From Diprion similis (lineage: Eukaryota; Arthropoda; Insecta; Hymenoptera; Diprionidae), in NCBI RefSeq assembly GCF_021155765.1, contig NC_060112.1, forward strand, positions 14,322,001-14,386,000: a stretch of 64,000 nt of DNA. The letters run 5' to 3'. Position 1 is the stretch's first letter. Every line of letters begins with the position of its first letter. Of this stretch, positions 1 to 64,000 are shown in pieces. The position numbers and the translations under genes are program-made. The notes beneath the pieces are model-generated. The model searched no databases, was not told the DNA's origin, and saw only the letters and a program-made list of their open reading frames with translations.

Positions 1-3000
1 CGACATGCACAAAAATTTGATCATAAATAGATTCGTCGGTAGATCGATGAACTTGCGATTTGCAAATCAACATCCATTCACCGACCGTGAAGAGCCCAAA
101 TAGACCGCAGAGTGATCGGATGATTTGCATCTATCGCCCAGGGGTCCAGATGCTTCTTCAGCGTTTTGTACGCCATCAAAAATCACATATGAACACATTT
201 AAAACTTGGGAGAACTTGAGAGGTGAAATAAAACTCTTCAACGGCTAAATGTGCTGGTCTCTCACGTGCTCGTCTAGTAACTTTCAATTATTGCATCGCG
301 GTTTGCAAAACCTGTTGATAAATTAACGGAAAGACTCGTTTGGTTGCTCAAGACCTTTACACGCGTACTTAACGGTCATGCAAGTTATCGATCTCTCCCT
401 CTGCGTGTGGCATTCATATGTGTTCACGCTATCCCTCAGTGTCTATCGCGTAATAAACGGTCTCAACTTAACCCGCTTAGTACTCTCGATGGTCCAATGT
501 CCAGCATCAGTTAAGGAAAGTCGCCTCTAACAAGTAACCATTGCAAGGACGAACTTGCTGGTGTTCCAGATAAGTAACTTCAGACGTTCTATTATGTTTT
601 ATCGGTCCTATGTACACGTGAGAAAATTACAATCGTGATGTCTCTGTGTCTTCAGGCGGTTGTCCTCAAATTTGAATTATAAATTAAAAATCGTAAAAGT
701 CTTAGCTAGGTCGAGGTCAGGGTTCGTACATATGTTCGAACGACGCAGAGGAATTTCAAGTCTATCGGCAATTTGGTGTTATTAGGAGATGCTTAACTGT
801 GTAAACAAATACAAACAATCTGGAGGAATATGCGATGTGAAATGTAAGAACGTGTTATCGTCTTCGCAAAAATTCACCACAAGTAAAATATGTCGCGTTT
901 ACGTAATACCAAGTGTAACGGCGATAGATGGCTTCAATCAAATTGCACTCACTGAAAGCGTCAACTCAGGGAGTAAAATTTCCAATATTTTACATGACGT
1001 GAATTAATGAGGTGAAAAAAAATTTCACGCGTAAGAATATTTGTATACTTGTGTATATGCGGACGTAACGAATGAAAGTTGGTGAAAGACGGTTAAAAAT
1101 TTGTACAAAAAATCGAATGGATACTACGTACGTGAAAGAGAAATGTCGATTTAAATATGATGGGCGAGAAGAAGAAAAAAAAAGAAAAAAGAAAAAAGAA
1201 AAATTTATCAAATAAAAAAATCAACCAGAGAAGAAAAAACGCAGGAGAATATTCACAAGGCAAATAAAACTTCCAACCACAGTGCATGATGCAGCCGTAC
1301 TCATGCTCATGATATGTATGTACATACTCGCAGTTACACATTTGCACAGTATAATTCTGGCTTCAGAAACTTGTGCGTTGCGTAGAACGATATCAAAAGC
1401 GAGCAAAGTGGAACCTGAGTCTTGTGCAGGTGTGACTGCTTACATTGCACTACTGAAAATTCTATGTGTATATCCATTCTCCGTCATGAGTGTAATTACT
1501 AATTTAGAGAACGTGGAGAACCTTGGAATCAGTTTTCACGCTGGATGAGCTTATAGCAGTAATCGTACAGTCTAGTTTCTACGTTCTGATTACAGACAAA
1601 CAAATGTGTTACGTGCTACCGGTGTAATTGGAGAGCGCTCATCCTTACATCAAATCGTTGGACACGTTATATTATACGGATCGAAGAAAATGCCCGCATT
1701 GCCCATACGCAATGTGCAGCTAAGCATGCCGCTGATACTTCCGGAAAAAGCGCTCGCCGTATTTTCCCGTATTTATTATCATCATTCCGCTTTTCACCCA
1801 TAAATCTATGCGTATTATAGATAGAGATGCGTCTTTACTTACGTAAGATTAACGGACACTCGGGCTTCCACGTGTTTGAAACCGGCTTTATTAAGCTCTT
1901 GAAAAAATTCACTCCGTTCGGAACTTTACGTAACACAAGGCAGTCTCGATGTTCGGCATGAGAGAGTTTCACTAGCTTTAAGGTGCATTACGCACACTTT
2001 CCTAAGTCCGGTATCGGTGAGTGCAGGGGATCGCTGAAGGGACAAACGGAAGAACGAATGCAATGCACCGAGAGCAGAGACCTCGACAGTCCCGGTGGAG
2101 TACCTTTGAAGCCCACTATCTTCATTTACCATTTCCCAGAGAGTTAAGGAACGCGTCAGCCGTAACGACATACGCTTAAGGCCTTTGGGGAATCGTTTTA
2201 TTTCATTTATTCATTTGCCTTCAATATTACAATGTTTAATTTTATCGTTGTTGAAATTTGTGTACAAATTCGAATCAGACGTTCCAAGAATCAAGTGGTA
2301 ATGCAGCGATAAACCAAATCGTTGGATCCTCCTGTGATCGTAGGGATTGAGAATGAGTTTAATTTACAGGTCAACCCTTCTCTGACATTTTCCTTTTTTC
2401 TTTTTCTTTACCTTCGCGTGCAACAGAACGTGTATGAGTAACACGGTTATGTTACAATTCCACAGATCATTGACTGCTTGAGTTAAAAACCCTGCTGCAG
2501 AATAAGATTGCGACACAGACGAGGGAAAGTTTGCTCTGATCCTTTCTTTGGCACTTGGCAAAAGTCATCTTGATACACGGTGAGTATTGCTTTCAATTGT
2601 ACATGTCGCATGTCCCGGTTGATATAGCACCATTATTCGTACCGAATGTCGGTGCGGTAAAACGAACGAAATCACGTTTGATTATTCCACTGATTATCAC
2701 TGAATTGAATTTTCCGAAGACCGTATAAATTTTCCCGTTGTCCAGCATCGGCTGTTCCCTCGCTTTTCTCTCCTGATTTTTTATCTTTTATAATCGATCG
2801 GAAACTCCGGAAAGAAATGGGTCGAGAAGCTGCAAATCACCGTCTGTAGCGGGAAACGTAACTTCTCCGTTAAAATATCGTCAGAAGGCTAAAACTCGCG
2901 GTTCGCGATGGGAATACACGTTCCGTTCAGCTCTGACCGGGTAATAATCACGGGAGATTGTGGATCAGCCCGTGGACCGCGGCTTGATGGCGCGGTGAGC

Positions 3001-6000
3001 AATATAGTGAGCAATCACCGACTTGCCTGGCTTTACAGAGTTGGTCTCTCAGCTTAGCCAAGACTCTCCCACCGGTGGTAGGGACGGTGGTCATTCCGGT
3101 GGTCAGTACTACCTTCACATGAGGTGAATGCTGTGGAGTTGCTACGGGTAGCTTTTTTGGCTGGTGAATGCGACCTGGAAGCCTCTCTACCTTTCATTCT
3201 ACGTATCGTTAGTGGCTTTCAGTTGTCCTACGTACGTACCACAGATGCAGCTCGACACGTGCGCCTTAATTTTATGGGCAAATAGTGAGCAAGGAGGTTC
3301 TAATCAGACTTCTTCTTTGAGTTATTTCTCGCGCGACGTGAAGATGCTCTCGGAGTTTGTGTACCTACTACCCGACGGATTTTATAATCACAATTCTTGC
3401 CAGTGTGTTATGCGTACGATTTCAGGTTCGCAAATGCTGCTTCGTCCGAAGCGAAATGTTCAGGTCAGAGAATTCGCATTCACTTTGCAATCATTCGCTG
3501 GATCACGTTTAGGAAGAAGTCAGCGATGATTGCCGAGAATCTAGATTGATAGTCATTTCAATTCAATATTATCTATTCCCAGGCTCATGACTGCTGATCA
3601 TTTTTCAGAATCAATGCGGTAGTTTTTATCGATTTCTTTTTTCAACCCAGATCAACCGCTTATGAATCTTTATGCGTATCACCGATATTTTTACTTTTTC
3701 TATTATCAAACATCCGATACGTCTCCAGTAAGTACATCAATCATGTACATCAGATACATCAATCTCAACTCCTGCGGGTCCCGCGAAGCTGCTGAATCGA
3801 TTTCGCAGCAAAAATGTTAGTAAAACTCAGCATGCAGTAACGAGGAAAGTTCAGAAGGTGGGCACAAGTGAATGGATGAATGGATAAAATCGCTGGCGAG
3901 CATTGCGAGAGTGCCACTGTGCATGGTTTGCCTCTGGCAATTTCCACTGTTACGTTTCGATGTAACCAGTGTCTCATACATACTTTTCTAACGTACGGGA
4001 TATTCTTACTTTCTCGATTAGACAAACATATGCGCAACCGTCAGTCTTACTCCGTCGACCTCATACTGATGTGCCACGTGATAAAGCCACCTTGAACTGC
4101 TGCGCACTGACAAATTGAACTATCCTCCGGCGAAAAGAAAGCCATTCCATATAAGCACGCGCGCTTCCACTGATTCATCTCGCAACTGATGGACAAGCTG
4201 ACCAGAGGTCGTCTGAAGAGATCATAGAAATCCGGCAAGTTCTCCGTTCGTCCGTATGGATGGATAGAGTTTAGGTGTTGCGTACGACACGCCGGTAATA
4301 TTTGTATTCTTAGTAAACATTAGCAATAGTTGGACAGGTTAGTAGCGTTTTTACTTCTAGCATTTTGCCAAGTGGTACAATATTTTCAAAAGGTTAGAAT
4401 AAATTTACTGCAACCAACTCATTACGGAACGTTGATAATTGTCTGTGCAATCGAAATAGGTGCGTTCGATCACGCCTGTTGAGTGCCAACACCGAAAGTG
4501 CAAGTTGATGTGAATACATATTGATTTTTCAAAACTCCTATTGAACCGGACAAGATTGTGAAAATAATTTTACCCGTTTCTATGCGATAAATATGTATGA
4601 AGAAGTTACGGAGAACTCGTATTAGGTTATACGAATTTATATGTATATATGGATCAACTAGACGACTTACGTGATGCAAAAAACTGCAAATTTGTAACAC
4701 ATGTGGAGAAATGTAGTGTAATTGGAGAAAATCGCACTGGTACCTCGTCTGATCTGAATTACTGATAAAATTGCAGGAGATTAAATAATTGTTGTACTAA
4801 TTTCCTGCCTGGAGGGATTGAACACACGGGTGCAAAGAAAAAGAAAAAATCTTCACAAAGAAGACCAACGAGCCTAAAATGGAACGGAAGTCAAGAGAAA
4901 TTTAAACCAAGACCGCAATTGCCTGTTATAGCGTCTCGTCCACGTGTCACATTACCGTGCACGATTGTTTAGTAAACTTCGAGCTGGTGTTTTTGGCTTT
5001 GATAATTGTTCGTCACATGCAAACAACGAAGTTTGCCAAAGTATTATTACCGTTTTTACTTCCAGGAATCTTTCATATGGCGTAAAACTTGTCTGGATGG
5101 TACATTTTCACAATTAAACTGGTCTTGATTACTCAACGCTCGAATGAATTATTCCAGCCTTATTTCTTTAAATCAGCAATACTGATCAGTCATCGTTATG
5201 CAAAAAAGATGCCAAATACCGAAAGGCGAAGTGGCAACGTGTAAAGGATGAAACGTATCAAAGTGGGGAAAAAGATGAAAAACAATGCTAAACGATTTAC
5301 GAGACAGCCGTGTTCTTTGACTGATAAATTGATTTCTGTCTACTATAATCATGTATTATTCGCTAATGTGGCGTGATGTTTTCAATACTCACAGTTTGGT
5401 CGTACTTTAGTACACCGTTACATCATATTTCATTTTTATTCCCTGACCGCGTAATAATTAATGGAACGATAATTATTTTGTATATGCAAGCAACAAAGCA
5501 CATGTCATATACAACACAATTGCCAAATATAACTCGATGAGATCAGGTTAATGAATTTTATTGTGCGTCCGATATGGTGATCACGTCGTATGAAAATAAT
5601 ACGACATCCTCCGCAATGCAAATTGGGTGAATTATCAAGGTTATTGTCCTTTTTCCTCGCAAAGTGGCACACTACTGCACCACGTGTGTCCGTGACAAAG
5701 TTACACTCTCTACATTCAACATTCCAACGGATCGTCGTTTTCAAACCACCTTTTAAACGCTATCAAACAAGCTGTCGAGCCTCTGCATTGCTAGACAACT
5801 GTATAGTTGCGTTGAGAGCCTCGGGAGGTGAAGAATATCATGACTGCTTACTTACAGGACAGGATTATTTTTACTATACATAACCCGTGTAACGCGAATA
5901 ATTACGGTATAGTGTCATTCACAGGTTTTAGTATTTGTGTCATGACGGCAAGCAAGATCTTGTGAAGTCCTAACGTACCTACATCAACGCATTGCAACAC

Positions 6001-9000
6001 TGTTGCCCAAGTTGTGGGTTGCTGCAAAGTGACTCTTCCGTTGGTTTATCTTTCCAGAAAATCATTCACTCGCAAAACTCTGAATGGATTATTCCCAGTT
6101 CGCAAAAAAACAAAAAATTTCACAGCCTGCTTTCGGAGGGAAGTCGACTATTGACTATAGCTTTTGGAACTGACATGGAGCTCGAGGAACTCCAGTAAAC
6201 GCAACTCGAAAATAAATTCGGTACCGTTTGGACAGTGTATCGTTAGTTTACTTACTCTATCTACGGTGCGCGAATGCTAATTTATTGTTACCGTGAATTG
6301 ACACGCGTGTAGGATGAGTTTCGCATTAAGGGAAACAACCGTCTTTCAGGAAAACGTCAACTGCCGGTTGTTTGCATTCGACATTTCCAACGACGCGACT
6401 GAGGCTGCGCCTGGGCCTTGTGCAAACGGATGTGTAAAATTATGCACATGGGTAGTCGAATCTATTATCGAATATACCTGATTACTGCCAATTACCATGT
6501 GGTGAAGGGTATGTAGTGGATCCCAAAACTCTGTTATTTGTGCATCTTCAGGTAAGCTATGACCATACCTGCTTACAATGAGACGACCATTCGGCGAATA
6601 GCGGCTCTATGTGACTGACCGCGATAAGTTAATTTCGTTTGCATCCGGAGGAGACTAGCAGAGCTTTGAATATTTCATGAGTCAGCCGTTTATAATGCAA
6701 TACAGTCACGTATCGTCAATTACTAATTTCCAAATAAACACGTGCCGCGTAATCGAGAGCTGTCGAGTCAAGGGTCCGAGACTTCACAAGATGTTCCAAA
6801 TTTATTCCGGTCCATCGTATCGTTCAAGGGTACTCGAAAAGTTTGTGCCAAAGACTGATTATGACACGTGATTATACGCTCGAATTTAACATCGTAGCCG
6901 TTCACGTAATAAACAAGGTAAACGTTGAATAGTTCGTGATTCTGCAACTTTTCAACATTACCGAGAAAATCCAATAATTTTAAACCATAATTTGTCCTAT
7001 AATATGGTAAAAGGTTGGACAATATTTACGGCTTATAAGTTATGATAGATTTAAAATTCATACCCTTCCAGTGCGTGTTCAATGTCCACCACACTGTGTA
7101 TTAAATTTTTAGAAATTTCGGCCTTGTATAAATATCATTGCCTCAGTGACCTGACTATTATGCAAAATGAGGTTGAACGTTGGATTTATCAAACGATTTC
7201 ACTAGAACGTCATGAAATTAAGCCATTTTTCTAAATCTCTTTACTACTTATTTGAAATTGAAAATATTATTACGCTAGTTTTTTATTGGGTCATGTTGCG
7301 ATCTCACTGATAGCTGAAAAAAATATATACGTGACGCACAGTTAATATTTTTTATTATTGCGTGAGAAAATTTTTCTCAATAGCCTTTGATTATTGGAGA
7401 AAAAACAAACGAATGATAACGTGATGTTGATCAAATACGCGATGCCAAATAGTTGCAAGAATGAATTATTACTCACGACTTACACTTCAAGGAAGATTCA
7501 ACCGGCCTGGATTGCTGACCCAATTTGTTGTGGAAAACTCAGCTTTGGGTTCACTTTCACGGTCTAAGCTCTCCGGAGCAACGAACGTAAGACGTTACTT
7601 ATTGCTCGTCCGCACAAGAGATTAACTTTTCTCAACTCATTTGGTACATTTTTTCACGCAGCACACAATACTTGAAGATTGATATATCATGCACCTTGAA
7701 ACTTTCCTTTCCGGACAGGTATATTGAAATCAAAAGTCCAGAGGAGAGTTTGAAAAATGGAAGGTTTGAGCACGTTTACCTTCTCCAACGACTTGTTTTA
7801 CCAATTAAATTAGGAAAAGAATTGACGTATAAAATTTCAAATCATCAGTAATAACACTCAGTCTGCATTGATCATACAGTTATCGATTAGAAATCCCAAT
7901 TTTATAGAAAAAAATCTCGCCAACGAACCGAACCTCCCGCTCTTCTTACGTTGAGAAGGGTGCGTCGAAATGAGCCCGGCAAGCCGTGGTGCTTGGATAT
8001 AAAGTCAAGATCCGCCGCGTGGATCTGCGTCACCAAACAAATGAAAAACTTATAACACACACTGCAACAGATTCGCGTCACCTGGCTTCTCGTGTGGTGC
8101 AATTCGCGTGTATGTATAGTTATTCGAAGCAAGCGTTGTCCTCTCTTATTGTGAGCGGTTTACCTGCATATTATTTTCTCACAATCAGCCAAGTTGGTGT
8201 AGCCTTCAACTTCTTTCCGCCGTCAAGATTCAAACAAAGTTCAATTTCGGATCGATCTTTATGCTTTTAATGAAGCGAATTTTTGTCCGATTATAGATCT
8301 GAACGGTTTAATTCTGGCCAGATTAATTTCTATCAGTATCCATCTTGACTCGACTTACTTAAGTCGATAACTGTTTACTGAATAAACGTTATGCTCTGCC
8401 TGAATCGAATTGAAAAAATCGTGATCATTTATCAGTCCACGATTGTATTTGAACAAGCTTGTGCCATGGCAGGGTGAATTATTCATGTTGGCTGGAAGCC
8501 GGTATTACAAGTTTTTGCAACAATATAGAGAGCAGAAAAAACGTCTACGTCATAGAAAAAACTCTGTTGAACAAAGAATGTAGATAATATGTAGGTATAT
8601 ACTTAATATTTTTTATGTTAATCAGTTCTTCCCAAGGAATCGTGTCGATTTGTTGCGTATATTCATGTAATCATATACGGGATGCCGTTAAATTTAGTCA
8701 CAGATAGTCCATAATGGAATTTTTCGTAATGACACAGTGTAAAAACATTTGTACAGTGCAATTGCAATTAAGAAGTGAGCAGAATATTGAACAGCCAAAT
8801 TTGTCCCCGTCACTGATTAACTTATGATTGGATCATCCGAAATGCATCTAAATGCAATGATCGGCCACACTTGTCGAGTGACCTTTTTTGTCGAACAATT
8901 CGCGCATATTCATCAGACTTGTGTAGTTGAAAAATAATATTATACATATGTACTGTGATGCCAGGAATAAATCAAAGCTTATTGATTATAATTAAAGACA

Positions 9001-12000
9001 ATGGATTCTTTATCAAACCTCTAACATCGTCCGTACACCTCTTGTTTCATCACGAACAAAAGACTGCAACTTTATATTGTATTTACAATAAGCTAGAAAT
9101 ACTTTTTAACCCGCGCGTATGAAGACGATTTGGGTTTCTCGAGAAATCTGATATTTTTTAGTGTTTATAAGATTCTTTACATGCGAGAGAATACGTCGTT
9201 TCTGCAATCAACTTGCAGCTTGCAATGACAGAATCTGCATTACCAGCTTTGTGACCTTGATCAATATGTGAACTGTGATTAGACGAGATATTTCATATTA
9301 AACTTTAATGAACCACTTTTTGCAATTGCGTTGAATTACGCATGGCATGTTGTTCTTTCAGCTATACCCACTGCTGATTTATGCTGCCCGTAGTAGCACT
9401 CGATTAAATATCGATATCGAGAGCTAGCGAAGACAGCTGCAAAAAAGATGTCTTAGACTTAACGAAACGAGTCTTTGAACATGACTAAAGCGCGCGTTGA
9501 GCAGGTATAGACTTAGTCGTAAATAACCGATTTTTCGTTACGGTCAATGAAAGAGAATAAAAACGGACTTGAAGTCTGTGGCAATGACGTTGCATTACAT
9601 ATGCAATATGGTGTCGGAATAATGATAATACATATAATCGGAATAATTGCTCTGATGCATCCCAGCATCCAGTCGTTTTTTCTGCAGTAAAAATAATTTT
9701 CTGACTTCGTATATTGTATACTTACGGCGTAGAATTGTGTTGGTAACAGAGCCAACGAATATTTGCCAACATTATATCATTACTTTTTTCTGCCCATACC
9801 GGAAATCCTCGTCTGTTTTATAGCTATCAGATATGCGATTATATAAGATGTAATTAACTGAACATCCTGCTTTATTTCATAATCTTCTTGTCGTTACAAA
9901 TGTTTACTTTAATGTTATTATCTTATGGATAGTAATCTTCCTGCGCCAGAGGTGTCGACTCGTTCTCGAAAATTTCAGCTACCAGGTTGGCAGACTCTAT
10001 AATAAGTCATGCTCGTCATGCAATATTTTATTGCAATTTGTCGACTGTAAAGTTGTCTAATTAATGTCTCAAACGGGGCGCATACTTTATGACTTCCCTA
10101 ATTGCAGGATCAAGAATTTCAAACTGAGTTCCATTTTTATTTTCATTTTCATGAGCCTAATATATAACACAACGTCAGTATACTGATATACTACTATAGC
10201 ATGGTAATGCACTTTTTTCGTTCGCGATAACGAACTGGTTAGGATTTGTTTATTTCATTGTAGCTCTGACGTCAACGCCAATCTGTGTAGAGAAAAAAAT
10301 CCCATCCCATTAATGATCCACCAGGGCCGGCAACTTGTCAATAACTTTTTCAGGTGCTTTAAACTTTCGTAAGTTCCGCGGCCGCGGGAGGATTAATGAA
10401 AATACTTTTTATAGCATTTGAATTTGCATACAGAAAATTTTTTGCTTAGAATTTTTTTCAAGCATATCCAGATTCTTTGTGCGCAATTAAATTTGGAAAA
10501 TGTGTTAAAAATTTTCGCTGAAACAGTAAAATCTCATATCTTTTCTTTCAACGCGTTGATATGTTTTCCAGTGTCCTCATCGCGATACCAAAAATGCAAA
10601 ACATGCCGGCCTTGATGATCATGGCATAAATTAATGGATTGTACCCGAACGATCGAAAAACTTCGTTTCTTAACGATTATCAACTGCCCAGATGGTTATG
10701 GCAGGGAATTGTTTTTATTCTTCTGAAGAATGTCGATGGGTGAAAAACAAATTATTTTTTGAATTTATACTGCTATTTTCGAAAGCCTCGGCATTGATTC
10801 CATTCCAAATACCTACTATCACAAACTGAGTTTTTCTCATCGCAGTGCTGTAGAGATATTAGATTACTAAGTTCTATCGCTTTTTCGCACTTCTTAGATA
10901 TGCAGATTATATGGAATAAAACTTCACTCACTCGGTCACTGGTCGAATACACTCAAAAACAGTCAATAGCCAATTATGACTCAAAAATCGTATCACCAAA
11001 TCACGTTTAAGTCACATTGGTGAAAAAAGATGGTCGCTCGCGGAATTTTCAAAGCGGATGGGCTGCTTAGACGTTGTTGTGCTAATCAAATGTTCAAACT
11101 CTGTAGATCCTGGTCGGAGAAGATTCACCGCACGATGTGAGTCTCTTGCTGGGTTTCTCCACCACCATATTCTCCAATTCAACAGTCACACGATTCTACC
11201 TACCTGACTCTAATATACGTCGCCGAAGTTAATTTAATTTTTACGGTATTCAACTCGACGCAAATCAGATAACAGGTGCTAACATTCCCATACCACAAAA
11301 ACATGTATCCCACACGTTATTTGGACACTGTTATGACCTCACTTTTAATCCACGTCGTGCAAAGCTTTAGCCGATTTCTGCTCCAACGACACCGTATAGT
11401 GTCGCGGTTTTGATACGGCGCAGCGTTAGATTTTCGTTACCATGTCATATGATGTGACAAACGATTATCTCGTGAAAATTTATAGATATAGGTAAGACGG
11501 ATCCAACCTTTCCGATGTGTTGTGAAAATTGTTACAAGGTTGCGATGTGGTTATACATCTTAAAATTCCGTCACCCAGTTATTGTGACATCAATGTAGTA
11601 ACATTTACCAATACTCACAATTCCGCACCATAGTGTCGAACGTTCATTCGGTTCACGAGGCGATGATTCGCTGAGAGGAAGGATCTCGGCTCTTTCGTGG
11701 AAGCAAACAAGTAGGTTCAGGCGTGGAAAATATAACCACGTAGTTTCAACTTACGAAATGGGGTACAAGAGTGACCCTGTATTGGTACTTCCCTGAAAGT
11801 AATCGTTTCCAAAATTCCACCGCATAAGCCTTACGCGGCACATGTACTGGAAAACCATAATTGAAGTATAAGAAATTGAACAAACACCTTATACTATGTT
11901 TTATATTGTAATTAACTAGATGCTGACACATAGGACTTGTCACTTATGCAGATTATACACATGATGGGTTTTTAAGTGTAGCTTACAATTAGCGTATTAA

Positions 12001-12544
12001 GTTTTGCCTTGAATATACTAATGCAACAAGTTGATTTGTTTAACTTTATTTTATTCATGTGAATATAGATCAATTAAAATCCAGTTTCTGCCACAAGGCG
12101 ATACAGCATTTGTTAGACTTGCCCTTATAGCAGCTGTGACACTTAACACGTACTCGATAGTTAAATGCGATATGTAAATAAATAGTTTAAGAATATGCAT
12201 AAGTATTGCAATTAATTCTTAATTTGTTACGAACTGATGGTAAATTGCCTCAGCAATATTTGCTTGTATTCATCAAACTATTTGAGCAGCTCCACCATTC
12301 TATAAGAACCAAAAGCTCACTAACCGCCAAGTAAGGAGTTGCGACCGACAATTGTAGCCGCAACCGCAACCGATAGATAATTGCTGGTATTTGAAACCCA
12401 TATTTATTAAATGGGTGTGCTTGTGGTTCCGAAAATTTTTCGAGTAAACGTAACCCCATATCAACTTGTTGGACTATGTTTAACTCTTTGTGAAATCATT
12501 AAAATATTTAACGTAAATGTAAATTATATCTACTTAGCTGTAGT
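1..12544. other. Gene-poor AT-rich stretch, no gene recognised
   Basis: I see no exon with recognisable protein similarity on either strand. The longest open frames (about 97 to 121 codons near 3.16-3.53, 5.59-5.88 and 7.99-8.27 kb) have no signal peptide, domain or splice context and are no longer than chance allows here. A locally GC-richer patch at about 2.88-3.16 kb might be a promoter or non-coding first exon, but nothing shows which gene it would serve. The stretch may be the intron or flank of a gene outside the window. Confidence 0.5.
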
Positions 12545-12560
12545 CCCCCCCCCCCCCCCC
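12545..12560. repeat. Poly-C homopolymer (16 bp)
   Basis: Sixteen uninterrupted C lie in AT-rich sequence and are followed within 40 bp by a long T run. The minus strand carries G16, which could form a quadruplex. The length is prone to sequencing error. Confidence 0.95.
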
Positions 12561-15500
12561 ACTCTTTCAATATAAAATTTTTCTAGATATTTTTTTTTTT
12601 ATTTAATGTAAGCAATTTGATTTTGACGATGCATTAAGGCTGCAGAGCAATTTAGTGTCTGGATGTTTTCTGGTAGCAAAAACGGAAGTGATTTCTTTAC
12701 AACAGTGCTGTTCCAAGGTTCTCTTACAAGATGATTCAACTCCTTCTGACGCGAGAACATCTCAGATGTATGAAATTGTTACTCTTCAGAGTCATCCGTC
12801 ACATTGATGCTCAAATTTTTATTTTACAAAATTTCGCACAGGAAGTAAGTACTCATGATGTCTTCTAGAAACACCATACAGTAGAACGTCAATTATCCGA
12901 ACATCGATTATACGCTGTTTTATCGCATCAGGTGAATAATCAGGCAACATTTGTTATTTTTCAATACTAATTTTTTCCATTGCATAGTTTAAAACATACT
13001 GTAACACCTTCGTTATTAATTCCTCTCCCTCACTGACAATTTGAATCTGACCTTATAGAAACCCAGCATCATTTGAATTCAGCCACCATGAATTTTTACA
13101 CAGACAAAAATAAACGTTACCTGACAGTGATATAATACCATCGTGAAAGAGAAGTAGAGAAAGGCAATGCACAAGGAAAATAAGAGTACGACAAAATATT
13201 CCATGGGCATTCAAGTTCTTTATTTGCTGTTAGACTGATTAAATACGGGTTCGCCAATCACAGCAGGTAAGCATAGTGCAGCCATGGCGCATCAAATGAG
13301 TTAGGAAGAAATTTTTTCGGCTCAATATTAAAACATTTTTTTTTTATGAGACCATAGTGTTTTGCTCCATCCTTGTATCTATTGAATCGCATAAAACGTG
13401 TTGCAACACCATCGTTGTCAATGTCTTTTTCTGCTCTACCGTCAGCATACAACTTGCGAAAAATTTGTCTGTTTCCAACAAATGTTTAAAAGTTTCATAC
13501 GTAAAGTATTAGATTACTGGATTTTTCATTTTACAAATTTTACGTATGTAGAATAATCCGAGATAACCTGTCCGGAATTATTTTCGTTGGTACTCAGGTG
13601 TACCTAAACCATGTATACGTGCTATTTGATAAACTGTAAGTTTTACAAAACATAACGCTGGATTACTAGTAAAATTTCCACAGAAATGATAACTCCTGTA
13701 TTTGAACGGAATATTTTCCAGTCATTTCTCATTGGGACGCCATGTCAATTGTTTATAGAGAAATAGTGGATTGGCTTTTGTGAAAAATTCTGGTCCTTTA
13801 TTGTTTGGGTGAGGAATCGTCCGCAAAGAGAAAAAGATCATCTTCGACAATTGGTAGTAATAAAACCTGAAGCAGAAAATACGATGAACTCTTCGAGTCC
13901 TTTATATAAATACATGTTTATTGTCCCCTTGCCCTTGCGCATTCGAAACGGAAAAATTTGAAAAACCGCAAAGGAATACCAGGAATGGCGGTATCGAAGA
14001 AGGTGACTGAAACCTTGACTTTTGTACAAAGATACATTTATCAAAGAAACAATAACGATATTGTGATAGAAGAAGATAAAAAAAGAAAATTCAATTTCAC
14101 GAACTCAAGACCAGAAAGGATTTATACAGCTCGAAATTTCTACCACGATGAAAAACTTTACACCACAGAGAACAACATGTGGAGATTTATCCGTTTCAGT
14201 TTTCCAAGATAATTATTGTTCCACGGGAGAATGACTTTACGTTATGATAATAATGTGGTTAAAAAGAAGTCGTAAGCATCCTACGACTCGAGTTTCGGAA
14301 CAAAGCTTGTGTTATTGCCCAGTAATCTGACTCAACAGCACTTAATAATTATATTAAGATGGACGCGGATCAATTGCCGCACACCGGTTGATGACGAGCT
14401 CCGAAAGCATCCGGTGTAAGAATTTCGTGTTTGTAATCAGTCATCGTCTATTAGTGAAAATTCGTGTAAATCCCCATCAACGTTCGGTCGTTAACCGGTC
14501 TTTGTTATTGTCCAAAGTGTGTAAAAACTGAGGAAGCAAAACACATCCACCTTGAAGCAAACGCGTGGGATGGCCGAAATTCTCGCGAATTAATCCCTCC
14601 AAGAATATTAATTAATCAGATGCACATATGCTTTGCGGTTATACCAATGTAGGTACACACACGGGGACACGGAGGTACATACATACATCGAGAGATTCGT
14701 TATAACACATTCTAAGATTGTAACACAGTAACAATTTTTCTCTCCTTAATTGCAGATTACCTAGGCAATTAGATTCTGTAGCCGTAAGCTATCGGAGAGT
14801 AATGAAAATTTCACATTTCTAAATGAAACCTTGCGATTTGAGTGATGCAAGGCATGATTCACCGTGTAATTCAATACCCGCGTGCATGAAGTTGACCATC
14901 GTTCAAACGATGTGGGTTTTTTGCTGGCTGCAAGTAGACCCTGACTCTTCTGATGGACCATAACTTTATTCCGAGGGCACACATTTAATCCTGCACATTT
15001 CAGGGAATTGTTTTCCAAAGCGTGAAAGGACGATTCATTTGTAAGAAACTGTAAGCTACCCACTCACTCCTCGACTTAATAACAAGAGTTACAATATGCT
15101 TAGGTAGATCCACGGACAATTGATGTAGATTTGACTTAAAAAAAGCGCTGCTCATATATTCATCGCAGCAAATGTAAAATCTACATTACATTTTTTCCCT
15201 GTAGTGAATTTACTTTCTTTTTCTTTCTTCGAGTTGGCCTGAGATGCGTGAAGGTAGATACAAGGCAAATTGGGGGGTTTGATCAGTTGCTTGTTCAACT
15301 CTTCGTTAATTCCCTTAAAAGAAGGTTAAAAAAAAAAAAAACATGTACATAATATATCTGACTGTTACCCAACGTGATCAGTTATTCCCCAGCTGTAGAA
15401 CCAATTTAAGCGATCGTGTATTACGCTTATGAACTGGCATATGGTATCCGCGTGAGAATGTGTTGAACCGACGATTACATGCCTGGCAAAAAATTTCTCA

Positions 15501-15674
15501 TCCGCTTCGGGCAAAACTTTATAATTTTTCTATCATCTTTTCAGCAGGAACATAATGTACGTGCTCGTTCAATATACGGTTTACACAGCTTCGCACATCT
15601 GGCTAACCATCATTACGGCTCGAAGTCGACGGATCTTCGTACTTTTTGGACTTTCGTAAGAGTCCAGTTTTCTT
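12561..15674. other. Intergenic or intronic, no gene recognised
   Basis: Short open frames at 13.26-13.45 (minus) and 13.96-14.21 kb (plus) were read and match no family I recognise. They lack splice signals that would join them to other exons. No RNA gene or transposon was identified. Confidence 0.45.
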
Positions 15675-15701
15675 CCCCCCCCCCCCCCCCTCCCCCCCCC
15701 C
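15675..15701. repeat. Interrupted poly-C tract (C16-T-C10)
   Basis: Sixteen C, one T and ten C. The minus strand has two long G runs and is a potential intramolecular G-quadruplex. Any open frame across it, read as poly-Pro or poly-Gly, is low-complexity. Confidence 0.95.
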
Positions 15702-18700
15702 AACCTACTATCCTCCAGTAAATTGGTGTAAATTTAAGAGTCGGAATACACCTTTCATAATAGTGTAACACACCCATACTATTCGAGATACTTTTGTGAT
15801 TCAACAGCGAAAGTAGGAGGAATCAAGTTTAATAATCCCTGAAATATTGTCCCGTAAGATACAGTAACGCGAAGGTTATACTTCCACCATCGTACTTTAA
15901 CGGGATCCTCTGCGCCTACGTATCAATGCAATTAACGACCGTTTAAACATGTAAGTATGCATCGAGTTACGTTATGCAGGGTATTTGCCAATGCAAAACG
16001 GTGTAACCAATTTGTTCGCATGGACAAATTACTTTTCATCGCTAATTCTGCGCGTTGCTTCGACGCAGTTTACAGCCATGCCCTTCACCGATCGAACCTT
16101 CCTCCTCTGCTCAATGAACTCACGACTTTGGGCAAGGTCGACTCTGGGCACCTCTGCGTGCACAAAGGATCCCACAATTTATCCTCAACACCCATCACCA
16201 CTGCGCTGTGGTTAGGCCTCCCCTGTTATGGTCCTAGCTGCGTATCTCAAGAGCAGGTTTGACTTGCCGCGTGTTTTATAGCAGCGAGACGATATGAGAA
16301 GGCGGACAGAAATGCTCGAGGGTTGAATCAACCCGTCGAAAAACTCGGTGCGGGGTTATCGATTCATCGTCACTTTAGCGGTCGAATTTCACCAGATAGC
16401 GCAATTTTTGTCCCGAATAAGTTTATTAGACTTGCCTGTTATTCGTGTCTTCAGTATTACTGTGCGATGTCATACGTGGTACGAATAAACGTAAAATTAT
16501 ATTACTGATGGTCTATCGAATCACCTTCGGCGTGGTTTATACGTTACAAAATATTACTCGAGGAGATATGATTTTTTCACATCATGTTTTCTATTTTTAG
16601 AACGGTTTCTGCTCAAGAAGTTTATAACCAGATGCGGTTGATACCAATGACTTTCTTTTTGTCACTCTTCACGTCGTTCGACACGTTGGAAAATTTTTTG
16701 CTTAGATTTTTGCGATACTAGCAGTCCGAAAACGTAAATAGCATAAGATGTTAGGTAGCTCGGGAGCAGGTTTCGAAACTTTTGCCGTCTCAAATGATAA
16801 AAAAAACAAGAGTTTCTCGTATGTAACGACTTTCTACCATTCTATTTGAGACTTACCTCGCAAACATTACGAATGAGAAAAAAAATCTACTAACAATAAG
16901 ATATCGAATCCTTGAAACTGCGTCCTGTGATTTATACCCAGTTGCATATATCGGAGACATAATTGGAATTTTCAACTCACGGGAGCTTACAAAAGTTTTT
17001 GTTTTAAAGTCACTACTTGGTATCGCTACTTAGCATCTATTCCTGAGAAGTTGTGAGAAAATATTTAAAATCTAGAATTGCACGGAAAACAAAATAATGG
17101 AGACATTTCTTATTTCTGTGAAAATCTTTATACTTTTGTTACGATTTGAAAATTTGCAAAATACTTTCTTCGGCCCCATTTTAAGGTTTTTTTAGTTTGT
17201 TTATAACGCAATCTGATAGTCCTTATACTTTTATTACGACTCACTCATACTCGTAGCTGGAAGTCGAGTTTTAAAGAAATTACTCTCTCCGATCAACCCC
17301 ATTCGTATAATTTTCTTCAGCCCGTCTTGTGAAAACTCGTGAGGACTATTTGCTAAATCAGGTTTTTTTTCGCGCGTTCAGGTAAAGAAATCTTCAAGTG
17401 GCTATTCGTTTAACATAAAGATAAAAGTCGTTTGCTGCGAGAGACTACAAATATAATATTATTCGTTATGCAATCTTACAATAAAATTCCAAGTGATTTA
17501 TGTTTTTTTTTTTTAGCGTATTACGGAAATGCGTTAGTATCACTTATAAACAAGACTTAATTTCAAATTTATGCACAGTTCGTGACGTCGTGCTCTGGGA
17601 AAATCCCCGGACAACAATCAAGGAACATGAATTGCATAGTAAATTATTATATGTTTTTTGTCACGCTAGTTGTAATCAGACCACTTCAGTCAGGTGTATT
17701 TTTTGCTCCGAAGAAATGGTCGATAATCGTGATATGAGCTACGCATTTGCGGTAACGCGACGATAGCAATCGATGACTAGATAGTAGCAGAAAAATCGTT
17801 TTCATAAAGTATTAAAGACCGTTTTTGTGTCGTTGAATGATTCCACTTAGGATACAGATGCGATTGATCGAGGGTCCTTGAATGCTACCGCAAACCTTGC
17901 TGGGTTTATTCATAATTTTGAAAAACAGTCGCAGATGATTGATTGGGAGATCATCAGTGTGACTGAAGATTTGCACTTACAACTGCGAAAGTGTGAATCG
18001 AGGTGATAATAAATCAACTGCGTACGAGTCGAATGCAAGGACGATGCCAACCTTGCGTTGTAATTGCGAGTTGCTTTGCATTCTGTCAATCCCCCGATGA
18101 ATTACAACGGTAATTTACCATCTTTCTCAGAAGTTTATACACGTGGATTCAATCCCGTATCAAAAACATCAATAACTTGTTTTGTAGACGGTTAGATACA
18201 CGTTATTTACTTCGCAGTGTAATGCCACAAAAACGAACGAAAGAAATAGTCGTCCTGAATGCTGTAGCAGCCGCCTGCAAACGACCGCTTCTTCAACTCA
18301 ATTTTTACGTTTTCTCAACAATCGCCAACTATCAGGTTATTTTATTTTATTTATTTTTTCCCTCATCAGCATTCACGCACGTAAACCTCAACTCTCGGGG
18401 GGTCCAAGGGGGAACGAACAACGCATTTTCAAATTGACACTTGTGATATTCGATCTATAGTTACATCTGCATTTTCACAAGTTATAGCAGGAATGTTGGG
18501 AATAACCAGAACTGCTTACGAGAAAGACCGAAGTTTCCATTATTTTTGGTAAATTATCATATTGCAGTTGGTTTCTGCTAATGCGTACAATTTTCTTGGA
18601 ATTAACCAACCGATCTCTGAGATCTGATACATTATAACGCATTACATTAGTGGAACCCCCAGCTAACGAACGTCACACCATTCCTCTTCTACACGCATAA

Positions 18701-19449
18701 AAATTTCCCCCATCCACACAGGTATCCAAGGTTTGGACATGCAGGGCGAATGAAAGTCGCCACCTTGGCCTCGTAGCGAGCTGACAAATATTTCCCGTGA
18801 AATCAGTATATGTATATTGGAAAAATAAAACATAGGAAGACTGCAAGGCACATGGGTACAGAAATACGCAGGTTGGCAATTCTATGGTTTTCTTTTACTC
18901 CTCTGTGAACCAATGCTACTGGCTGTGTAGCCAAACCTTAGAAGGCAATCGACAAGAACACGGATAAAAGTCCTCAAGAATTTATTCTGTTATCGAGATC
19001 CGATGTAGACACAGTCGATTCTCGTGATTGTAACGTGAATATAAAACAGTGGCAAGATTCTTGCCTATCCTTTAACCCGTCAGTAATTATTCTCAACTTT
19101 ATTGGATGTCATTAAGCTGTGATCAACTGAAAGATGATATTCAGTAGTTTTTTGTTTGTTTTTTTTTCACCTGTTTATTGTCACCATTTAAATCGAAACG
19201 ATTTCATGCAATGATACGAAATCAATTAGGTGTCGTGACTGCGCAGCTCTTACGCACGTGTAATCTCTACCTAGAAAGTTATACCTGCGAAAACTAGAGG
19301 TCGGAACATTAATTAAGCAGGATCAAATTTTTTCTCATTTTCAAGGTCTGTCCGAAATTAACGCCTTGTCTTTAATTTCTTACAGTTCTAGTCTAACTTT
19401 CGTATTCCTACCTCGAATACACTTGAAGAAATGAAGACCCTCTTTTCTT
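15702..19449. other. Intergenic or intronic, no gene recognised
   Basis: A moderately GC-rich patch at about 16.0-16.3 kb holds two overlapping open frames of 101 and 76 codons with no recognisable domain. The remainder is AT-rich with no coding signal I can support. Confidence 0.45.
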
Positions 19450-19542
19450 ATGAACCCTCTACGGTCACCTGGGGTCGATACGACCCCAGAAGCTAATGTA
19501 TTTCTTATGGTACGTAAAATAACTGTGACCACGAAGGGTTAA
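19450..19542. mobile_element. Short piggyBac-like MITE or remnant
   Basis: The right end reads GTGACCACGAAGGGTTAA, whose reverse complement starts TTAACCCTTCGTGGTCAC. The left end, GAACCCTCTACGGTCACC, is its imperfect inverted copy. A subterminal palindrome GGGGTCGATACGACCCC sits inside the left end. TTAA targets and CCCT-starting ends are typical of the piggyBac superfamily. At about 93 bp it is a non-autonomous remnant. The left TTAA has decayed to TTAT. Confidence 0.7.
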
Positions 19543-20516
19543 CCTCGATCCTGTCGCTCGTTTTTGTTGTATCATTCATCTCTGGATAGTAAAAAATCAA
19601 AGCTCTACCGCTGCTAACGCATTTTAGAAATTCAATTCCATAATGAAATCGTCATCAGCTTTGAATCGAGTTGAGTTGTGTAACTGGTCAGGGATGATGC
19701 TCGATCAGAATAACATTCTACGTTTGTTCCCAGGTATGCGAAGGATCATCATAAGACTATCATTCTTCTGTATTGAAGAGATTAATTAACAGGTACTTCA
19801 CATTGTTACTGCTGATAAAAATTGGGCCTCGTAACAGTGCTCGTAATATTAGTATTTTCGGTGTGGATCAAGAATAATAACCAATAAACTCATTCGTGTG
19901 TAAGTGCGGTAATTAGAAGTGGATGGAAAGAAGACAGAAAAATATGAAATAAATATTAAATAGGCTTCGTAATTTGATGCACATGAACTACCCAGCTAAT
20001 ATACGTTATGATCTATCGAAATCTATACAGGTGTTCGCGGTATATCATATAATGTTAATTTTTTTTTTATTGTATACAGCTATTTTGTAAACCGCGTTTA
20101 CTTTCCGTGATTCGTTTTCTAGAGAAACGTGCCGAGAGATCGCGGGATGATAGGTAAGAAGATTTACAGCTCGTAGAAATTCAAACTTTCATTCACCTTG
20201 AGGAAATTCATTCGCTTAAATCGTTCCTCACCCTAAGAGTTGGTCAGCAATAGTAATATTGTAGTAGATGGCCCTAGTGACTGGTGCCGATTTCTACCAG
20301 TGCCGAGCGAGCTCTCGTCGGTAACTCGGTTTTTTGTTGTTGATCAAACAGAACTCCGGAGTTGTTAATGAGTTTCTCCAATTGCTTTGCCAGCCGAGAT
20401 CTGATCCGTGGAGTGTTCAGCGGCTACCGATTGCCGTTACAATTATGTCAAAATACTACAGGTATCAGGTAAGCGATATCTGTGCGAAACCGACGATGAT
20501 TTTTACCGACTAGTGA
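19543..20516. other. 3' flank of the P gene; possible small plus-strand first exon
   Basis: Mostly non-coding. At 20445-20468 an ATG opens eight codons (MSKYYRYQ) ending exactly at a good donor (CAG|GTAAGC), after a GC-richer leader at about 20.27-20.44 kb. This could be the first coding exon of a plus-strand gene antisense to the P gene, but no second exon was found. Low confidence. Confidence 0.3.
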
Positions 20517-20522
20517 TTTATT
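20517..20522 (-). terminator. Candidate polyadenylation signal of the P gene
   Basis: TTTATT on the plus strand reads AATAAA on the minus strand, about 260 bp past the P gene stop codon. It is a reasonable end for the 3' UTR, though other AT-rich options lie nearby. Confidence 0.4.
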
Positions 20523-20779
20523 TGAAAATACCAACCGGTAGGTAACACGGTATGAAGTGCTATTTTTCCTACTTCTTAAGGGTGATTAAGGGAAAATTAA
20601 TACAACGATATTCGAGTGTATAGCTATAATATTAACATACATAAATACAAACGTAAAACGTGAAATGTATAATTGTAAAATCTAATGATACAATTAATGT
20701 GTAAATGATTGATATTCATCTATTTCCATAAATATATTTTAAATATGAAGAAAAATCAGGTTTCTTCACCGAGAGACTA

Positions 20780-23700
20780 TCATAAGGTTGCTCCGTTCCA
20801 ACTGAACGCGACGTGAGCTACGAGGAGGTACACCATGGTGACGGTGGTGGTAGTTGTCATGATAGGAAACCCCACCCTAGAAGTCAAACGTACAAGCACA
20901 AGAAGTTCAATTGCCACATTACTGAAACGGAGTAGTAGTAGTGATCGGGGGTGGAAAACTTACTTGAAAAACTGCATGAAGGTAATACGATATCCGTGCT
21001 GCTCAGCCACGCCAGCACAAACCACATTGGCACTTGCTCCAATCAAAGTTCCGTTCCCTGCAAACACCGTATCTGTAAATTCAACTAGACGACCACCAGA
21101 CAAACTGGCAACCTCGTGCGCCCTACGCGCAATCTTTTAACAATATTGAAACTCAGATCGATCAGATACCAGCTGACGAAGTTTCACTTACCTCCTAGGC
21201 AAGCCCCGAAGGCTAAAGCCCAGACGAGTGGCTGTAGAGGAAGTCTTAATTCCGGATTATGTGCCAGACTGGTCGCAATGCGTACCATCATGGTTGTCAA
21301 CGGTATGTTGTCGACGAAGGCGCTTGCCAATGCGGAAACCCATAGCAGGAGTAGAATCGCCACAGCTAGTTGAGAGTCCTGGTTTACGGAGAGAATTACT
21401 GCTTCCGTTTGTTTTCCTATCCAATCAATGAGACCGAGCCGAGAGAGAGCCTGCGTTGGATAAATTCGTCCTGTTATTTGTCGACCGACTCCGATATAGT
21501 CCACTACCCGTTCATGTCTCTAGCAATTCAATTCACCTCCATTAGGATGAATAAAGCAGCGAAAAAGATTAAAGTACTCCACTCGACGCGAGCTAGAAGA
21601 CCGTCCAGATCCTCCTTGTCTGCTAAAACCAGCAGCAGCAGAACTCCGAGAAGAGCGGCCCAGCCAAGGGAGAGATTTAAATTCGGTATACTGTGCAGGA
21701 AGAATAAAGTAATTACGAAAACCATGGTGCATCCACACTTTGCCAGCAACCATTTGTCTCGGATTGGATACTGAAAATCAGAAATTAATTAGTACACAAT
21801 TCGATGAGTTTTTATGTGGCTGCAGGATTTCTTTCATACCTTCTCTTGCAGTTCCTCTAGATTAGCTTTGTAATTTTCTATAGCGACGCTCCCCGTCATC
21901 AGTTTCTTTCTTAATTCTGTCACAAGTCGTTGCACTTTCTTGGTCAGCGTACCACGAACTAAATCTTCGTCTTTGCTATAGCTCGACAAGCTGGCGGCTG
22001 CTCTCTGCCAAATTGCTATTTCGTGTCTAAGTTCCTAAAGTGTAGAAATCGATTTGACCATGAGATTTGAGGTTTCACATTTGTGTTTTAGTTGAGAGAA
22101 TTTTATACCAACCATCACGTCTTGAGGCTCGTCGAATCTGAGAACGGACATGTCTCGAAACATAAATCTCAGCTGAAAGTGTAAGACTATGCAAACGAAT
22201 ATGACGCCGATTCCCATGTGCAGAGTGAAGGTACCAAAGTCAACGCCCTACGAATTATTGTTGAGACATAAATTATGCAAGTATATATTATTTTCAAATT
22301 TATACATACGATTTCAATTCGTACGGTCATTATTTAATGTCTCAACTTCACTTCCTGACCGAACCCATATCAAATTTTTAAAACAAAGTTCTGGTGATGA
22401 TTTGAATGACTTATACGACTTACGCCCTTGATGACGTGACGATTCGAAGCGATGATCACGTTTGGTGGATCCCCGACAGGAGTGATAGCACCGCCTATGT
22501 TGGAGTAGACGATCATTGCCATAAGAATTGGCACTGGGTTCAATTCCATTACCTCACATAACCGGATGGTGACTGGAGTCATTAAAAGGACTGTCGTTAC
22601 GTTATCCAAGAATGATGATACGAGGGCGGTAAATATGCACAGCGTATGGATTAGAGGCCAGACTTTTCCACCGGTTATCTGGAAAGAGACATTGTTGAAC
22701 ATCGTCGGATGTAACATGACTCCTCTCACATTGATCGTTACAGTAACATAACCGGGGTTATAGACCAATTGTCTTGAAGTAGTACAATAGTTAGTGGGTA
22801 GCTTCATTTTTATGGTCTTATTTCTTTCGAATTGTATTTATCGTAAAAAAATACTCACCTTATATGCAAAGACAGCGAGATAATCGAATATTCCCGTCTC
22901 TGAAATTATTGCGACCAGCATCATCATCGAAAACAGCAACAACAAAGTCTCGATGTCTATCCAAGAAATCAATTCCGCCATTGTTGGCCGCTAGTTGGTA
23001 ATAATGTAAGTACATTAAATGAACTGAGTATTGCACGTTTTCAAAACACTGTCTGCATTTGCTAAGCGTATCAGAAATAATAGTAATTACCTCGTTCAAT
23101 GCTGCTAAAATTGCTACTGACATTGTTGACGCCAACATTGCTGCCAACGATCTGTGAACCACCTGAAGCAGAGAATATCTTGTAAGAAATTTCGAAGTCA
23201 TAATTCTCGGTGCCGGAAGTTCCTACCTCAAATATGATTAAAATGTATAATCCGAGCAGTACAACAGCTGCATAAATAATTCCGTCCTCCATGTTTATAG
23301 GTGAAAGATCATAACCCATGGCGACCGGAAGGCTGGATTGTAAGTTTGTTTTCATCTTCATCCTGATGAGGCTTTTCGACAGACTCCTGAAAATCAGTAC
23401 TGACTTTGTACACAGATTTACAAGTTTAATCGATTTCGTATCAGGAAACAAATTAATATCTCAATCTTGCTATTGGATATTTTCACTCCGTTACAAATCG
23501 GGTTGAATCAGAAACAGGGAAGTGAAATTGTAGTACATACCCAATTTCAAAATCGTCCAACTCGAAAACCTTCTGTTGTCTTTGATCCGGTACTATGTCT
23601 ATTAACTCTTCCGAGACCAGCGGCACAACCCAAGGTTCGCTTACGTTCTGCAAATTGCACGTTGTTTCAGATTACGAAATATAATGAATGAATTCAAATT

Positions 23701-25193
23701 TGAGTCGTTTAATGTACCTTAATGAATTTTATGTTTTCGTATGTTCCATTGCTATTAAACCCAGGGTGCAGAAGTTCCAGCCACACTGTTAGATAGTTCG
23801 TCGTTAAATTAGCGTATACAGGTGGCAGTAGTGCACCTTCCAGAGTCACGGCGACTTGACGTTGCATCGGATGCTCGAGTATTAAATAACCTGAATTCGG
23901 AATCAAGAGAAAATCTAGAAAATTGAAAGACATTCAACCACATATACGTTTAAAAACTGATATTCTTCTGTGTGATTCTAGTTCATTGAAGTATTTTCCT
24001 CCGAAAAGGATACTTCGAATTTGATCCACTTGGACTGAAATTTGGTGCATTGTTCCTTCCTTTTCTTGTTTGGTCATCAGAATGAACTGAAATCATGAAG
24101 ATTAAAGCTTTTAATGCGATATTCGCAAGTGAAGGAAGAATATTCTCTAGCGTAATGTAATGTCTTAGAAACTTACAGTGAACAAACACCAGCACGCTAC
24201 CAGCAGTACCAATTTGATATATCGATAAACGGGATTCGGCTTTGGCTCATGACTCTGGCTGTCCATCCCATCTTTAGTAGTATCTTCTTCCGTTGGTACG
24301 GGCTTGCTAAAAAGATGATAAATTCGTGTGTGCATGTAGTTACAGAAGACTATGATTATTTATCGATATGATATTATATTTTCGTGATTAACTAATCAAA
24401 GAAACTTACTGTTTGTGGGAATGCTGAGATCCCATTGCCATGTTTACTGTCAAGTAATCCATCTTCGGTGAGGCGTTGTCGCTGAAATATAGATAACAGT
24501 AGTTATCAGTCCAGGATTATTACAATAAAGTGAGAGCTTAGAATAATCTCGGTGATCGTTTCACTCTACCGGTGAAAATTCGTGCAATAAATTTATAATA
24601 CGCTTAAGTTGAACACTTTTGCTTGTTTCAAAATTTCGCAAAAATACTCATACTTTTTACGTACTTTTTCAACGAATTATGATAGACCTTTTCGTATTCC
24701 CGTCGAAATGCCGCTAGACTAGGATCCAATCTAATCGCTTCCGGGAGTTGACTCCATACTTGCAGCCCTTCGTGGGAAATAGGACCCAGTATCGCGGCAG
24801 AACTTCCAGTTGATGAGGGGGGTGTTCCTGCAGATATTTAAGTGTATAGGTAGACGTATTTAACGCCAGAACTACCGGACCAGTCAAAATTACTGCTCTT
24901 CAAAAAATCGTAATAATACATAATTTTCATATCAATATGATATGAAAATTTTTTATTATCAGGTATGTTTTGTAGACCAGGTATTTTGATTGGTTTCGGT
25001 AGCAATGGCTTCGTCTTAATTTCGGTAGTTCCAGTGTTAACGTAATGACGAACACTAAAACATTTCTCTTCTCTTTGCAGTTGCGAATTCAAAATATGTT
25101 ACCTGGAGTGCTGCGACTGTAGCGGGAACTTCGCCTGAGAAATCTTGGTGTCCGAAGTCCAGTTTCATCTTCACTGGAGTCGACGTGAGACAT
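20780..25193 (-). CDS. OCA2: P protein homologue (OCA2 family), complete, 17 coding exons
   Basis: Polytopic membrane transporter of the CitMHS/ArsB-NhaD superfamily; family members sit in melanosome-type organelles and affect pigmentation. Coding exons in transcript order: 25103-25193, 24665-24827, 24410-24481, 24177-24306, 23948-24086, 23718-23890, 23541-23647, 23227-23386, 23091-23162, 22859-22990, 22424-22678, 22113-22247, 21840-22034, 21537-21770, 21192-21450, 20964-21057, 20780-20876. All phases agree, giving 2508 nt and 835 residues, against about 838 in vertebrate OCA2. The N-terminus ([16 protein letters not shown]) is hydrophilic. The first membrane segment ([13 protein letters not shown]) lies near residues 139-152. 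Signature motifs are SFLDNVTT (about 435-442), [13 protein letters not shown] (about 475-487), SAFVDNIP (about 728-735) and [15 protein letters not shown] (about 771-785). These form the two pseudo-symmetric halves expected of the family. The protein ends in [12 protein letters not shown]. The least certain junction is the donor at 23946-23947. Introns are 57-275 bp. Confidence 0.97.
24860..25040. mobile_element. piggyBac-like MITE in first coding intron of the P gene
   Basis: Bounded by TTAA at 24860-24863 and 25037-25040. The ends are imperfect inverted repeats: TTAACGCCAGAACTACCGG on the left, and TTAACACTGGAACTACCGAA as the reverse complement of the right. Inside lies the perfect palindrome TTTTCATATC-AATAT-GATATGAAAA. 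Removing the element with one TTAA would shrink the 275 bp host intron to about 98 bp, in line with its neighbours. The minus-strand open frame across it is a by-product. Confidence 0.85.
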
Positions 25194-25201
25194 TTCTTAG
25201 G
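25194..25201 (-). other. 5' UTR start of the P gene coding exon 1
   Basis: Eight bases (CCTAAGAA) lie between a strong acceptor (pyrimidine-rich TTTCTCTTGCAG on the minus strand) and the ATG. The 5' UTR is therefore interrupted by an intron. A plausible upstream non-coding exon ends at 25885 (minus donor CG|GTGAGTAA at 25883-25884), giving a first intron of about 0.68 kb. Confidence 0.6.
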
Positions 25202-26867
25202 CTGCAAGAGAAACAAGAAAAATAATCCTCGATTTTTCAAACTCGAATATGACGAAGTACAATGCTGTACAAAACTATTAGTTTAAAAAAAATTCGTGCA
25301 CCTAATAATTATGATACAAGATCACAAAGTTGTTACGTTTCAGCCCGATACATTGTAAACGAACGAAACCAAGTCGTGGTTGGCGTCGCTACGCGAATGA
25401 CCACTAATCGGTAAAATATCACTAATGTTCAAGTAGGTTAAGTATACCAACAATAAAACAGCATAGTATCAGATTGCAATCATTCATATAATACACCTTA
25501 TCGTCTGATACGTGTTGATAATTAATTTCTTGAATGAGACCGTTATTCACGGCCAGGGATCCGACATTGTTGATCTCTTCGTCCTTTCGACGAAAGGTCA
25601 TTTTGTAACCGTTCAAATTATGTATGTCTGAACATGCGAGTTTGATCGAATAATTGGCCAACGAATGCAGCTTATCTTATACCGCAGTATCGCAGCTTTG
25701 ATATTATTGTTACAACACAGTACGGGCTACGTGTATTATTATAAATTTACTGTGTTTATTCCCGTTGTGTCAAAAGTTGGTTTGAATATTTCGTACTGCT
25801 CGAAGTTTTAAACGGTGAATAAAAATTCTCGATGAGGTTAGTAAAAATTATGTTTGCTGGCAACAAAAAGTATCGTTTACTCACCGATATTTACAATTTA
25901 AATTACAAATCCGGCCGCTCGAATGGAATAATCTTGGCACGTGTTGAAGGAATCGCTGGTGACATGAGACTGCTTCTCCTAGGCTTCAAATAATTTTATC
26001 AAGGTCAGTTTTTGCTTGATATTTACCTGTTGGCAAAGATCCAGAGGTATAATAACGTATATATATGAATCTAGCAATACACGTGTACGCTTTTCGCGAA
26101 TATTTTGAATTCAAGTCATCAAGTCCTCGCTTACTTTTATCTTTCAATTGTGTTTTCGTACCTCTATGTTTATCGTATACTGTGCGGAGTACACGGAAAA
26201 CGTGACGAAAATAAGTTCAACAAATATCCCAATATTCTCGTACGAAGAATTTATCCTTATCACATTTCAGTCTAGTCACCAAACTCTTTTCTGCCTAGAA
26301 CGGGGACTGACGTACATCGAGGCTATCGTAGCTCGAGAACGAGAGAGACGGACATTGTGTTATGGGTTGTTCGTCTTTTTCTTTCACGTTAAGTCATATC
26401 AAATAGGCCAACAGTGCCCAACAGTTATACCTTTCGCCGATTATGTCGCCACCACTGTCGCGCAGATATCTGTACGTTGTATGAACTGCCGTAGAGTTTA
26501 TAATAGTTCGTAAACTTTTACTTACAATACATAATTAGTTGCTAAGGTCAACGAGTACCTCCTCGATAAAGATATTCCGAAACCTTTTCAGTTAATTCGA
26601 CAATGCTGCTAATTGTAAGTTATGCAGGCGGTGCACATTCCGGTAACTCGAGCCGTGAGAATTTCCTGTTAACACCACCTCTTTATGATCACTCATCAGC
26701 ATTGCAGATTTCTGTTTCAGCTAAAGACGCGAGTTGCAATTTTCTTGACACATACATCAACACATTTTACGGCATTTCGTACCAGTTCAATCTGACCATG
26801 GTGTTTTACTGATGGCATGACGTTGATCATTACAAAAAACGTGATTTCAATCACTGTTGGTCATAAT
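25202..26867. other. P gene 5' intron and upstream region
   Basis: Non-coding as far as I can tell. It contains the candidate 5' UTR exon of the P gene (minus strand, low edge 25885, with GC-richer sequence to about 25.95 kb). Open frames at 25.42-25.66 (minus) and 26.15-26.51 kb (plus) have no domain or splice support. Confidence 0.4.
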
Positions 26868-27130
26868 CAATCTCAACAAAATTCAAAAGGTTTATGCTTT
26901 GTGAAAAAACGAGTATTGTGAGACTGAAGCAAAGATGAGCGTTCATCTACTAGTTTGGGAGATACAGGAAATTCGATTAAAATTACATATTCCAATAAAA
27001 TAGAATGAAAAACGAAAAAGATTAGATGGAAGAAAACATTCGTTGGGATTTGCAAATATACTGTAAAATCCCAGCGCTCGAGATTTTTGGTCTTTTTCAG
27101 ACCTGTATTTGCCCTTTCGAATATTTTACT
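26868..27130 (+). repeat. Diverged relic of the gene A intron repeat
   Basis: This segment aligns with the intron sequence preceding the duplicated exons of gene A (about 29480-29670 and 30500-30690). Shared blocks include GAGACTGAAGCAAAGATGAG, a diverged GGGAGRTACRRSA-type block, and a CAGCGCTYGWGATTTTT-type block followed by a CTGTATTTG-type run. It lies about 1.4 kb upstream of gene A and has no adjoining domain exon, so it is an orphan copy of the repeat unit. Confidence 0.75.
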
Positions 27131-28183
27131 TTAATTTTTCTTTCTTATCATTATCGATTTACTTTTATATTCAAAACTAAGTGCATACTCCCGTTCGATT
27201 TAGCGTCAAAATTTTTGTTTTCCACAAAAAATTTACTCTGTAAATTTCAGCGAAATTTGTTATGAATGATAGCGATCTTTCTAATCGAGCGATTGCTACA
27301 AAAGTGATTATTTTCAAAATTCGAAAATTTGTAGATCGTGTTTTTTGTGTCAATATTCGACATACTTAGAGGAGAAAAGAATTTAAAATGGTGATTAGTC
27401 AGGGCCAGATCGAGATCGCCCGAAACGTCTCATACATATAATAGGTACTAATGAAGTCATTCACGTCAATTATACTAATTTGGAGTTCCTTCGTCGTTAA
27501 GTAAACAACAATTTTGATTCTCCTTCCAAAGTGAAAATGCACTGAGACGTTTCTGACAACAGTAGCTGCATATTATACAACAAACTCAAGACTGAACTCA
27601 GCACCCAGTCAAGAGAGTCAAAGGTCGACGATAGGGGCCTTTTCAACGTTGTTGATGAATCTTTATGCTGAAATTAGCTGAAAAGTAAATACTGTCTAGA
27701 TAAATTCGAAATCGTTTCAAGATAGAAGTTAATTGTTTTACACAATATCGAAGGTTTTATTTGTTTCACTTGATCGGTCTGGAAGTGATTTGATATGCGT
27801 ACAAACGTTGTGTGAAGTATAAAAACAACAACTAAAACATTTGTCCGTTCAAATTGACCATGAGATCATTTCACGAAAGTTAATGCTGGTCTGACTAATT
27901 GTAAGTAAAATTTTGTGGGATCAATCTAACAATAAGTCTGACGTAGGTGCACATGATTTGAAGTAGTTTCAGTGCCCGTTGTCCGGATGAATACTGTGTC
28001 AGTAAACATCGGAGGCTAAAAAAAGTATAACCATATCTCAAACGACAAGACTAATGCAATTTATCAATAATGTTCTTCACAAGGAGATAATTTTTCTTCG
28101 AATCCACTACTTCGTTGAATTCTATCTTCGGTTAGTTTTCAGTAAATACCCTACGCAAATCACTTTCAGCTGATAGCTTATGT
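27131..28183. other. Upstream flank of gene A
   Basis: AT-rich; I see no exon or RNA gene. The last few hundred bases presumably hold gene A's regulatory region. Confidence 0.4.
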
Positions 28184-28218
28184 TATTTAAGTTAGAATGT
28201 CCGCGGTCCCACGACAGT
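28184..28218 (+). promoter_or_regulatory. Gene A core promoter: TATTTAA box and CAGTC initiator
   Basis: TATTTAA at 28184-28190 is followed 30 bp later by CAGTC (28214-28218), the spacing and sequence of an arthropod TATA plus initiator promoter. The ATG follows at 28280, leaving a short leader of about 65 bases. Confidence 0.65.
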
Positions 28219-28279
28219 CAACTCGAGACACTTGAGGATCGTACACTTTGAACTCTCTCTACAGCATCCCAACCACATA

Positions 28280-31219
28280 ATGAGAGCGGTTTTAATTTGT
28301 GCTTTCGCACTCCTAGCTCTGGCCTGTGTACAAACCGGTAAATAATCTTATAAATAATATTGCTAATAGCAGAATATGGACGTCGACGGTGAACTTATGC
28401 CAAGGAAAACAGTTTTTAAATATTGTCTCCATCGATAAGACTCGACTTTCACAAGTTATGAAAAGTGCCATGGAAATATTTTTTGTCATGGTTTGCGCAA
28501 GATTCAATTCTACGCACGGTTATTAGTATGAAATACGTGATCGAATATCATTGCACTTGTTGTACTTCCAAATTGAGGTTTTTTTTTCGTTAGGAGCGCA
28601 TGTTTGCATAGCTTATGAATAATAATATATTTTTTTGTCCAAGGTTTTTCTGAAGTAGTCAACGGGCTTCCCATAGCCTACAACAAGCATCGGCCTGAAC
28701 GAGGTAAGAAATTTCACCAATTTTCAAAGGCTGCTTACTACAAGTAAAGGAATAATACGAATAGTATCAAGATAGTTGTACTACAATTATTACGATTTTT
28801 TGCAGAATGGGATATTTTTGGGATTGGGCGAAAGATTTGCGCGCCCGGGTCGTTGAGGCGGCTGGACTGCAACACCTGTCGCTGCAACGACCGTGGCACT
28901 GACTGGGAATGTACGCTGAAGGGGTGTCCCAAACACTACCCCCAACATCGGCCTAAACAGGGTAAGGAACTTCGCCAATTTCCAAAGGCTGCATAGGAAT
29001 AGTGTCAAGATAATTATACTACATTTATTACAGCTATGTGTTAGTTATAAATACTAGTATATGTAATAATGTTTATACTTTAGAAAATGTTTGCAAATTC
29101 ACTACAGATTTCCTACGCAGAAGTGCAACACTAGAGTACAATTTCTTTACGGAAAAGTGGAATTGCTATACATTCCGTGTGAATTCGACAGTTTACTCAC
29201 AATTTTATAAAACTTTGTTGTAAAAATACGGATCTGATTGTGAGTAATTCGGGTATCCGAATTTCCGGATAGCTTGGATAGCACGTGTCAACACTATTGA
29301 ACATACATTTATTGATTACACGGAACATGCCATACCATTGGAATCTGACCACGACGCTTTCCTGTAAGCACATTGTTGGTCGTTACAAAAACAAAAACAC
29401 GATTTGAACTTTCGAAAAATGGCCGCTCTCGTAATTTTACAGTCTGCCGTCTGCAAAATTACTCTTGACCGCGATCAATTTTGACACAATTTGAAAGGCA
29501 AATTCTTTATGAAAAGACAAATATTTTGAGACTGAAGCAAAGATGAGTGTCCGTCTAAGTTGGGAGGTACGACAGAATCAATTGAAAATAATATGATTTA
29601 CAAGCATGCCGTAAACTCACAGCGCTTGTGATTTTTTCTCTTTTGCTGACTCGTATTTGTCTTTTCAACTTTTAGTTACGTACACAATAATTTTTGCTCT
29701 ATTTCCAAAGTGTATTCGTTACGAAAAGTGCCAAGTAAATACCCCAACGCCTGCCTGCATAACTTTTCGGTGACGATAAATTTCTCTGTTCTTAATTTTT
29801 TTGCAGAATTGGACGTTGTCACGGAAATGCCAAGGATTTGCGAGCCCGGATCGACGAAAGCCATGGACTGCAACACCTGTTTTTGCACCGCAGATGGCAC
29901 TGCATGGGGTTGTACGCTGAAGGGGTGTCTCGGAGACGAAACCTTGTACCGACCTAAGCGAGGTAAGGAACTTCGCCAATTTTCAAAGGCTGCATAGGAA
30001 TAGTGTCAAGATAATTATACTATATTCATTACAGCTATGTGCTAGTTATAAATACTAGTATATGTAATAATGTTTACACTTTTGAAAATGTTTGCGAATT
30101 CACCACAGATTCTCTACGCAGAACCGAAACACTAGAGTACAATTTCTTTACGAAAAAGTGCAATTGCTATACCTACATTCCGTGTGAATTCGACAGTTAA
30201 CTCACAATCTTATAAAACTTGGTTGTAAAAATACGGATCTGATCGTTAGTAATTCGGGTATCCGAATTGCCGGATAGCTTGGATAGCACGTGTCAATACT
30301 ATTGAACATACATTTATTCATTACACGGGACATTCCATACCATTGGAACCTGACCACGACGCTTTCCTGTTAGCATATTGCTGGGCGTTACAAAAAAAAA
30401 AAAAAAAAAAAAAACACGATTTGAATTTTCGAAAAATGGCCGCTCCCGTAATTTTACAGTCTGCCGTCTGCAAAATTACTCTTGACTGCGATCAATTTTG
30501 ACACAATTTGAAAGGCAAATTCTTTATGAAAAATTAAATATTGTGGGACTGAAGCAAAGATGAGCGTTCGTCTAAGTTGGGAGGTACGACAGAATCAATT
30601 GAAAATAACATGATTTGCAAGCATGCCGTAAAATCATAGCGCTCGTGATTTTTTAGATTTTTTCTCTGTTGCTGACTTGTATTTGTCTTTTCAACTTTTA
30701 GTTACGTACACAATAGTTTTCGTTCTATTTCCAAAGTGAATTCGTTACGAAAAGTGCCAAGTAAATACCCCAACGCCTGCCTGCATAACTTTTCGGTGAC
30801 GATAAATTTTTCTGTTCTTAATTTTTTTGCAGAATTGGACGTTGTCAGGGAAATGCCAAGGATTTGCGAGCCCGGATCGACGAAAGCCATGGACTGCAAC
30901 ACCTGTTTTTGCACCGCAGATGGCACTGCATGGGGCTGTACGCTGAAGGGGTGTCTCGGAGACGAAACTTTGTACCGACCTACGCGACGTAAGGAACCTT
31001 GCCAATTTTTAAAGGCTGCAGAATTGTCATGAAAACAGTTTATATATCATTCGGGCATCCACATTCTTAAGTTTAAAATATTCAATTCCCGCCCGCAGAA
31101 GCAACGTCTGCAATGGCAGTATGAGAACAACCGGCTGCCTGAAGTGTTACTGCGACGAAGATGCAGCATTCGAGACCTGCTTCGGCATAGCAGGTTGTGG
31201 AGACACCACTGAATTCTAG
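28280..31219 (+). CDS. Gene A: secreted pacifastin-type serine protease inhibitor, multi-domain
   Basis: Exons: 28280-28337 (signal peptide MRAVLICAFALLALACVQTG), 28644-28703, 28806-28961, 29807-29962, 30833-30988, 31099-31219; all internal junctions are phase 1. Exons 3, 4 and 5 each hold one complete six-Cys pacifastin domain (C-x9-C-x2-C-x-C-x8-C-x4-C). In this fold the residues after Cys5-Thr form the reactive bond; all three read CTLKGC, so P1 is Leu, suggesting chymotrypsin-like targets. Junctions carry R-P-K-R or R-P-E-R, possible convertase sites. Domains 2 and 3 are nearly identical through a 1 kb tandem duplication. Exon 6 encodes a fourth, diverged six-Cys domain (CNGSMRTTG-C-LK-C-Y-C, then CFGIAGC, stop 31217-31219), but only in phase 2. 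Spliced normally from exon 5 it gives a stop at 31122-31124. Confidence 0.85.
28962..30988 (+). repeat. Recent tandem duplication of intron plus pacifastin exon
   Basis: Copy 1 (28962-29962) and copy 2 (29963-30988) are near-identical across intron and exon. The length difference of about 25 bp is largely an expanded A tract (30392-30414, 23 A) where copy 1 has CAAAAACAAAAACACG. The encoded domains differ at a handful of residues (Thr/Arg before the domain, and KRG versus TRR at the end). The intron before exon 3 (28704-28805) holds a shorter, older match to the same sequence. Confidence 0.95.
30392..30414. repeat. Poly-A tract (23 bp)
   Basis: Uninterrupted A23 within the second copy of the gene A tandem duplication. 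It accounts for most of the size difference between the copies. Confidence 0.95.
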
Positions 31220-32727
31220 TAGCTGATAAAAACTAACACCGACAGACGGAAAATCTAGGATGTAAGCATCTGGCAATTATAAGTGTACCATTATCCTTTA
31301 CGACATGCTGTGTCATGTCGGACAATTTTCACAGCTCACAAAAGATGATATAATTGTTTCACCATTTTCATAATACACTATGTCTCGATCCGCATGTTCA
31401 ACCATGGCAAATGCACGATGAGTATGAATTAGTAAAGAGTTACCAAGCCAATTCCATTAATGTTAAAATATTATTAAGTGTGTACGATTGTTTGTAACAA
31501 GAAACGAATACACCGCAGTTACAGAAATCTTGGCTCACCTGTTAAATCCCTTCCACGAATGATTTATGTTAAAATACTGGTAAAAATTCACTTCGTTCAT
31601 TCTCGAGTTTTGACCATTATATGAGCTGGTGGTTTTTCTCCAATACACCGTGCGAATATTCAATACTATTCTTAACCTGGCCTTAGCACTGACTAGTCGT
31701 ATATTTTAATCCTCAGGTTGACGATGTTTTTCCCCACGGACTGGCTCTCATTCCAAAGCTAGTTCTCTATGTAGCGTCATTACCTAATCTACCGCATTCG
31801 AAGTCACGCTACCTCGCGTTTATATACAGTTCTGTAAGTGTACGTTGAACACAGTGTTCATCTGCATTGTCGATCAAACGACAAAATAAATGCCTGCGAA
31901 AACCACACGAAGCGTTTCGTACTTGAGTGACGAGTTTTCTTTTGTCATAACATTGCAATAAACATGTTATTCCTACTGTTGTAAAGTGTAAATTTACAAA
32001 ACCGTCCTACTCTTCAAGAATAAACTGTCCGTTGTGAAGTTAAAACTGTTACTCTGGGATAGACAAAACCTTTCTGAACTTTGATAGCCTACTGAACGAT
32101 GTTGTATTATAATAGTAGTGTGCGGGCAAGAGTTTTAGAAAAATGCATAAGTATACACGTTGTTTTGCGAACACGATACGCTTCCTATACATCAGATTTA
32201 CCTATATCAAAACACACTACGCACATTCATCACGCAGATGTACATATGGATTGAATAAATGTGAGATTGTGACACATATTCGTACATTTGCACAATTCTT
32301 TACTGCAATTTTGAAAAGATATTCCCATCTGGCTTACAGAGTTCGCGTCTTACAATCAGCTGTCAAGTCAGATGTTTTCAGAGACGGTTACCTATCAGCT
32401 GGTGCTGTGAAGCATTAACAGAGATCACAATCATGTTGTTATTACGCTTGCCGCTTGGATATAATTAGTGATTTTACGGAAGCGACGCCAGCATTATGGA
32501 ACATGGCTGAAGGCCGGAAAGTGATTATTATACGTGGGCGATTCTCTGTAAAGACGTTCTTCGCCCATACATAGCTGTCCGGTCATGTTAATATTCTTCC
32601 TTTAAAAGAAAAAATTATTAAACAATACAAAAATAACAGCTTAATGATAAGTATTAACAAGCCCGTTGAATTTATAGCTACTTTTCCCAATATTATCATT
32701 TTTCTGGAAAATGGTTGCGCAGAGGAC
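31220..32727. other. Gene A 3' flank, no gene recognised
   Basis: Candidate AATAAA polyadenylation signals for gene A lie near 31.88 and 31.96 kb. Otherwise AT-rich with no coding signal. Confidence 0.45.
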
Positions 32728-33339
32728 TGTTGCAAATACATCAAAACCACATAATACACAGTTATAATCGTTTATTGTTATCTGCCATGTAGGATCGACA
32801 TTTCTATAATTATAATGCATCAGTTCTGAACAAAGATAAACTAAAAATTAAAACTTCAGGATTGTTGAGACCGTACCCATCTTCACCTTTCCCGTGTCCG
32901 CGCGTACTTTCTAGCCCATCTGATACCCGAAATCTCTACCGCTCGTACTGCTACCAACAAGCCGCGATAAGTTTAGACGCGATCGCGGGGCTACGCGATT
33001 GGGTAGATCGTCGTTAACCGCAAAGATGGCGCTGATCGTTGGAAGAATAAATAACTGACTGGGAATCGACGCTTGGTCTGTCAGTCTGATTCGAGTCTCC
33101 GGCCATTCCAGTCGCGCTCGGAACTCTCTTGTTCCCTTCCTCTCCTCTCCAATTCAAACAGTAGGTTCTCGCCAGCCGATCGAACCTTGCTGAATCTCAC
33201 GGCAGCTCTCCACTTGCGAGACACAACCATTGATCGTACACTAACACCTCATATACTCTTGACACAACTTTACTACTGTAATAATAAAGGGTTTTTATGC
33301 CTCAGCGGCTTTTCTCCTATGAGCCAATAAATTGCAACA
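32728..33339. mobile_element. Possible solo LTR (low confidence)
   Basis: A GC-richer block begins TGTTGCAA, directly after a purine-rich AGAGGAC, and ends TTGCAACA, giving the TG...CA inverted termini of an LTR. An AATAAA lies near the right end (about 33.28 kb). No matching target-site duplication is seen, no second LTR or reverse transcriptase frame is present, and the size (612 bp) rests only on these termini. It could instead be an unrelated promoter-like island. Confidence 0.3.
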
Positions 33340-33566
33340 ATTTCTCCTGGCTCAATTGAGTATTTAGACAAATTTAATTTGTTCCATATTTCATCCTTCA
33401 ATCCTTATTTCTTTTCATATAAAATCACGGAAGACTTCCATGTTGGAAAGTTTTCCGACACTACAAGGATCGTTTTGCATTTTAGGAGGCACGTCTATGT
33501 AATCACAAGTAGCCTGTAATAAATTATTATGACTTTTAGGGTATTAATAACTTGAGTAAGTTCAAA

Positions 33567-34200
33567 AGAGAGACTGTTGTCAAATCTACACAGTCCTCTG
33601 GAATTAAAGACAGTCTCCTGCCACATTAAAAAGCTCAGGGGACTGTTGCAAGGGGACCGTTTATTTTGATTAAATCGTGAAATATCAAGCAAACAATCGT
33701 AATATATTTGATTTTACGAGTTCTCGATAAATATGAACATAAATCATTATAAAATTACATAAATTATATCCAATTTCAGAAATAAACTGTAGATATAATA
33801 ATTACCAGGGGACTGTGTGTCGTAGCAGTCTCGACACGTGTTCCCGCCACAAGCGATGCACTAACATTACATAAAATGGCGGCTCAACGCCGCTTTCGCT
33901 GACATGAACTTAGGACTATAGTTACGTTCCTGTATACGCAGAACAACATAAACAGCACAGTGGAAAATTATATCTTTGGTATTGAATGTTTGGCAGGGGA
34001 CTGTTAAAAAGTCCGGATAAGATTCGATAAAATGAATGAAATGAAATACATCGATTTTAAGTGTTATTTATTTCGAAAGAAAATTCGTTGATTAATCCTG
34101 TTTTGAAACATTGCGTCCAAAATTCTATATTATAAATAAATATCTTGAAATAAAATCTCAGTATTAGTTTTCGAAATGGGACAGCATAGGAGACTGTTTT
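33567..34200. repeat. Cluster of an iterated AGGGGACTGT-type motif in both orientations
   Basis: Forward copies occur at about 33567-33579 (GAGAGACTGTTG), 33636-33650 (CAGGGGACTGTTGCA), 33651-33662 (AGGGGACCGTTT), 33806-33819 (CCAGGGGACTGTGTG), 33993-34006 (GCAGGGGACTGTTA) and 34187-34200 (TAGGAGACTGTTTT). Inverted copies are at about 33590-33601 (ACAGTCCTCTGG), 33610-33620 (ACAGTCTCCTG) and 33825-33832. Another forward copy, at 32721, abuts the possible LTR. Spacing is irregular, so this is not a simple satellite. Function unknown. Confidence 0.6.
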
Positions 34201-36474
34201 TATGCTAGTTAAGGGATTTTTTAATATAAAAGTATAATTGATACCGTTGTCACTACAACTGCACTAAACAGGAATATTCTTATGCTTGCGTTTTGAGATA
34301 TTTCAATTTATGATTCATCAATACTTTTTGGAAAGTGGTTTGGATAGCCATTTACGTGTTTACAGAGAATCACACATGTAATAATATACGTAATAATGGC
34401 GCAGGCGTGAGTAAACTTCTTCACAGCACATCGAGATCCTTCTTTGTATAATTGTTTTTGCGAAATTATAACCGACATTGGTTTCCAAAAGGCAACCTCA
34501 AACAATTTAACAAAAATCGATGTAAGTATGATCCCCCCTAAAAGTATCTTGATCTGGTGTAAAAGCCTTTCGCGAAGTACATTAAAAATGTGGTCATTAC
34601 GCACAAAAACAGCTTTCCTGATCAGAAATGTATGCACAGCATACAAAAATATTCTCATCCTTTATTAAAAAACATTCAAATCACATACTAGCCAAATACA
34701 TGTCTGTTAATTCACGATAAAAGCACGGTTTGCCGTCATTGCGAATCATGTATTTGTGTAGATATGTGTACGTGAGTATGTGATTTAAATCTTCTTTGAT
34801 AATGGATAAGGACATTTATTTGTGTACAGTGCTCTCGTGAAATAAGTTTTGTGCCTAAAGTGATTGTCTCTGCGCCTTTGGCGATCTGTATGTTTAAAGA
34901 CGCAGTGCATAGTTAAAATATATTTGTTTTCACTATCTGGCTTGCTGGGCTTTTCCCTCTATTCCGTGAGGTTTCTTAAGCCCGAGCAAGTTAAAGTTCA
35001 CTAAACAACCCGCAAAATGACTGTGTTCTTATTTGAATCCCTGTCCACTCGACCCTTCTTGAATTTTCAACCGTTGAGGTATAATTCAATAAAACAGTGA
35101 TTAAATGCATACATTTTTGTTCAAAGAAAATATTTCTGTGGGTAATGATGACATTTAATTTACTTGGCAAAAGCTTTTTACACCAGCAGCGCTTTTTGAG
35201 GAAATAATATGTATAACTAGGTTCAAGTGCTAAATATGTATCTTGAGGTGTGAAGTACAAGAAAAATGTATGTTGCGTGCAATTTTCACGCATGTTTTTT
35301 CCTATGCAATGTTTTACATTTCGGCTTTATTTACGGCCCAACTATAGACAAAATCTTGAATAACTAGCCATATTCCTCTCTATTTCATCTTACTTATCTT
35401 CCCGGGTCATTTCAGGACTCTTTTCCTAAATACACTGTAGTTTTTAAACCGGTCCTCCTAGCAAGTTATTTTTCGCTACGTTCTTCAATATTTTACAGAT
35501 CAAGGTTCTTACACAATCAGTATAAACATTTCGAGTTTACTTACGCATTAGGCATGTACAGAGAATTCTATACCTGTCTTGCGTCTGTGCGGGGTCGGCG
35601 GTATCACATAAATGTTATCATTAGTATAGGCTGATTTCTCGGAAGAATTCTTATTGGAATTGTGCAAACATCATTTATTTTCAATCATGGGTTCTTTAGA
35701 AATATTATCTCCTAGCCCATTTCCGACGAAAACGGTTGTTTTATTTCGAGTCGTTCATATACTCCAACAATCACTTCAAACCAATCTATTTACAATAATA
35801 TCTATTTAGTTTATAGTAACAGCTGTTGCGGAAAATGGAAAACCTGGTGAATAATGTCGTATCGGTATTGAATGTGCTATCAAAAACCATTGTACAAGTT
35901 TCGGTTATGCAATCTTAGAATCCAGGTCAGTGAACATTTCAAGATGCATCCGTACACAATTCACAAGAACATCTCGTGAATTATGCGGTAACATGCGTAA
36001 TAAAGAGGAAAACCAAGTGTAAAAGTAATTTACAAATCATATTCGTTACATAAGCATTTTTTATACCAACGTTGACAATCAATATCTAGTAGAGCTGATG
36101 GTAATATTTATTAATTGAAACAAAATGATAATACACAAGATTGTTGATAAAATTTGAAGACAGGTCAAAATTTGACTTTAACTGCCTTCAGATATGAAAT
36201 CTTACGTAGTTCGTTATCTTCTGATTTTTTCCGTTTATGGCTATGTACACTTCTTAGAAATTTTGTCCCCGTGTTGTTTGAGATACTCTAATTCGTTTCT
36301 CTTTATCGGTACTGTTATAGAAATCCTCATTAGGAAATAGATTAACGCGGTTCATTTAGTGCAAAGTTCATTAGAAAGATTCTAAATTTTTCACGCCTAC
36401 CTCATGTTGTTTTTCGTGACTTTGAACTCGGAATTTGACTCGGTGCTTACGTCACAACAACTGAAGAATGGTGG
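34201..36474. other. Intergenic between genes A and B
   Basis: A 116-codon minus-strand frame at 34308-34658 has hydrophobic stretches but no domain I recognise and no splice context. At about 35138-35200 lies a 63 bp block (GTGGGTAATGATGACATTTA onward) that recurs at 41162-41225 downstream of gene C. Nothing else is supportable. Confidence 0.4.
35138..35200 (+). repeat. Dispersed repeat shared with 41162-41225
   Basis: Both copies read GTGGGTAATGA..ACATTTAATTTACTTGGC.AAAG.TTTTT.CACCAG.AG with only scattered differences, in the same orientation 6 kb apart. The copy at 41.16 kb marks the point where the 3' flank of gene C stops matching that of gene G. Confidence 0.8.
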
Positions 36475-36481
36475 TATTTAA
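36475..36481 (+). promoter_or_regulatory. Gene B TATA box
   Basis: A TATTTAA element lies about 95 bp before the gene B ATG. A TTTTCAGGTCACTT stretch about 35 bp downstream could hold the start site. Confidence 0.55.
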
Positions 36482-36571
36482 GGCTGGACCGTGGCCAGAC
36501 TGCAGCAGGCTTTTCAGGTCACTTGAACCGCGTAGAACTTGTTCTTTTGGTAATTCAGAGTTGCATCCAAT

Positions 36572-37890
36572 ATGAAGGTTGTCGTGGTGCTATCCGTGGC
36601 TGTGATACTTCTCGTAGCCGCACTAAATGGTAAATAAACAACTCGAAATGTGCTTTTTTTCCGTAGGAAAAACAAAATCCACGGTTTATTCTCGTGGAAC
36701 GAAATATTATTCATAAATATAATCACGCCGAAATACTGTTTCACAAACAAATTTATAATATTAAGAATATTAATAATATTGAACATGTTCATCGTTTTTA
36801 TATACTGTCCAAATAAATCCACAAAAATTCGAACTATAGGTGAAGCTGACGCCCAACCTTACCCACACCAGGGGAGACCAAGGAGTTTGAGCGAGGAAAA
36901 AGTGTGTGAACCAGGGTCCTCGAGGTTTGATGGCTGCAATAGCTGCACCTGTACCCTGGATGGACTTAACTGGGGCTGCACTCGGAAACTGTGTGAACAA
37001 GCCGAAATTGCAGTTGACCTTAGCACGCTACCTGTTCAGCATGATTCAGAAAAGGAGTCCCTGCGATCACGTAAGGAATTTCTTTGTTAAAGCTCGTCCC
37101 CCGTTTGATATGTGAGACATTCATGGCAAAGCGTGTCGTGTGATCCTCAATCATGTTCTATTGGAGATTCGATTCACGAGTGATTGAGTTAGATTTTGAT
37201 CGGCTATTTCATTCTTAAGCCATGGGCAACTCATTATCTGCGTGTGAATTGACATTTGAATATTGTTTCTTGTTTCAACTGTTATCAGAACATCTCACCA
37301 ACGCGGCTCCGAAAGTAAAATCCACTCATGGGCGTTATTTGATCTGTATTAACGATGTTCGGGATGGTCACAAATAATTCCGGCGATTCACATTGTCGCA
37401 ATAGTCAAACTCAAACCCCGCATGTTGACTTTTGTCCTCATTCCACGATTCGTTATCACCATATACGCTGTCACCCGCTTTAGGACTTGGGACACTGAAT
37501 CACTTAATTTTGAAATGGTCTGCGACTTTTTCTAGACTATGTTTCAAGTCTCAACTGCCAACAAGTATTATTCGAAGCCGAACCTAATTCGTTATGCGGC
37601 GAAAATTCGCTCGAACGAAATGCGAGGGCATTTAGTAATTTTGTCGTACCGGTAATGAAATTGATACGAGATATTCGTTTGTACGCATGTATTAAAAATT
37701 ATGTACGACGTCAATACGAAATCGACTCTACGATAGTAAACCAAAATTTAAATACGTCGAAAATTCTGAATTTAAACGATTAATTTTCAACAGTGTTTCG
37801 CTGAGCTGCAACTGATCTCCGGAATTGAAAACCCTACGACGAACTCTTGCAAACCAGAAGACTTACTCTCAGCAACCGACAGGTCTATGA
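36572..37890 (+). CDS. Gene B: secreted single-domain pacifastin inhibitor
   Basis: Exon 1 (36572-36629) encodes a signal peptide (MKVVVVLSVAVILLVAALNG) with phase 1 end. Exon 2 (36840-37070) encodes a Pro/Arg-rich linker and one full domain: C-EPGSSRFDG-C-NS-C-T-C-TLDGLNWG-C-TRKL-C. The reactive site CTRKLC has Arg at P1 and Lys at P1', as in trypsin-directed locust inhibitors. The exon ends SLRSR at a GTAAGG donor in phase 1. The best downstream acceptor (CGACAG at 37877-37882) adds only Leu and then TGA at 37888-37890, for about 98 residues. If the intron were retained, a stop follows at 37088-37090. Either way one functional domain is made. The exon 3 sequence is a decayed second domain. 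Confidence 0.82.
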
Positions 37891-37990
37891 ACGGGATCCA
37901 CGAAATATGATGGCTGCAACTACTGCCACTGTCTGGTCGATGGCCTTGGATGGGCTTGCTTCACACAATCGAAGAAGATGTCATCGAGAT
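37883..37990 (+). pseudogene. Decayed second pacifastin domain of gene B
   Basis: At the DNA level it aligns with the domain in gene B exon 2, including the block GATGGCTGCAA.. and the DGLxW region. The first Cys codon TGT is now TAT, one base is missing between GAAC and GGGATCC, and the final Cys is lost behind an altered TQSKKMS stretch. In the second frame DGCNYCHCLVDGLGWAC is still readable. It is a fossil domain exon. Confidence 0.8.
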
Positions 37991-39504
37991 TAATCTATAT
38001 TAATCCGGATAAATCTATTACAATTTGCCGATTGACTATAGTAGATAAATTTGTAGATCTGTATGTAAAACTGTATTACTAATATTGTACTTGAACTTTG
38101 ATATCGATCGTGATTGGTATACTATGTTCTAAGGAAGTTGACTGCATGTTATAAAATACAAGAAACTCAACATGAATTTGTGCGAAAACTGCCAAGGAAA
38201 ATTACTTTATTATAACGACGGGAGAAGGAAGGAAAGATGTGTGACGTACATCAACCGAGAGAAGGTTGAGCGAAGACGATAGTAGTCGAAAGGGAACTAT
38301 TTAAGAAGCACACTTATTATGTAATATAATAAGAAAGTCGGGTGAGATGGTTGGAAGTCCGTAGACGCAGGCTGCTAAGAGGTTGGCAAGTAACTCCCTC
38401 ATTCTATGAGGACCAAGGGCCTCGTGGCCATTGCTCCTTGGCTTCGGTGGGGAGGGAGCCTTCCAAGGCACCCTCAAAGGTTGCGTCTTGTTGGGGGTAT
38501 TGCTTGGCGTCGCTTCTACGTACTTGGCCAGGTGTTTAGGCCAGGCCATCGAAGGAGTGTAAAATTTGCAACCCTGAGTGCGCGATTTTTGGTAGCTTCG
38601 TCAGACGTATGATCCCTTTTTTTGGGCATGATATCAACGAATATCGACTTGCGAATAAATTGATTATTTCTTTCCGTTTGATCGTGTATAATATCAATTT
38701 ATGTGATTAAAGTATCAATTATTATCATCGTCCCAATCACTAAATACCTGACAAAATTTTTTATACGCGAGAGCTATCACTTGAAAACCATCCTCCTCAC
38801 TCTAAACTACAATTAATAAAACACATATTTCAGCATTTTCCAAAGTTTAACTGTTAGCAGGTTGTAAGGGGGTGAAAAAGTTTATACCGTAAAACCAAAT
38901 TAAAAAATATCTATCGAATACTCTCCATTACAAATTACTTTTTTCGATTTGTAACTTGTAATGATTTACTTATCAATTGCACATCACGGAATAGATAGCT
39001 TCCATTTTTCTATTTCATGATTGTACGATTGGGGCTTATCTTCGAAATAAAATAAATCCGGTGAAGTATATTTAATGCTGCAAAAGTTTTCCTCGCGTCG
39101 AGCTTTTCTTGTCCTTCTTATTGATACGGGACACAATAGATTGCATAATACAAGTCATCGTTCTACGTATATACGTAGACTTTCGAAAGTATTGAAAAAA
39201 TATTTAAATCTAGTTTCATATTGACCTAATTTGTACGGACTTCACTCAATAAAAAGATGGCACGAAATTTCCTTGTACCATTATTCATTCGCCTAGCCTC
39301 TGCACCAGTTGACGTAAATCTCATAGAAATATATGAAGGCTCTCGGTAATTCGAAAATTGTTTATTTTTCTTTGCTCGTAGCCGAACAAAGGAAAACGAA
39401 TTTGCTGGGAATAAACTTTAAGTGAGCGAAATATAATTATAAGGTAGCAATGTGTAAGTTTCTAATTTGCACGCTTTCATTTCGTGCAAATCGTTATGCA
39501 TTTA
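37991..39504. other. Intergenic between gene B and the orphan 3' end
   Basis: A GC-rich block at about 38.33-38.57 kb stands out from its AT-rich surroundings. It carries open frames of 65 to 82 codons on both strands and looks like inserted mobile-element sequence, but I recognise no domain or terminal repeats. The rest shows nothing. Confidence 0.4.
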
Positions 39505-40135
39505 AAAGCCTGCATTTGTGCCTGCCAAAAGACTTTAGGCGGCAGTAACGGATTTCTTCAGGCACAGGCGAAATTGGAAAACCGGGTGTTCACTCGGTGA
39601 TCAGTCAGCTGCTTTTATATTGATAGCCTGTTGTAGAAAAATGAATGCGCTTAATACACGTAAGCCCAAAATTACTGTCGGAAAAGCACTGAAAACGTCA
39701 ATTCTGTGGGAGTTTTAATATTAATACATACCTTTAAAAAATTTCACGTTGGTGTAGCGTTAGTGTTAGAAAATACGCGTGATGTATATGTACGCGGTGC
39801 AATAATGTTATTGGATGCTGGTATGGGTACGTATTATTAACTTGTAGCATATTATATCATCCGCTTACTAGTATAAGCACTATAATCTATAATTATGTTT
39901 GCATATTGACCAGCTGCTCCTTCCTTATCTCTCATATTTGGACAAAGTCGAGACGACTGATAAATCTGAAATTAAAAGCCGTGACGTGATGCTCAATCAC
40001 AGCATAACCCGGTGAAATTATAATTACAATAAAATAATAGTGATAATGATAACCAAAGGTGGGACATATTGTTGCGGTTTTCAATAAAAGGTAACCGCTT
40101 AGTAACTGCAGGAAAAATATGACACCCAGGCTCAT
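39505..40135 (+). pseudogene. Orphan 3' end of a gene G-type pacifastin gene
   Basis: The segment begins within a copy of the last codons of a pacifastin gene (CTGCCAAAAGACTTTAGGCGGCAGTAA, compare PPKDLRRQ-stop of gene G at about 51460-51485) and continues through the same 3' flank as gene G (about 51485-52050), including GATCAGTCAGCTGCTTTT and AAAATGAATGCGCTTAATAC. No domain or upstream exon precedes it. It is the truncated tail of a lost array member, directly upstream of gene C. Confidence 0.88.
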
Positions 40136-40275
40136 TTCGTAACTTCCAGAGAAATACTGTTTCGATTGAGATTCCCTATCACATCTTCGTCGTGACGTCG
40201 ATTACTTTTCTCTCAGAGTTTATTATCCATGGCTTCTGATTGGCTATCTTCTCACGTCGCAAGGATTCGAAACCC

Positions 40276-40282
40276 TATTTAA
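40276..40282 (+). promoter_or_regulatory. Gene C TATA box (TATTTAA)
   Basis: TATTTAA in the context CGAAACCCTATTTAACTCGG matches gene G's promoter (50426-50432) almost base for base. The ATG is at 40355. The gene C promoter thus looks intact although its reading frame is broken. Confidence 0.65.
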
Positions 40283-40354
40283 CTCGGAGTCTTGAGTAAA
40301 TTGCATCACTCCTCTTCGGCACTCAGCCGATATTGCTGACAAGTTTGCTCGACA

Positions 40355-41081
40355 ATGATGAAGAATCTTCCAGTGTGCTCCCTGATTCTCGTGGTGTTGG
40401 CGAGTGGTAAGTAACGTTATCAATATATCGTGGGGTCCATCAAACTTTCTGTAAATCACCATGAATTTTGTCATACCATCGACTATTGAACAAAATTCAT
40501 CACCTATTTGTTCAAGCTCATAGTAGTTATTGAGCTATCTCGTTCCATTTAGTTCAGATTTTAGTTATTCCGACAGTTTTTATTTATTGCTTATTAAATC
40601 GGTTTTTAGTACTAACCTATATCCGCTATGTTCTGAAAGGAATCCACGGACACCCAAGTGGCAAAGGGAGGGTACAGATTTGCACACCAGGGACCCAAAC
40701 TAAAGTGGACTGCAACACTTGCACCTGTTTTCAAGATGGAACTGCTCTCAGTTGCACTAGAATGGAGTGCGTACAAATACCAACAGAATATTCAATGCGG
40801 ATGGCTCCGTAAGGCGTCCTCATCAAGACAACCCGTTGCTTCGTACCAAGCGAGGTAGGCTGTTTTTAAATTGACATGTATACAAAGGTGACCAGCCGCT
40901 AGTTACATTTTAGCTTCATACTCCATTTTACCTTCCAGATTCCCCCAATCCTCTGAAGTGCAAACCAAATGAAAGCTTCATGGACGAGGACGGCTGTAAT
41001 CGATGCACGTGTTCATCCGATGGTCGGCAAGCTATGTGTACGCTCATGGAATGCCTGCCAAAAGACTTTATGCTGCAGTAA
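40355..41081 (+). pseudogene. Gene C: pacifastin gene with a one-base frameshift in the linker
   Basis: Exon 1 (40355-40406) encodes the signal peptide MMKNLPVCSLILVVLASG, identical to genes F and G. Exon 2 (40640-40854) holds an intact domain (C-TPGTQTKVD-C-NT-C-T-C-FQDGTALS-C-TRME-C; P1 Arg, P1' Met). It is 215 bp, against 216 in gene G. One base is missing near 40791 (GAATATTCAATG against GAATATTTGAATG), giving a stop at 40810-40812. The frame would give a one-domain product of about 74 residues. Exon 3 (40939-41081) still encodes an intact second domain ending DFMLQ-stop, reached only in the old frame. That domain is a hybrid: its front resembles gene G domain 3, its tail domain 4. The break may be a real allele, a recent pseudogene or a sequencing error. 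Confidence 0.85.
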
Positions 41082-41161
41082 CGGATTTCTTCAGGCACAG
41101 ACGAAATTGGAAAACCGGGTGTTCACTCGGTGATCAGTCAGCTGCTTTCTTATCGATATAT

Positions 41162-41225
41162 TGTTGTGGGTAATGACTACATTTAATTTACTTGGCGAAA
41201 GTTTTTTGCACCAGAAGTGGTTTTT
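41162..41225 (+). repeat. Dispersed repeat, second copy (see 35138-35200)
   Basis: Same-orientation copy of the 63 bp block at 35.14 kb, placed exactly where homology between the gene C and gene G 3' flanks ends. Confidence 0.8.
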
Positions 41226-41632
41226 TGGGGGTTCAATTTTTATTCCTGTGTTACATATACAGGACTTTATTCCTGACTCAACTCTGGCTACATTATTGAC
41301 TTGAAAGTCTTCTAGTTTTACGTGGAAGTGTGATCTATGCGTCTGAAAACTGAAACATTATGGTAAATTTATAATAATACAGAAAGAAATAGTTCAGAAT
41401 GAAAGAAAAGAGAGAAAACCAGAAAAACTGAACAACTAATTCTCGGGAAATATGACCTCATATCTCCCGTAAATACGGAAGAAAACTGCTACGTTTTTCC
41501 CGCAGATGAAAGAAGAGGGAATAATATGCTACTTCCATTCCACTTTTCAGGTCAAAAAAGTGAATATTATGTTTGAGTCGGGAATGCTAGTATAGTACGA
41601 TCGTGTCTGTCGACTGTTGTTTGTGAAAATTT

Positions 41633-41638
41633 AATAAA
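41633..41638 (+). terminator. Candidate polyadenylation signal downstream of gene C
   Basis: AATAAA, about 550 bp beyond the exon 3 stop and next to spacer sequence that also follows gene E. Confidence 0.4.
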
Positions 41639-41639
41639 T

Positions 41640-41900
41640 AGGGTGATTTAAACAATTGTCACGTCTGCGCTCATGTTTATTTTTTATAAATCTCGTGCCC
41701 ACTATTCACCTTGGCGGTGTAACTTTATGCACTGCATGAATTCAAATTTCCACGCATCCATACAGCAAGTGTTAATTGTGTCTGCAAATATAACTGACGC
41801 ATAACTCACGAAACGTATATTGATACGTATTCACTCGTTGTTCCCGTTAAAAAAACGCCATATAATCAATTCCTAGGTATTACATAAATAACACTGGTTG
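41640..41900 (+). repeat. Array spacer module, copy 1
   Basis: The block TTTAAACAATTGTCACGTCTGCGC, then CACCTTGGCGGTGTAACTTTATGCACTGCATGAATT, recurs downstream of gene E (45956-46110) and upstream of gene G (49590-49780). It marks the boundaries of the duplicated gene units. Confidence 0.85.
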
Positions 41901-42575
41901 ATAAATAAATAAATGATTCATTTTCCGTGTTTCGGAAATGCTTTCTTTAATTTTTCAAAATTATAAATTAAGGGCTCCAATTGTGAATTTCTCGATGACT
42001 AAAACCGATTGTTAAAGGATTAGACACTACGAAGTTATTTTCAGGTAATTTTAGAATTAAGGATCAAATAGATGCAATCAACAAAAGTACAATGAGAAGA
42101 TGCGGAGGAGGAATTGATCGTAGAAGGAAAAAGGCAAGAGTTAAGTGTGGAAGGTGAATTTAGACGTTGGCCGAATGATGTTAAGCAGTGAAGAGAGCAT
42201 TCTGCTGACTTGGTGTGGGAACCAAGGCAGAAAGGTGATGACAAGAAGAGGCTGCATGGTGTAAGGTGGCTGTAACAGTGTGGGAAGAGAGTTGAAGGAA
42301 TGTGAAGTCTGGAGGACATAACAAAAAAATAAAGAATGCATGAAAATTTTAATCAGGCATACCCAAAATCTGGGGATGATGAAGTAATTTTGACACCAGA
42401 TCCGGATTCAGCATGCTGAAGAACCTGGTGGTGTGGTGAAATATATATACTTTATCGTATATTTTGCTGGGTATTCTTATACCTATAATGAAGTTTTTTT
42501 GATATTATTCTATTAATACTTATGCATGTGATATATGAAAAATTTATCATTCAGCTAACGAAAAAAAAAACCGAG
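41901..42575. other. Insertion splitting the gene D upstream spacer
   Basis: Spacer homology with the gene F and G units stops near 41.9 kb and resumes near 42.58 kb. The intervening 0.67 kb includes a purine-rich stretch (about 42.06-42.33 kb) and is absent from the other units, so it is probably an insertion. I found no clear terminal repeats or coding frame that would name it. Confidence 0.45.
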
Positions 42576-42579
42576 TTGA

Positions 42580-43269
42580 CCAGTGTGTAATTACGTCAAG
42601 TTTTCTGAATATACATAGTCGATGCAACATATCAGGTTGCGTTAATTAATTATTCAACTGCTCGTCGGCCGACGAACGAGTTATAAATTATGTGATAAAA
42701 TTACCGAGTAACCAATTATTATTATACTCGCTAACTATATTCTCTGATAACGTGCACATATTGGCACAGACGACGAAAGACTTTATCGCACTAGTTGTAA
42801 CTATACCGCAACGGGTGTGTATACGCGTAATAGTACCAAGAGAAGGTAAGTGAAATAATTTTCTCTTGTGAAATCGGTAAGTTTCGATCTGTTACGGATA
42901 AATTTGTTAGTCCGTTATTAATAACGTAGTAATATGACAGGTTATATTTGACGAGAGACCTGAAGAGGAGATTCATATTCGTCCGATCCTCTTACGTTGA
43001 AACCAAAAAGTGTAGGTAATTACGTCATGCGTTTTTTCAGACTATCCTAAGAAATATTGTTCCGAATTACTTCTTTCGCAGCCTTTATCCTTGATTCCCG
43101 ATTGGCTGGTTTCTCACGTCCTGCGGATTCGAAATCATATTCAGTTTCGATTCTTCGGTAAGCTGCGTTTACTCCTCTCCAGATACTCAACTGATATTGG
43201 CGATAAGCTTCCTCGTAACGATGAGGAACGTTCCAATATGCTCCCTGATTCTCGTTGCGTTGTCGAATG
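42580..43269 (+). repeat. Duplicated promoter and 5' module, gene D copy
   Basis: Matches 46920-47620 (gene F) and 49800-50557 (gene G) through blocks such as CGACGAACGAGTTATAAATTAT, GTGATAAAATTA and TACGTCA. The part nearest the gene also matches 40140-40406 (gene C). The gene D copy has lost its TATA box: TATTTAA is replaced by TATTCAG near 43137. Confidence 0.85.
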
Positions 43270-43984
43270 GTAAATAACATTGTTAATATAATATTAGGCA
43301 GATCAAACTTCTTGCAAATCACCAAGCATTTTGCCGTAACAGTTGACATGAATTTGCCACCGTTTTGCCCAAGAAATAATTATTCCGATATTTCATTTCA
43401 TTGAGTTCATACCTACTGATGGTTTTGATTTTTCTTTCATTAAATCGTTTTCTAATACTAACCTACTATCCGCTATATTTGATGTTCTGAAAGGAATCCA
43501 TGGACACCAAAGTATCGAAGTATGGAGACAGAATTGTACACCAGGACAAAAGATTGTAGTAGACTGTAAAAACTGCACATGTTCTAAGGATGGAAGTTAT
43601 GTGGACTGTACTAGAATGCGACACATAAGTATCGAAATACGGAAACAGAATTGTATACCAGGACAAAAAACTATTATAGATTGCAAGATTTGCACATGTT
43701 CTCAGGATGGAAGTTATTTGAACTGCGCCTGAATGTGAGTGGCTCCTTAAAGCTTCCTCGTCAAGACAATCCGCTGCTTCGTATTAAACGAGATAGAGTA
43801 TTTTGAATCAACATCTATCCAACCGTTAGTTACATTTCAGCTTCATGCTCCGTTTCACCTTTCAGATAAAATCTGTCGGGCAAACAGCGGTAGAAGAGCG
43901 AATGGCAACATAACATGCCGACACAGCATTGATGGAACCGTCGCGCTCCGAGAATTGCGTCGAGATAATCTCCCGAAAATCTGA
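43221..43984 (+). pseudogene. Gene D: pacifastin pseudogene with an internal domain duplication
   Basis: Exon 1 (43221-43269) encodes MRNVPICSLILVALSNG. In exon 2, starting at 43494, a 117 bp unit (39 codons) is duplicated in frame (copies at about 43504 and 43621). The first domain runs C-TPGQKIVVD-C-KN-C-T-C-SKDGSYVD-C-TRM and joins the second before its sixth Cys. The second (C-IPGQKTIID-C-KI-C-T-C-SQDGSYLN-C) stops at TGA 43730-43732, also before Cys6. The donor that should follow KRG is AT instead of GT at 43793-43794. Exon 3 (43866-43984) keeps only two Cys. The open part would give 95 residues with no complete six-Cys domain, so I call it a pseudogene. Confidence 0.87.
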
Positions 43985-45118
43985 CTAACCTCCACGGAAA
44001 CCGCGCAATTTCGTTTCCACGTGAGCTTAAATCAAGGATTCATTAATTACTAACCACTTGGTGTTCACCTGATGTTCACCTGATTTTTGACGTAAAATTT
44101 CGCAAGGAAAAAATGAAAAAACAGGGAGCATGTCATTGTTATGTGTACCTATTTGAAATTTGCTTTTGCATGTTTGTATTCGAAAAAATGTATAATATTT
44201 TTGAACACTGGAACTATCAACTAAGCGAGGGATCTTCGTGCTAATTATCAGTAAAAATTCCGTCACTACTTCCTATCTTGTCCCAGTGCTCGTGCTGCTG
44301 GCTTTATCACTGAAAGAGCTTGATCTGGTCACTTGATGCAGAATCCATGAAAAAATAAACCGCTTCGTCCACGGCCATCGCCATTCTGGTATTGCTGCCG
44401 TTGCGTTGATCTAATTCTGAACCGACCCGTGGTTTCTACGTATCAGATCAAACTTATAAGTATAGCGCAGTGTTATTCAACATTGCAAACTTACGATTTC
44501 GAAACAATTTCTTGGGAACGCTTGAAAGCTGTGCCACTCAAGTACATACATACTTGCTCTTAACTTTCGGCTATCGGTTATCGGCTATTTATTACAGACT
44601 TCCGGTACGGCGACTCCTCTTTATAGGTAATGCTTTCAAAATTAGCAAACCAGATTAAAATCAGCCGGTTAATAAATTGCATGTTTTTCAAGGTATCGGT
44701 TTCGTTTATTACAGTTAAAGAATGAATTACCGACGCATATCGGATTCAAATACAACTCAATTTAAAAGTTGTTTGGTTCTCGAAAATTGTGATCCGTTGC
44801 CACTGACTTGGCCGTTATCGCCTGACTTTCCATGATCCACTCTGACCTATTATGATTCAAGCTTATCTCCGAGCAGTCATCTCGAATGTAATTCAAAATT
44901 CAAGTGGTAAACATTACTCAATGTTATCATTGTTCGGTTTAAAAACAGTCGTCATTAACATCTGTCTCGCGAGAAGTTCCCCCACTCGATTTAATTCCGT
45001 TTTCAATTCGGCGTTGTCTTATTCTAGAAGCTCATCTGATACGTAATACTTTGAACAAATCCAACGCGACAGACGAAAAGGCTTGATTACACACTTTAAG
45101 GTGCAATTTGGAAATAAC
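43985..45118. other. Intergenic between genes D and E
   Basis: AT-rich, with no exon or element recognised. Its 3' part presumably holds gene E's upstream regulatory region. Confidence 0.4.
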
Positions 45119-45169
45119 TACCTTAATTAAATTGAACAATTGCTAATTTGCTAATCCAGTCAATGCAAA

Positions 45170-45819
45170 ATGAAGGAGCTGTTAATGTACACTTTCACTT
45201 TCATGAGTCTGTTTCACGCACAAGAGGGTAAGTTGAAGTTTCATCGTAATAACTAGCGGCGAATAATGACGGACAAATACAACGGAGTTTAATATTTTTC
45301 AGTCAAAGGAGCTCCACAAGATTGGCTCGACACGGAGATAAAACTGCATCATGTAAATCCGTACAAACTAATATTGCAAAAGAGGAGTATCCTGAACTCT
45401 CAAGTCTGCATACCGGGTGCTACAAAACGTAACGAATGCAACAACTGCCTCTGTTCCGCAGACGGTTCAGGATGGTCTTGCTCCACGACGGAGTGTCTTC
45501 AATTTAAATCATCATCCCAGGGTTCCGATGACGCTTCAAAAAATCCAGATGCAGTGAAAAATTTGCGTCGTGTGAAGCGATGTATGAGAATGAATTGCAG
45601 TATATATGTATGAATGATTCGAAGTCAATTATAAGCAAACTCGGTAGTCAAATTTATTTCTTATTATACTTTACAGTGTTACTGACGGCGGGACCTTGTA
45701 GAAGAGCAATGTACATGAACGAATGTAACCATTGTTGGTGCCAACCCGACAGTTGGGGCGGCCATTACGTCTGCACTACGAATCCCTGTCCAAGTACTAC
45801 GCCGCGTACTGTTGCCTGA
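45170..45819 (+). CDS. Gene E: secreted two-domain pacifastin-like protein with unusual reactive sites
   Basis: Exons 45170-45227 (signal peptide MKELLMYTFTFMSLFHAQEG), 45303-45581 and 45677-45819; phases 1 and 1; 159 residues. A 30-residue acidic and basic spacer ends in LQKRS, then domain 1: C-IPGATKRNE-C-NN-C-L-C-SADGSGWS-C-STTE-C. An RVKR furin-type site follows, then domain 2: C-RRAMYMNE-C-NH-C-W-C-QPDSWGGHYV-C-TTNP-C. All 12 Cys are kept, but P1 is Thr in both (CSTTEC, CTTNPC) rather than Arg, Lys or Leu, and the Cys4-Cys5 loop of domain 2 is longer than usual. Targets may be elastase-like, or the protein may no longer inhibit. The donor after VKR (T|GTATGAG) is the weakest junction. 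Signal peptide and linker differ from the C/D/F/G group, so this is an older branch. Confidence 0.9.
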
Positions 45820-45887
45820 GAAATGTATATGCTACTTGAATCAAAACTGGAAAAATGTGGTAGAGTTTTCGGTCTCTCGAGATGTCA

Positions 45888-45893
45888 AATAAA
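45888..45893 (+). terminator. Gene E polyadenylation signal
   Basis: AATAAA lies 69 bp after the gene E stop codon, followed by T- and GT-rich sequence. A typical placement. Confidence 0.65.
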
Positions 45894-45955
45894 ATGTATT
45901 TCATAATGATGTGTTACTCTAGTGTCGTTTGTGAAAAGTTTACGAATACGGTGTT

Positions 45956-46110
45956 TTAAACAATTCTCACGTCTGCGCAAATGTTTGCCATTTATAATTC
46001 TCGTTCACTGTTCACCTTGACGGTGTAACTTACTGCATAAATTAAAATTTCCATGCATCTATACTGTGCTATACGGTTCTAATTGTGTTTGCAAATATAA
46101 TTAAATGCGA
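45956..46110 (+). repeat. Array spacer module, copy 2
   Basis: Same module as at 41640 and 49590 (TTTAAACAATTCTCACGTCTGCGC, then CACCTTGACGGTGTAACTT). Its continuation toward gene F is interrupted by the foldback element and resumes near 46.9 kb. Confidence 0.85.
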
Positions 46111-46179
46111 CTTTCCATGTCAACTCGACGATGATTTTCCCTCACCATTTTGGATTCCCGTCACGATATTTCGAACTAT

Positions 46180-46730
46180 TCTTAGATTTTTTCAAATTTT
46201 CTCCTTCATCCGTTAATTTATTTTGATTATTCAGACCCATCTCGAATTCAGCATTTTTTTAAACTCGCAAAGATTTCTCAAAAATCTGAGATTTCATTTC
46301 GATCATTTCGATACCCGTCCCTTGATGGGGAGATTTTTTTCTATTTTATTTTTAGCACTTTAAATATTTTGAACATACAAAACACCATGTTTTAACGTTG
46401 CGAAAATTCTCCAAGAATTTCGAGAAATTCTGTGTTTTTGCGTCAAGAGATCCGAAATTGAATAAGGAATTTTTTGAAAATTTTCGGATTGTTGAAACAT
46501 GGTGTTTTGTTTGTTCAAAATGTTTTAAGTCCTAAAAAAAGGAAAAACAAATCACCCCGTTATAGGTCGGCAGTTAAAATAACCAGAATGAAAAATAAGG
46601 CATTCGAGAATTTTTGAAGATTTTTACAATATAACCGATTTCGAGATGGGTCTTGGTCATAGAGAAAAATTAACGATCATAAAAAAAAAAATAGAACAAA
46701 TTCAGGACTACTTTTTTGCGAACGAAGATT
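46180..46730. mobile_element. Foldback (long imperfect inverted repeat) element
   Basis: Two arms of about 200-250 bp face each other around a centre near 46.44 kb. Paired blocks: CAGACCCATCTCGAA at about 46232 with TTCGAGATGGGTC at about 46640, and CAAAACACCATGTTTTAAC at about 46379 with GTTGAAACATGGTGTTTTG at about 46491. It has no coding frame. It sits inside the spacer upstream of gene F, where gene G's spacer has no such insert, so it is a later insertion of a non-autonomous element. The outer limits are approximate. Confidence 0.75.
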
Positions 46731-46904
46731 CGTTTAAAAATGGTTAGTCTAATCAAAAAATGTAAGGGAAAGTCATTCGTCCAGTTGACATAGAGAGAGA
46801 TCCATATGCATTGGTAATACATGCATTTAGAAACGTAGAGTTAACCTATGCACTCATCGTTTCCGTAAAACAAAAAAATAAAAAATAAAAATAATTAAAA
46901 ACCA

Positions 46905-47620
46905 AATTACAATGCCATAATAATGGTTGAACGCTGTATAATCAATTCCCAGATATTGCCCGAATGATTATTCGAAGGCAGCATACAAGTAGCGTTAACC
47001 ATTCGATTACTCGTCAGACGTTAGAGGAGTTATAAATTATTTGATAAAATTAACGAGTGACCAATTATTCTTGTATTCGCTAAATAAATTCTCTGATACC
47101 GTACACAAATCGATTCAGATGGTTCTGCTGGTTACAATACCCCAATGAATGTGTAGACATACGCGTGACAGGACGAAGCTAAGGTAGGTGAAATAATTCT
47201 TTCATGTGAAAAGACCTTGATGTCTTGAGAATTCGGTAAATATTGATCTGTGATGTAGGATTTTTCAGCCCGTTATTGACAGATTAAATATTGCAGATTA
47301 TATTTGACGATAAACCTAGAGAGGGGATTCCCGTTTATCCTATTCTCTTGCCTTTGAAATTGAGAATTGTCGGTAATTACGTCATCCGATTTCCAGACTT
47401 CCTTAAAAATATTGTTCCGATTTCGATTCCCTATACTATCTCCGCAGTGACGTCAAATACTTTTCTCGCAGCATTCATCCTTAATTTCTCATTAGATCGT
47501 TCCTACGCCCCGTTACTTCTTTTCAGGCACTCACAATCAGGTGATATTGTTGAAAAGTTTGCTCAACAATGATGAAGAATCTTCCAGTGTGCTCCCTGAT
47601 TCTCGTGGTGTTGGCGAGTG
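46905..47620 (+). repeat. Duplicated promoter and 5' module, gene F copy
   Basis: Matches the gene G module (49760-50557) and gene D module (42580-43269) for most of its length. The stretch that holds the TATTTAA box in genes C and G is missing: sequence jumps from about TTCCTACGCC to CAGGCACTCACAATCAGG near 47.5 kb. Confidence 0.82.
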
Positions 47621-48260
47621 GTAAGTAACGTTATCAATATATCGTGGGGTCCCTCAAACTTTCCGTAAATCACCATTAATCTTGTCATAACATTTGACCA
47701 TGGAACAAAATTTATGGACCATTTGTTCAAGCTCAGAGAAGTTGTTTCGATTTAGTTCAGATTTTAGTTATTCTAACAGTTTTTATTTGTTTTTTATCAA
47801 ACCGTTTTTTGTACTAACCCACCATCCGCCATGTTCTAAAAGGAATCTATGGACACCCAATTGACGAAGTAGAGAAACAGATTTGTATACCAGGAGAACA
47901 AACTCAAGAAGACTGCAACACTTGCACCTGTTCTGTGGATGGAACCCGTATGGTCTGCACTAGAATGGGGTGCCGTAGAATGTCAGATGAACATCTGAAT
48001 GCGAGTGGTCCCCTGCTTCCTCATCAAAACAACTTGATGCATCGTACCAAACGAGGTAGGCTGTTTTAGAAATGACATTTATCCAACTGTGACCAGCGCT
48101 AATTTCATTTCAGGTTGATCCTCCGTTTCACCTTTGAGATCAAGTCTGCCAGACAAACAGAAGCAGAAAAGTGAATGACAACGTAAGATGCCGATGTAGA
48201 ATTGACGGAACCGGTGAAAATTGCGTCGAGATGATGCATCGAGATGATGGAATTGTATAA
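47569..48260 (+). CDS. Gene F: pacifastin inhibitor, one good domain and one reduced
   Basis: Exon 1 (47569-47620) encodes the same signal peptide as genes C and G. Exon 2 (47843-48055) has an intact domain: C-IPGEQTQED-C-NT-C-T-C-SVDGTRMV-C-TRMG-C, P1 Arg and P1' Met, ending in the furin-type HRTKRG. Exon 3 (48139-48260) stays open to TAA and encodes VCQTNRSRKVNDNVRCRC then GENCVEMMH: compared with gene G domain 2, Cys2 and Cys6, a disulfide pair in this fold, are both absent while Cys1, 3, 4 and 5 remain. The acceptor before it is TTTGAG, poor against TTTCAG in gene G; a stronger upstream one (ATTTCAG|GTTGA, about 48113) would end the protein right after KRG. Full form 128 residues. The TATA box is missing, so expression may be reduced. 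Confidence 0.75.
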
Positions 48261-49589
48261 ATTAAGTTTTCTTTCGTTGAGAACAATAATTTTTTGTTGA
48301 AGTTATTCACTCGCTTGTTCATTTGAATTTAGACCAATTAAAAATTGTCTCTTGAAAACTGTTAACCTTGTTTACATTTACTAGTCAATAGCTTATCGAT
48401 ATATTTTCCTCAAATTTGCAAGATAAATCATATATTAAATTACATGTTGATTTCGGTCATAACATCTTATGATTTATCACATGAACATTTTTGCCACAAT
48501 TTTATTGTACTTTCGTATACAAGGGCATCTTTTATTTACGAAATTACGTTAATTCCTAGTTTTTGTTTAGCGACCTCAATACTGCATGAAAACAGTCTTA
48601 CGATGGCTCATTTTACTCGCAATTCTTCCCAAAATTGCGGAAAGTATCTCAACTAAGCACTTTTGGGCCCCTGAAATGCGGGAAATGTGGAAATAGTAAC
48701 GCGTGTCCAAACACAACACATTTTTTTACGTTTTTCGGGATATGAGTAACTTTCCTGAACTCCGCTATGAAAGAGTGGTGCACCATCGAAATTTGAACCC
48801 TTTTCGTTCGTTTGTTTATTTAATATTGGAAAAAGGGGTAAGTTTACTCGGTCGGTAAAGGTAGGACTGCTACATAACCTTCAACGGAAAATCTTTTCAC
48901 CGGTGAAAATCAGGTTGAGACCCCTACTGGATTTTTTTCAAAATCCTCACTATTTTATACCTAACTCGAATTTGATTGGTTTTTAGTGTTTTCTTTGTTA
49001 ATTAGCCGACTTGGTGTAGCTATGTGCAACGAACAATTGGTGTTGGATGTTTGTTTAGGTTTTGGACCAAGATTCTACTCTTGATTGTGAGACACTGCGG
49101 CTGGATTCTAATTTTCTTTTATGGTCGGATGCTAATCGCGTAAAGCAACAGATATTTTAATCGGAGACCAGAGAAGAATCATGGGGGGTTTCGAATTACT
49201 CCCTCGGGCCTAATTCAAATTTCTTATTCATGAACATGGATTGCAAGAAATACTTTCAATGATACAACTGGGTTAGAGGAATCAACCTTTGGAGTTTCTA
49301 TATGATCTCCGTTTATTTATTCAAAATAAAAAAGATATAATTACAGAATTATGGGATATTTAATACAATAGAACGCAGGGCTCTTATAAATTAAAAAACA
49401 ATATAATTAAATCCTCGATTGCCTTTCTCTGTCCATAAAGTAGCTTCTTATAAAATATAATACTATTGGAAACCTTTCTAAATTATAATCTTTTATTATT
49501 AATAAATATGCAGCAACCCTTTTAGAACATAACACCCCTTTCTTTAAGGGTATGTTCTGACACGCAACAACCGCTCAGAATGCTATTCG
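48261..49589. other. Non-homologous block between genes F and G
   Basis: No other array unit shows this sequence. A part at about 49.27-49.55 kb is very AT-rich with runs of ATAAT. It may be inserted element sequence, but no termini or reverse transcriptase or transposase frame could be recognised. Confidence 0.4.
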
Positions 49590-50505
49590 CCTCGTCGGTA
49601 TGACTTTATGCACTGCATGAATTTATATTTCCATTCATCCATATGGCAAGTGCTAATTCTGCCTGCAAACATAACTATATACAATAGTAATACATTCATA
49701 CAGAAACGTCGAGTATATTTACATATGAACTCGTCGCTCCCGTCAACAAAAAAATTATAATATAATAATGATGGTTGAGCGCTTTATAATCATTTGTCAG
49801 ATATTACACGAATAATTATATAAACTTCGGTATACATATATAAAGTTACTGCAACATATCAGATAGCGTTAATTATTCGATTGCTTCTCGACCGCGGTCG
49901 GCGAACGAGTTATAAATTATGTGATAAAATTAACTATTGACCCAGTATTCTTATACTCTACGAACAAATTCTCTGATGCCTTGCACGAAACGGTACAAGG
50001 GATGAAAAACAAACTTGATCACACTAGTTATGAGTACCGCAATGGGTGCGTAGACATACGTGTAATAGTATCGAAAGACGGTAAGTGAAATAATGCTTTC
50101 ATATAAAATAACTCTAGGACGTGCAAATTCGGTAAGTGTTGATCTGTGATGGATAATTTTTCAATCCGTTATTGACGGAGTAAATATCGCAGATTATACT
50201 TGACGAAAGACCTGGAGAGGGGATTCCCATGCGTCCGATCCTCTTGCGCTTGGCACTGAAAAGTGTAGGTAATTACGTCACGCGCTTTCCAGACTTCCTG
50301 AGAAATATTGCTTCGATTGGGATTCCCTATCGCATCTTCGTTGCGACGCCACAATCACTTTTCTCGCAGCATTTATCCGCGGCTTCTGATTGGCTAGCTT
50401 CTCGCGTCGCATGGATTCGAAACCATATTTAACTCGGGGTCTTGGATGAGCTGCATCACTCCTCTTCAGGCACTCAGTCGATATTGTTGATAAGTTTGCT
50501 CGACA
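49590..50505 (+). repeat. Array spacer and promoter module, gene G copy (most complete)
   Basis: Carries the spacer block (GACTTTATGCACTGCATGAATT), the GTTGAGCGCTTTATAATCA block, the GGCGAACGAGTTATAAATTAT block and the promoter, without the inserts seen in the gene D and F copies. It is the best reference for the ancestral unit. Confidence 0.8.
50426..50478 (+). promoter_or_regulatory. Gene G core promoter
   Basis: TATTTAA at 50426-50432. Initiator-like GCATCACTCC lies about 28 bp downstream and a second candidate (TCAGT) at 50474-50478. The ATG is at 50506, so the leader is short. The same arrangement is kept in gene C and lost in D and F. Confidence 0.6.
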
Positions 50506-51485
50506 ATGATGAAGAATCTTCCAGTGTGCTCCCTGATTCTCGTGGTGTTGGCGAGTGGTAAGTAACGTTATCAATATATCGTGGGGTCCATCAAACTTTC
50601 TGCAAATCACCATGAATTTTGTCATACCATCGACTATTGAACAAAATTCATGACCCATTTGTTCAAGCTCATAGTAGTTATTGAGATATCTCGTTCCATT
50701 TAGTCCAGATTTTAGTTATTCCGACAGTTTTTATTTGTTGCTTATTAAACCGGTTTTTAGTACTAACCTATATCCGCTATGTTCTGAAAGGAATCCACGG
50801 ACACCCAAGTGGCAAAGGGAGGGCACAGATTTGCACCCCAGGGACCCAGACTAAAGTGGACTGCAACACTTGCTCCTGTTCTCAAGATGGAACTGCTTTG
50901 GCCTGCACTAAAATGGAGTGCGTAAAAATACCAGCAGAATATTTGAATGCGGATGGCTCCATAAAGCTTCCTCATCAAGACAACCCGTTGCTTCGTACCA
51001 AACGAGGTAGGCTGTTTTTTAATTGAAGCTTGTACAAATATGACCAGGCGCTAGTTACATTTTAGCTTCATGCTCCATTTTACCTTTCAGATCAAGTCTG
51101 CGAGCCAGGCACAGTGAGAAAATTGGATTGCAATAATTGCAGATGCAACTCGGACGGAACCGCCGAGGCGTGCACCAGGAAATTTTGCCTACCTCAGGAA
51201 ACGCCACGAGAACGTCGTGATCTCCCTAAACCTCTGAAGTGCAAGCCAAACGAAGACTTCATGGATGATTGTAATCACTGTCGGTGTTCGAACGATGGTC
51301 GGTCAGCCGCTTGTACCCTGATGGCATGTCCTCCTAACAACCTTACAAGACAACGACGTGAGACTCGCTGTATTCCAAACGAAGGCTTCATGGATGACTG
51401 CAATTACTGCATATGTACACCTGATGGTCGGACAGCTATGTGTACGCTCAAGGGATGCCCGCCAAAAGACCTTAGGCGGCAGTAA
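50506..51485 (+). CDS. Gene G: secreted four-domain pacifastin polyprotein, intact
   Basis: Exons 50506-50557 (signal peptide MMKNLPVCSLILVVLASG), 50791-51006 and 51091-51485; phase 1 junctions; 220 residues. Domain 1 (exon 2): C-TPGTQTKVD-C-NT-C-S-C-SQDGTALA-C-TKME-C. Exon 3 holds three domains: C-EPGTVRKLD-C-NN-C-R-C (CTRKFC), C-KPNEDFMDD-C-NH-C-R-C (CTLMAC) and C-IPNEGFMDD-C-NY-C-I-C (CTLKGC). All 24 Cys are present. Predicted P1 residues are Lys, Arg, Leu and Leu, so two heads should favour trypsin-like and two chymotrypsin-like enzymes. Each junction has a furin-type motif: RTKR-G, RERR-D and RQRR-E, so the precursor is probably cut into four small inhibitors. This is the best-preserved gene of the C/D/F/G subfamily. 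Pacifastin relatives in other arthropods regulate prophenoloxidase cascades and gut proteases; the target here is unknown. Confidence 0.97.
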
Positions 51486-51701
51486 CGAGTCTCTTCAGGT
51501 CCAGGCGAAATTGGAAAATTAGGTGTTCACTCGGTGATCAGTCAGCTGCTTTTTTATTGATAGCCTGTTGTAGAAAAATGAATGCGCTTAATACAGGTAA
51601 GCCCAAAATCACTATCGGAGACGCACTGAAAGCGTCAATTCTGCGGGAATTTTAATATTATTTTATACCTTACATATATATGTACGCCATGCGATAATGT
51701 G

Positions 51702-51707
51702 AATAAA
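51702..51707 (+). terminator. Candidate gene G polyadenylation signal
   Basis: AATAAA about 217 bp past the stop codon, at the end of the 3' flank shared with the orphan tail at 39.5-40.1 kb. Confidence 0.5.
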
Positions 51708-52059
51708 TACTTGTTTGGTTACACATTAATAACTTGGAGCCTATGATATTATTCGCTTACCAGTATAACCACTATATTATATATTTATGTTTGCATATGG
51801 ACCAGCCGCCCCTTCCTTATCTCTCATAACTATACAAAGTAGAGGCGACTGATAAATCTGAAATTACAAGTGATGGTTATGCTGAATTAGAACATCACCC
51901 AATGAAATCAAAAATACAATAAAATAATAATGATAATGCCAATCAAACGTGGTTATTTCACGTAATGAACTGTTGATGGGGGTTTTCAATAGACGGTAAC
52001 CGCTTAGTAATTACCGGAAAAATATGACACCCAGGGTCATTTCGGAACTGTGTACACCA

Positions 52060-54250
52060 CGAGGAGGTTGCGAAGTGACGAAATAGAACTGCGACGCGTT
52101 CTATCAATAATATTTACCATCCGAACGCTCATTATTCATATCCACTCATGACCTCGGCAGATGAACATCCGCTATACAACTCTATAGATTTGAACGAAGG
52201 TATTCGGCGAAACTTTCAGAAACTCGGTAATCACCTTTCAATTCACTCAGCCAAGTATACTTAGCGTTACGTGGAACATTGATTAATATTCACCTCATGT
52301 GCATGCATGTTTAAGCATTTCCAAACTTCAGTACTTATTGAGAAGAGAATTATACAAGCATTCGGAAGTACCTGAAGGTATTTGCGCGCTCACTTTGATC
52401 ATGCCCAAGCCTTTATTTGCTTCATGTTGTCTGACTTACGTTTATACTGCGCTGAATGCAGTATCAAACTTTTGCTATCGCCTATTGGTGGCATCATATA
52501 CTATCGCGAGAATTCGCCACTTACATTTCGAAGTGTTGTAACTATAGAAACTAAACAAGTGCAACTTTTTATTCATTTAGTAAATCAAATTTACAAGAAC
52601 GGACGTATGAAATGTTTTCTACTCCACTGCGTGTGATATAAATAAATAGTATGGATAAAAATTTATCCATAATACCTGTAGGTGGCATCAACGTATGATT
52701 GCCCAACTTTCTGAGTATAATTAATAAATAATTGCATTTGCTATTTCAGCGTGACACTTCATATTGTACTTCCACGTATTTTTCTCCTTTGTAAACGGCG
52801 GAAGCTCATCAATTCTGTTTACACGGAGTTATAGACTGTCACACATTGGTGATTCACTGGTGTTCATCAATTGCATTGTTGTTCGAATCTCAGGTATCAC
52901 CTTTTTGCAATCCAGTAAAAGATGTTTGTATTGATACGATATCAAAGCTTACCGATAATCGACGAGTCAGCTACACGCTTCAATGGGTTATTCATAAAAA
53001 CGTTCAGTATTTTATGCAGCTTTCATCACAGCACGGCATTTCCGATTAATCGAACTTTTTCATATTTCTGATCTCATATAGTATTAAAGATAAGTGGTGG
53101 CATTCTTAAGAATACTATCCTTCAGTGGCATCGATCACGTTGCATGTTGTCTTTTGTGGACCAAATACCCATAAACAGACCAATTGTGATTGAACTTTGA
53201 CCGTCCTTATCTCGTTTCAGTATTCTCCACAACACATCCAGTTATAAAAACAGAATTTCAACACATACGAGCTTGACATTTCATACGGTTCTTTCTGCTT
53301 CTAGGAATCGAATGGAATGAGTTTTTACAAAAAAGTACTTACGGCCTAAAGTGACAGTAATAATCTCAACGCACGGTGTGTCAATAAAAGTCAGGAAAAT
53401 ATGTGACCTTGATTCAAATGGTGTCAATTTTTTTAAATGTTTCTTATTAGCTTACATGAGCGTATCATGCACAAGTATTGTGTAACACTCAAGCTTACGA
53501 GCTTACATATTAATTATCTCCCAGTTACCGAGTGAAAAAATAATGGCCAACGAACTTTGTTGAAATGGTTTTTTCATGGCCAGTTCAGATTTCTTAATTT
53601 CAGGCGTTAAGTTCATTTGCTTCTATTGCATTCGACTCACGTTCGCCGGAACCCGATTACGAACGAATTGCGAAAGACTGACGAAAACATTCTGCCAACG
53701 AGGATTTTTTCAACACAAGAGTATCTATCAACTGTTGATGGTACTCAAGAGATTGGTAAATATTATTTTCGGGACTAGTGATTTATTAAAAATTCTCATC
53801 ACATTACAGCAATCAGCTTGACCTGATGTATTTTCAATGTATTTAACCATTTGCTTATATCGCATGCTCTGTATATTCGAACTTACTCCACCGTTGTTGA
53901 TAATTCGAAGAGAGCATCCATTTATTCTTCAGCATAGCGCTGCTGTTACACAATTCTTGAATTTTCATAATTGAACTAAACGTGCTTATACCGCCGTAGA
54001 GTAGGCAACCGAAATGGCAGTTACGTGAATGGGAAAGCACTTTTCTGGCGTTTTAAGGTCGATGCGTAGCTTACATTAGGTCATACACCAGCCAGATTTA
54101 CTCACTCGTAGACTCCAGAATGTGGGCTGACGAAGTACAAGGTAATTTCCATTTTGTATTTGGGTATTATGAAGTGGCGATGCTTTCTCTGTAATTGTCA
54201 CACGCGAAATGATTTATCGTTGTGCAGGAGAAAAGAAAAATGTTGAGCTA
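52060..54250. other. Intergenic between genes G and H
   Basis: Homology to the 39.5-40.1 kb tail stops near 52.06 kb. Beyond it I see only AT-rich sequence and chance open frames. Confidence 0.4.
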
Positions 54251-54261
54251 AACACAGGATA

Positions 54262-54340
54262 CTTGTTTAACGAATGCAGTCTCTTACATCTGCGCTAAAG
54301 ATGGAAGAAGGCCCTGCGTTCAAAAGCTTTGCCCACCTGA
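54262..54340 (+). pseudogene. Gene H: pacifastin domain relic
   Basis: The C-terminal half of a domain is readable as ICAKDGRRPCVQKLCPPE: Cys4, a DGR loop, Cys5, four residues, Cys6, then CPP as in gene G. The upstream half (LFNEC) is readable only in a different frame, which soon hits a stop, so at least one indel separates them. No matching signal-peptide exon was confirmed; GAATGTGGGCTGACGAAG near 54.12 kb, followed by a GTAATT donor, is a weak candidate. Confidence 0.55.
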
Positions 54341-54948
54341 AATAAGGACGTCATCCGATAATGAAGCAGATGATCAAATGATCTTTTTTGTTGTCAGAGT
54401 TAGAAGATGTTTGACAGCATGAACTGTTTATCCAGTGACTTAGACAATCATTGATCGATTGATTCAGTTCTTCTGTGATAAGACAAATTTGACATATTTA
54501 CGTAAAAGATATCTAGTATCATTTTGGAACCACCTTCAAGAACAAGTACTCAATTATAATCAATGAGCATACGTACAATATAAATAAAAAACAAGAAATA
54601 AAAGAACTTGTGGAAAAGCGAAAATAGGTCAGTCAAGAGACAAACCACATAAGAATATGTTCAAATTTTGTGTAAAGTTACGTGTACTCTTTATTTTAAC
54701 ATAATATCTTCGTTATATGTTAACAACTGCGTTCTACTTAAGCGTCATAAAATGCAAATATTAGCATATCAACAAGTGCTGCTCCTCGAAATTTATACCG
54801 CACACCTTGCAGGTAAGTAGCTCGTGCTCGTGACATCATTTATTACTATAGTATCAAACAGGCTGCTTACAGACTTCCTTTGCATATTACATTCGTATAC
54901 TGTTACCCGTAACAAGAAGTCCAGCCTACTCTGCAAGTGAACTTGTTG
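54341..54948. other. Gene I upstream region
   Basis: Non-coding AT-rich sequence. No convincing TATA box was found at the expected place. Confidence 0.4.
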
Positions 54949-56475
54949 ATGAAGATGAAGAGCACCATTGTTTTCTTAGGGTTGATGGCCCTCATATTAA
55001 TGGCTTCTTATCTGCACACCACATCAGCCCAAAGTAAGTTGAACCAAATTCAATGAGTAATTTCCATGAAAGAAGCAGATAAATTGAGCGGTTCTAACAC
55101 TATTTATTTGAACGGAAACACCGTATTTTGATTCGATACAACTATTCAACTGGATATAATAAGCGTTTAAAAAAGCGTATTCGTGTAATTTACTCATAAT
55201 GACAATCCAGGTACATTCATTCACGGCCACATTGCTGATTCAAACGTGTACACTATATGCTTGAGTTGGGTCGAAATATCACACATGGCTACTATCTATA
55301 TTTATTCTTACAATAGACGCCCTAGAGGAGATACCGCCTGCGATGTTGGCAACCGCGAAGTCATTCGTGCGAACGGTTTACAATTTCCGTGGCGCGATTG
55401 TCGTATCGATGGTATAAAGTTAATTGATATGAAACAATCTGTGTCAGGGAACGTTGTTTATAAGATGTTATGCACAGTTGAAACAAAGAATACTCTCGTG
55501 CCAGCTTGACAGTGGTGTATTGGATGTGGTATATAAGTAACCGCATTTACGAGGGAACAGACAAATTGATAAGCCTTGTGGTTTACCACGATGTATATCC
55601 TTACTGCCAAGAATTTTATTCCAATGAGCGTTTTATTTTCTTTAGGTAGACTATTCATTGAGCAATAATACGAGGCAACTGAATAAAATTCGTGTTGATA
55701 TTATTTGATGCCACATATTTCCCTACATCTTGTCATAAGCAGAAATACTTTTACATTACTGATATTATTATTTGCTAATTGGCACTGGTCGTAAAGCAAG
55801 CTAAAGTAACATTGCTGTTTATGCACAAGCGCTGTTCATATACGCTGCATGTTGAAACGAAAACATACAGTATATCTCTTGCCCTCTGTATTGAAAATTC
55901 CACCTTTCGACGAAATTATTATTCTCTGAAGCGTGAAAACGGGGACTATTCACCTGACACGGTACAGATTAGTCAACCGTGTTCTTCTTTCTTATTAATT
56001 ATGTTTCTGTACTGTAAACGGAGAAATTGAATTTGTCCCAAAAGACACGGATCGGTCCGAAACCTGCGAATGGCGGTGACAACGAAAGTAATTATACAGT
56101 ACGTAATTACTGATTGAGTTCTTATTGGCGAACGTGATCACTATAAGTTATTTGTTGACGACTGACGATGAAAATGAGATGTTTGTTCGATAGTTGCCGC
56201 GCAGACAAAATTTATGACCGATATTATATTGATATGATGTTAATCAATTTTGTAGTTACTTAAAGCTGAACAAGATCGATTCAGAAATAATTAATTCTTA
56301 GTTAGGCACACCTGTAAGAGTTGACGATTTTTTTCTTTTTTCAGGCTCCAAATGCAAACCTGGATCCAACGTAAAGGTCGGTTGCAATAGCTGTGCCTGC
56401 ACAGCTGGCGGGACAATTGGCGTGTGCACCCAACATACATGCCCTCGGCCAATTTCTGATGCTAATATCCGCTGA
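54949..56475 (+). CDS. Gene I: small secreted single-domain pacifastin-like peptide
   Basis: Two exons, 54949-55033 and 56345-56475, split by a 1.3 kb intron, phase 1; 71 residues. Exon 1 encodes a long signal peptide (MKMKSTIVFLGLMALILMAS onward to TTSAQ); a second in-frame ATG lies at 54955. The mature part is only about 43 residues: SSK-C-KPGSNVKVG-C-NS-C-A-C-TAGGTIGV-C-TQHT-C-PRPISDANIR. Size and spacing match classical locust pacifastin peptides. The reactive site reads CTQHTC, so P1 is Gln and P1' His, which does not fit trypsin or chymotrypsin preference. The GG in the Cys4-Cys5 loop replaces the usual aspartate-glycine. Both splice sites are strong (GTAAGT; TTTTTCAG). It has no dibasic sites, so it is a single secreted peptide. 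Confidence 0.92.
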
Positions 56476-57480
56476 ATTCTGGATAATTTCGGATCAAATA
56501 ATCACAACAGATGTAGCATTATTTATTCATTTTATTCAAAGCAAAATTTTACGTAGCGGCTGATAAACTGCACTTTGATAGTTAATTTTATGTTTACCCT
56601 CGTGCTAAGCTCAAAAAGCTGTTAGACGAGTGTCTAAATAACGCTTCAGACAACGCATGAAACCAAAATCATTTAACCTATATATGTACATATGTAGAAG
56701 GAATAATGACAAGCCATAATTGTCTCGGCATATTGTTTTCATTTTTTATTAAACACATGTTAAACGTTGAGAGAGTAGTAATTCAATTACAATGTGAATC
56801 TAAGTCTTTTTCAGAAACTAACTACACTTTGTGACAATCGCCAACTGAGGCTGACTCGAATAATAAATTCGAAACAGCAGTGCTTCCGCGAAAAAGGTAT
56901 AAATTCTTGAACAGAACCATCGACACTTCCAATCTCGCAGGTAGAAATGGAGTAAATAATTCTGCAGGCAATTTCACAGTCCAGCCCTCAGCTCCTCCCT
57001 TGCAAGTAATTTGCTTGAAAAACGGAAGCTAAGAGAAATTCATTTAATCCTTTCTTCAACTTTGCATGAGCTATTATTCCATAATAAGATACTGTCAAGT
57101 TTCAAAATTTCTCTCATTATTGCATGCGTTGTTTCATAGCTGAATAAATCGATGTGAAGGCGATTCCGGATTCTACATGCTAGAGTATTTAAATTCAGGT
57201 GAAAATTCGGCATTTTATTCTCAACGTGTGACGAATTTTATCGTTGTGTACCTGCTGATAAGTCGAAAAATCTGTATCTTCTAGGAGTGAATATTTTCAC
57301 AGACTATAGATTACAGACTAGGTTTTTAGAATATAGGCAAAAATTCATATGCTTGTTGGTCACTTCAAATATCTTCTGTCTTTTGGAATGATTTTCTATT
57401 TACTGGGTTGGAAATATCCACGTTTTCCTCATATGAAAAGTATAAATGTCGTTAGGAGATAATCAATCTATGATTATTTC
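56476..57480. other. Intergenic between gene I and the TBC1D gene
   Basis: AT-rich, with candidate polyadenylation signals for gene I (ATTAAA near 56.75 kb, AATAAA near 56.86 kb). No exon recognised. Confidence 0.45.
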
Positions 57481-57586
57481 GATTCATTGTCGTTTATCAG
57501 CTGGGCGTTCGTACGTCGAAGAATTCCAGCTGGAATTTCAAACTCGCTTGACCGAGCGGCGGTTCGCTTGAGAGTTCGAAAACATG

Positions 57587-57600
57587 CCGCTAGATGGCAG
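57587..57600 (+). promoter_or_regulatory. CTCF-like site upstream of the TBC1D gene
   Basis: CCGCTAGATGGCAG agrees with the general CTCF consensus CCASYAGRKGGCRS at 13 of 14 positions. It lies in the GC-rich island (about 57.5-58.3 kb) between the pacifastin array and the TBC1D promoter, a sensible place for a boundary. A single motif match only. Confidence 0.45.
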
Positions 57601-58020
57601 TCGTCACGTTGTAAATGGCGATCCATAAGAGGAGCTAAGCATTGTTTTCGCCTCTATTACGCCCATATTTCGCGAAGCGGCGCGGTATTCGGCAGTCAGA
57701 TTTCGTGCGATTCGAGTTTAATTCGAGCGAGGTTAAGCAGCGAGTCCGAGGGTCGGAATAACGCGATGCCGGCTGGCTAACTTTGCCGAGGAAACTGTTA
57801 TTCGAGGTTACTTAACCCCCCATATTGACTGACACTTTAATAAAATGTCACGCTCGATCAGCTGTCCGTTAACGCGAACGCGCGCCGCCGTATTTCCTCG
57901 ATATTTAACCATCGATGCGAAGTGTTTTATCCTCCAGTGAGTAACGGAGCGACAGTCTCTCGGCGTGTATTCGGTAATAAGGTAAAAAAAAACGCCGGAA
58001 AAGCGGAATTACGATGATGT

Positions 58021-58063
58021 GAAAGAGAGAGAGGGAGTGAGAGAGAAAGTGAGACAGAGAGAT
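58021..58063. promoter_or_regulatory. GA-rich (GAGAG) tract at the TBC1D promoter
   Basis: A run of GAGA repeats lies in the putative 5' UTR exon just before its donor. GAGA tracts are bound by GAGA-type factors at many insect promoters. It could also be a plain microsatellite. Confidence 0.5.
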
Positions 58064-58064
58064 A

Positions 58065-58134
58065 GTGCGTTCAGGGAGTTACGGCAAAGTGCGCGAAGAA
58101 CGTCGCTTCGACGCCTACGCGGAGATTCTTAACG
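58065..58134 (+). other. End of a probable non-coding first exon of the TBC1D gene
   Basis: A GC-rich leader ends at AACG|GTAAAT (58134/58135). The next acceptor is TTTCCCAG at 58373-58380, giving a 246 bp intron. No ATG in this exon continues in frame into the coding exon. The exon's 5' end is unknown, perhaps near 57.93-57.96 kb. Confidence 0.5.
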
Positions 58135-58391
58135 GTAAATATGACAGGTTGTCGTCGCAACGCGTTCCTTCCATAGGCGGCTTCGACATCTCAGTCCCCG
58201 GTTATCGTCCTCGGCCCTTTTCGTCCCTTTCTCCTTCTCCCCCTCCTCCTCCTCATTCTCATCGAAAATCAAAGGTCAACGAGGAATCGACACGGCGTGA
58301 CATGAAAAAGTAGTTCGCTCGCTCGCTGCGAATATAATATCAGTGCGCGTGTGTCGATGTTCTTTTGTTGAATTTCCCAGATATCATCAGG

Positions 58392-61300
58392 ATGAAGCTA
58401 ATCCCTGCGGATTACCTTGGCTTCACGGCCACTGATCGACGATTCAGCGGACCCATGCTGCCCTGGACTGTCAGCGAGATAAAAAAACACGGCGTGTCGG
58501 AAAAGGTCAGTATATACGCACGTGACATGTATACGAAAAAATACTTATCGCACTAAGCGTTTGTGCCGCTGCCCCAACACCATGAACGCAAAACGCTAAG
58601 GAGGAAAAACCTTGTCCGTTCCTTGCGGCAATGATTACAAAAACTCCTCGTTGTGTAAGACGAACGAAGGACGCTTGACTCGCCGCAATTTCTTGTCGCC
58701 GTTGATAAAGAGAGAAGAGTGTAAAAATTGATAAGCGGCAAATGTTGGGTGGCGGGCTCTTTTTTATAATATTACTATGTCAATTAAGAATCTCACCGAC
58801 AATCCGAACAACTGCGACAACATCTTTCATTCGCCTAGGTCAGTGTGTACTGTGTTGTTGTTCTAATATTACCGGCGAACGTTGCACGCTGCGTTGTTTC
58901 GTTGCGCGAAAATTAATCACTAGGTCGAATTTAAAAATGGAACTACTTTGTCATTTTGTTTATAATTACTGCGATGGATGGAGTTGAGTTCAAATTCCGA
59001 AAATTAGTGCAAACTACAAATATTTTGTGCCTCTTCGTGTCGGTTCACTGAATTTTGTCGAACGATCGGCTAAACTTGCGAAATAAATATGTTTCCCGAT
59101 CATGTTCAGCTGTAATTAGACCGCACTACGTAACTCTGTCTCACCAAGAACTCCTTCTCGGCAAATCGATAAAAAAAAATGTAAAAAGAAAAAAAAATTG
59201 CCAACAGGTCTACGTGTCTAATTATTGATACAACGAAGAGATGTAATACAGAGAAAGAATGTCTGAAATATGCGCATTACCTATAATGTATATTTATGTA
59301 CGTGTACACACCGAGTGTCTCGTTACGTAACGAAAATTTACTAGGCGAATGATAATAAGACCAAGTCGAGCCGTCTCACGGTAAACACGAACAGCTGTGT
59401 TGCTGTTGCTGTTGCTGTATTACTCCTGATCACTTTTAAGTATCTTTTAAGATCACTTGGAATGATATCGTGATGCAACGGTCGATGATGAGAGAGAAAT
59501 ATGATTTTGTCTTATCTTTACGGACGTGTTCCTGCTGATTTTTCGCATAATCTAGGTTTTGTTTTCCTTTCGAACACGATGATAATTATTTCGCGCCAAT
59601 TCTCATCCTAAATTAGCATACATATCTAAGTACCTACTGCATTTACTCGAGACGTGAAACAGGATCAAAAGAAGAACGTAAGAGAAAAAGAAAGGAGAGA
59701 ACGAATGGCAAAAAGTCTTGATGAATGCACACGCCAATGACGTCCTCGTCGTCGTGCCAGCTGCCCACCGGGAAATATGTAAGACGGTCATTATTAAAGA
59801 CTCGCAATATTCGGTAGTAAGTTTACGAAATCAAGTTCTAACGTATGTTGAAACGAAGAAACGATAGAGTGTAAAATTTCCGTGAAAAAAATTATATAAA
59901 AGTGTACCCTGATGTATATTTCATATATGTATGTATATTGTATATATATATCTTCGAAAATCATTTCTGGAATCATCAAAAAGCAATAAAGTTAATTGAA
60001 GGTATCACATCAGCTCAGCTCGTGTACTACTATTAGAAAAGAAGTAAATCCGAACGGTAAATGAAAATCCAATGATTTGAACCATTAGCCCTACAATTCA
60101 ACGGCACAAGTAATTTTGTATAATGTATGGGTGATTACCGGTAATTAGCAGAGAACCGAGATATTTACACGGTGAGCAAAAGTGCGTAATATTTCACTAG
60201 CTCGTCGCTTCACGTACGTACGTCGTTAGACAATATTGTACCCTGTTGAGAACGAAATGAAATCACTGCCATAAATAAAAATAAATTAGTTGGAAAAATA
60301 TACTGCTGGCAGATTGTGATTATCTCTCTTGTGATAAATGGTGCACTTGAAAAAGTGTTTGGTTACTGAACCAAACGTGAATGATGTACTACATGTACGT
60401 GTATATGTATATATATATATAATATCAAAGCTCGAACCTGATAATATTACGAGAGTATTTCCCAGGGTCGGTTAATTCTTGAACGTGCTTCAAGTCGCGC
60501 GATTTCTATCTCAATATTTATTTCTTCCCGTTGAAAGTTAAATTCTTATCTCGAATTTCATTTACGATACTTGGCCTATTGCTTCGTTAGCTACAGTATG
60601 GAATGTGCTTCGAAAATTTCTGGTTTTCACCAACTAGATGGTGCTTTTTTTTTCTAATTTTTGTCAGTGCTTATACTAAATTCTGGAAAAGGATTTAAAT
60701 TATACAGACATAGAACACTGTGTTTCCATAAAACGTAGCTCCGTTCTCATTTAACGTACATGCGCCACCCCTGCAACATACCATTAAAAAGTATTCATCT
60801 GAATATTGCGACCAGTCTTATTTTTAAACTTGCAATCGTTTTAGAAAATTGAACGATGCTGGTTTGATCGGTAATTAAATTAAGAAACCATTTGATTACG
60901 TGCATTAGTTTCGGGTCAATCGTGGGTACGGAATACGAGCCAGCGTTCCGCCCACATCTTTCAATTCCTGCCATTGCATCGTGCAAACGAGTTATATGAA
61001 ATTGCACGCGCGTACCTACGTAAAATACTTGTTTGCATGCATATGAACCATTCCGTACTAGCTATTCAACCAAAGTATAATCCTGATAATCTCTTACATT
61101 CTATTCAAATTTTGCATATTTTTCTCCTGATAATTTTTCCAAGCTTCAGAAACCGCTTTCATTCATCCCAATCATTCTATTCAAAGTGTACTAGTGATTT
61201 GACTCGTTCCCAAAATTTGAAATATTTTGTTCTTCTTATTTGCTGAAGGATTCTGTAACATTTTAATAATTTGTATGTATAAGGATACAGTGTTTATTAA

Positions 61301-63809
61301 TTCAGAGATTCGATTCGTAAAATGTTAATTTTTAAGAGAAATCAATCAAGTTATCGAAATATGGAAGGAACAAAATGCATCTTTTTAATCAACCAATTTT
61401 GACATCATTAGAGTAATCGAACCATCGATCGATTTTCTCATAGAAAAGCTACTTTCAGTATCACGATTCGATCAGCTTTATTAAAAAAATCTTGGCATCC
61501 ACAAAGTAGTGGTTTAACTAAACCAGATCGATTTTCAAAATCTTTCGCTCGGAAAAAAGTCGTAAATGAAACACTGTCCAAGAAATAAGACGGAATGCCT
61601 CATACGCAGGTACGTGAAGGCAAAGTCTGTTTCTTACCCGATGCAGCATACCTTCTTATGTACGTCGTACACGTTGCATATCACGTTCTTCGTACGTACC
61701 TACATACGATGTACGTAATGGTCGTCGCGACTCCTGGGAGCGGAGTGAGTGGAGGAAAATAAACCTATAGGATAGCAATTTAACTGCCTGCCGCACGAGA
61801 ATTCCATACGAATATTTATATACCTATAACTGCTTTTGTGCTCCGCGAAGAGAAGGAATTATTCTCGAATCGTTGTGTGAATACCGTGTTATGCTGCACA
61901 ACGTGCATATAAGTGTATACATATACGTTGAGCGTGTGTGCAATTAGGTACCCGAAGTAATTGAAATTGTAGATACAAATGCTATTGTAATTGTATAGCG
62001 TTTTTTTGTTTCTTTGTTTTTTCGAAAAAACACTATTTTATAGATTTAGAATAATTTCAAAGTAGTCAAGTTTGCAAAATATGAGTATTTTTTATTCGTT
62101 ATATATAGTTTACTGAATTTTCGATAATCCTCGAGTTCCAAAATAACAATTTTCCCTAAAAACTCAACGTTACCCTGACGTTAAAAGCTTCAGTTTAAGT
62201 TTGTTATGACATTAATCATTAGTATCGTACAAAAGAAATCATATTTTCCTGCTGCAGGTGCAGTGAAAATTCGTTGATTTTAACCGACAGACATTACGCT
62301 GAATATGAGTGTGATTGATTGATTGATTGATTGATTGATCGATCGATTTCTATGCTGTGGTTTGATTATCTAACCACTTTAAATCTCACGTATATATAGA
62401 CCATGCGGTCTTGTAAACGTTTATAATTCCGCGGTTAGCCATTCCCTTCATCTTCATTCTGCTGAAGGAGAGCGAACATTTGTAATCTTAGACGGTTGAA
62501 GCCCGAGACTTGGGATTGTCGGTGTCTCTTGCTGCCGCTGCTGCTGCTGTATACCTGCTGCATGCATGCCTTGTAGGTATACTTGCACCTGCGCAAGTTT
62601 CTGGACTCCGTATAGAGATATATCCCGATTTGAAACTTGGAAGTTGGATGTAGCTACCACACATGTGCTACCGGTAAAAGGCGAGATTCTTCGCAGGGTG
62701 ACTCGTTTCGACGATGCTTTAAAACACAGGTCGCGTCATCTCGACACCATTACATTCCTGCAGTCAATGGCATCCCCTCCTTCCCACTAAATGTACGGGC
62801 TCTCATCACGTATGTCGTTTCGTTAAAAGTATAAGAAAGAAATGAAACACACACGAAGATACAGGAGGAATAATATTACGGTGAAAAAAAATCTTGAACA
62901 TACATGTGCATTCTTTTTTGAAAAATAAACAATAGTTTCAAAGTACATTACATGCATGCGTTACACGGCTCGCTATTGAAACGACTGTCCGATGACATCT
63001 TGAGTCACATATACTTGAGCCAGTGACCTGAAGACGTTTACCAAAGCTTGGCGTTTTTTAAACAATCTATTCATGTGAAGTTTTTTTTCCGGGGACGTAT
63101 GTGAAAAGTTATGTCTCGTGTAACAGGAGAAAAAGTTTCGCATTTAGGAATCACAAAGCATCGTTTTATTGTTACGTAGTTCGAGGTTCCTGTATATACA
63201 TCGGTAATAGTTAAATTTGTAAAATAAAAATACGCAAATTGTTGTAATCTTTTATTATACATGTATGTATGTATATAATTTCTCAATGATTTCTTTGATT
63301 TAAATAAGACGTACTTGAAGAATCTGATGAATTCACTAACAATAAGACAATGCAACAGTTTTGTTCGATTCAATTTCTCTTTCCTAATGACAAGTGAATA
63401 TTGCGAGTAAGAAGTATTCAAATAATTTGAGACGTTTTAAATACCCCAGACAATAAATTGATTCGAATAAAAGGAGGAAAATCCACCAAATAATTTGTCG
63501 AATGAAAAATATTTTTTTTTTTTTTTTTTCTCGTAACCTAGATTAAAATAAAAAAATAAATAAATAAATGAAAGAAGGACGTTAATCGACTTGTTTCAGG
63601 TGAATCTATTGGTGGCCTCTGGATGCATATCTGCATATACGGCGCATAAGGAACAGCCGTTGTTCAGACACCCGCTGAACAACACGTCGAAGGCGCAGCT
63701 AGTGCCCTCCAGTTCCCAGGACCCTAACGGGGGGAGCTTCCTGTACCTTGTGAAGGGGAATGACGGCCTGTTCTATTGTCACCTATTCAGGGCAAAAGAT
63801 TCTCAAACG
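58392..63809 (+). CDS. plx: TBC1D1/TBC1D4 (AS160, pollux) family Rab-GAP, N-terminal part
   Basis: Two coding exons, 58392-58505 (38 codons) and 63600-63809 (70 codons), join in phase 0 across a 5.1 kb intron. The gene continues past the window at a GTAAGT donor (63810). Exon 1 opens MKLIPADYLGFTATDRRF and has GPMLPWTVSEIKK, matching the PMLPWVVAEVRR strand at the start of the PTB domain in vertebrate TBC1D1. Exon 2 follows the same domain: VNLLVASGCISAY, then PLFRHPLNNTSKAQ, FLYLVKGNDGLFYCHLF and RAKDSQ, parallel to the FECKPQRVHKL and YVFKADDQ segments. These proteins are Rab GTPase-activating proteins acting on membrane traffic downstream of insulin signalling. The TBC catalytic domain would lie outside the window. 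The assignment rests on about 108 residues. An alternative upstream start is possible but not needed. Confidence 0.85.
58506..63599 (+). other. First coding intron of the TBC1D gene (5.1 kb)
   Basis: Donor AAG|GTCAGT, acceptor TTGTTTCAG. It holds AT microsatellites near 59.94 and 60.41 kb, a GTTGCT run near 59.40 kb, palindromic TACGTAC-rich patches near 60.20 and 61.66-61.72 kb, a CTG run near 62.53-62.56 kb and a GATT array. A Gln-rich minus-strand frame at 62.45-62.66 kb reflects the CTG run. No nested gene was recognised. Confidence 0.7.
62313..62347. repeat. GATT microsatellite
   Basis: About seven tandem GATT units followed by GATC GATC GATT, in the TBC1D intron. Confidence 0.9.
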
Positions 63810-64000
63810 GTAAGTGCGCCTCTCGTCACGTATATATATAGGTATCTGCATACGCTTTGCACGTTCTTCTTCTTCTTCGTCTTCGTGCAGCCCTGCTTTG
63901 TGTTTTCTTCTACATTCTTTTTCCTTGATTCTTTTCCGAACTTTTCCTCGTATACAACGAGACACAGTATAGGTGTGGCATACATTACACAAATTATTAT

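Follow-up and report, generated by a model that had tools for sequence, protein, structure and literature searches.

A tandem cluster of pacifastin-type protease inhibitor genes in the sawfly Diprion similis, with intact copies, decayed copies and duplication junctions

The pacifastin genes of Nasonia vitripennis are clustered, and recent gene and exon duplication was inferred for them by the authors (Breugelmans et al. 2009, PMC2689174). Those of Pteromalus puparum cluster on scaffolds, which was ascribed to gene duplication (PMC5691223). The array of Diprion similis described here resembles the Nasonia cluster, as far as the parts of that paper available to us go, in its neighboring paralogs, a putative signal peptide on the first exon, exons with at least one domain, duplicated exons, putative splice variants, dibasic sites and variable reactive-site residues. 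It differs in that the main text on Nasonia is without the words "pseudogene" and "unequal," and in the same available parts we found no description of a duplication junction or conversion tract like those of the sawfly cluster. The available parts of the Pteromalus paper likewise describe clusters on scaffolds arising from duplication, but we found in them no description of a decay series or of conversion. Such clusters are already known in wasps, and the sawfly array is a good example of them, not a new kind of thing. In Neodiprion, proteins annotated as "pacifastin-like protease inhibitor cvp4" or "LRP1 isoform X3" (P0001, P0002, P0010) are homologs of gene G (80 and 78% identity) and of A plus B of the array, whose members are called A to I below.

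The window, a 64-kb stretch of D. similis DNA, was scanned over its whole length with a pacifastin profile. This revealed 19 domains or domain remnants, every one of them on the plus strand between 28.8 and 56.4 kb (Table 1), of which 18 scored 20.1 to 58.4 bits and the remaining one, the second domain of F, 11.2 bits; when the window was shuffled ten times in 12-mer blocks, the best scores were 2.8 to 10.1 bits. Besides these 19 and the half domain H, the scan gave no match above 6 bits in the window. Among the database proteins used to build the profile were the products of A and F themselves, D. similis P0011 and P0012, and a Pfam search served as the test independent of this profile: eight of nine translated models passed the Pacifastin_I cutoff (PF05375), and the ninth query, the terminal domain of A alone, had no match at E ≤ 1. 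Pfam scans were empty on both strands of 56.5 to 64 kb (E ≤ 0.01); those of 18 to 27.9 kb covered the minus strand only. Rfam (gathering threshold) and tRNA scans over the window were both empty.

Table 1. Pacifastin genes, remnants and duplicated segments in the 64-kb window (positions count from its first base)
Feature	Position	Strand	Exons or content	Six-cysteine domains	Remarks
Older remnant of the A-unit intron, located 5' of A	26737-27145	+			69-75% matches to 29297-29673 and 30294-30726
A	28280-31219	+	signal exon 28280-28337; linker exon 28644-28703; domain exons 28806-28961, 29807-29962, 30833-30988; terminal-domain exon 31099-31219	28832-28936, 29836-29931, 30862-30957	GT-AG introns, junctions in phase 1 through exon 5; GT-AG splicing puts the terminal-domain exon out of frame here, but in P0011 it is in frame
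Tandem duplication inside A	28962-30988	+	intron-plus-exon unit of ~1.0 kb; first copy ends at 29962, second at 30988
B	36572-37070	+	signal-peptide exon 36572-36629; domain exon 36840-37070	36899-37000	P1 Arg; Pfam 46.7 bits
B second domain, broken	37894-37962	+			frame-broken remnant; 23.0 bits, profile positions 6-28 only
Tail of a lost G-type unit	39519-40144	+	final codons plus 3' flank		aligns to 51456-52049 (76.6%, 641 columns)
C	40355-41081	+	40355-40406, 40640-40854, 40939-41081	40675-40776, 40956-41063
87-bp identical tract	C 40352-40438; F 47566-47652; G 50503-50589	+			identical in all three
D, pseudogene-like copy	43221-44022	+	117-bp tandem duplication of domain		32.1 and 24.1 bits
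E, intact two-domain gene	45170-45819	+		45401-45502, 45703-45795	Pfam 50.7 bits, 2 stretches
F	47569-48260	+		47878-47979	one intact domain, 48.7 bits; second domain decayed
G, intact four-domain gene	50506-51485	+	50506-50557, 50791-51006, 51091-51485	four across 50826-51467	Pfam 164.8 bits, 4 stretches
H, half-domain remnant, doubtful	54288-54338	+			6.8 bits
I, intact one-domain gene	54955-56475	+	54955-55033, 56345-56475	56350-56448	P1 Gln; Pfam 35.6 bits

Six-cysteine light-chain domains are present in A (three), B, C (two), E (two), F, G (four) and I, bearing out those first noticed in these genes, while D passed the Pfam score but lacks the sixth cysteine and H is half a domain. A hydrophobic first exon, judged by eye to encode a putative signal peptide, was found in A, B, C, D, E, F, G and I. 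The splice sites originally proposed were confirmed on inspection of the exon borders, with exon junctions in phase 1 in A (up to exon 5), B, E, F, G and I. Dibasic sites between domains are a trait of most insect pacifastin members, and the four domains of G are separated by such sites (KR88, RR131 and RR178). G matched 14 distinct PDB sequences of solved pacifastin inhibitors at E ≤ 0.001 (best, 4e−9), and its homologs in Neodiprion, P0002 and P0001, are 78 to 80% identical to it; within the length limits of the protein searches, no match of G or E was named as D. similis.

The original prediction of nine loci on one strand, with E, G and I intact, A, B and F partly decayed and C, D and H broken, was in part retained. 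The single strand stands, but not nine independent loci, since H is doubtful and neighbors may share exons: the score of H exceeds nine of the ten shuffle maxima (6.0 or less) and falls below the tenth (10.1), and H was rejected as a gene. E, G and I are indeed intact. B is partly decayed as described, its first domain being intact and its second a remnant. For A, the description fits the terminal domain (31103 to 31204; 20.7 bits in the profile scan), but the three domain exons are intact (Pacifastin_I, 125.2 bits in 3 stretches), the first 195 residues agree with annotated D. similis P0011 without a difference, and P0011 includes the terminal domain; sequence inspection found no GT-AG junction yielding the residues of P0011 at this fourth domain. 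Similarly, the second domain of F is decayed, but F is annotated as a complete one-domain protein of 89 residues, P0012, whose first 88 residues are encoded without a difference by exons 1 and 2 and whose end is consistent with the use of an acceptor ending at 48113. C and D are broken. Exon 2 of C has 215 bases versus 216 in G, with a stop following; the signal peptide and first domain are kept, and exon 3 carries one domain versus three in G. In D, the sixth cysteine is missing from both tandem domains and the exon 2 donor reads AT.

Self-comparison revealed the diagonals among C, D, F and G on whose presence the original prediction had been made to depend, and the alignments support its view of these four as copies of one unit in varying repair: identity was 90.9% for C/G (810 columns), 74.5% for C/F (812 columns), 72.2% for F/G (1,497 columns), 69.2% for D/G (1,123 columns) and 64.0% for D/F (1,402 columns). 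E had no DNA match to this unit. The upstream spacer is common to D, F and G. The 3' flank, thought to be common to all four, is shared by C and G, and by the fragment at 39519, but not by D or F. Some segments are 90 to 97% identical, as would be expected if the copies were uncollapsed haplotypes in the assembly; this is extremely improbable, since most pairs are only 64 to 91% identical with unequal lengths and breakpoints, the copies are separated by sequence without a self-comparison match, and Neodiprion lecontei has a triple A-type protein of its own (P0010).

Two places in the array bear on how copies arose. Upstream of C, a match to the 5' flank of G begins at 40135 (corresponding to 50286), within the tail of the lost unit, so that one unit's 3' flank runs directly into the 5' flank of its neighbor, the duplication junction lying at about 40135 to 40144. 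Inside A, the introns of the two duplicated units differ at 53 of 845 aligned sites, and exons 4 and 5 differ at 4 of 153 sites, versus 52 of 153 for exons 3 and 4. The junction and this 1-kb intron-plus-exon duplication together support tandem duplication by unequal exchange. The exchange had been called ongoing; it may be continuing, but one sequence cannot show this. A pacifastin domain inside the intron relic at 26.7 to 27.1 kb was sought and rejected, as the profile scan gave no match above 6 bits there.

A feature missed by the original prediction is the tract around exon 1 in which C, F and G are identical, made up of 3 bp before the ATG, exon 1 and 32 bp of intron 1. Outside it, 508 of 644 sites are the same in F and G (a difference of 21%), and the expected number of such 87-bp runs is 1.5e−7. 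In the alignment of C, D, F and G, the longest runs of C/F and F/G gave a permutation P of 0.0001, the floor of 10,000 shuffles. When D was left out, the runs were not significant (P = 0.17 for C/F, 0.05 for C/G and 0.14 for F/G), because sites alike in all three go uncounted. The tract is likely to result from gene conversion. Part of it (52 of 87 bp) is coding and may be under constraint, which counts against this reading, and purifying selection on the signal peptide would also be in keeping with the run test without D. Such selection is nevertheless very unlikely to explain the identity, which extends over the 32 bp of intron and the 3 bp before the ATG and leaves roughly 12 synonymous sites unchanged; moreover, D is only about 80% identical to C, F and G in the tract, and Neodiprion signal peptides differ. 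In a separate alignment of D, F and G, a D/F run in exon 3 was found at P = 0.008 and may reflect shared descent.

Exon 2 seemed more diverged than the introns, which prompted the idea of positive selection on the inhibitor exon. This was rejected: Ka was not clearly greater than Ks (bootstrap P[pN>pS] of 0.02 to 0.56 in six pairs), and Ka showed no significant excess over the intron distance (Fisher P, 0.07 to 0.61). Ka/Ks between units was 0.4 to 0.7, and 1.0 for D/F, values that say little on function given 47 codons and a wide error.

The relation of A to B raises the question of how many genes the array contains. The domain exon of B is similar to domain 4 of N. lecontei P0010 (isoform X1), which stands behind A-type domains. 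Joining exons 1 to 5 of A to exon 2 of B in silico gave 272 residues that align with P0010 over its length (168 of 274 columns identical), apart from the last 16 of its 271 residues; EAD directly after the join is common to both. The continuation of B exon 2 in the window did not match the N. lecontei C terminus (best scores of 17, 20 and 23 in three frames, versus 28 at the 95% level of shuffles). The annotation of N. lecontei places A-type and B-type domains in one protein, whereas D. similis P0011 ends in a different fourth domain. It is possible, though on balance doubtful, that the array consists of one or a few composite loci in which pairs of signal peptide and first domain (such as F, G and the signal exon of B) would act as alternative starts, each spliced to downstream domain exons held in common; the first inhibitor domain could then be swapped while the rest is constant. 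Besides the full-length alignment with P0010, this is favored by P0001 (Neodiprion pinetum isoform X1) and P0002 (N. lecontei isoform X3), which differ at 18 of 89 residues in the part corresponding to exons 1 and 2 and at 1 of 136 in the exon 3 part (Fisher P = 2e−7), although the two come from different species and were compared as protein only. Exon 2 of F and exon 3 of G meet in phase 1, so that joining them preserves the frame, and the first two exons of F are intact while its own exon 3 is decayed. Against it, P0012 shows F annotated as ending by itself, not joined to G; the exon 2 of C is out of phase by one base and D is without a GT donor, so that neither could feed G; and the A/B join was made in silico, no D. 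similis protein with such a join having been found. In loci of the UGT1A or protocadherin type, several first-exon cassettes each splice to the same 3' part, and the pattern of P0001/P0002 and P0010 fits this arrangement at the level of protein sequence. A fuller version, slightly less probable still and rather speculative, would have conversion keeping the signal exon and first intron alike across cassettes, phase 1 junctions allowing an intact cassette to splice to a shared multidomain 3' exon, unequal exchange adding cassettes and promoter choice varying the first inhibitor domain.

The reading that we hold with good confidence is that of a tandem cluster of pacifastin-type serine protease inhibitor genes subject to unequal exchange, gene conversion and decay of copies. 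The working unit would be a signal-peptide exon followed by exons with at least one inhibitor domain of about 35 residues each. Secreted precursors like G, with a dibasic site between domains, would be expected to be cleaved into small inhibitors, and the P1 residue (Leu, Arg, Lys, Thr or Gln across the array) would set the protease target of each predicted inhibitor. Unequal exchange would generate tandem duplications of whole units, of the intron-plus-exon unit in A and of a single domain inside D; gene conversion between C, F and G would overwrite their signal-peptide exon together with the beginning of intron 1, and copies under little selection would then decay. Intact copies, broken copies and duplication junctions, the marks of birth-and-death evolution, are found within this one cluster. 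Its 28 kb show how small inhibitor genes multiply and become diverse, by duplication of whole units, exons and domains, with likely conversion and with decay, and the annotated proteins of related sawflies make it testable whether the "genes" of such a cluster may be alternative first exons of a common precursor.

Genes were identified by combining a motif scan, gene models built by hand and checked for splice sites and phase, Pfam and a profile scan. The six-frame profile scan, using a profile built from 55 pacifastin domains of database proteins, revealed 19 domains or remnants in the 64-kb window (partial second matches at one place being omitted from the count). All lay on the plus strand between 28.8 and 56.4 kb, which bears out the predicted single-strand array, and apart from the fragment H the window contained no further profile match above 6 bits. 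Eighteen of the 19 domains scored 20.1 to 58.4 bits and the second domain of F 11.2, against a chance level of 2.8 to 10.1 bits (top scores of ten 12-mer block shuffles). Since A and F themselves went into the profile, as the annotated D. similis proteins P0011 and P0012, Pfam is the independent test: eight of nine submitted sequences passed the Pacifastin_I cut-off, and the terminal domain of A by itself gave no Pfam match. The upstream neighbour of the array appears to be a multi-exon citrate-transporter-like gene with a likeness to the P-protein/OCA2 group.

The genes are in different states of preservation. As expected, E, G and I are intact, with two, four and one domains, respectively. 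A, B and F had been considered partly decayed. In A, the signal and linker exons and three intact domain exons are joined in phase 1, and the terminal-domain exon that comes next is out of frame under GT-AG splicing. P0011 matches A for 195 residues without difference and then holds the terminal domain in frame; no GT-AG junction yielding its residues between exon 5 and the terminal domain was found at 30988-31099, and a haplotype difference or a non-standard intron may account for the mismatch. In B, an intact domain and a broken second one follow the signal exon. F has an intact domain and is annotated as P0012, identical over 88 residues plus one extra residue, compatible with an acceptor ending at 48113. 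Among the genes proposed to be broken, C retains the signal peptide and first domain, but its exon 2 is 1 base shorter than that of G, and a stop comes after. Its exon 3 carries one domain versus three in G, the start resembling the third domain of G and the remainder the fourth. D has a 117-bp tandem duplication, lacks the sixth cysteine in both domains and has an AT donor. H, also classed as broken, is doubtful.

Positions of features within the window
Feature	Position	Strand	Description
CitMHS (PF03600) transporter pieces, three frames	~21200-22700	-	best match; upstream neighbour of the array
Inverted arms	34495-35249		arms of ~145 bp (68.7%) around some 470 bp; self-comparison
Segment upstream of C	39519-40144		matches 51456-52049 (final codons of G plus 3' flank) at 76.6% over 641 columns
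Continuation of the match	from 40135		passes to 5' flank and gene of G (50286-51092), 90.9% over 810 columns
Partial copy	41146-41252		77%; right after 3' end of C
Shared spacer segment	41603-41855		upstream of D; 71-77% identical; self-comparison
Shared spacer segment	45911-46106		upstream of F; 71-77% identical; self-comparison
Inverted repeat	46336-46551		84 nt, 80% complementary, arms 48 nt apart; between E and F
Shared spacer segment	49583-49751		upstream of G; 71-77% identical; self-comparison

Duplication involved units, exons and domains. Self-comparison of the window gave the diagonals anticipated if C, D, F and G are copies of one unit (40-41, 42.6-44, 47-48.3 and 49.8-51.5 kb). Upstream of C, the 3' end of one unit abuts the 5' end of the next, a pattern expected from tandem duplication. 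The spacer is common to D, F and G, indicating that the original unit took in intergenic sequence. The four copies had also been thought to share their 3' flank; that of C and G is absent from D and F. The inverted arms and the partial copy are perhaps a small dispersed element, inserted into the 3' flank of C. Within A, aligning the intron that follows exon 3 with the one that follows exon 4 gave 53 differences in 845 sites. Between exons 4 and 5 there are 4 differences in 153 sites, against 52 in 153 between exons 3 and 4; a ~1-kb intron-plus-exon unit was therefore duplicated after exons 3 and 4 had separated.

An 87-bp tract that starts 3 bp upstream of the ATG, spans exon 1 and ends 32 bp into intron 1 is identical in C, F and G, and the C/G run extends to 111 bp. 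Outside the tract, F and G are alike at 508 of 644 sites from the 5' flank through intron 2. At the outside identity, the expected number of such runs is 1.5e-7 for F/G, 2.2e-8 for C/F and 0.013 for C/G, which are closer overall. In the C, D, F, G alignment, the longest-run permutation test reached its floor of P = 0.0001 with both C/F and F/G and gave 0.03 for C/G, and the segment test gave 0.0001 (C/F), 0.0006 (F/G) and 0.0002 (C/G over 40344-40719). Without D, the longest runs gave P = 0.17 (C/F), 0.14 (F/G) and 0.05 (C/G), and C/F and F/G were not significant in the segment test, because sites alike in all three genes drop out as variable. Selection on the peptide alone could also keep exon 1 alike, but would hardly account for identity at intron and synonymous sites; gene conversion is likely.

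P0011 and P0012 carry the name Diprion similis, and Diprion and Neodiprion both belong to the Diprionidae. Because these two proteins are identical to A and F over 195 and 88 residues, D. similis is the likely source of the window. The first domain of A matches that of N. lecontei P0010, a homologue of A plus B, at 24 of 30 positions, and its own domains 2 and 3 at 19 of 30. Within each species, domain 2 is identical to domain 3 (30/30), and 28 of 30 residues are shared between species. At P1-P1' the three A domains of the window carry Leu-Lys and their N. lecontei counterparts Leu-Met. Such a pattern fits separate homogenization or separate duplication in each lineage. Exons 1 to 5 of A joined in silico to exon 2 of B (272 residues; exon 2 of B runs up to a donor, so the product has no stop) align full length with P0010 (271 residues, the last 16 unaligned), with 168 of 274 columns identical. 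Two homologues of G, P0001 (N. pinetum, isoform X1) and P0002 (N. lecontei, isoform X3), show 18 differences among the 89 residues encoded upstream of the exon-2/3 boundary and a single one among the 136 residues beyond. These protein sequences, in the latter case from two species, suggest that units may use downstream exons in common in these sawflies. The D. similis annotation of F has no join to downstream exons of another unit. C and D were rejected as sharers, C exon 2 being out of phase and D lacking a donor.

Secretion of the array proteins is expected from signal peptides recognized by eye, as is cleavage at dibasic sites; G has KR88, RR131 and RR178 between its four domains. We related G to solved pacifastins by sequence comparison, and took the position of P1 within the domain to be that known from work on these. 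P1 is Leu in A (three times), the second domain of C and the third and fourth of G; Arg in B, F, the first domain of C and the second of G; Lys in the first domain of G; Thr in both domains of E; and Gln in I. Ka/Ks was 0.4 to 0.7 (1.0 for D/F) and Ka did not significantly exceed intron distance, so diversifying selection is unsupported.

The terms "pseudogene," "gene conversion," and "Hymenoptera" are absent from the passages of PMC13388995 consulted. According to the parts of the literature consulted, Nasonia and others have pacifastin genes in clusters, with duplicated exons and splice variants (Breugelmans et al. 2009, PMC2689174), and Pteromalus also has pacifastin gene clusters (PMC5691223). 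The array is therefore a well-preserved new member of a class already known.
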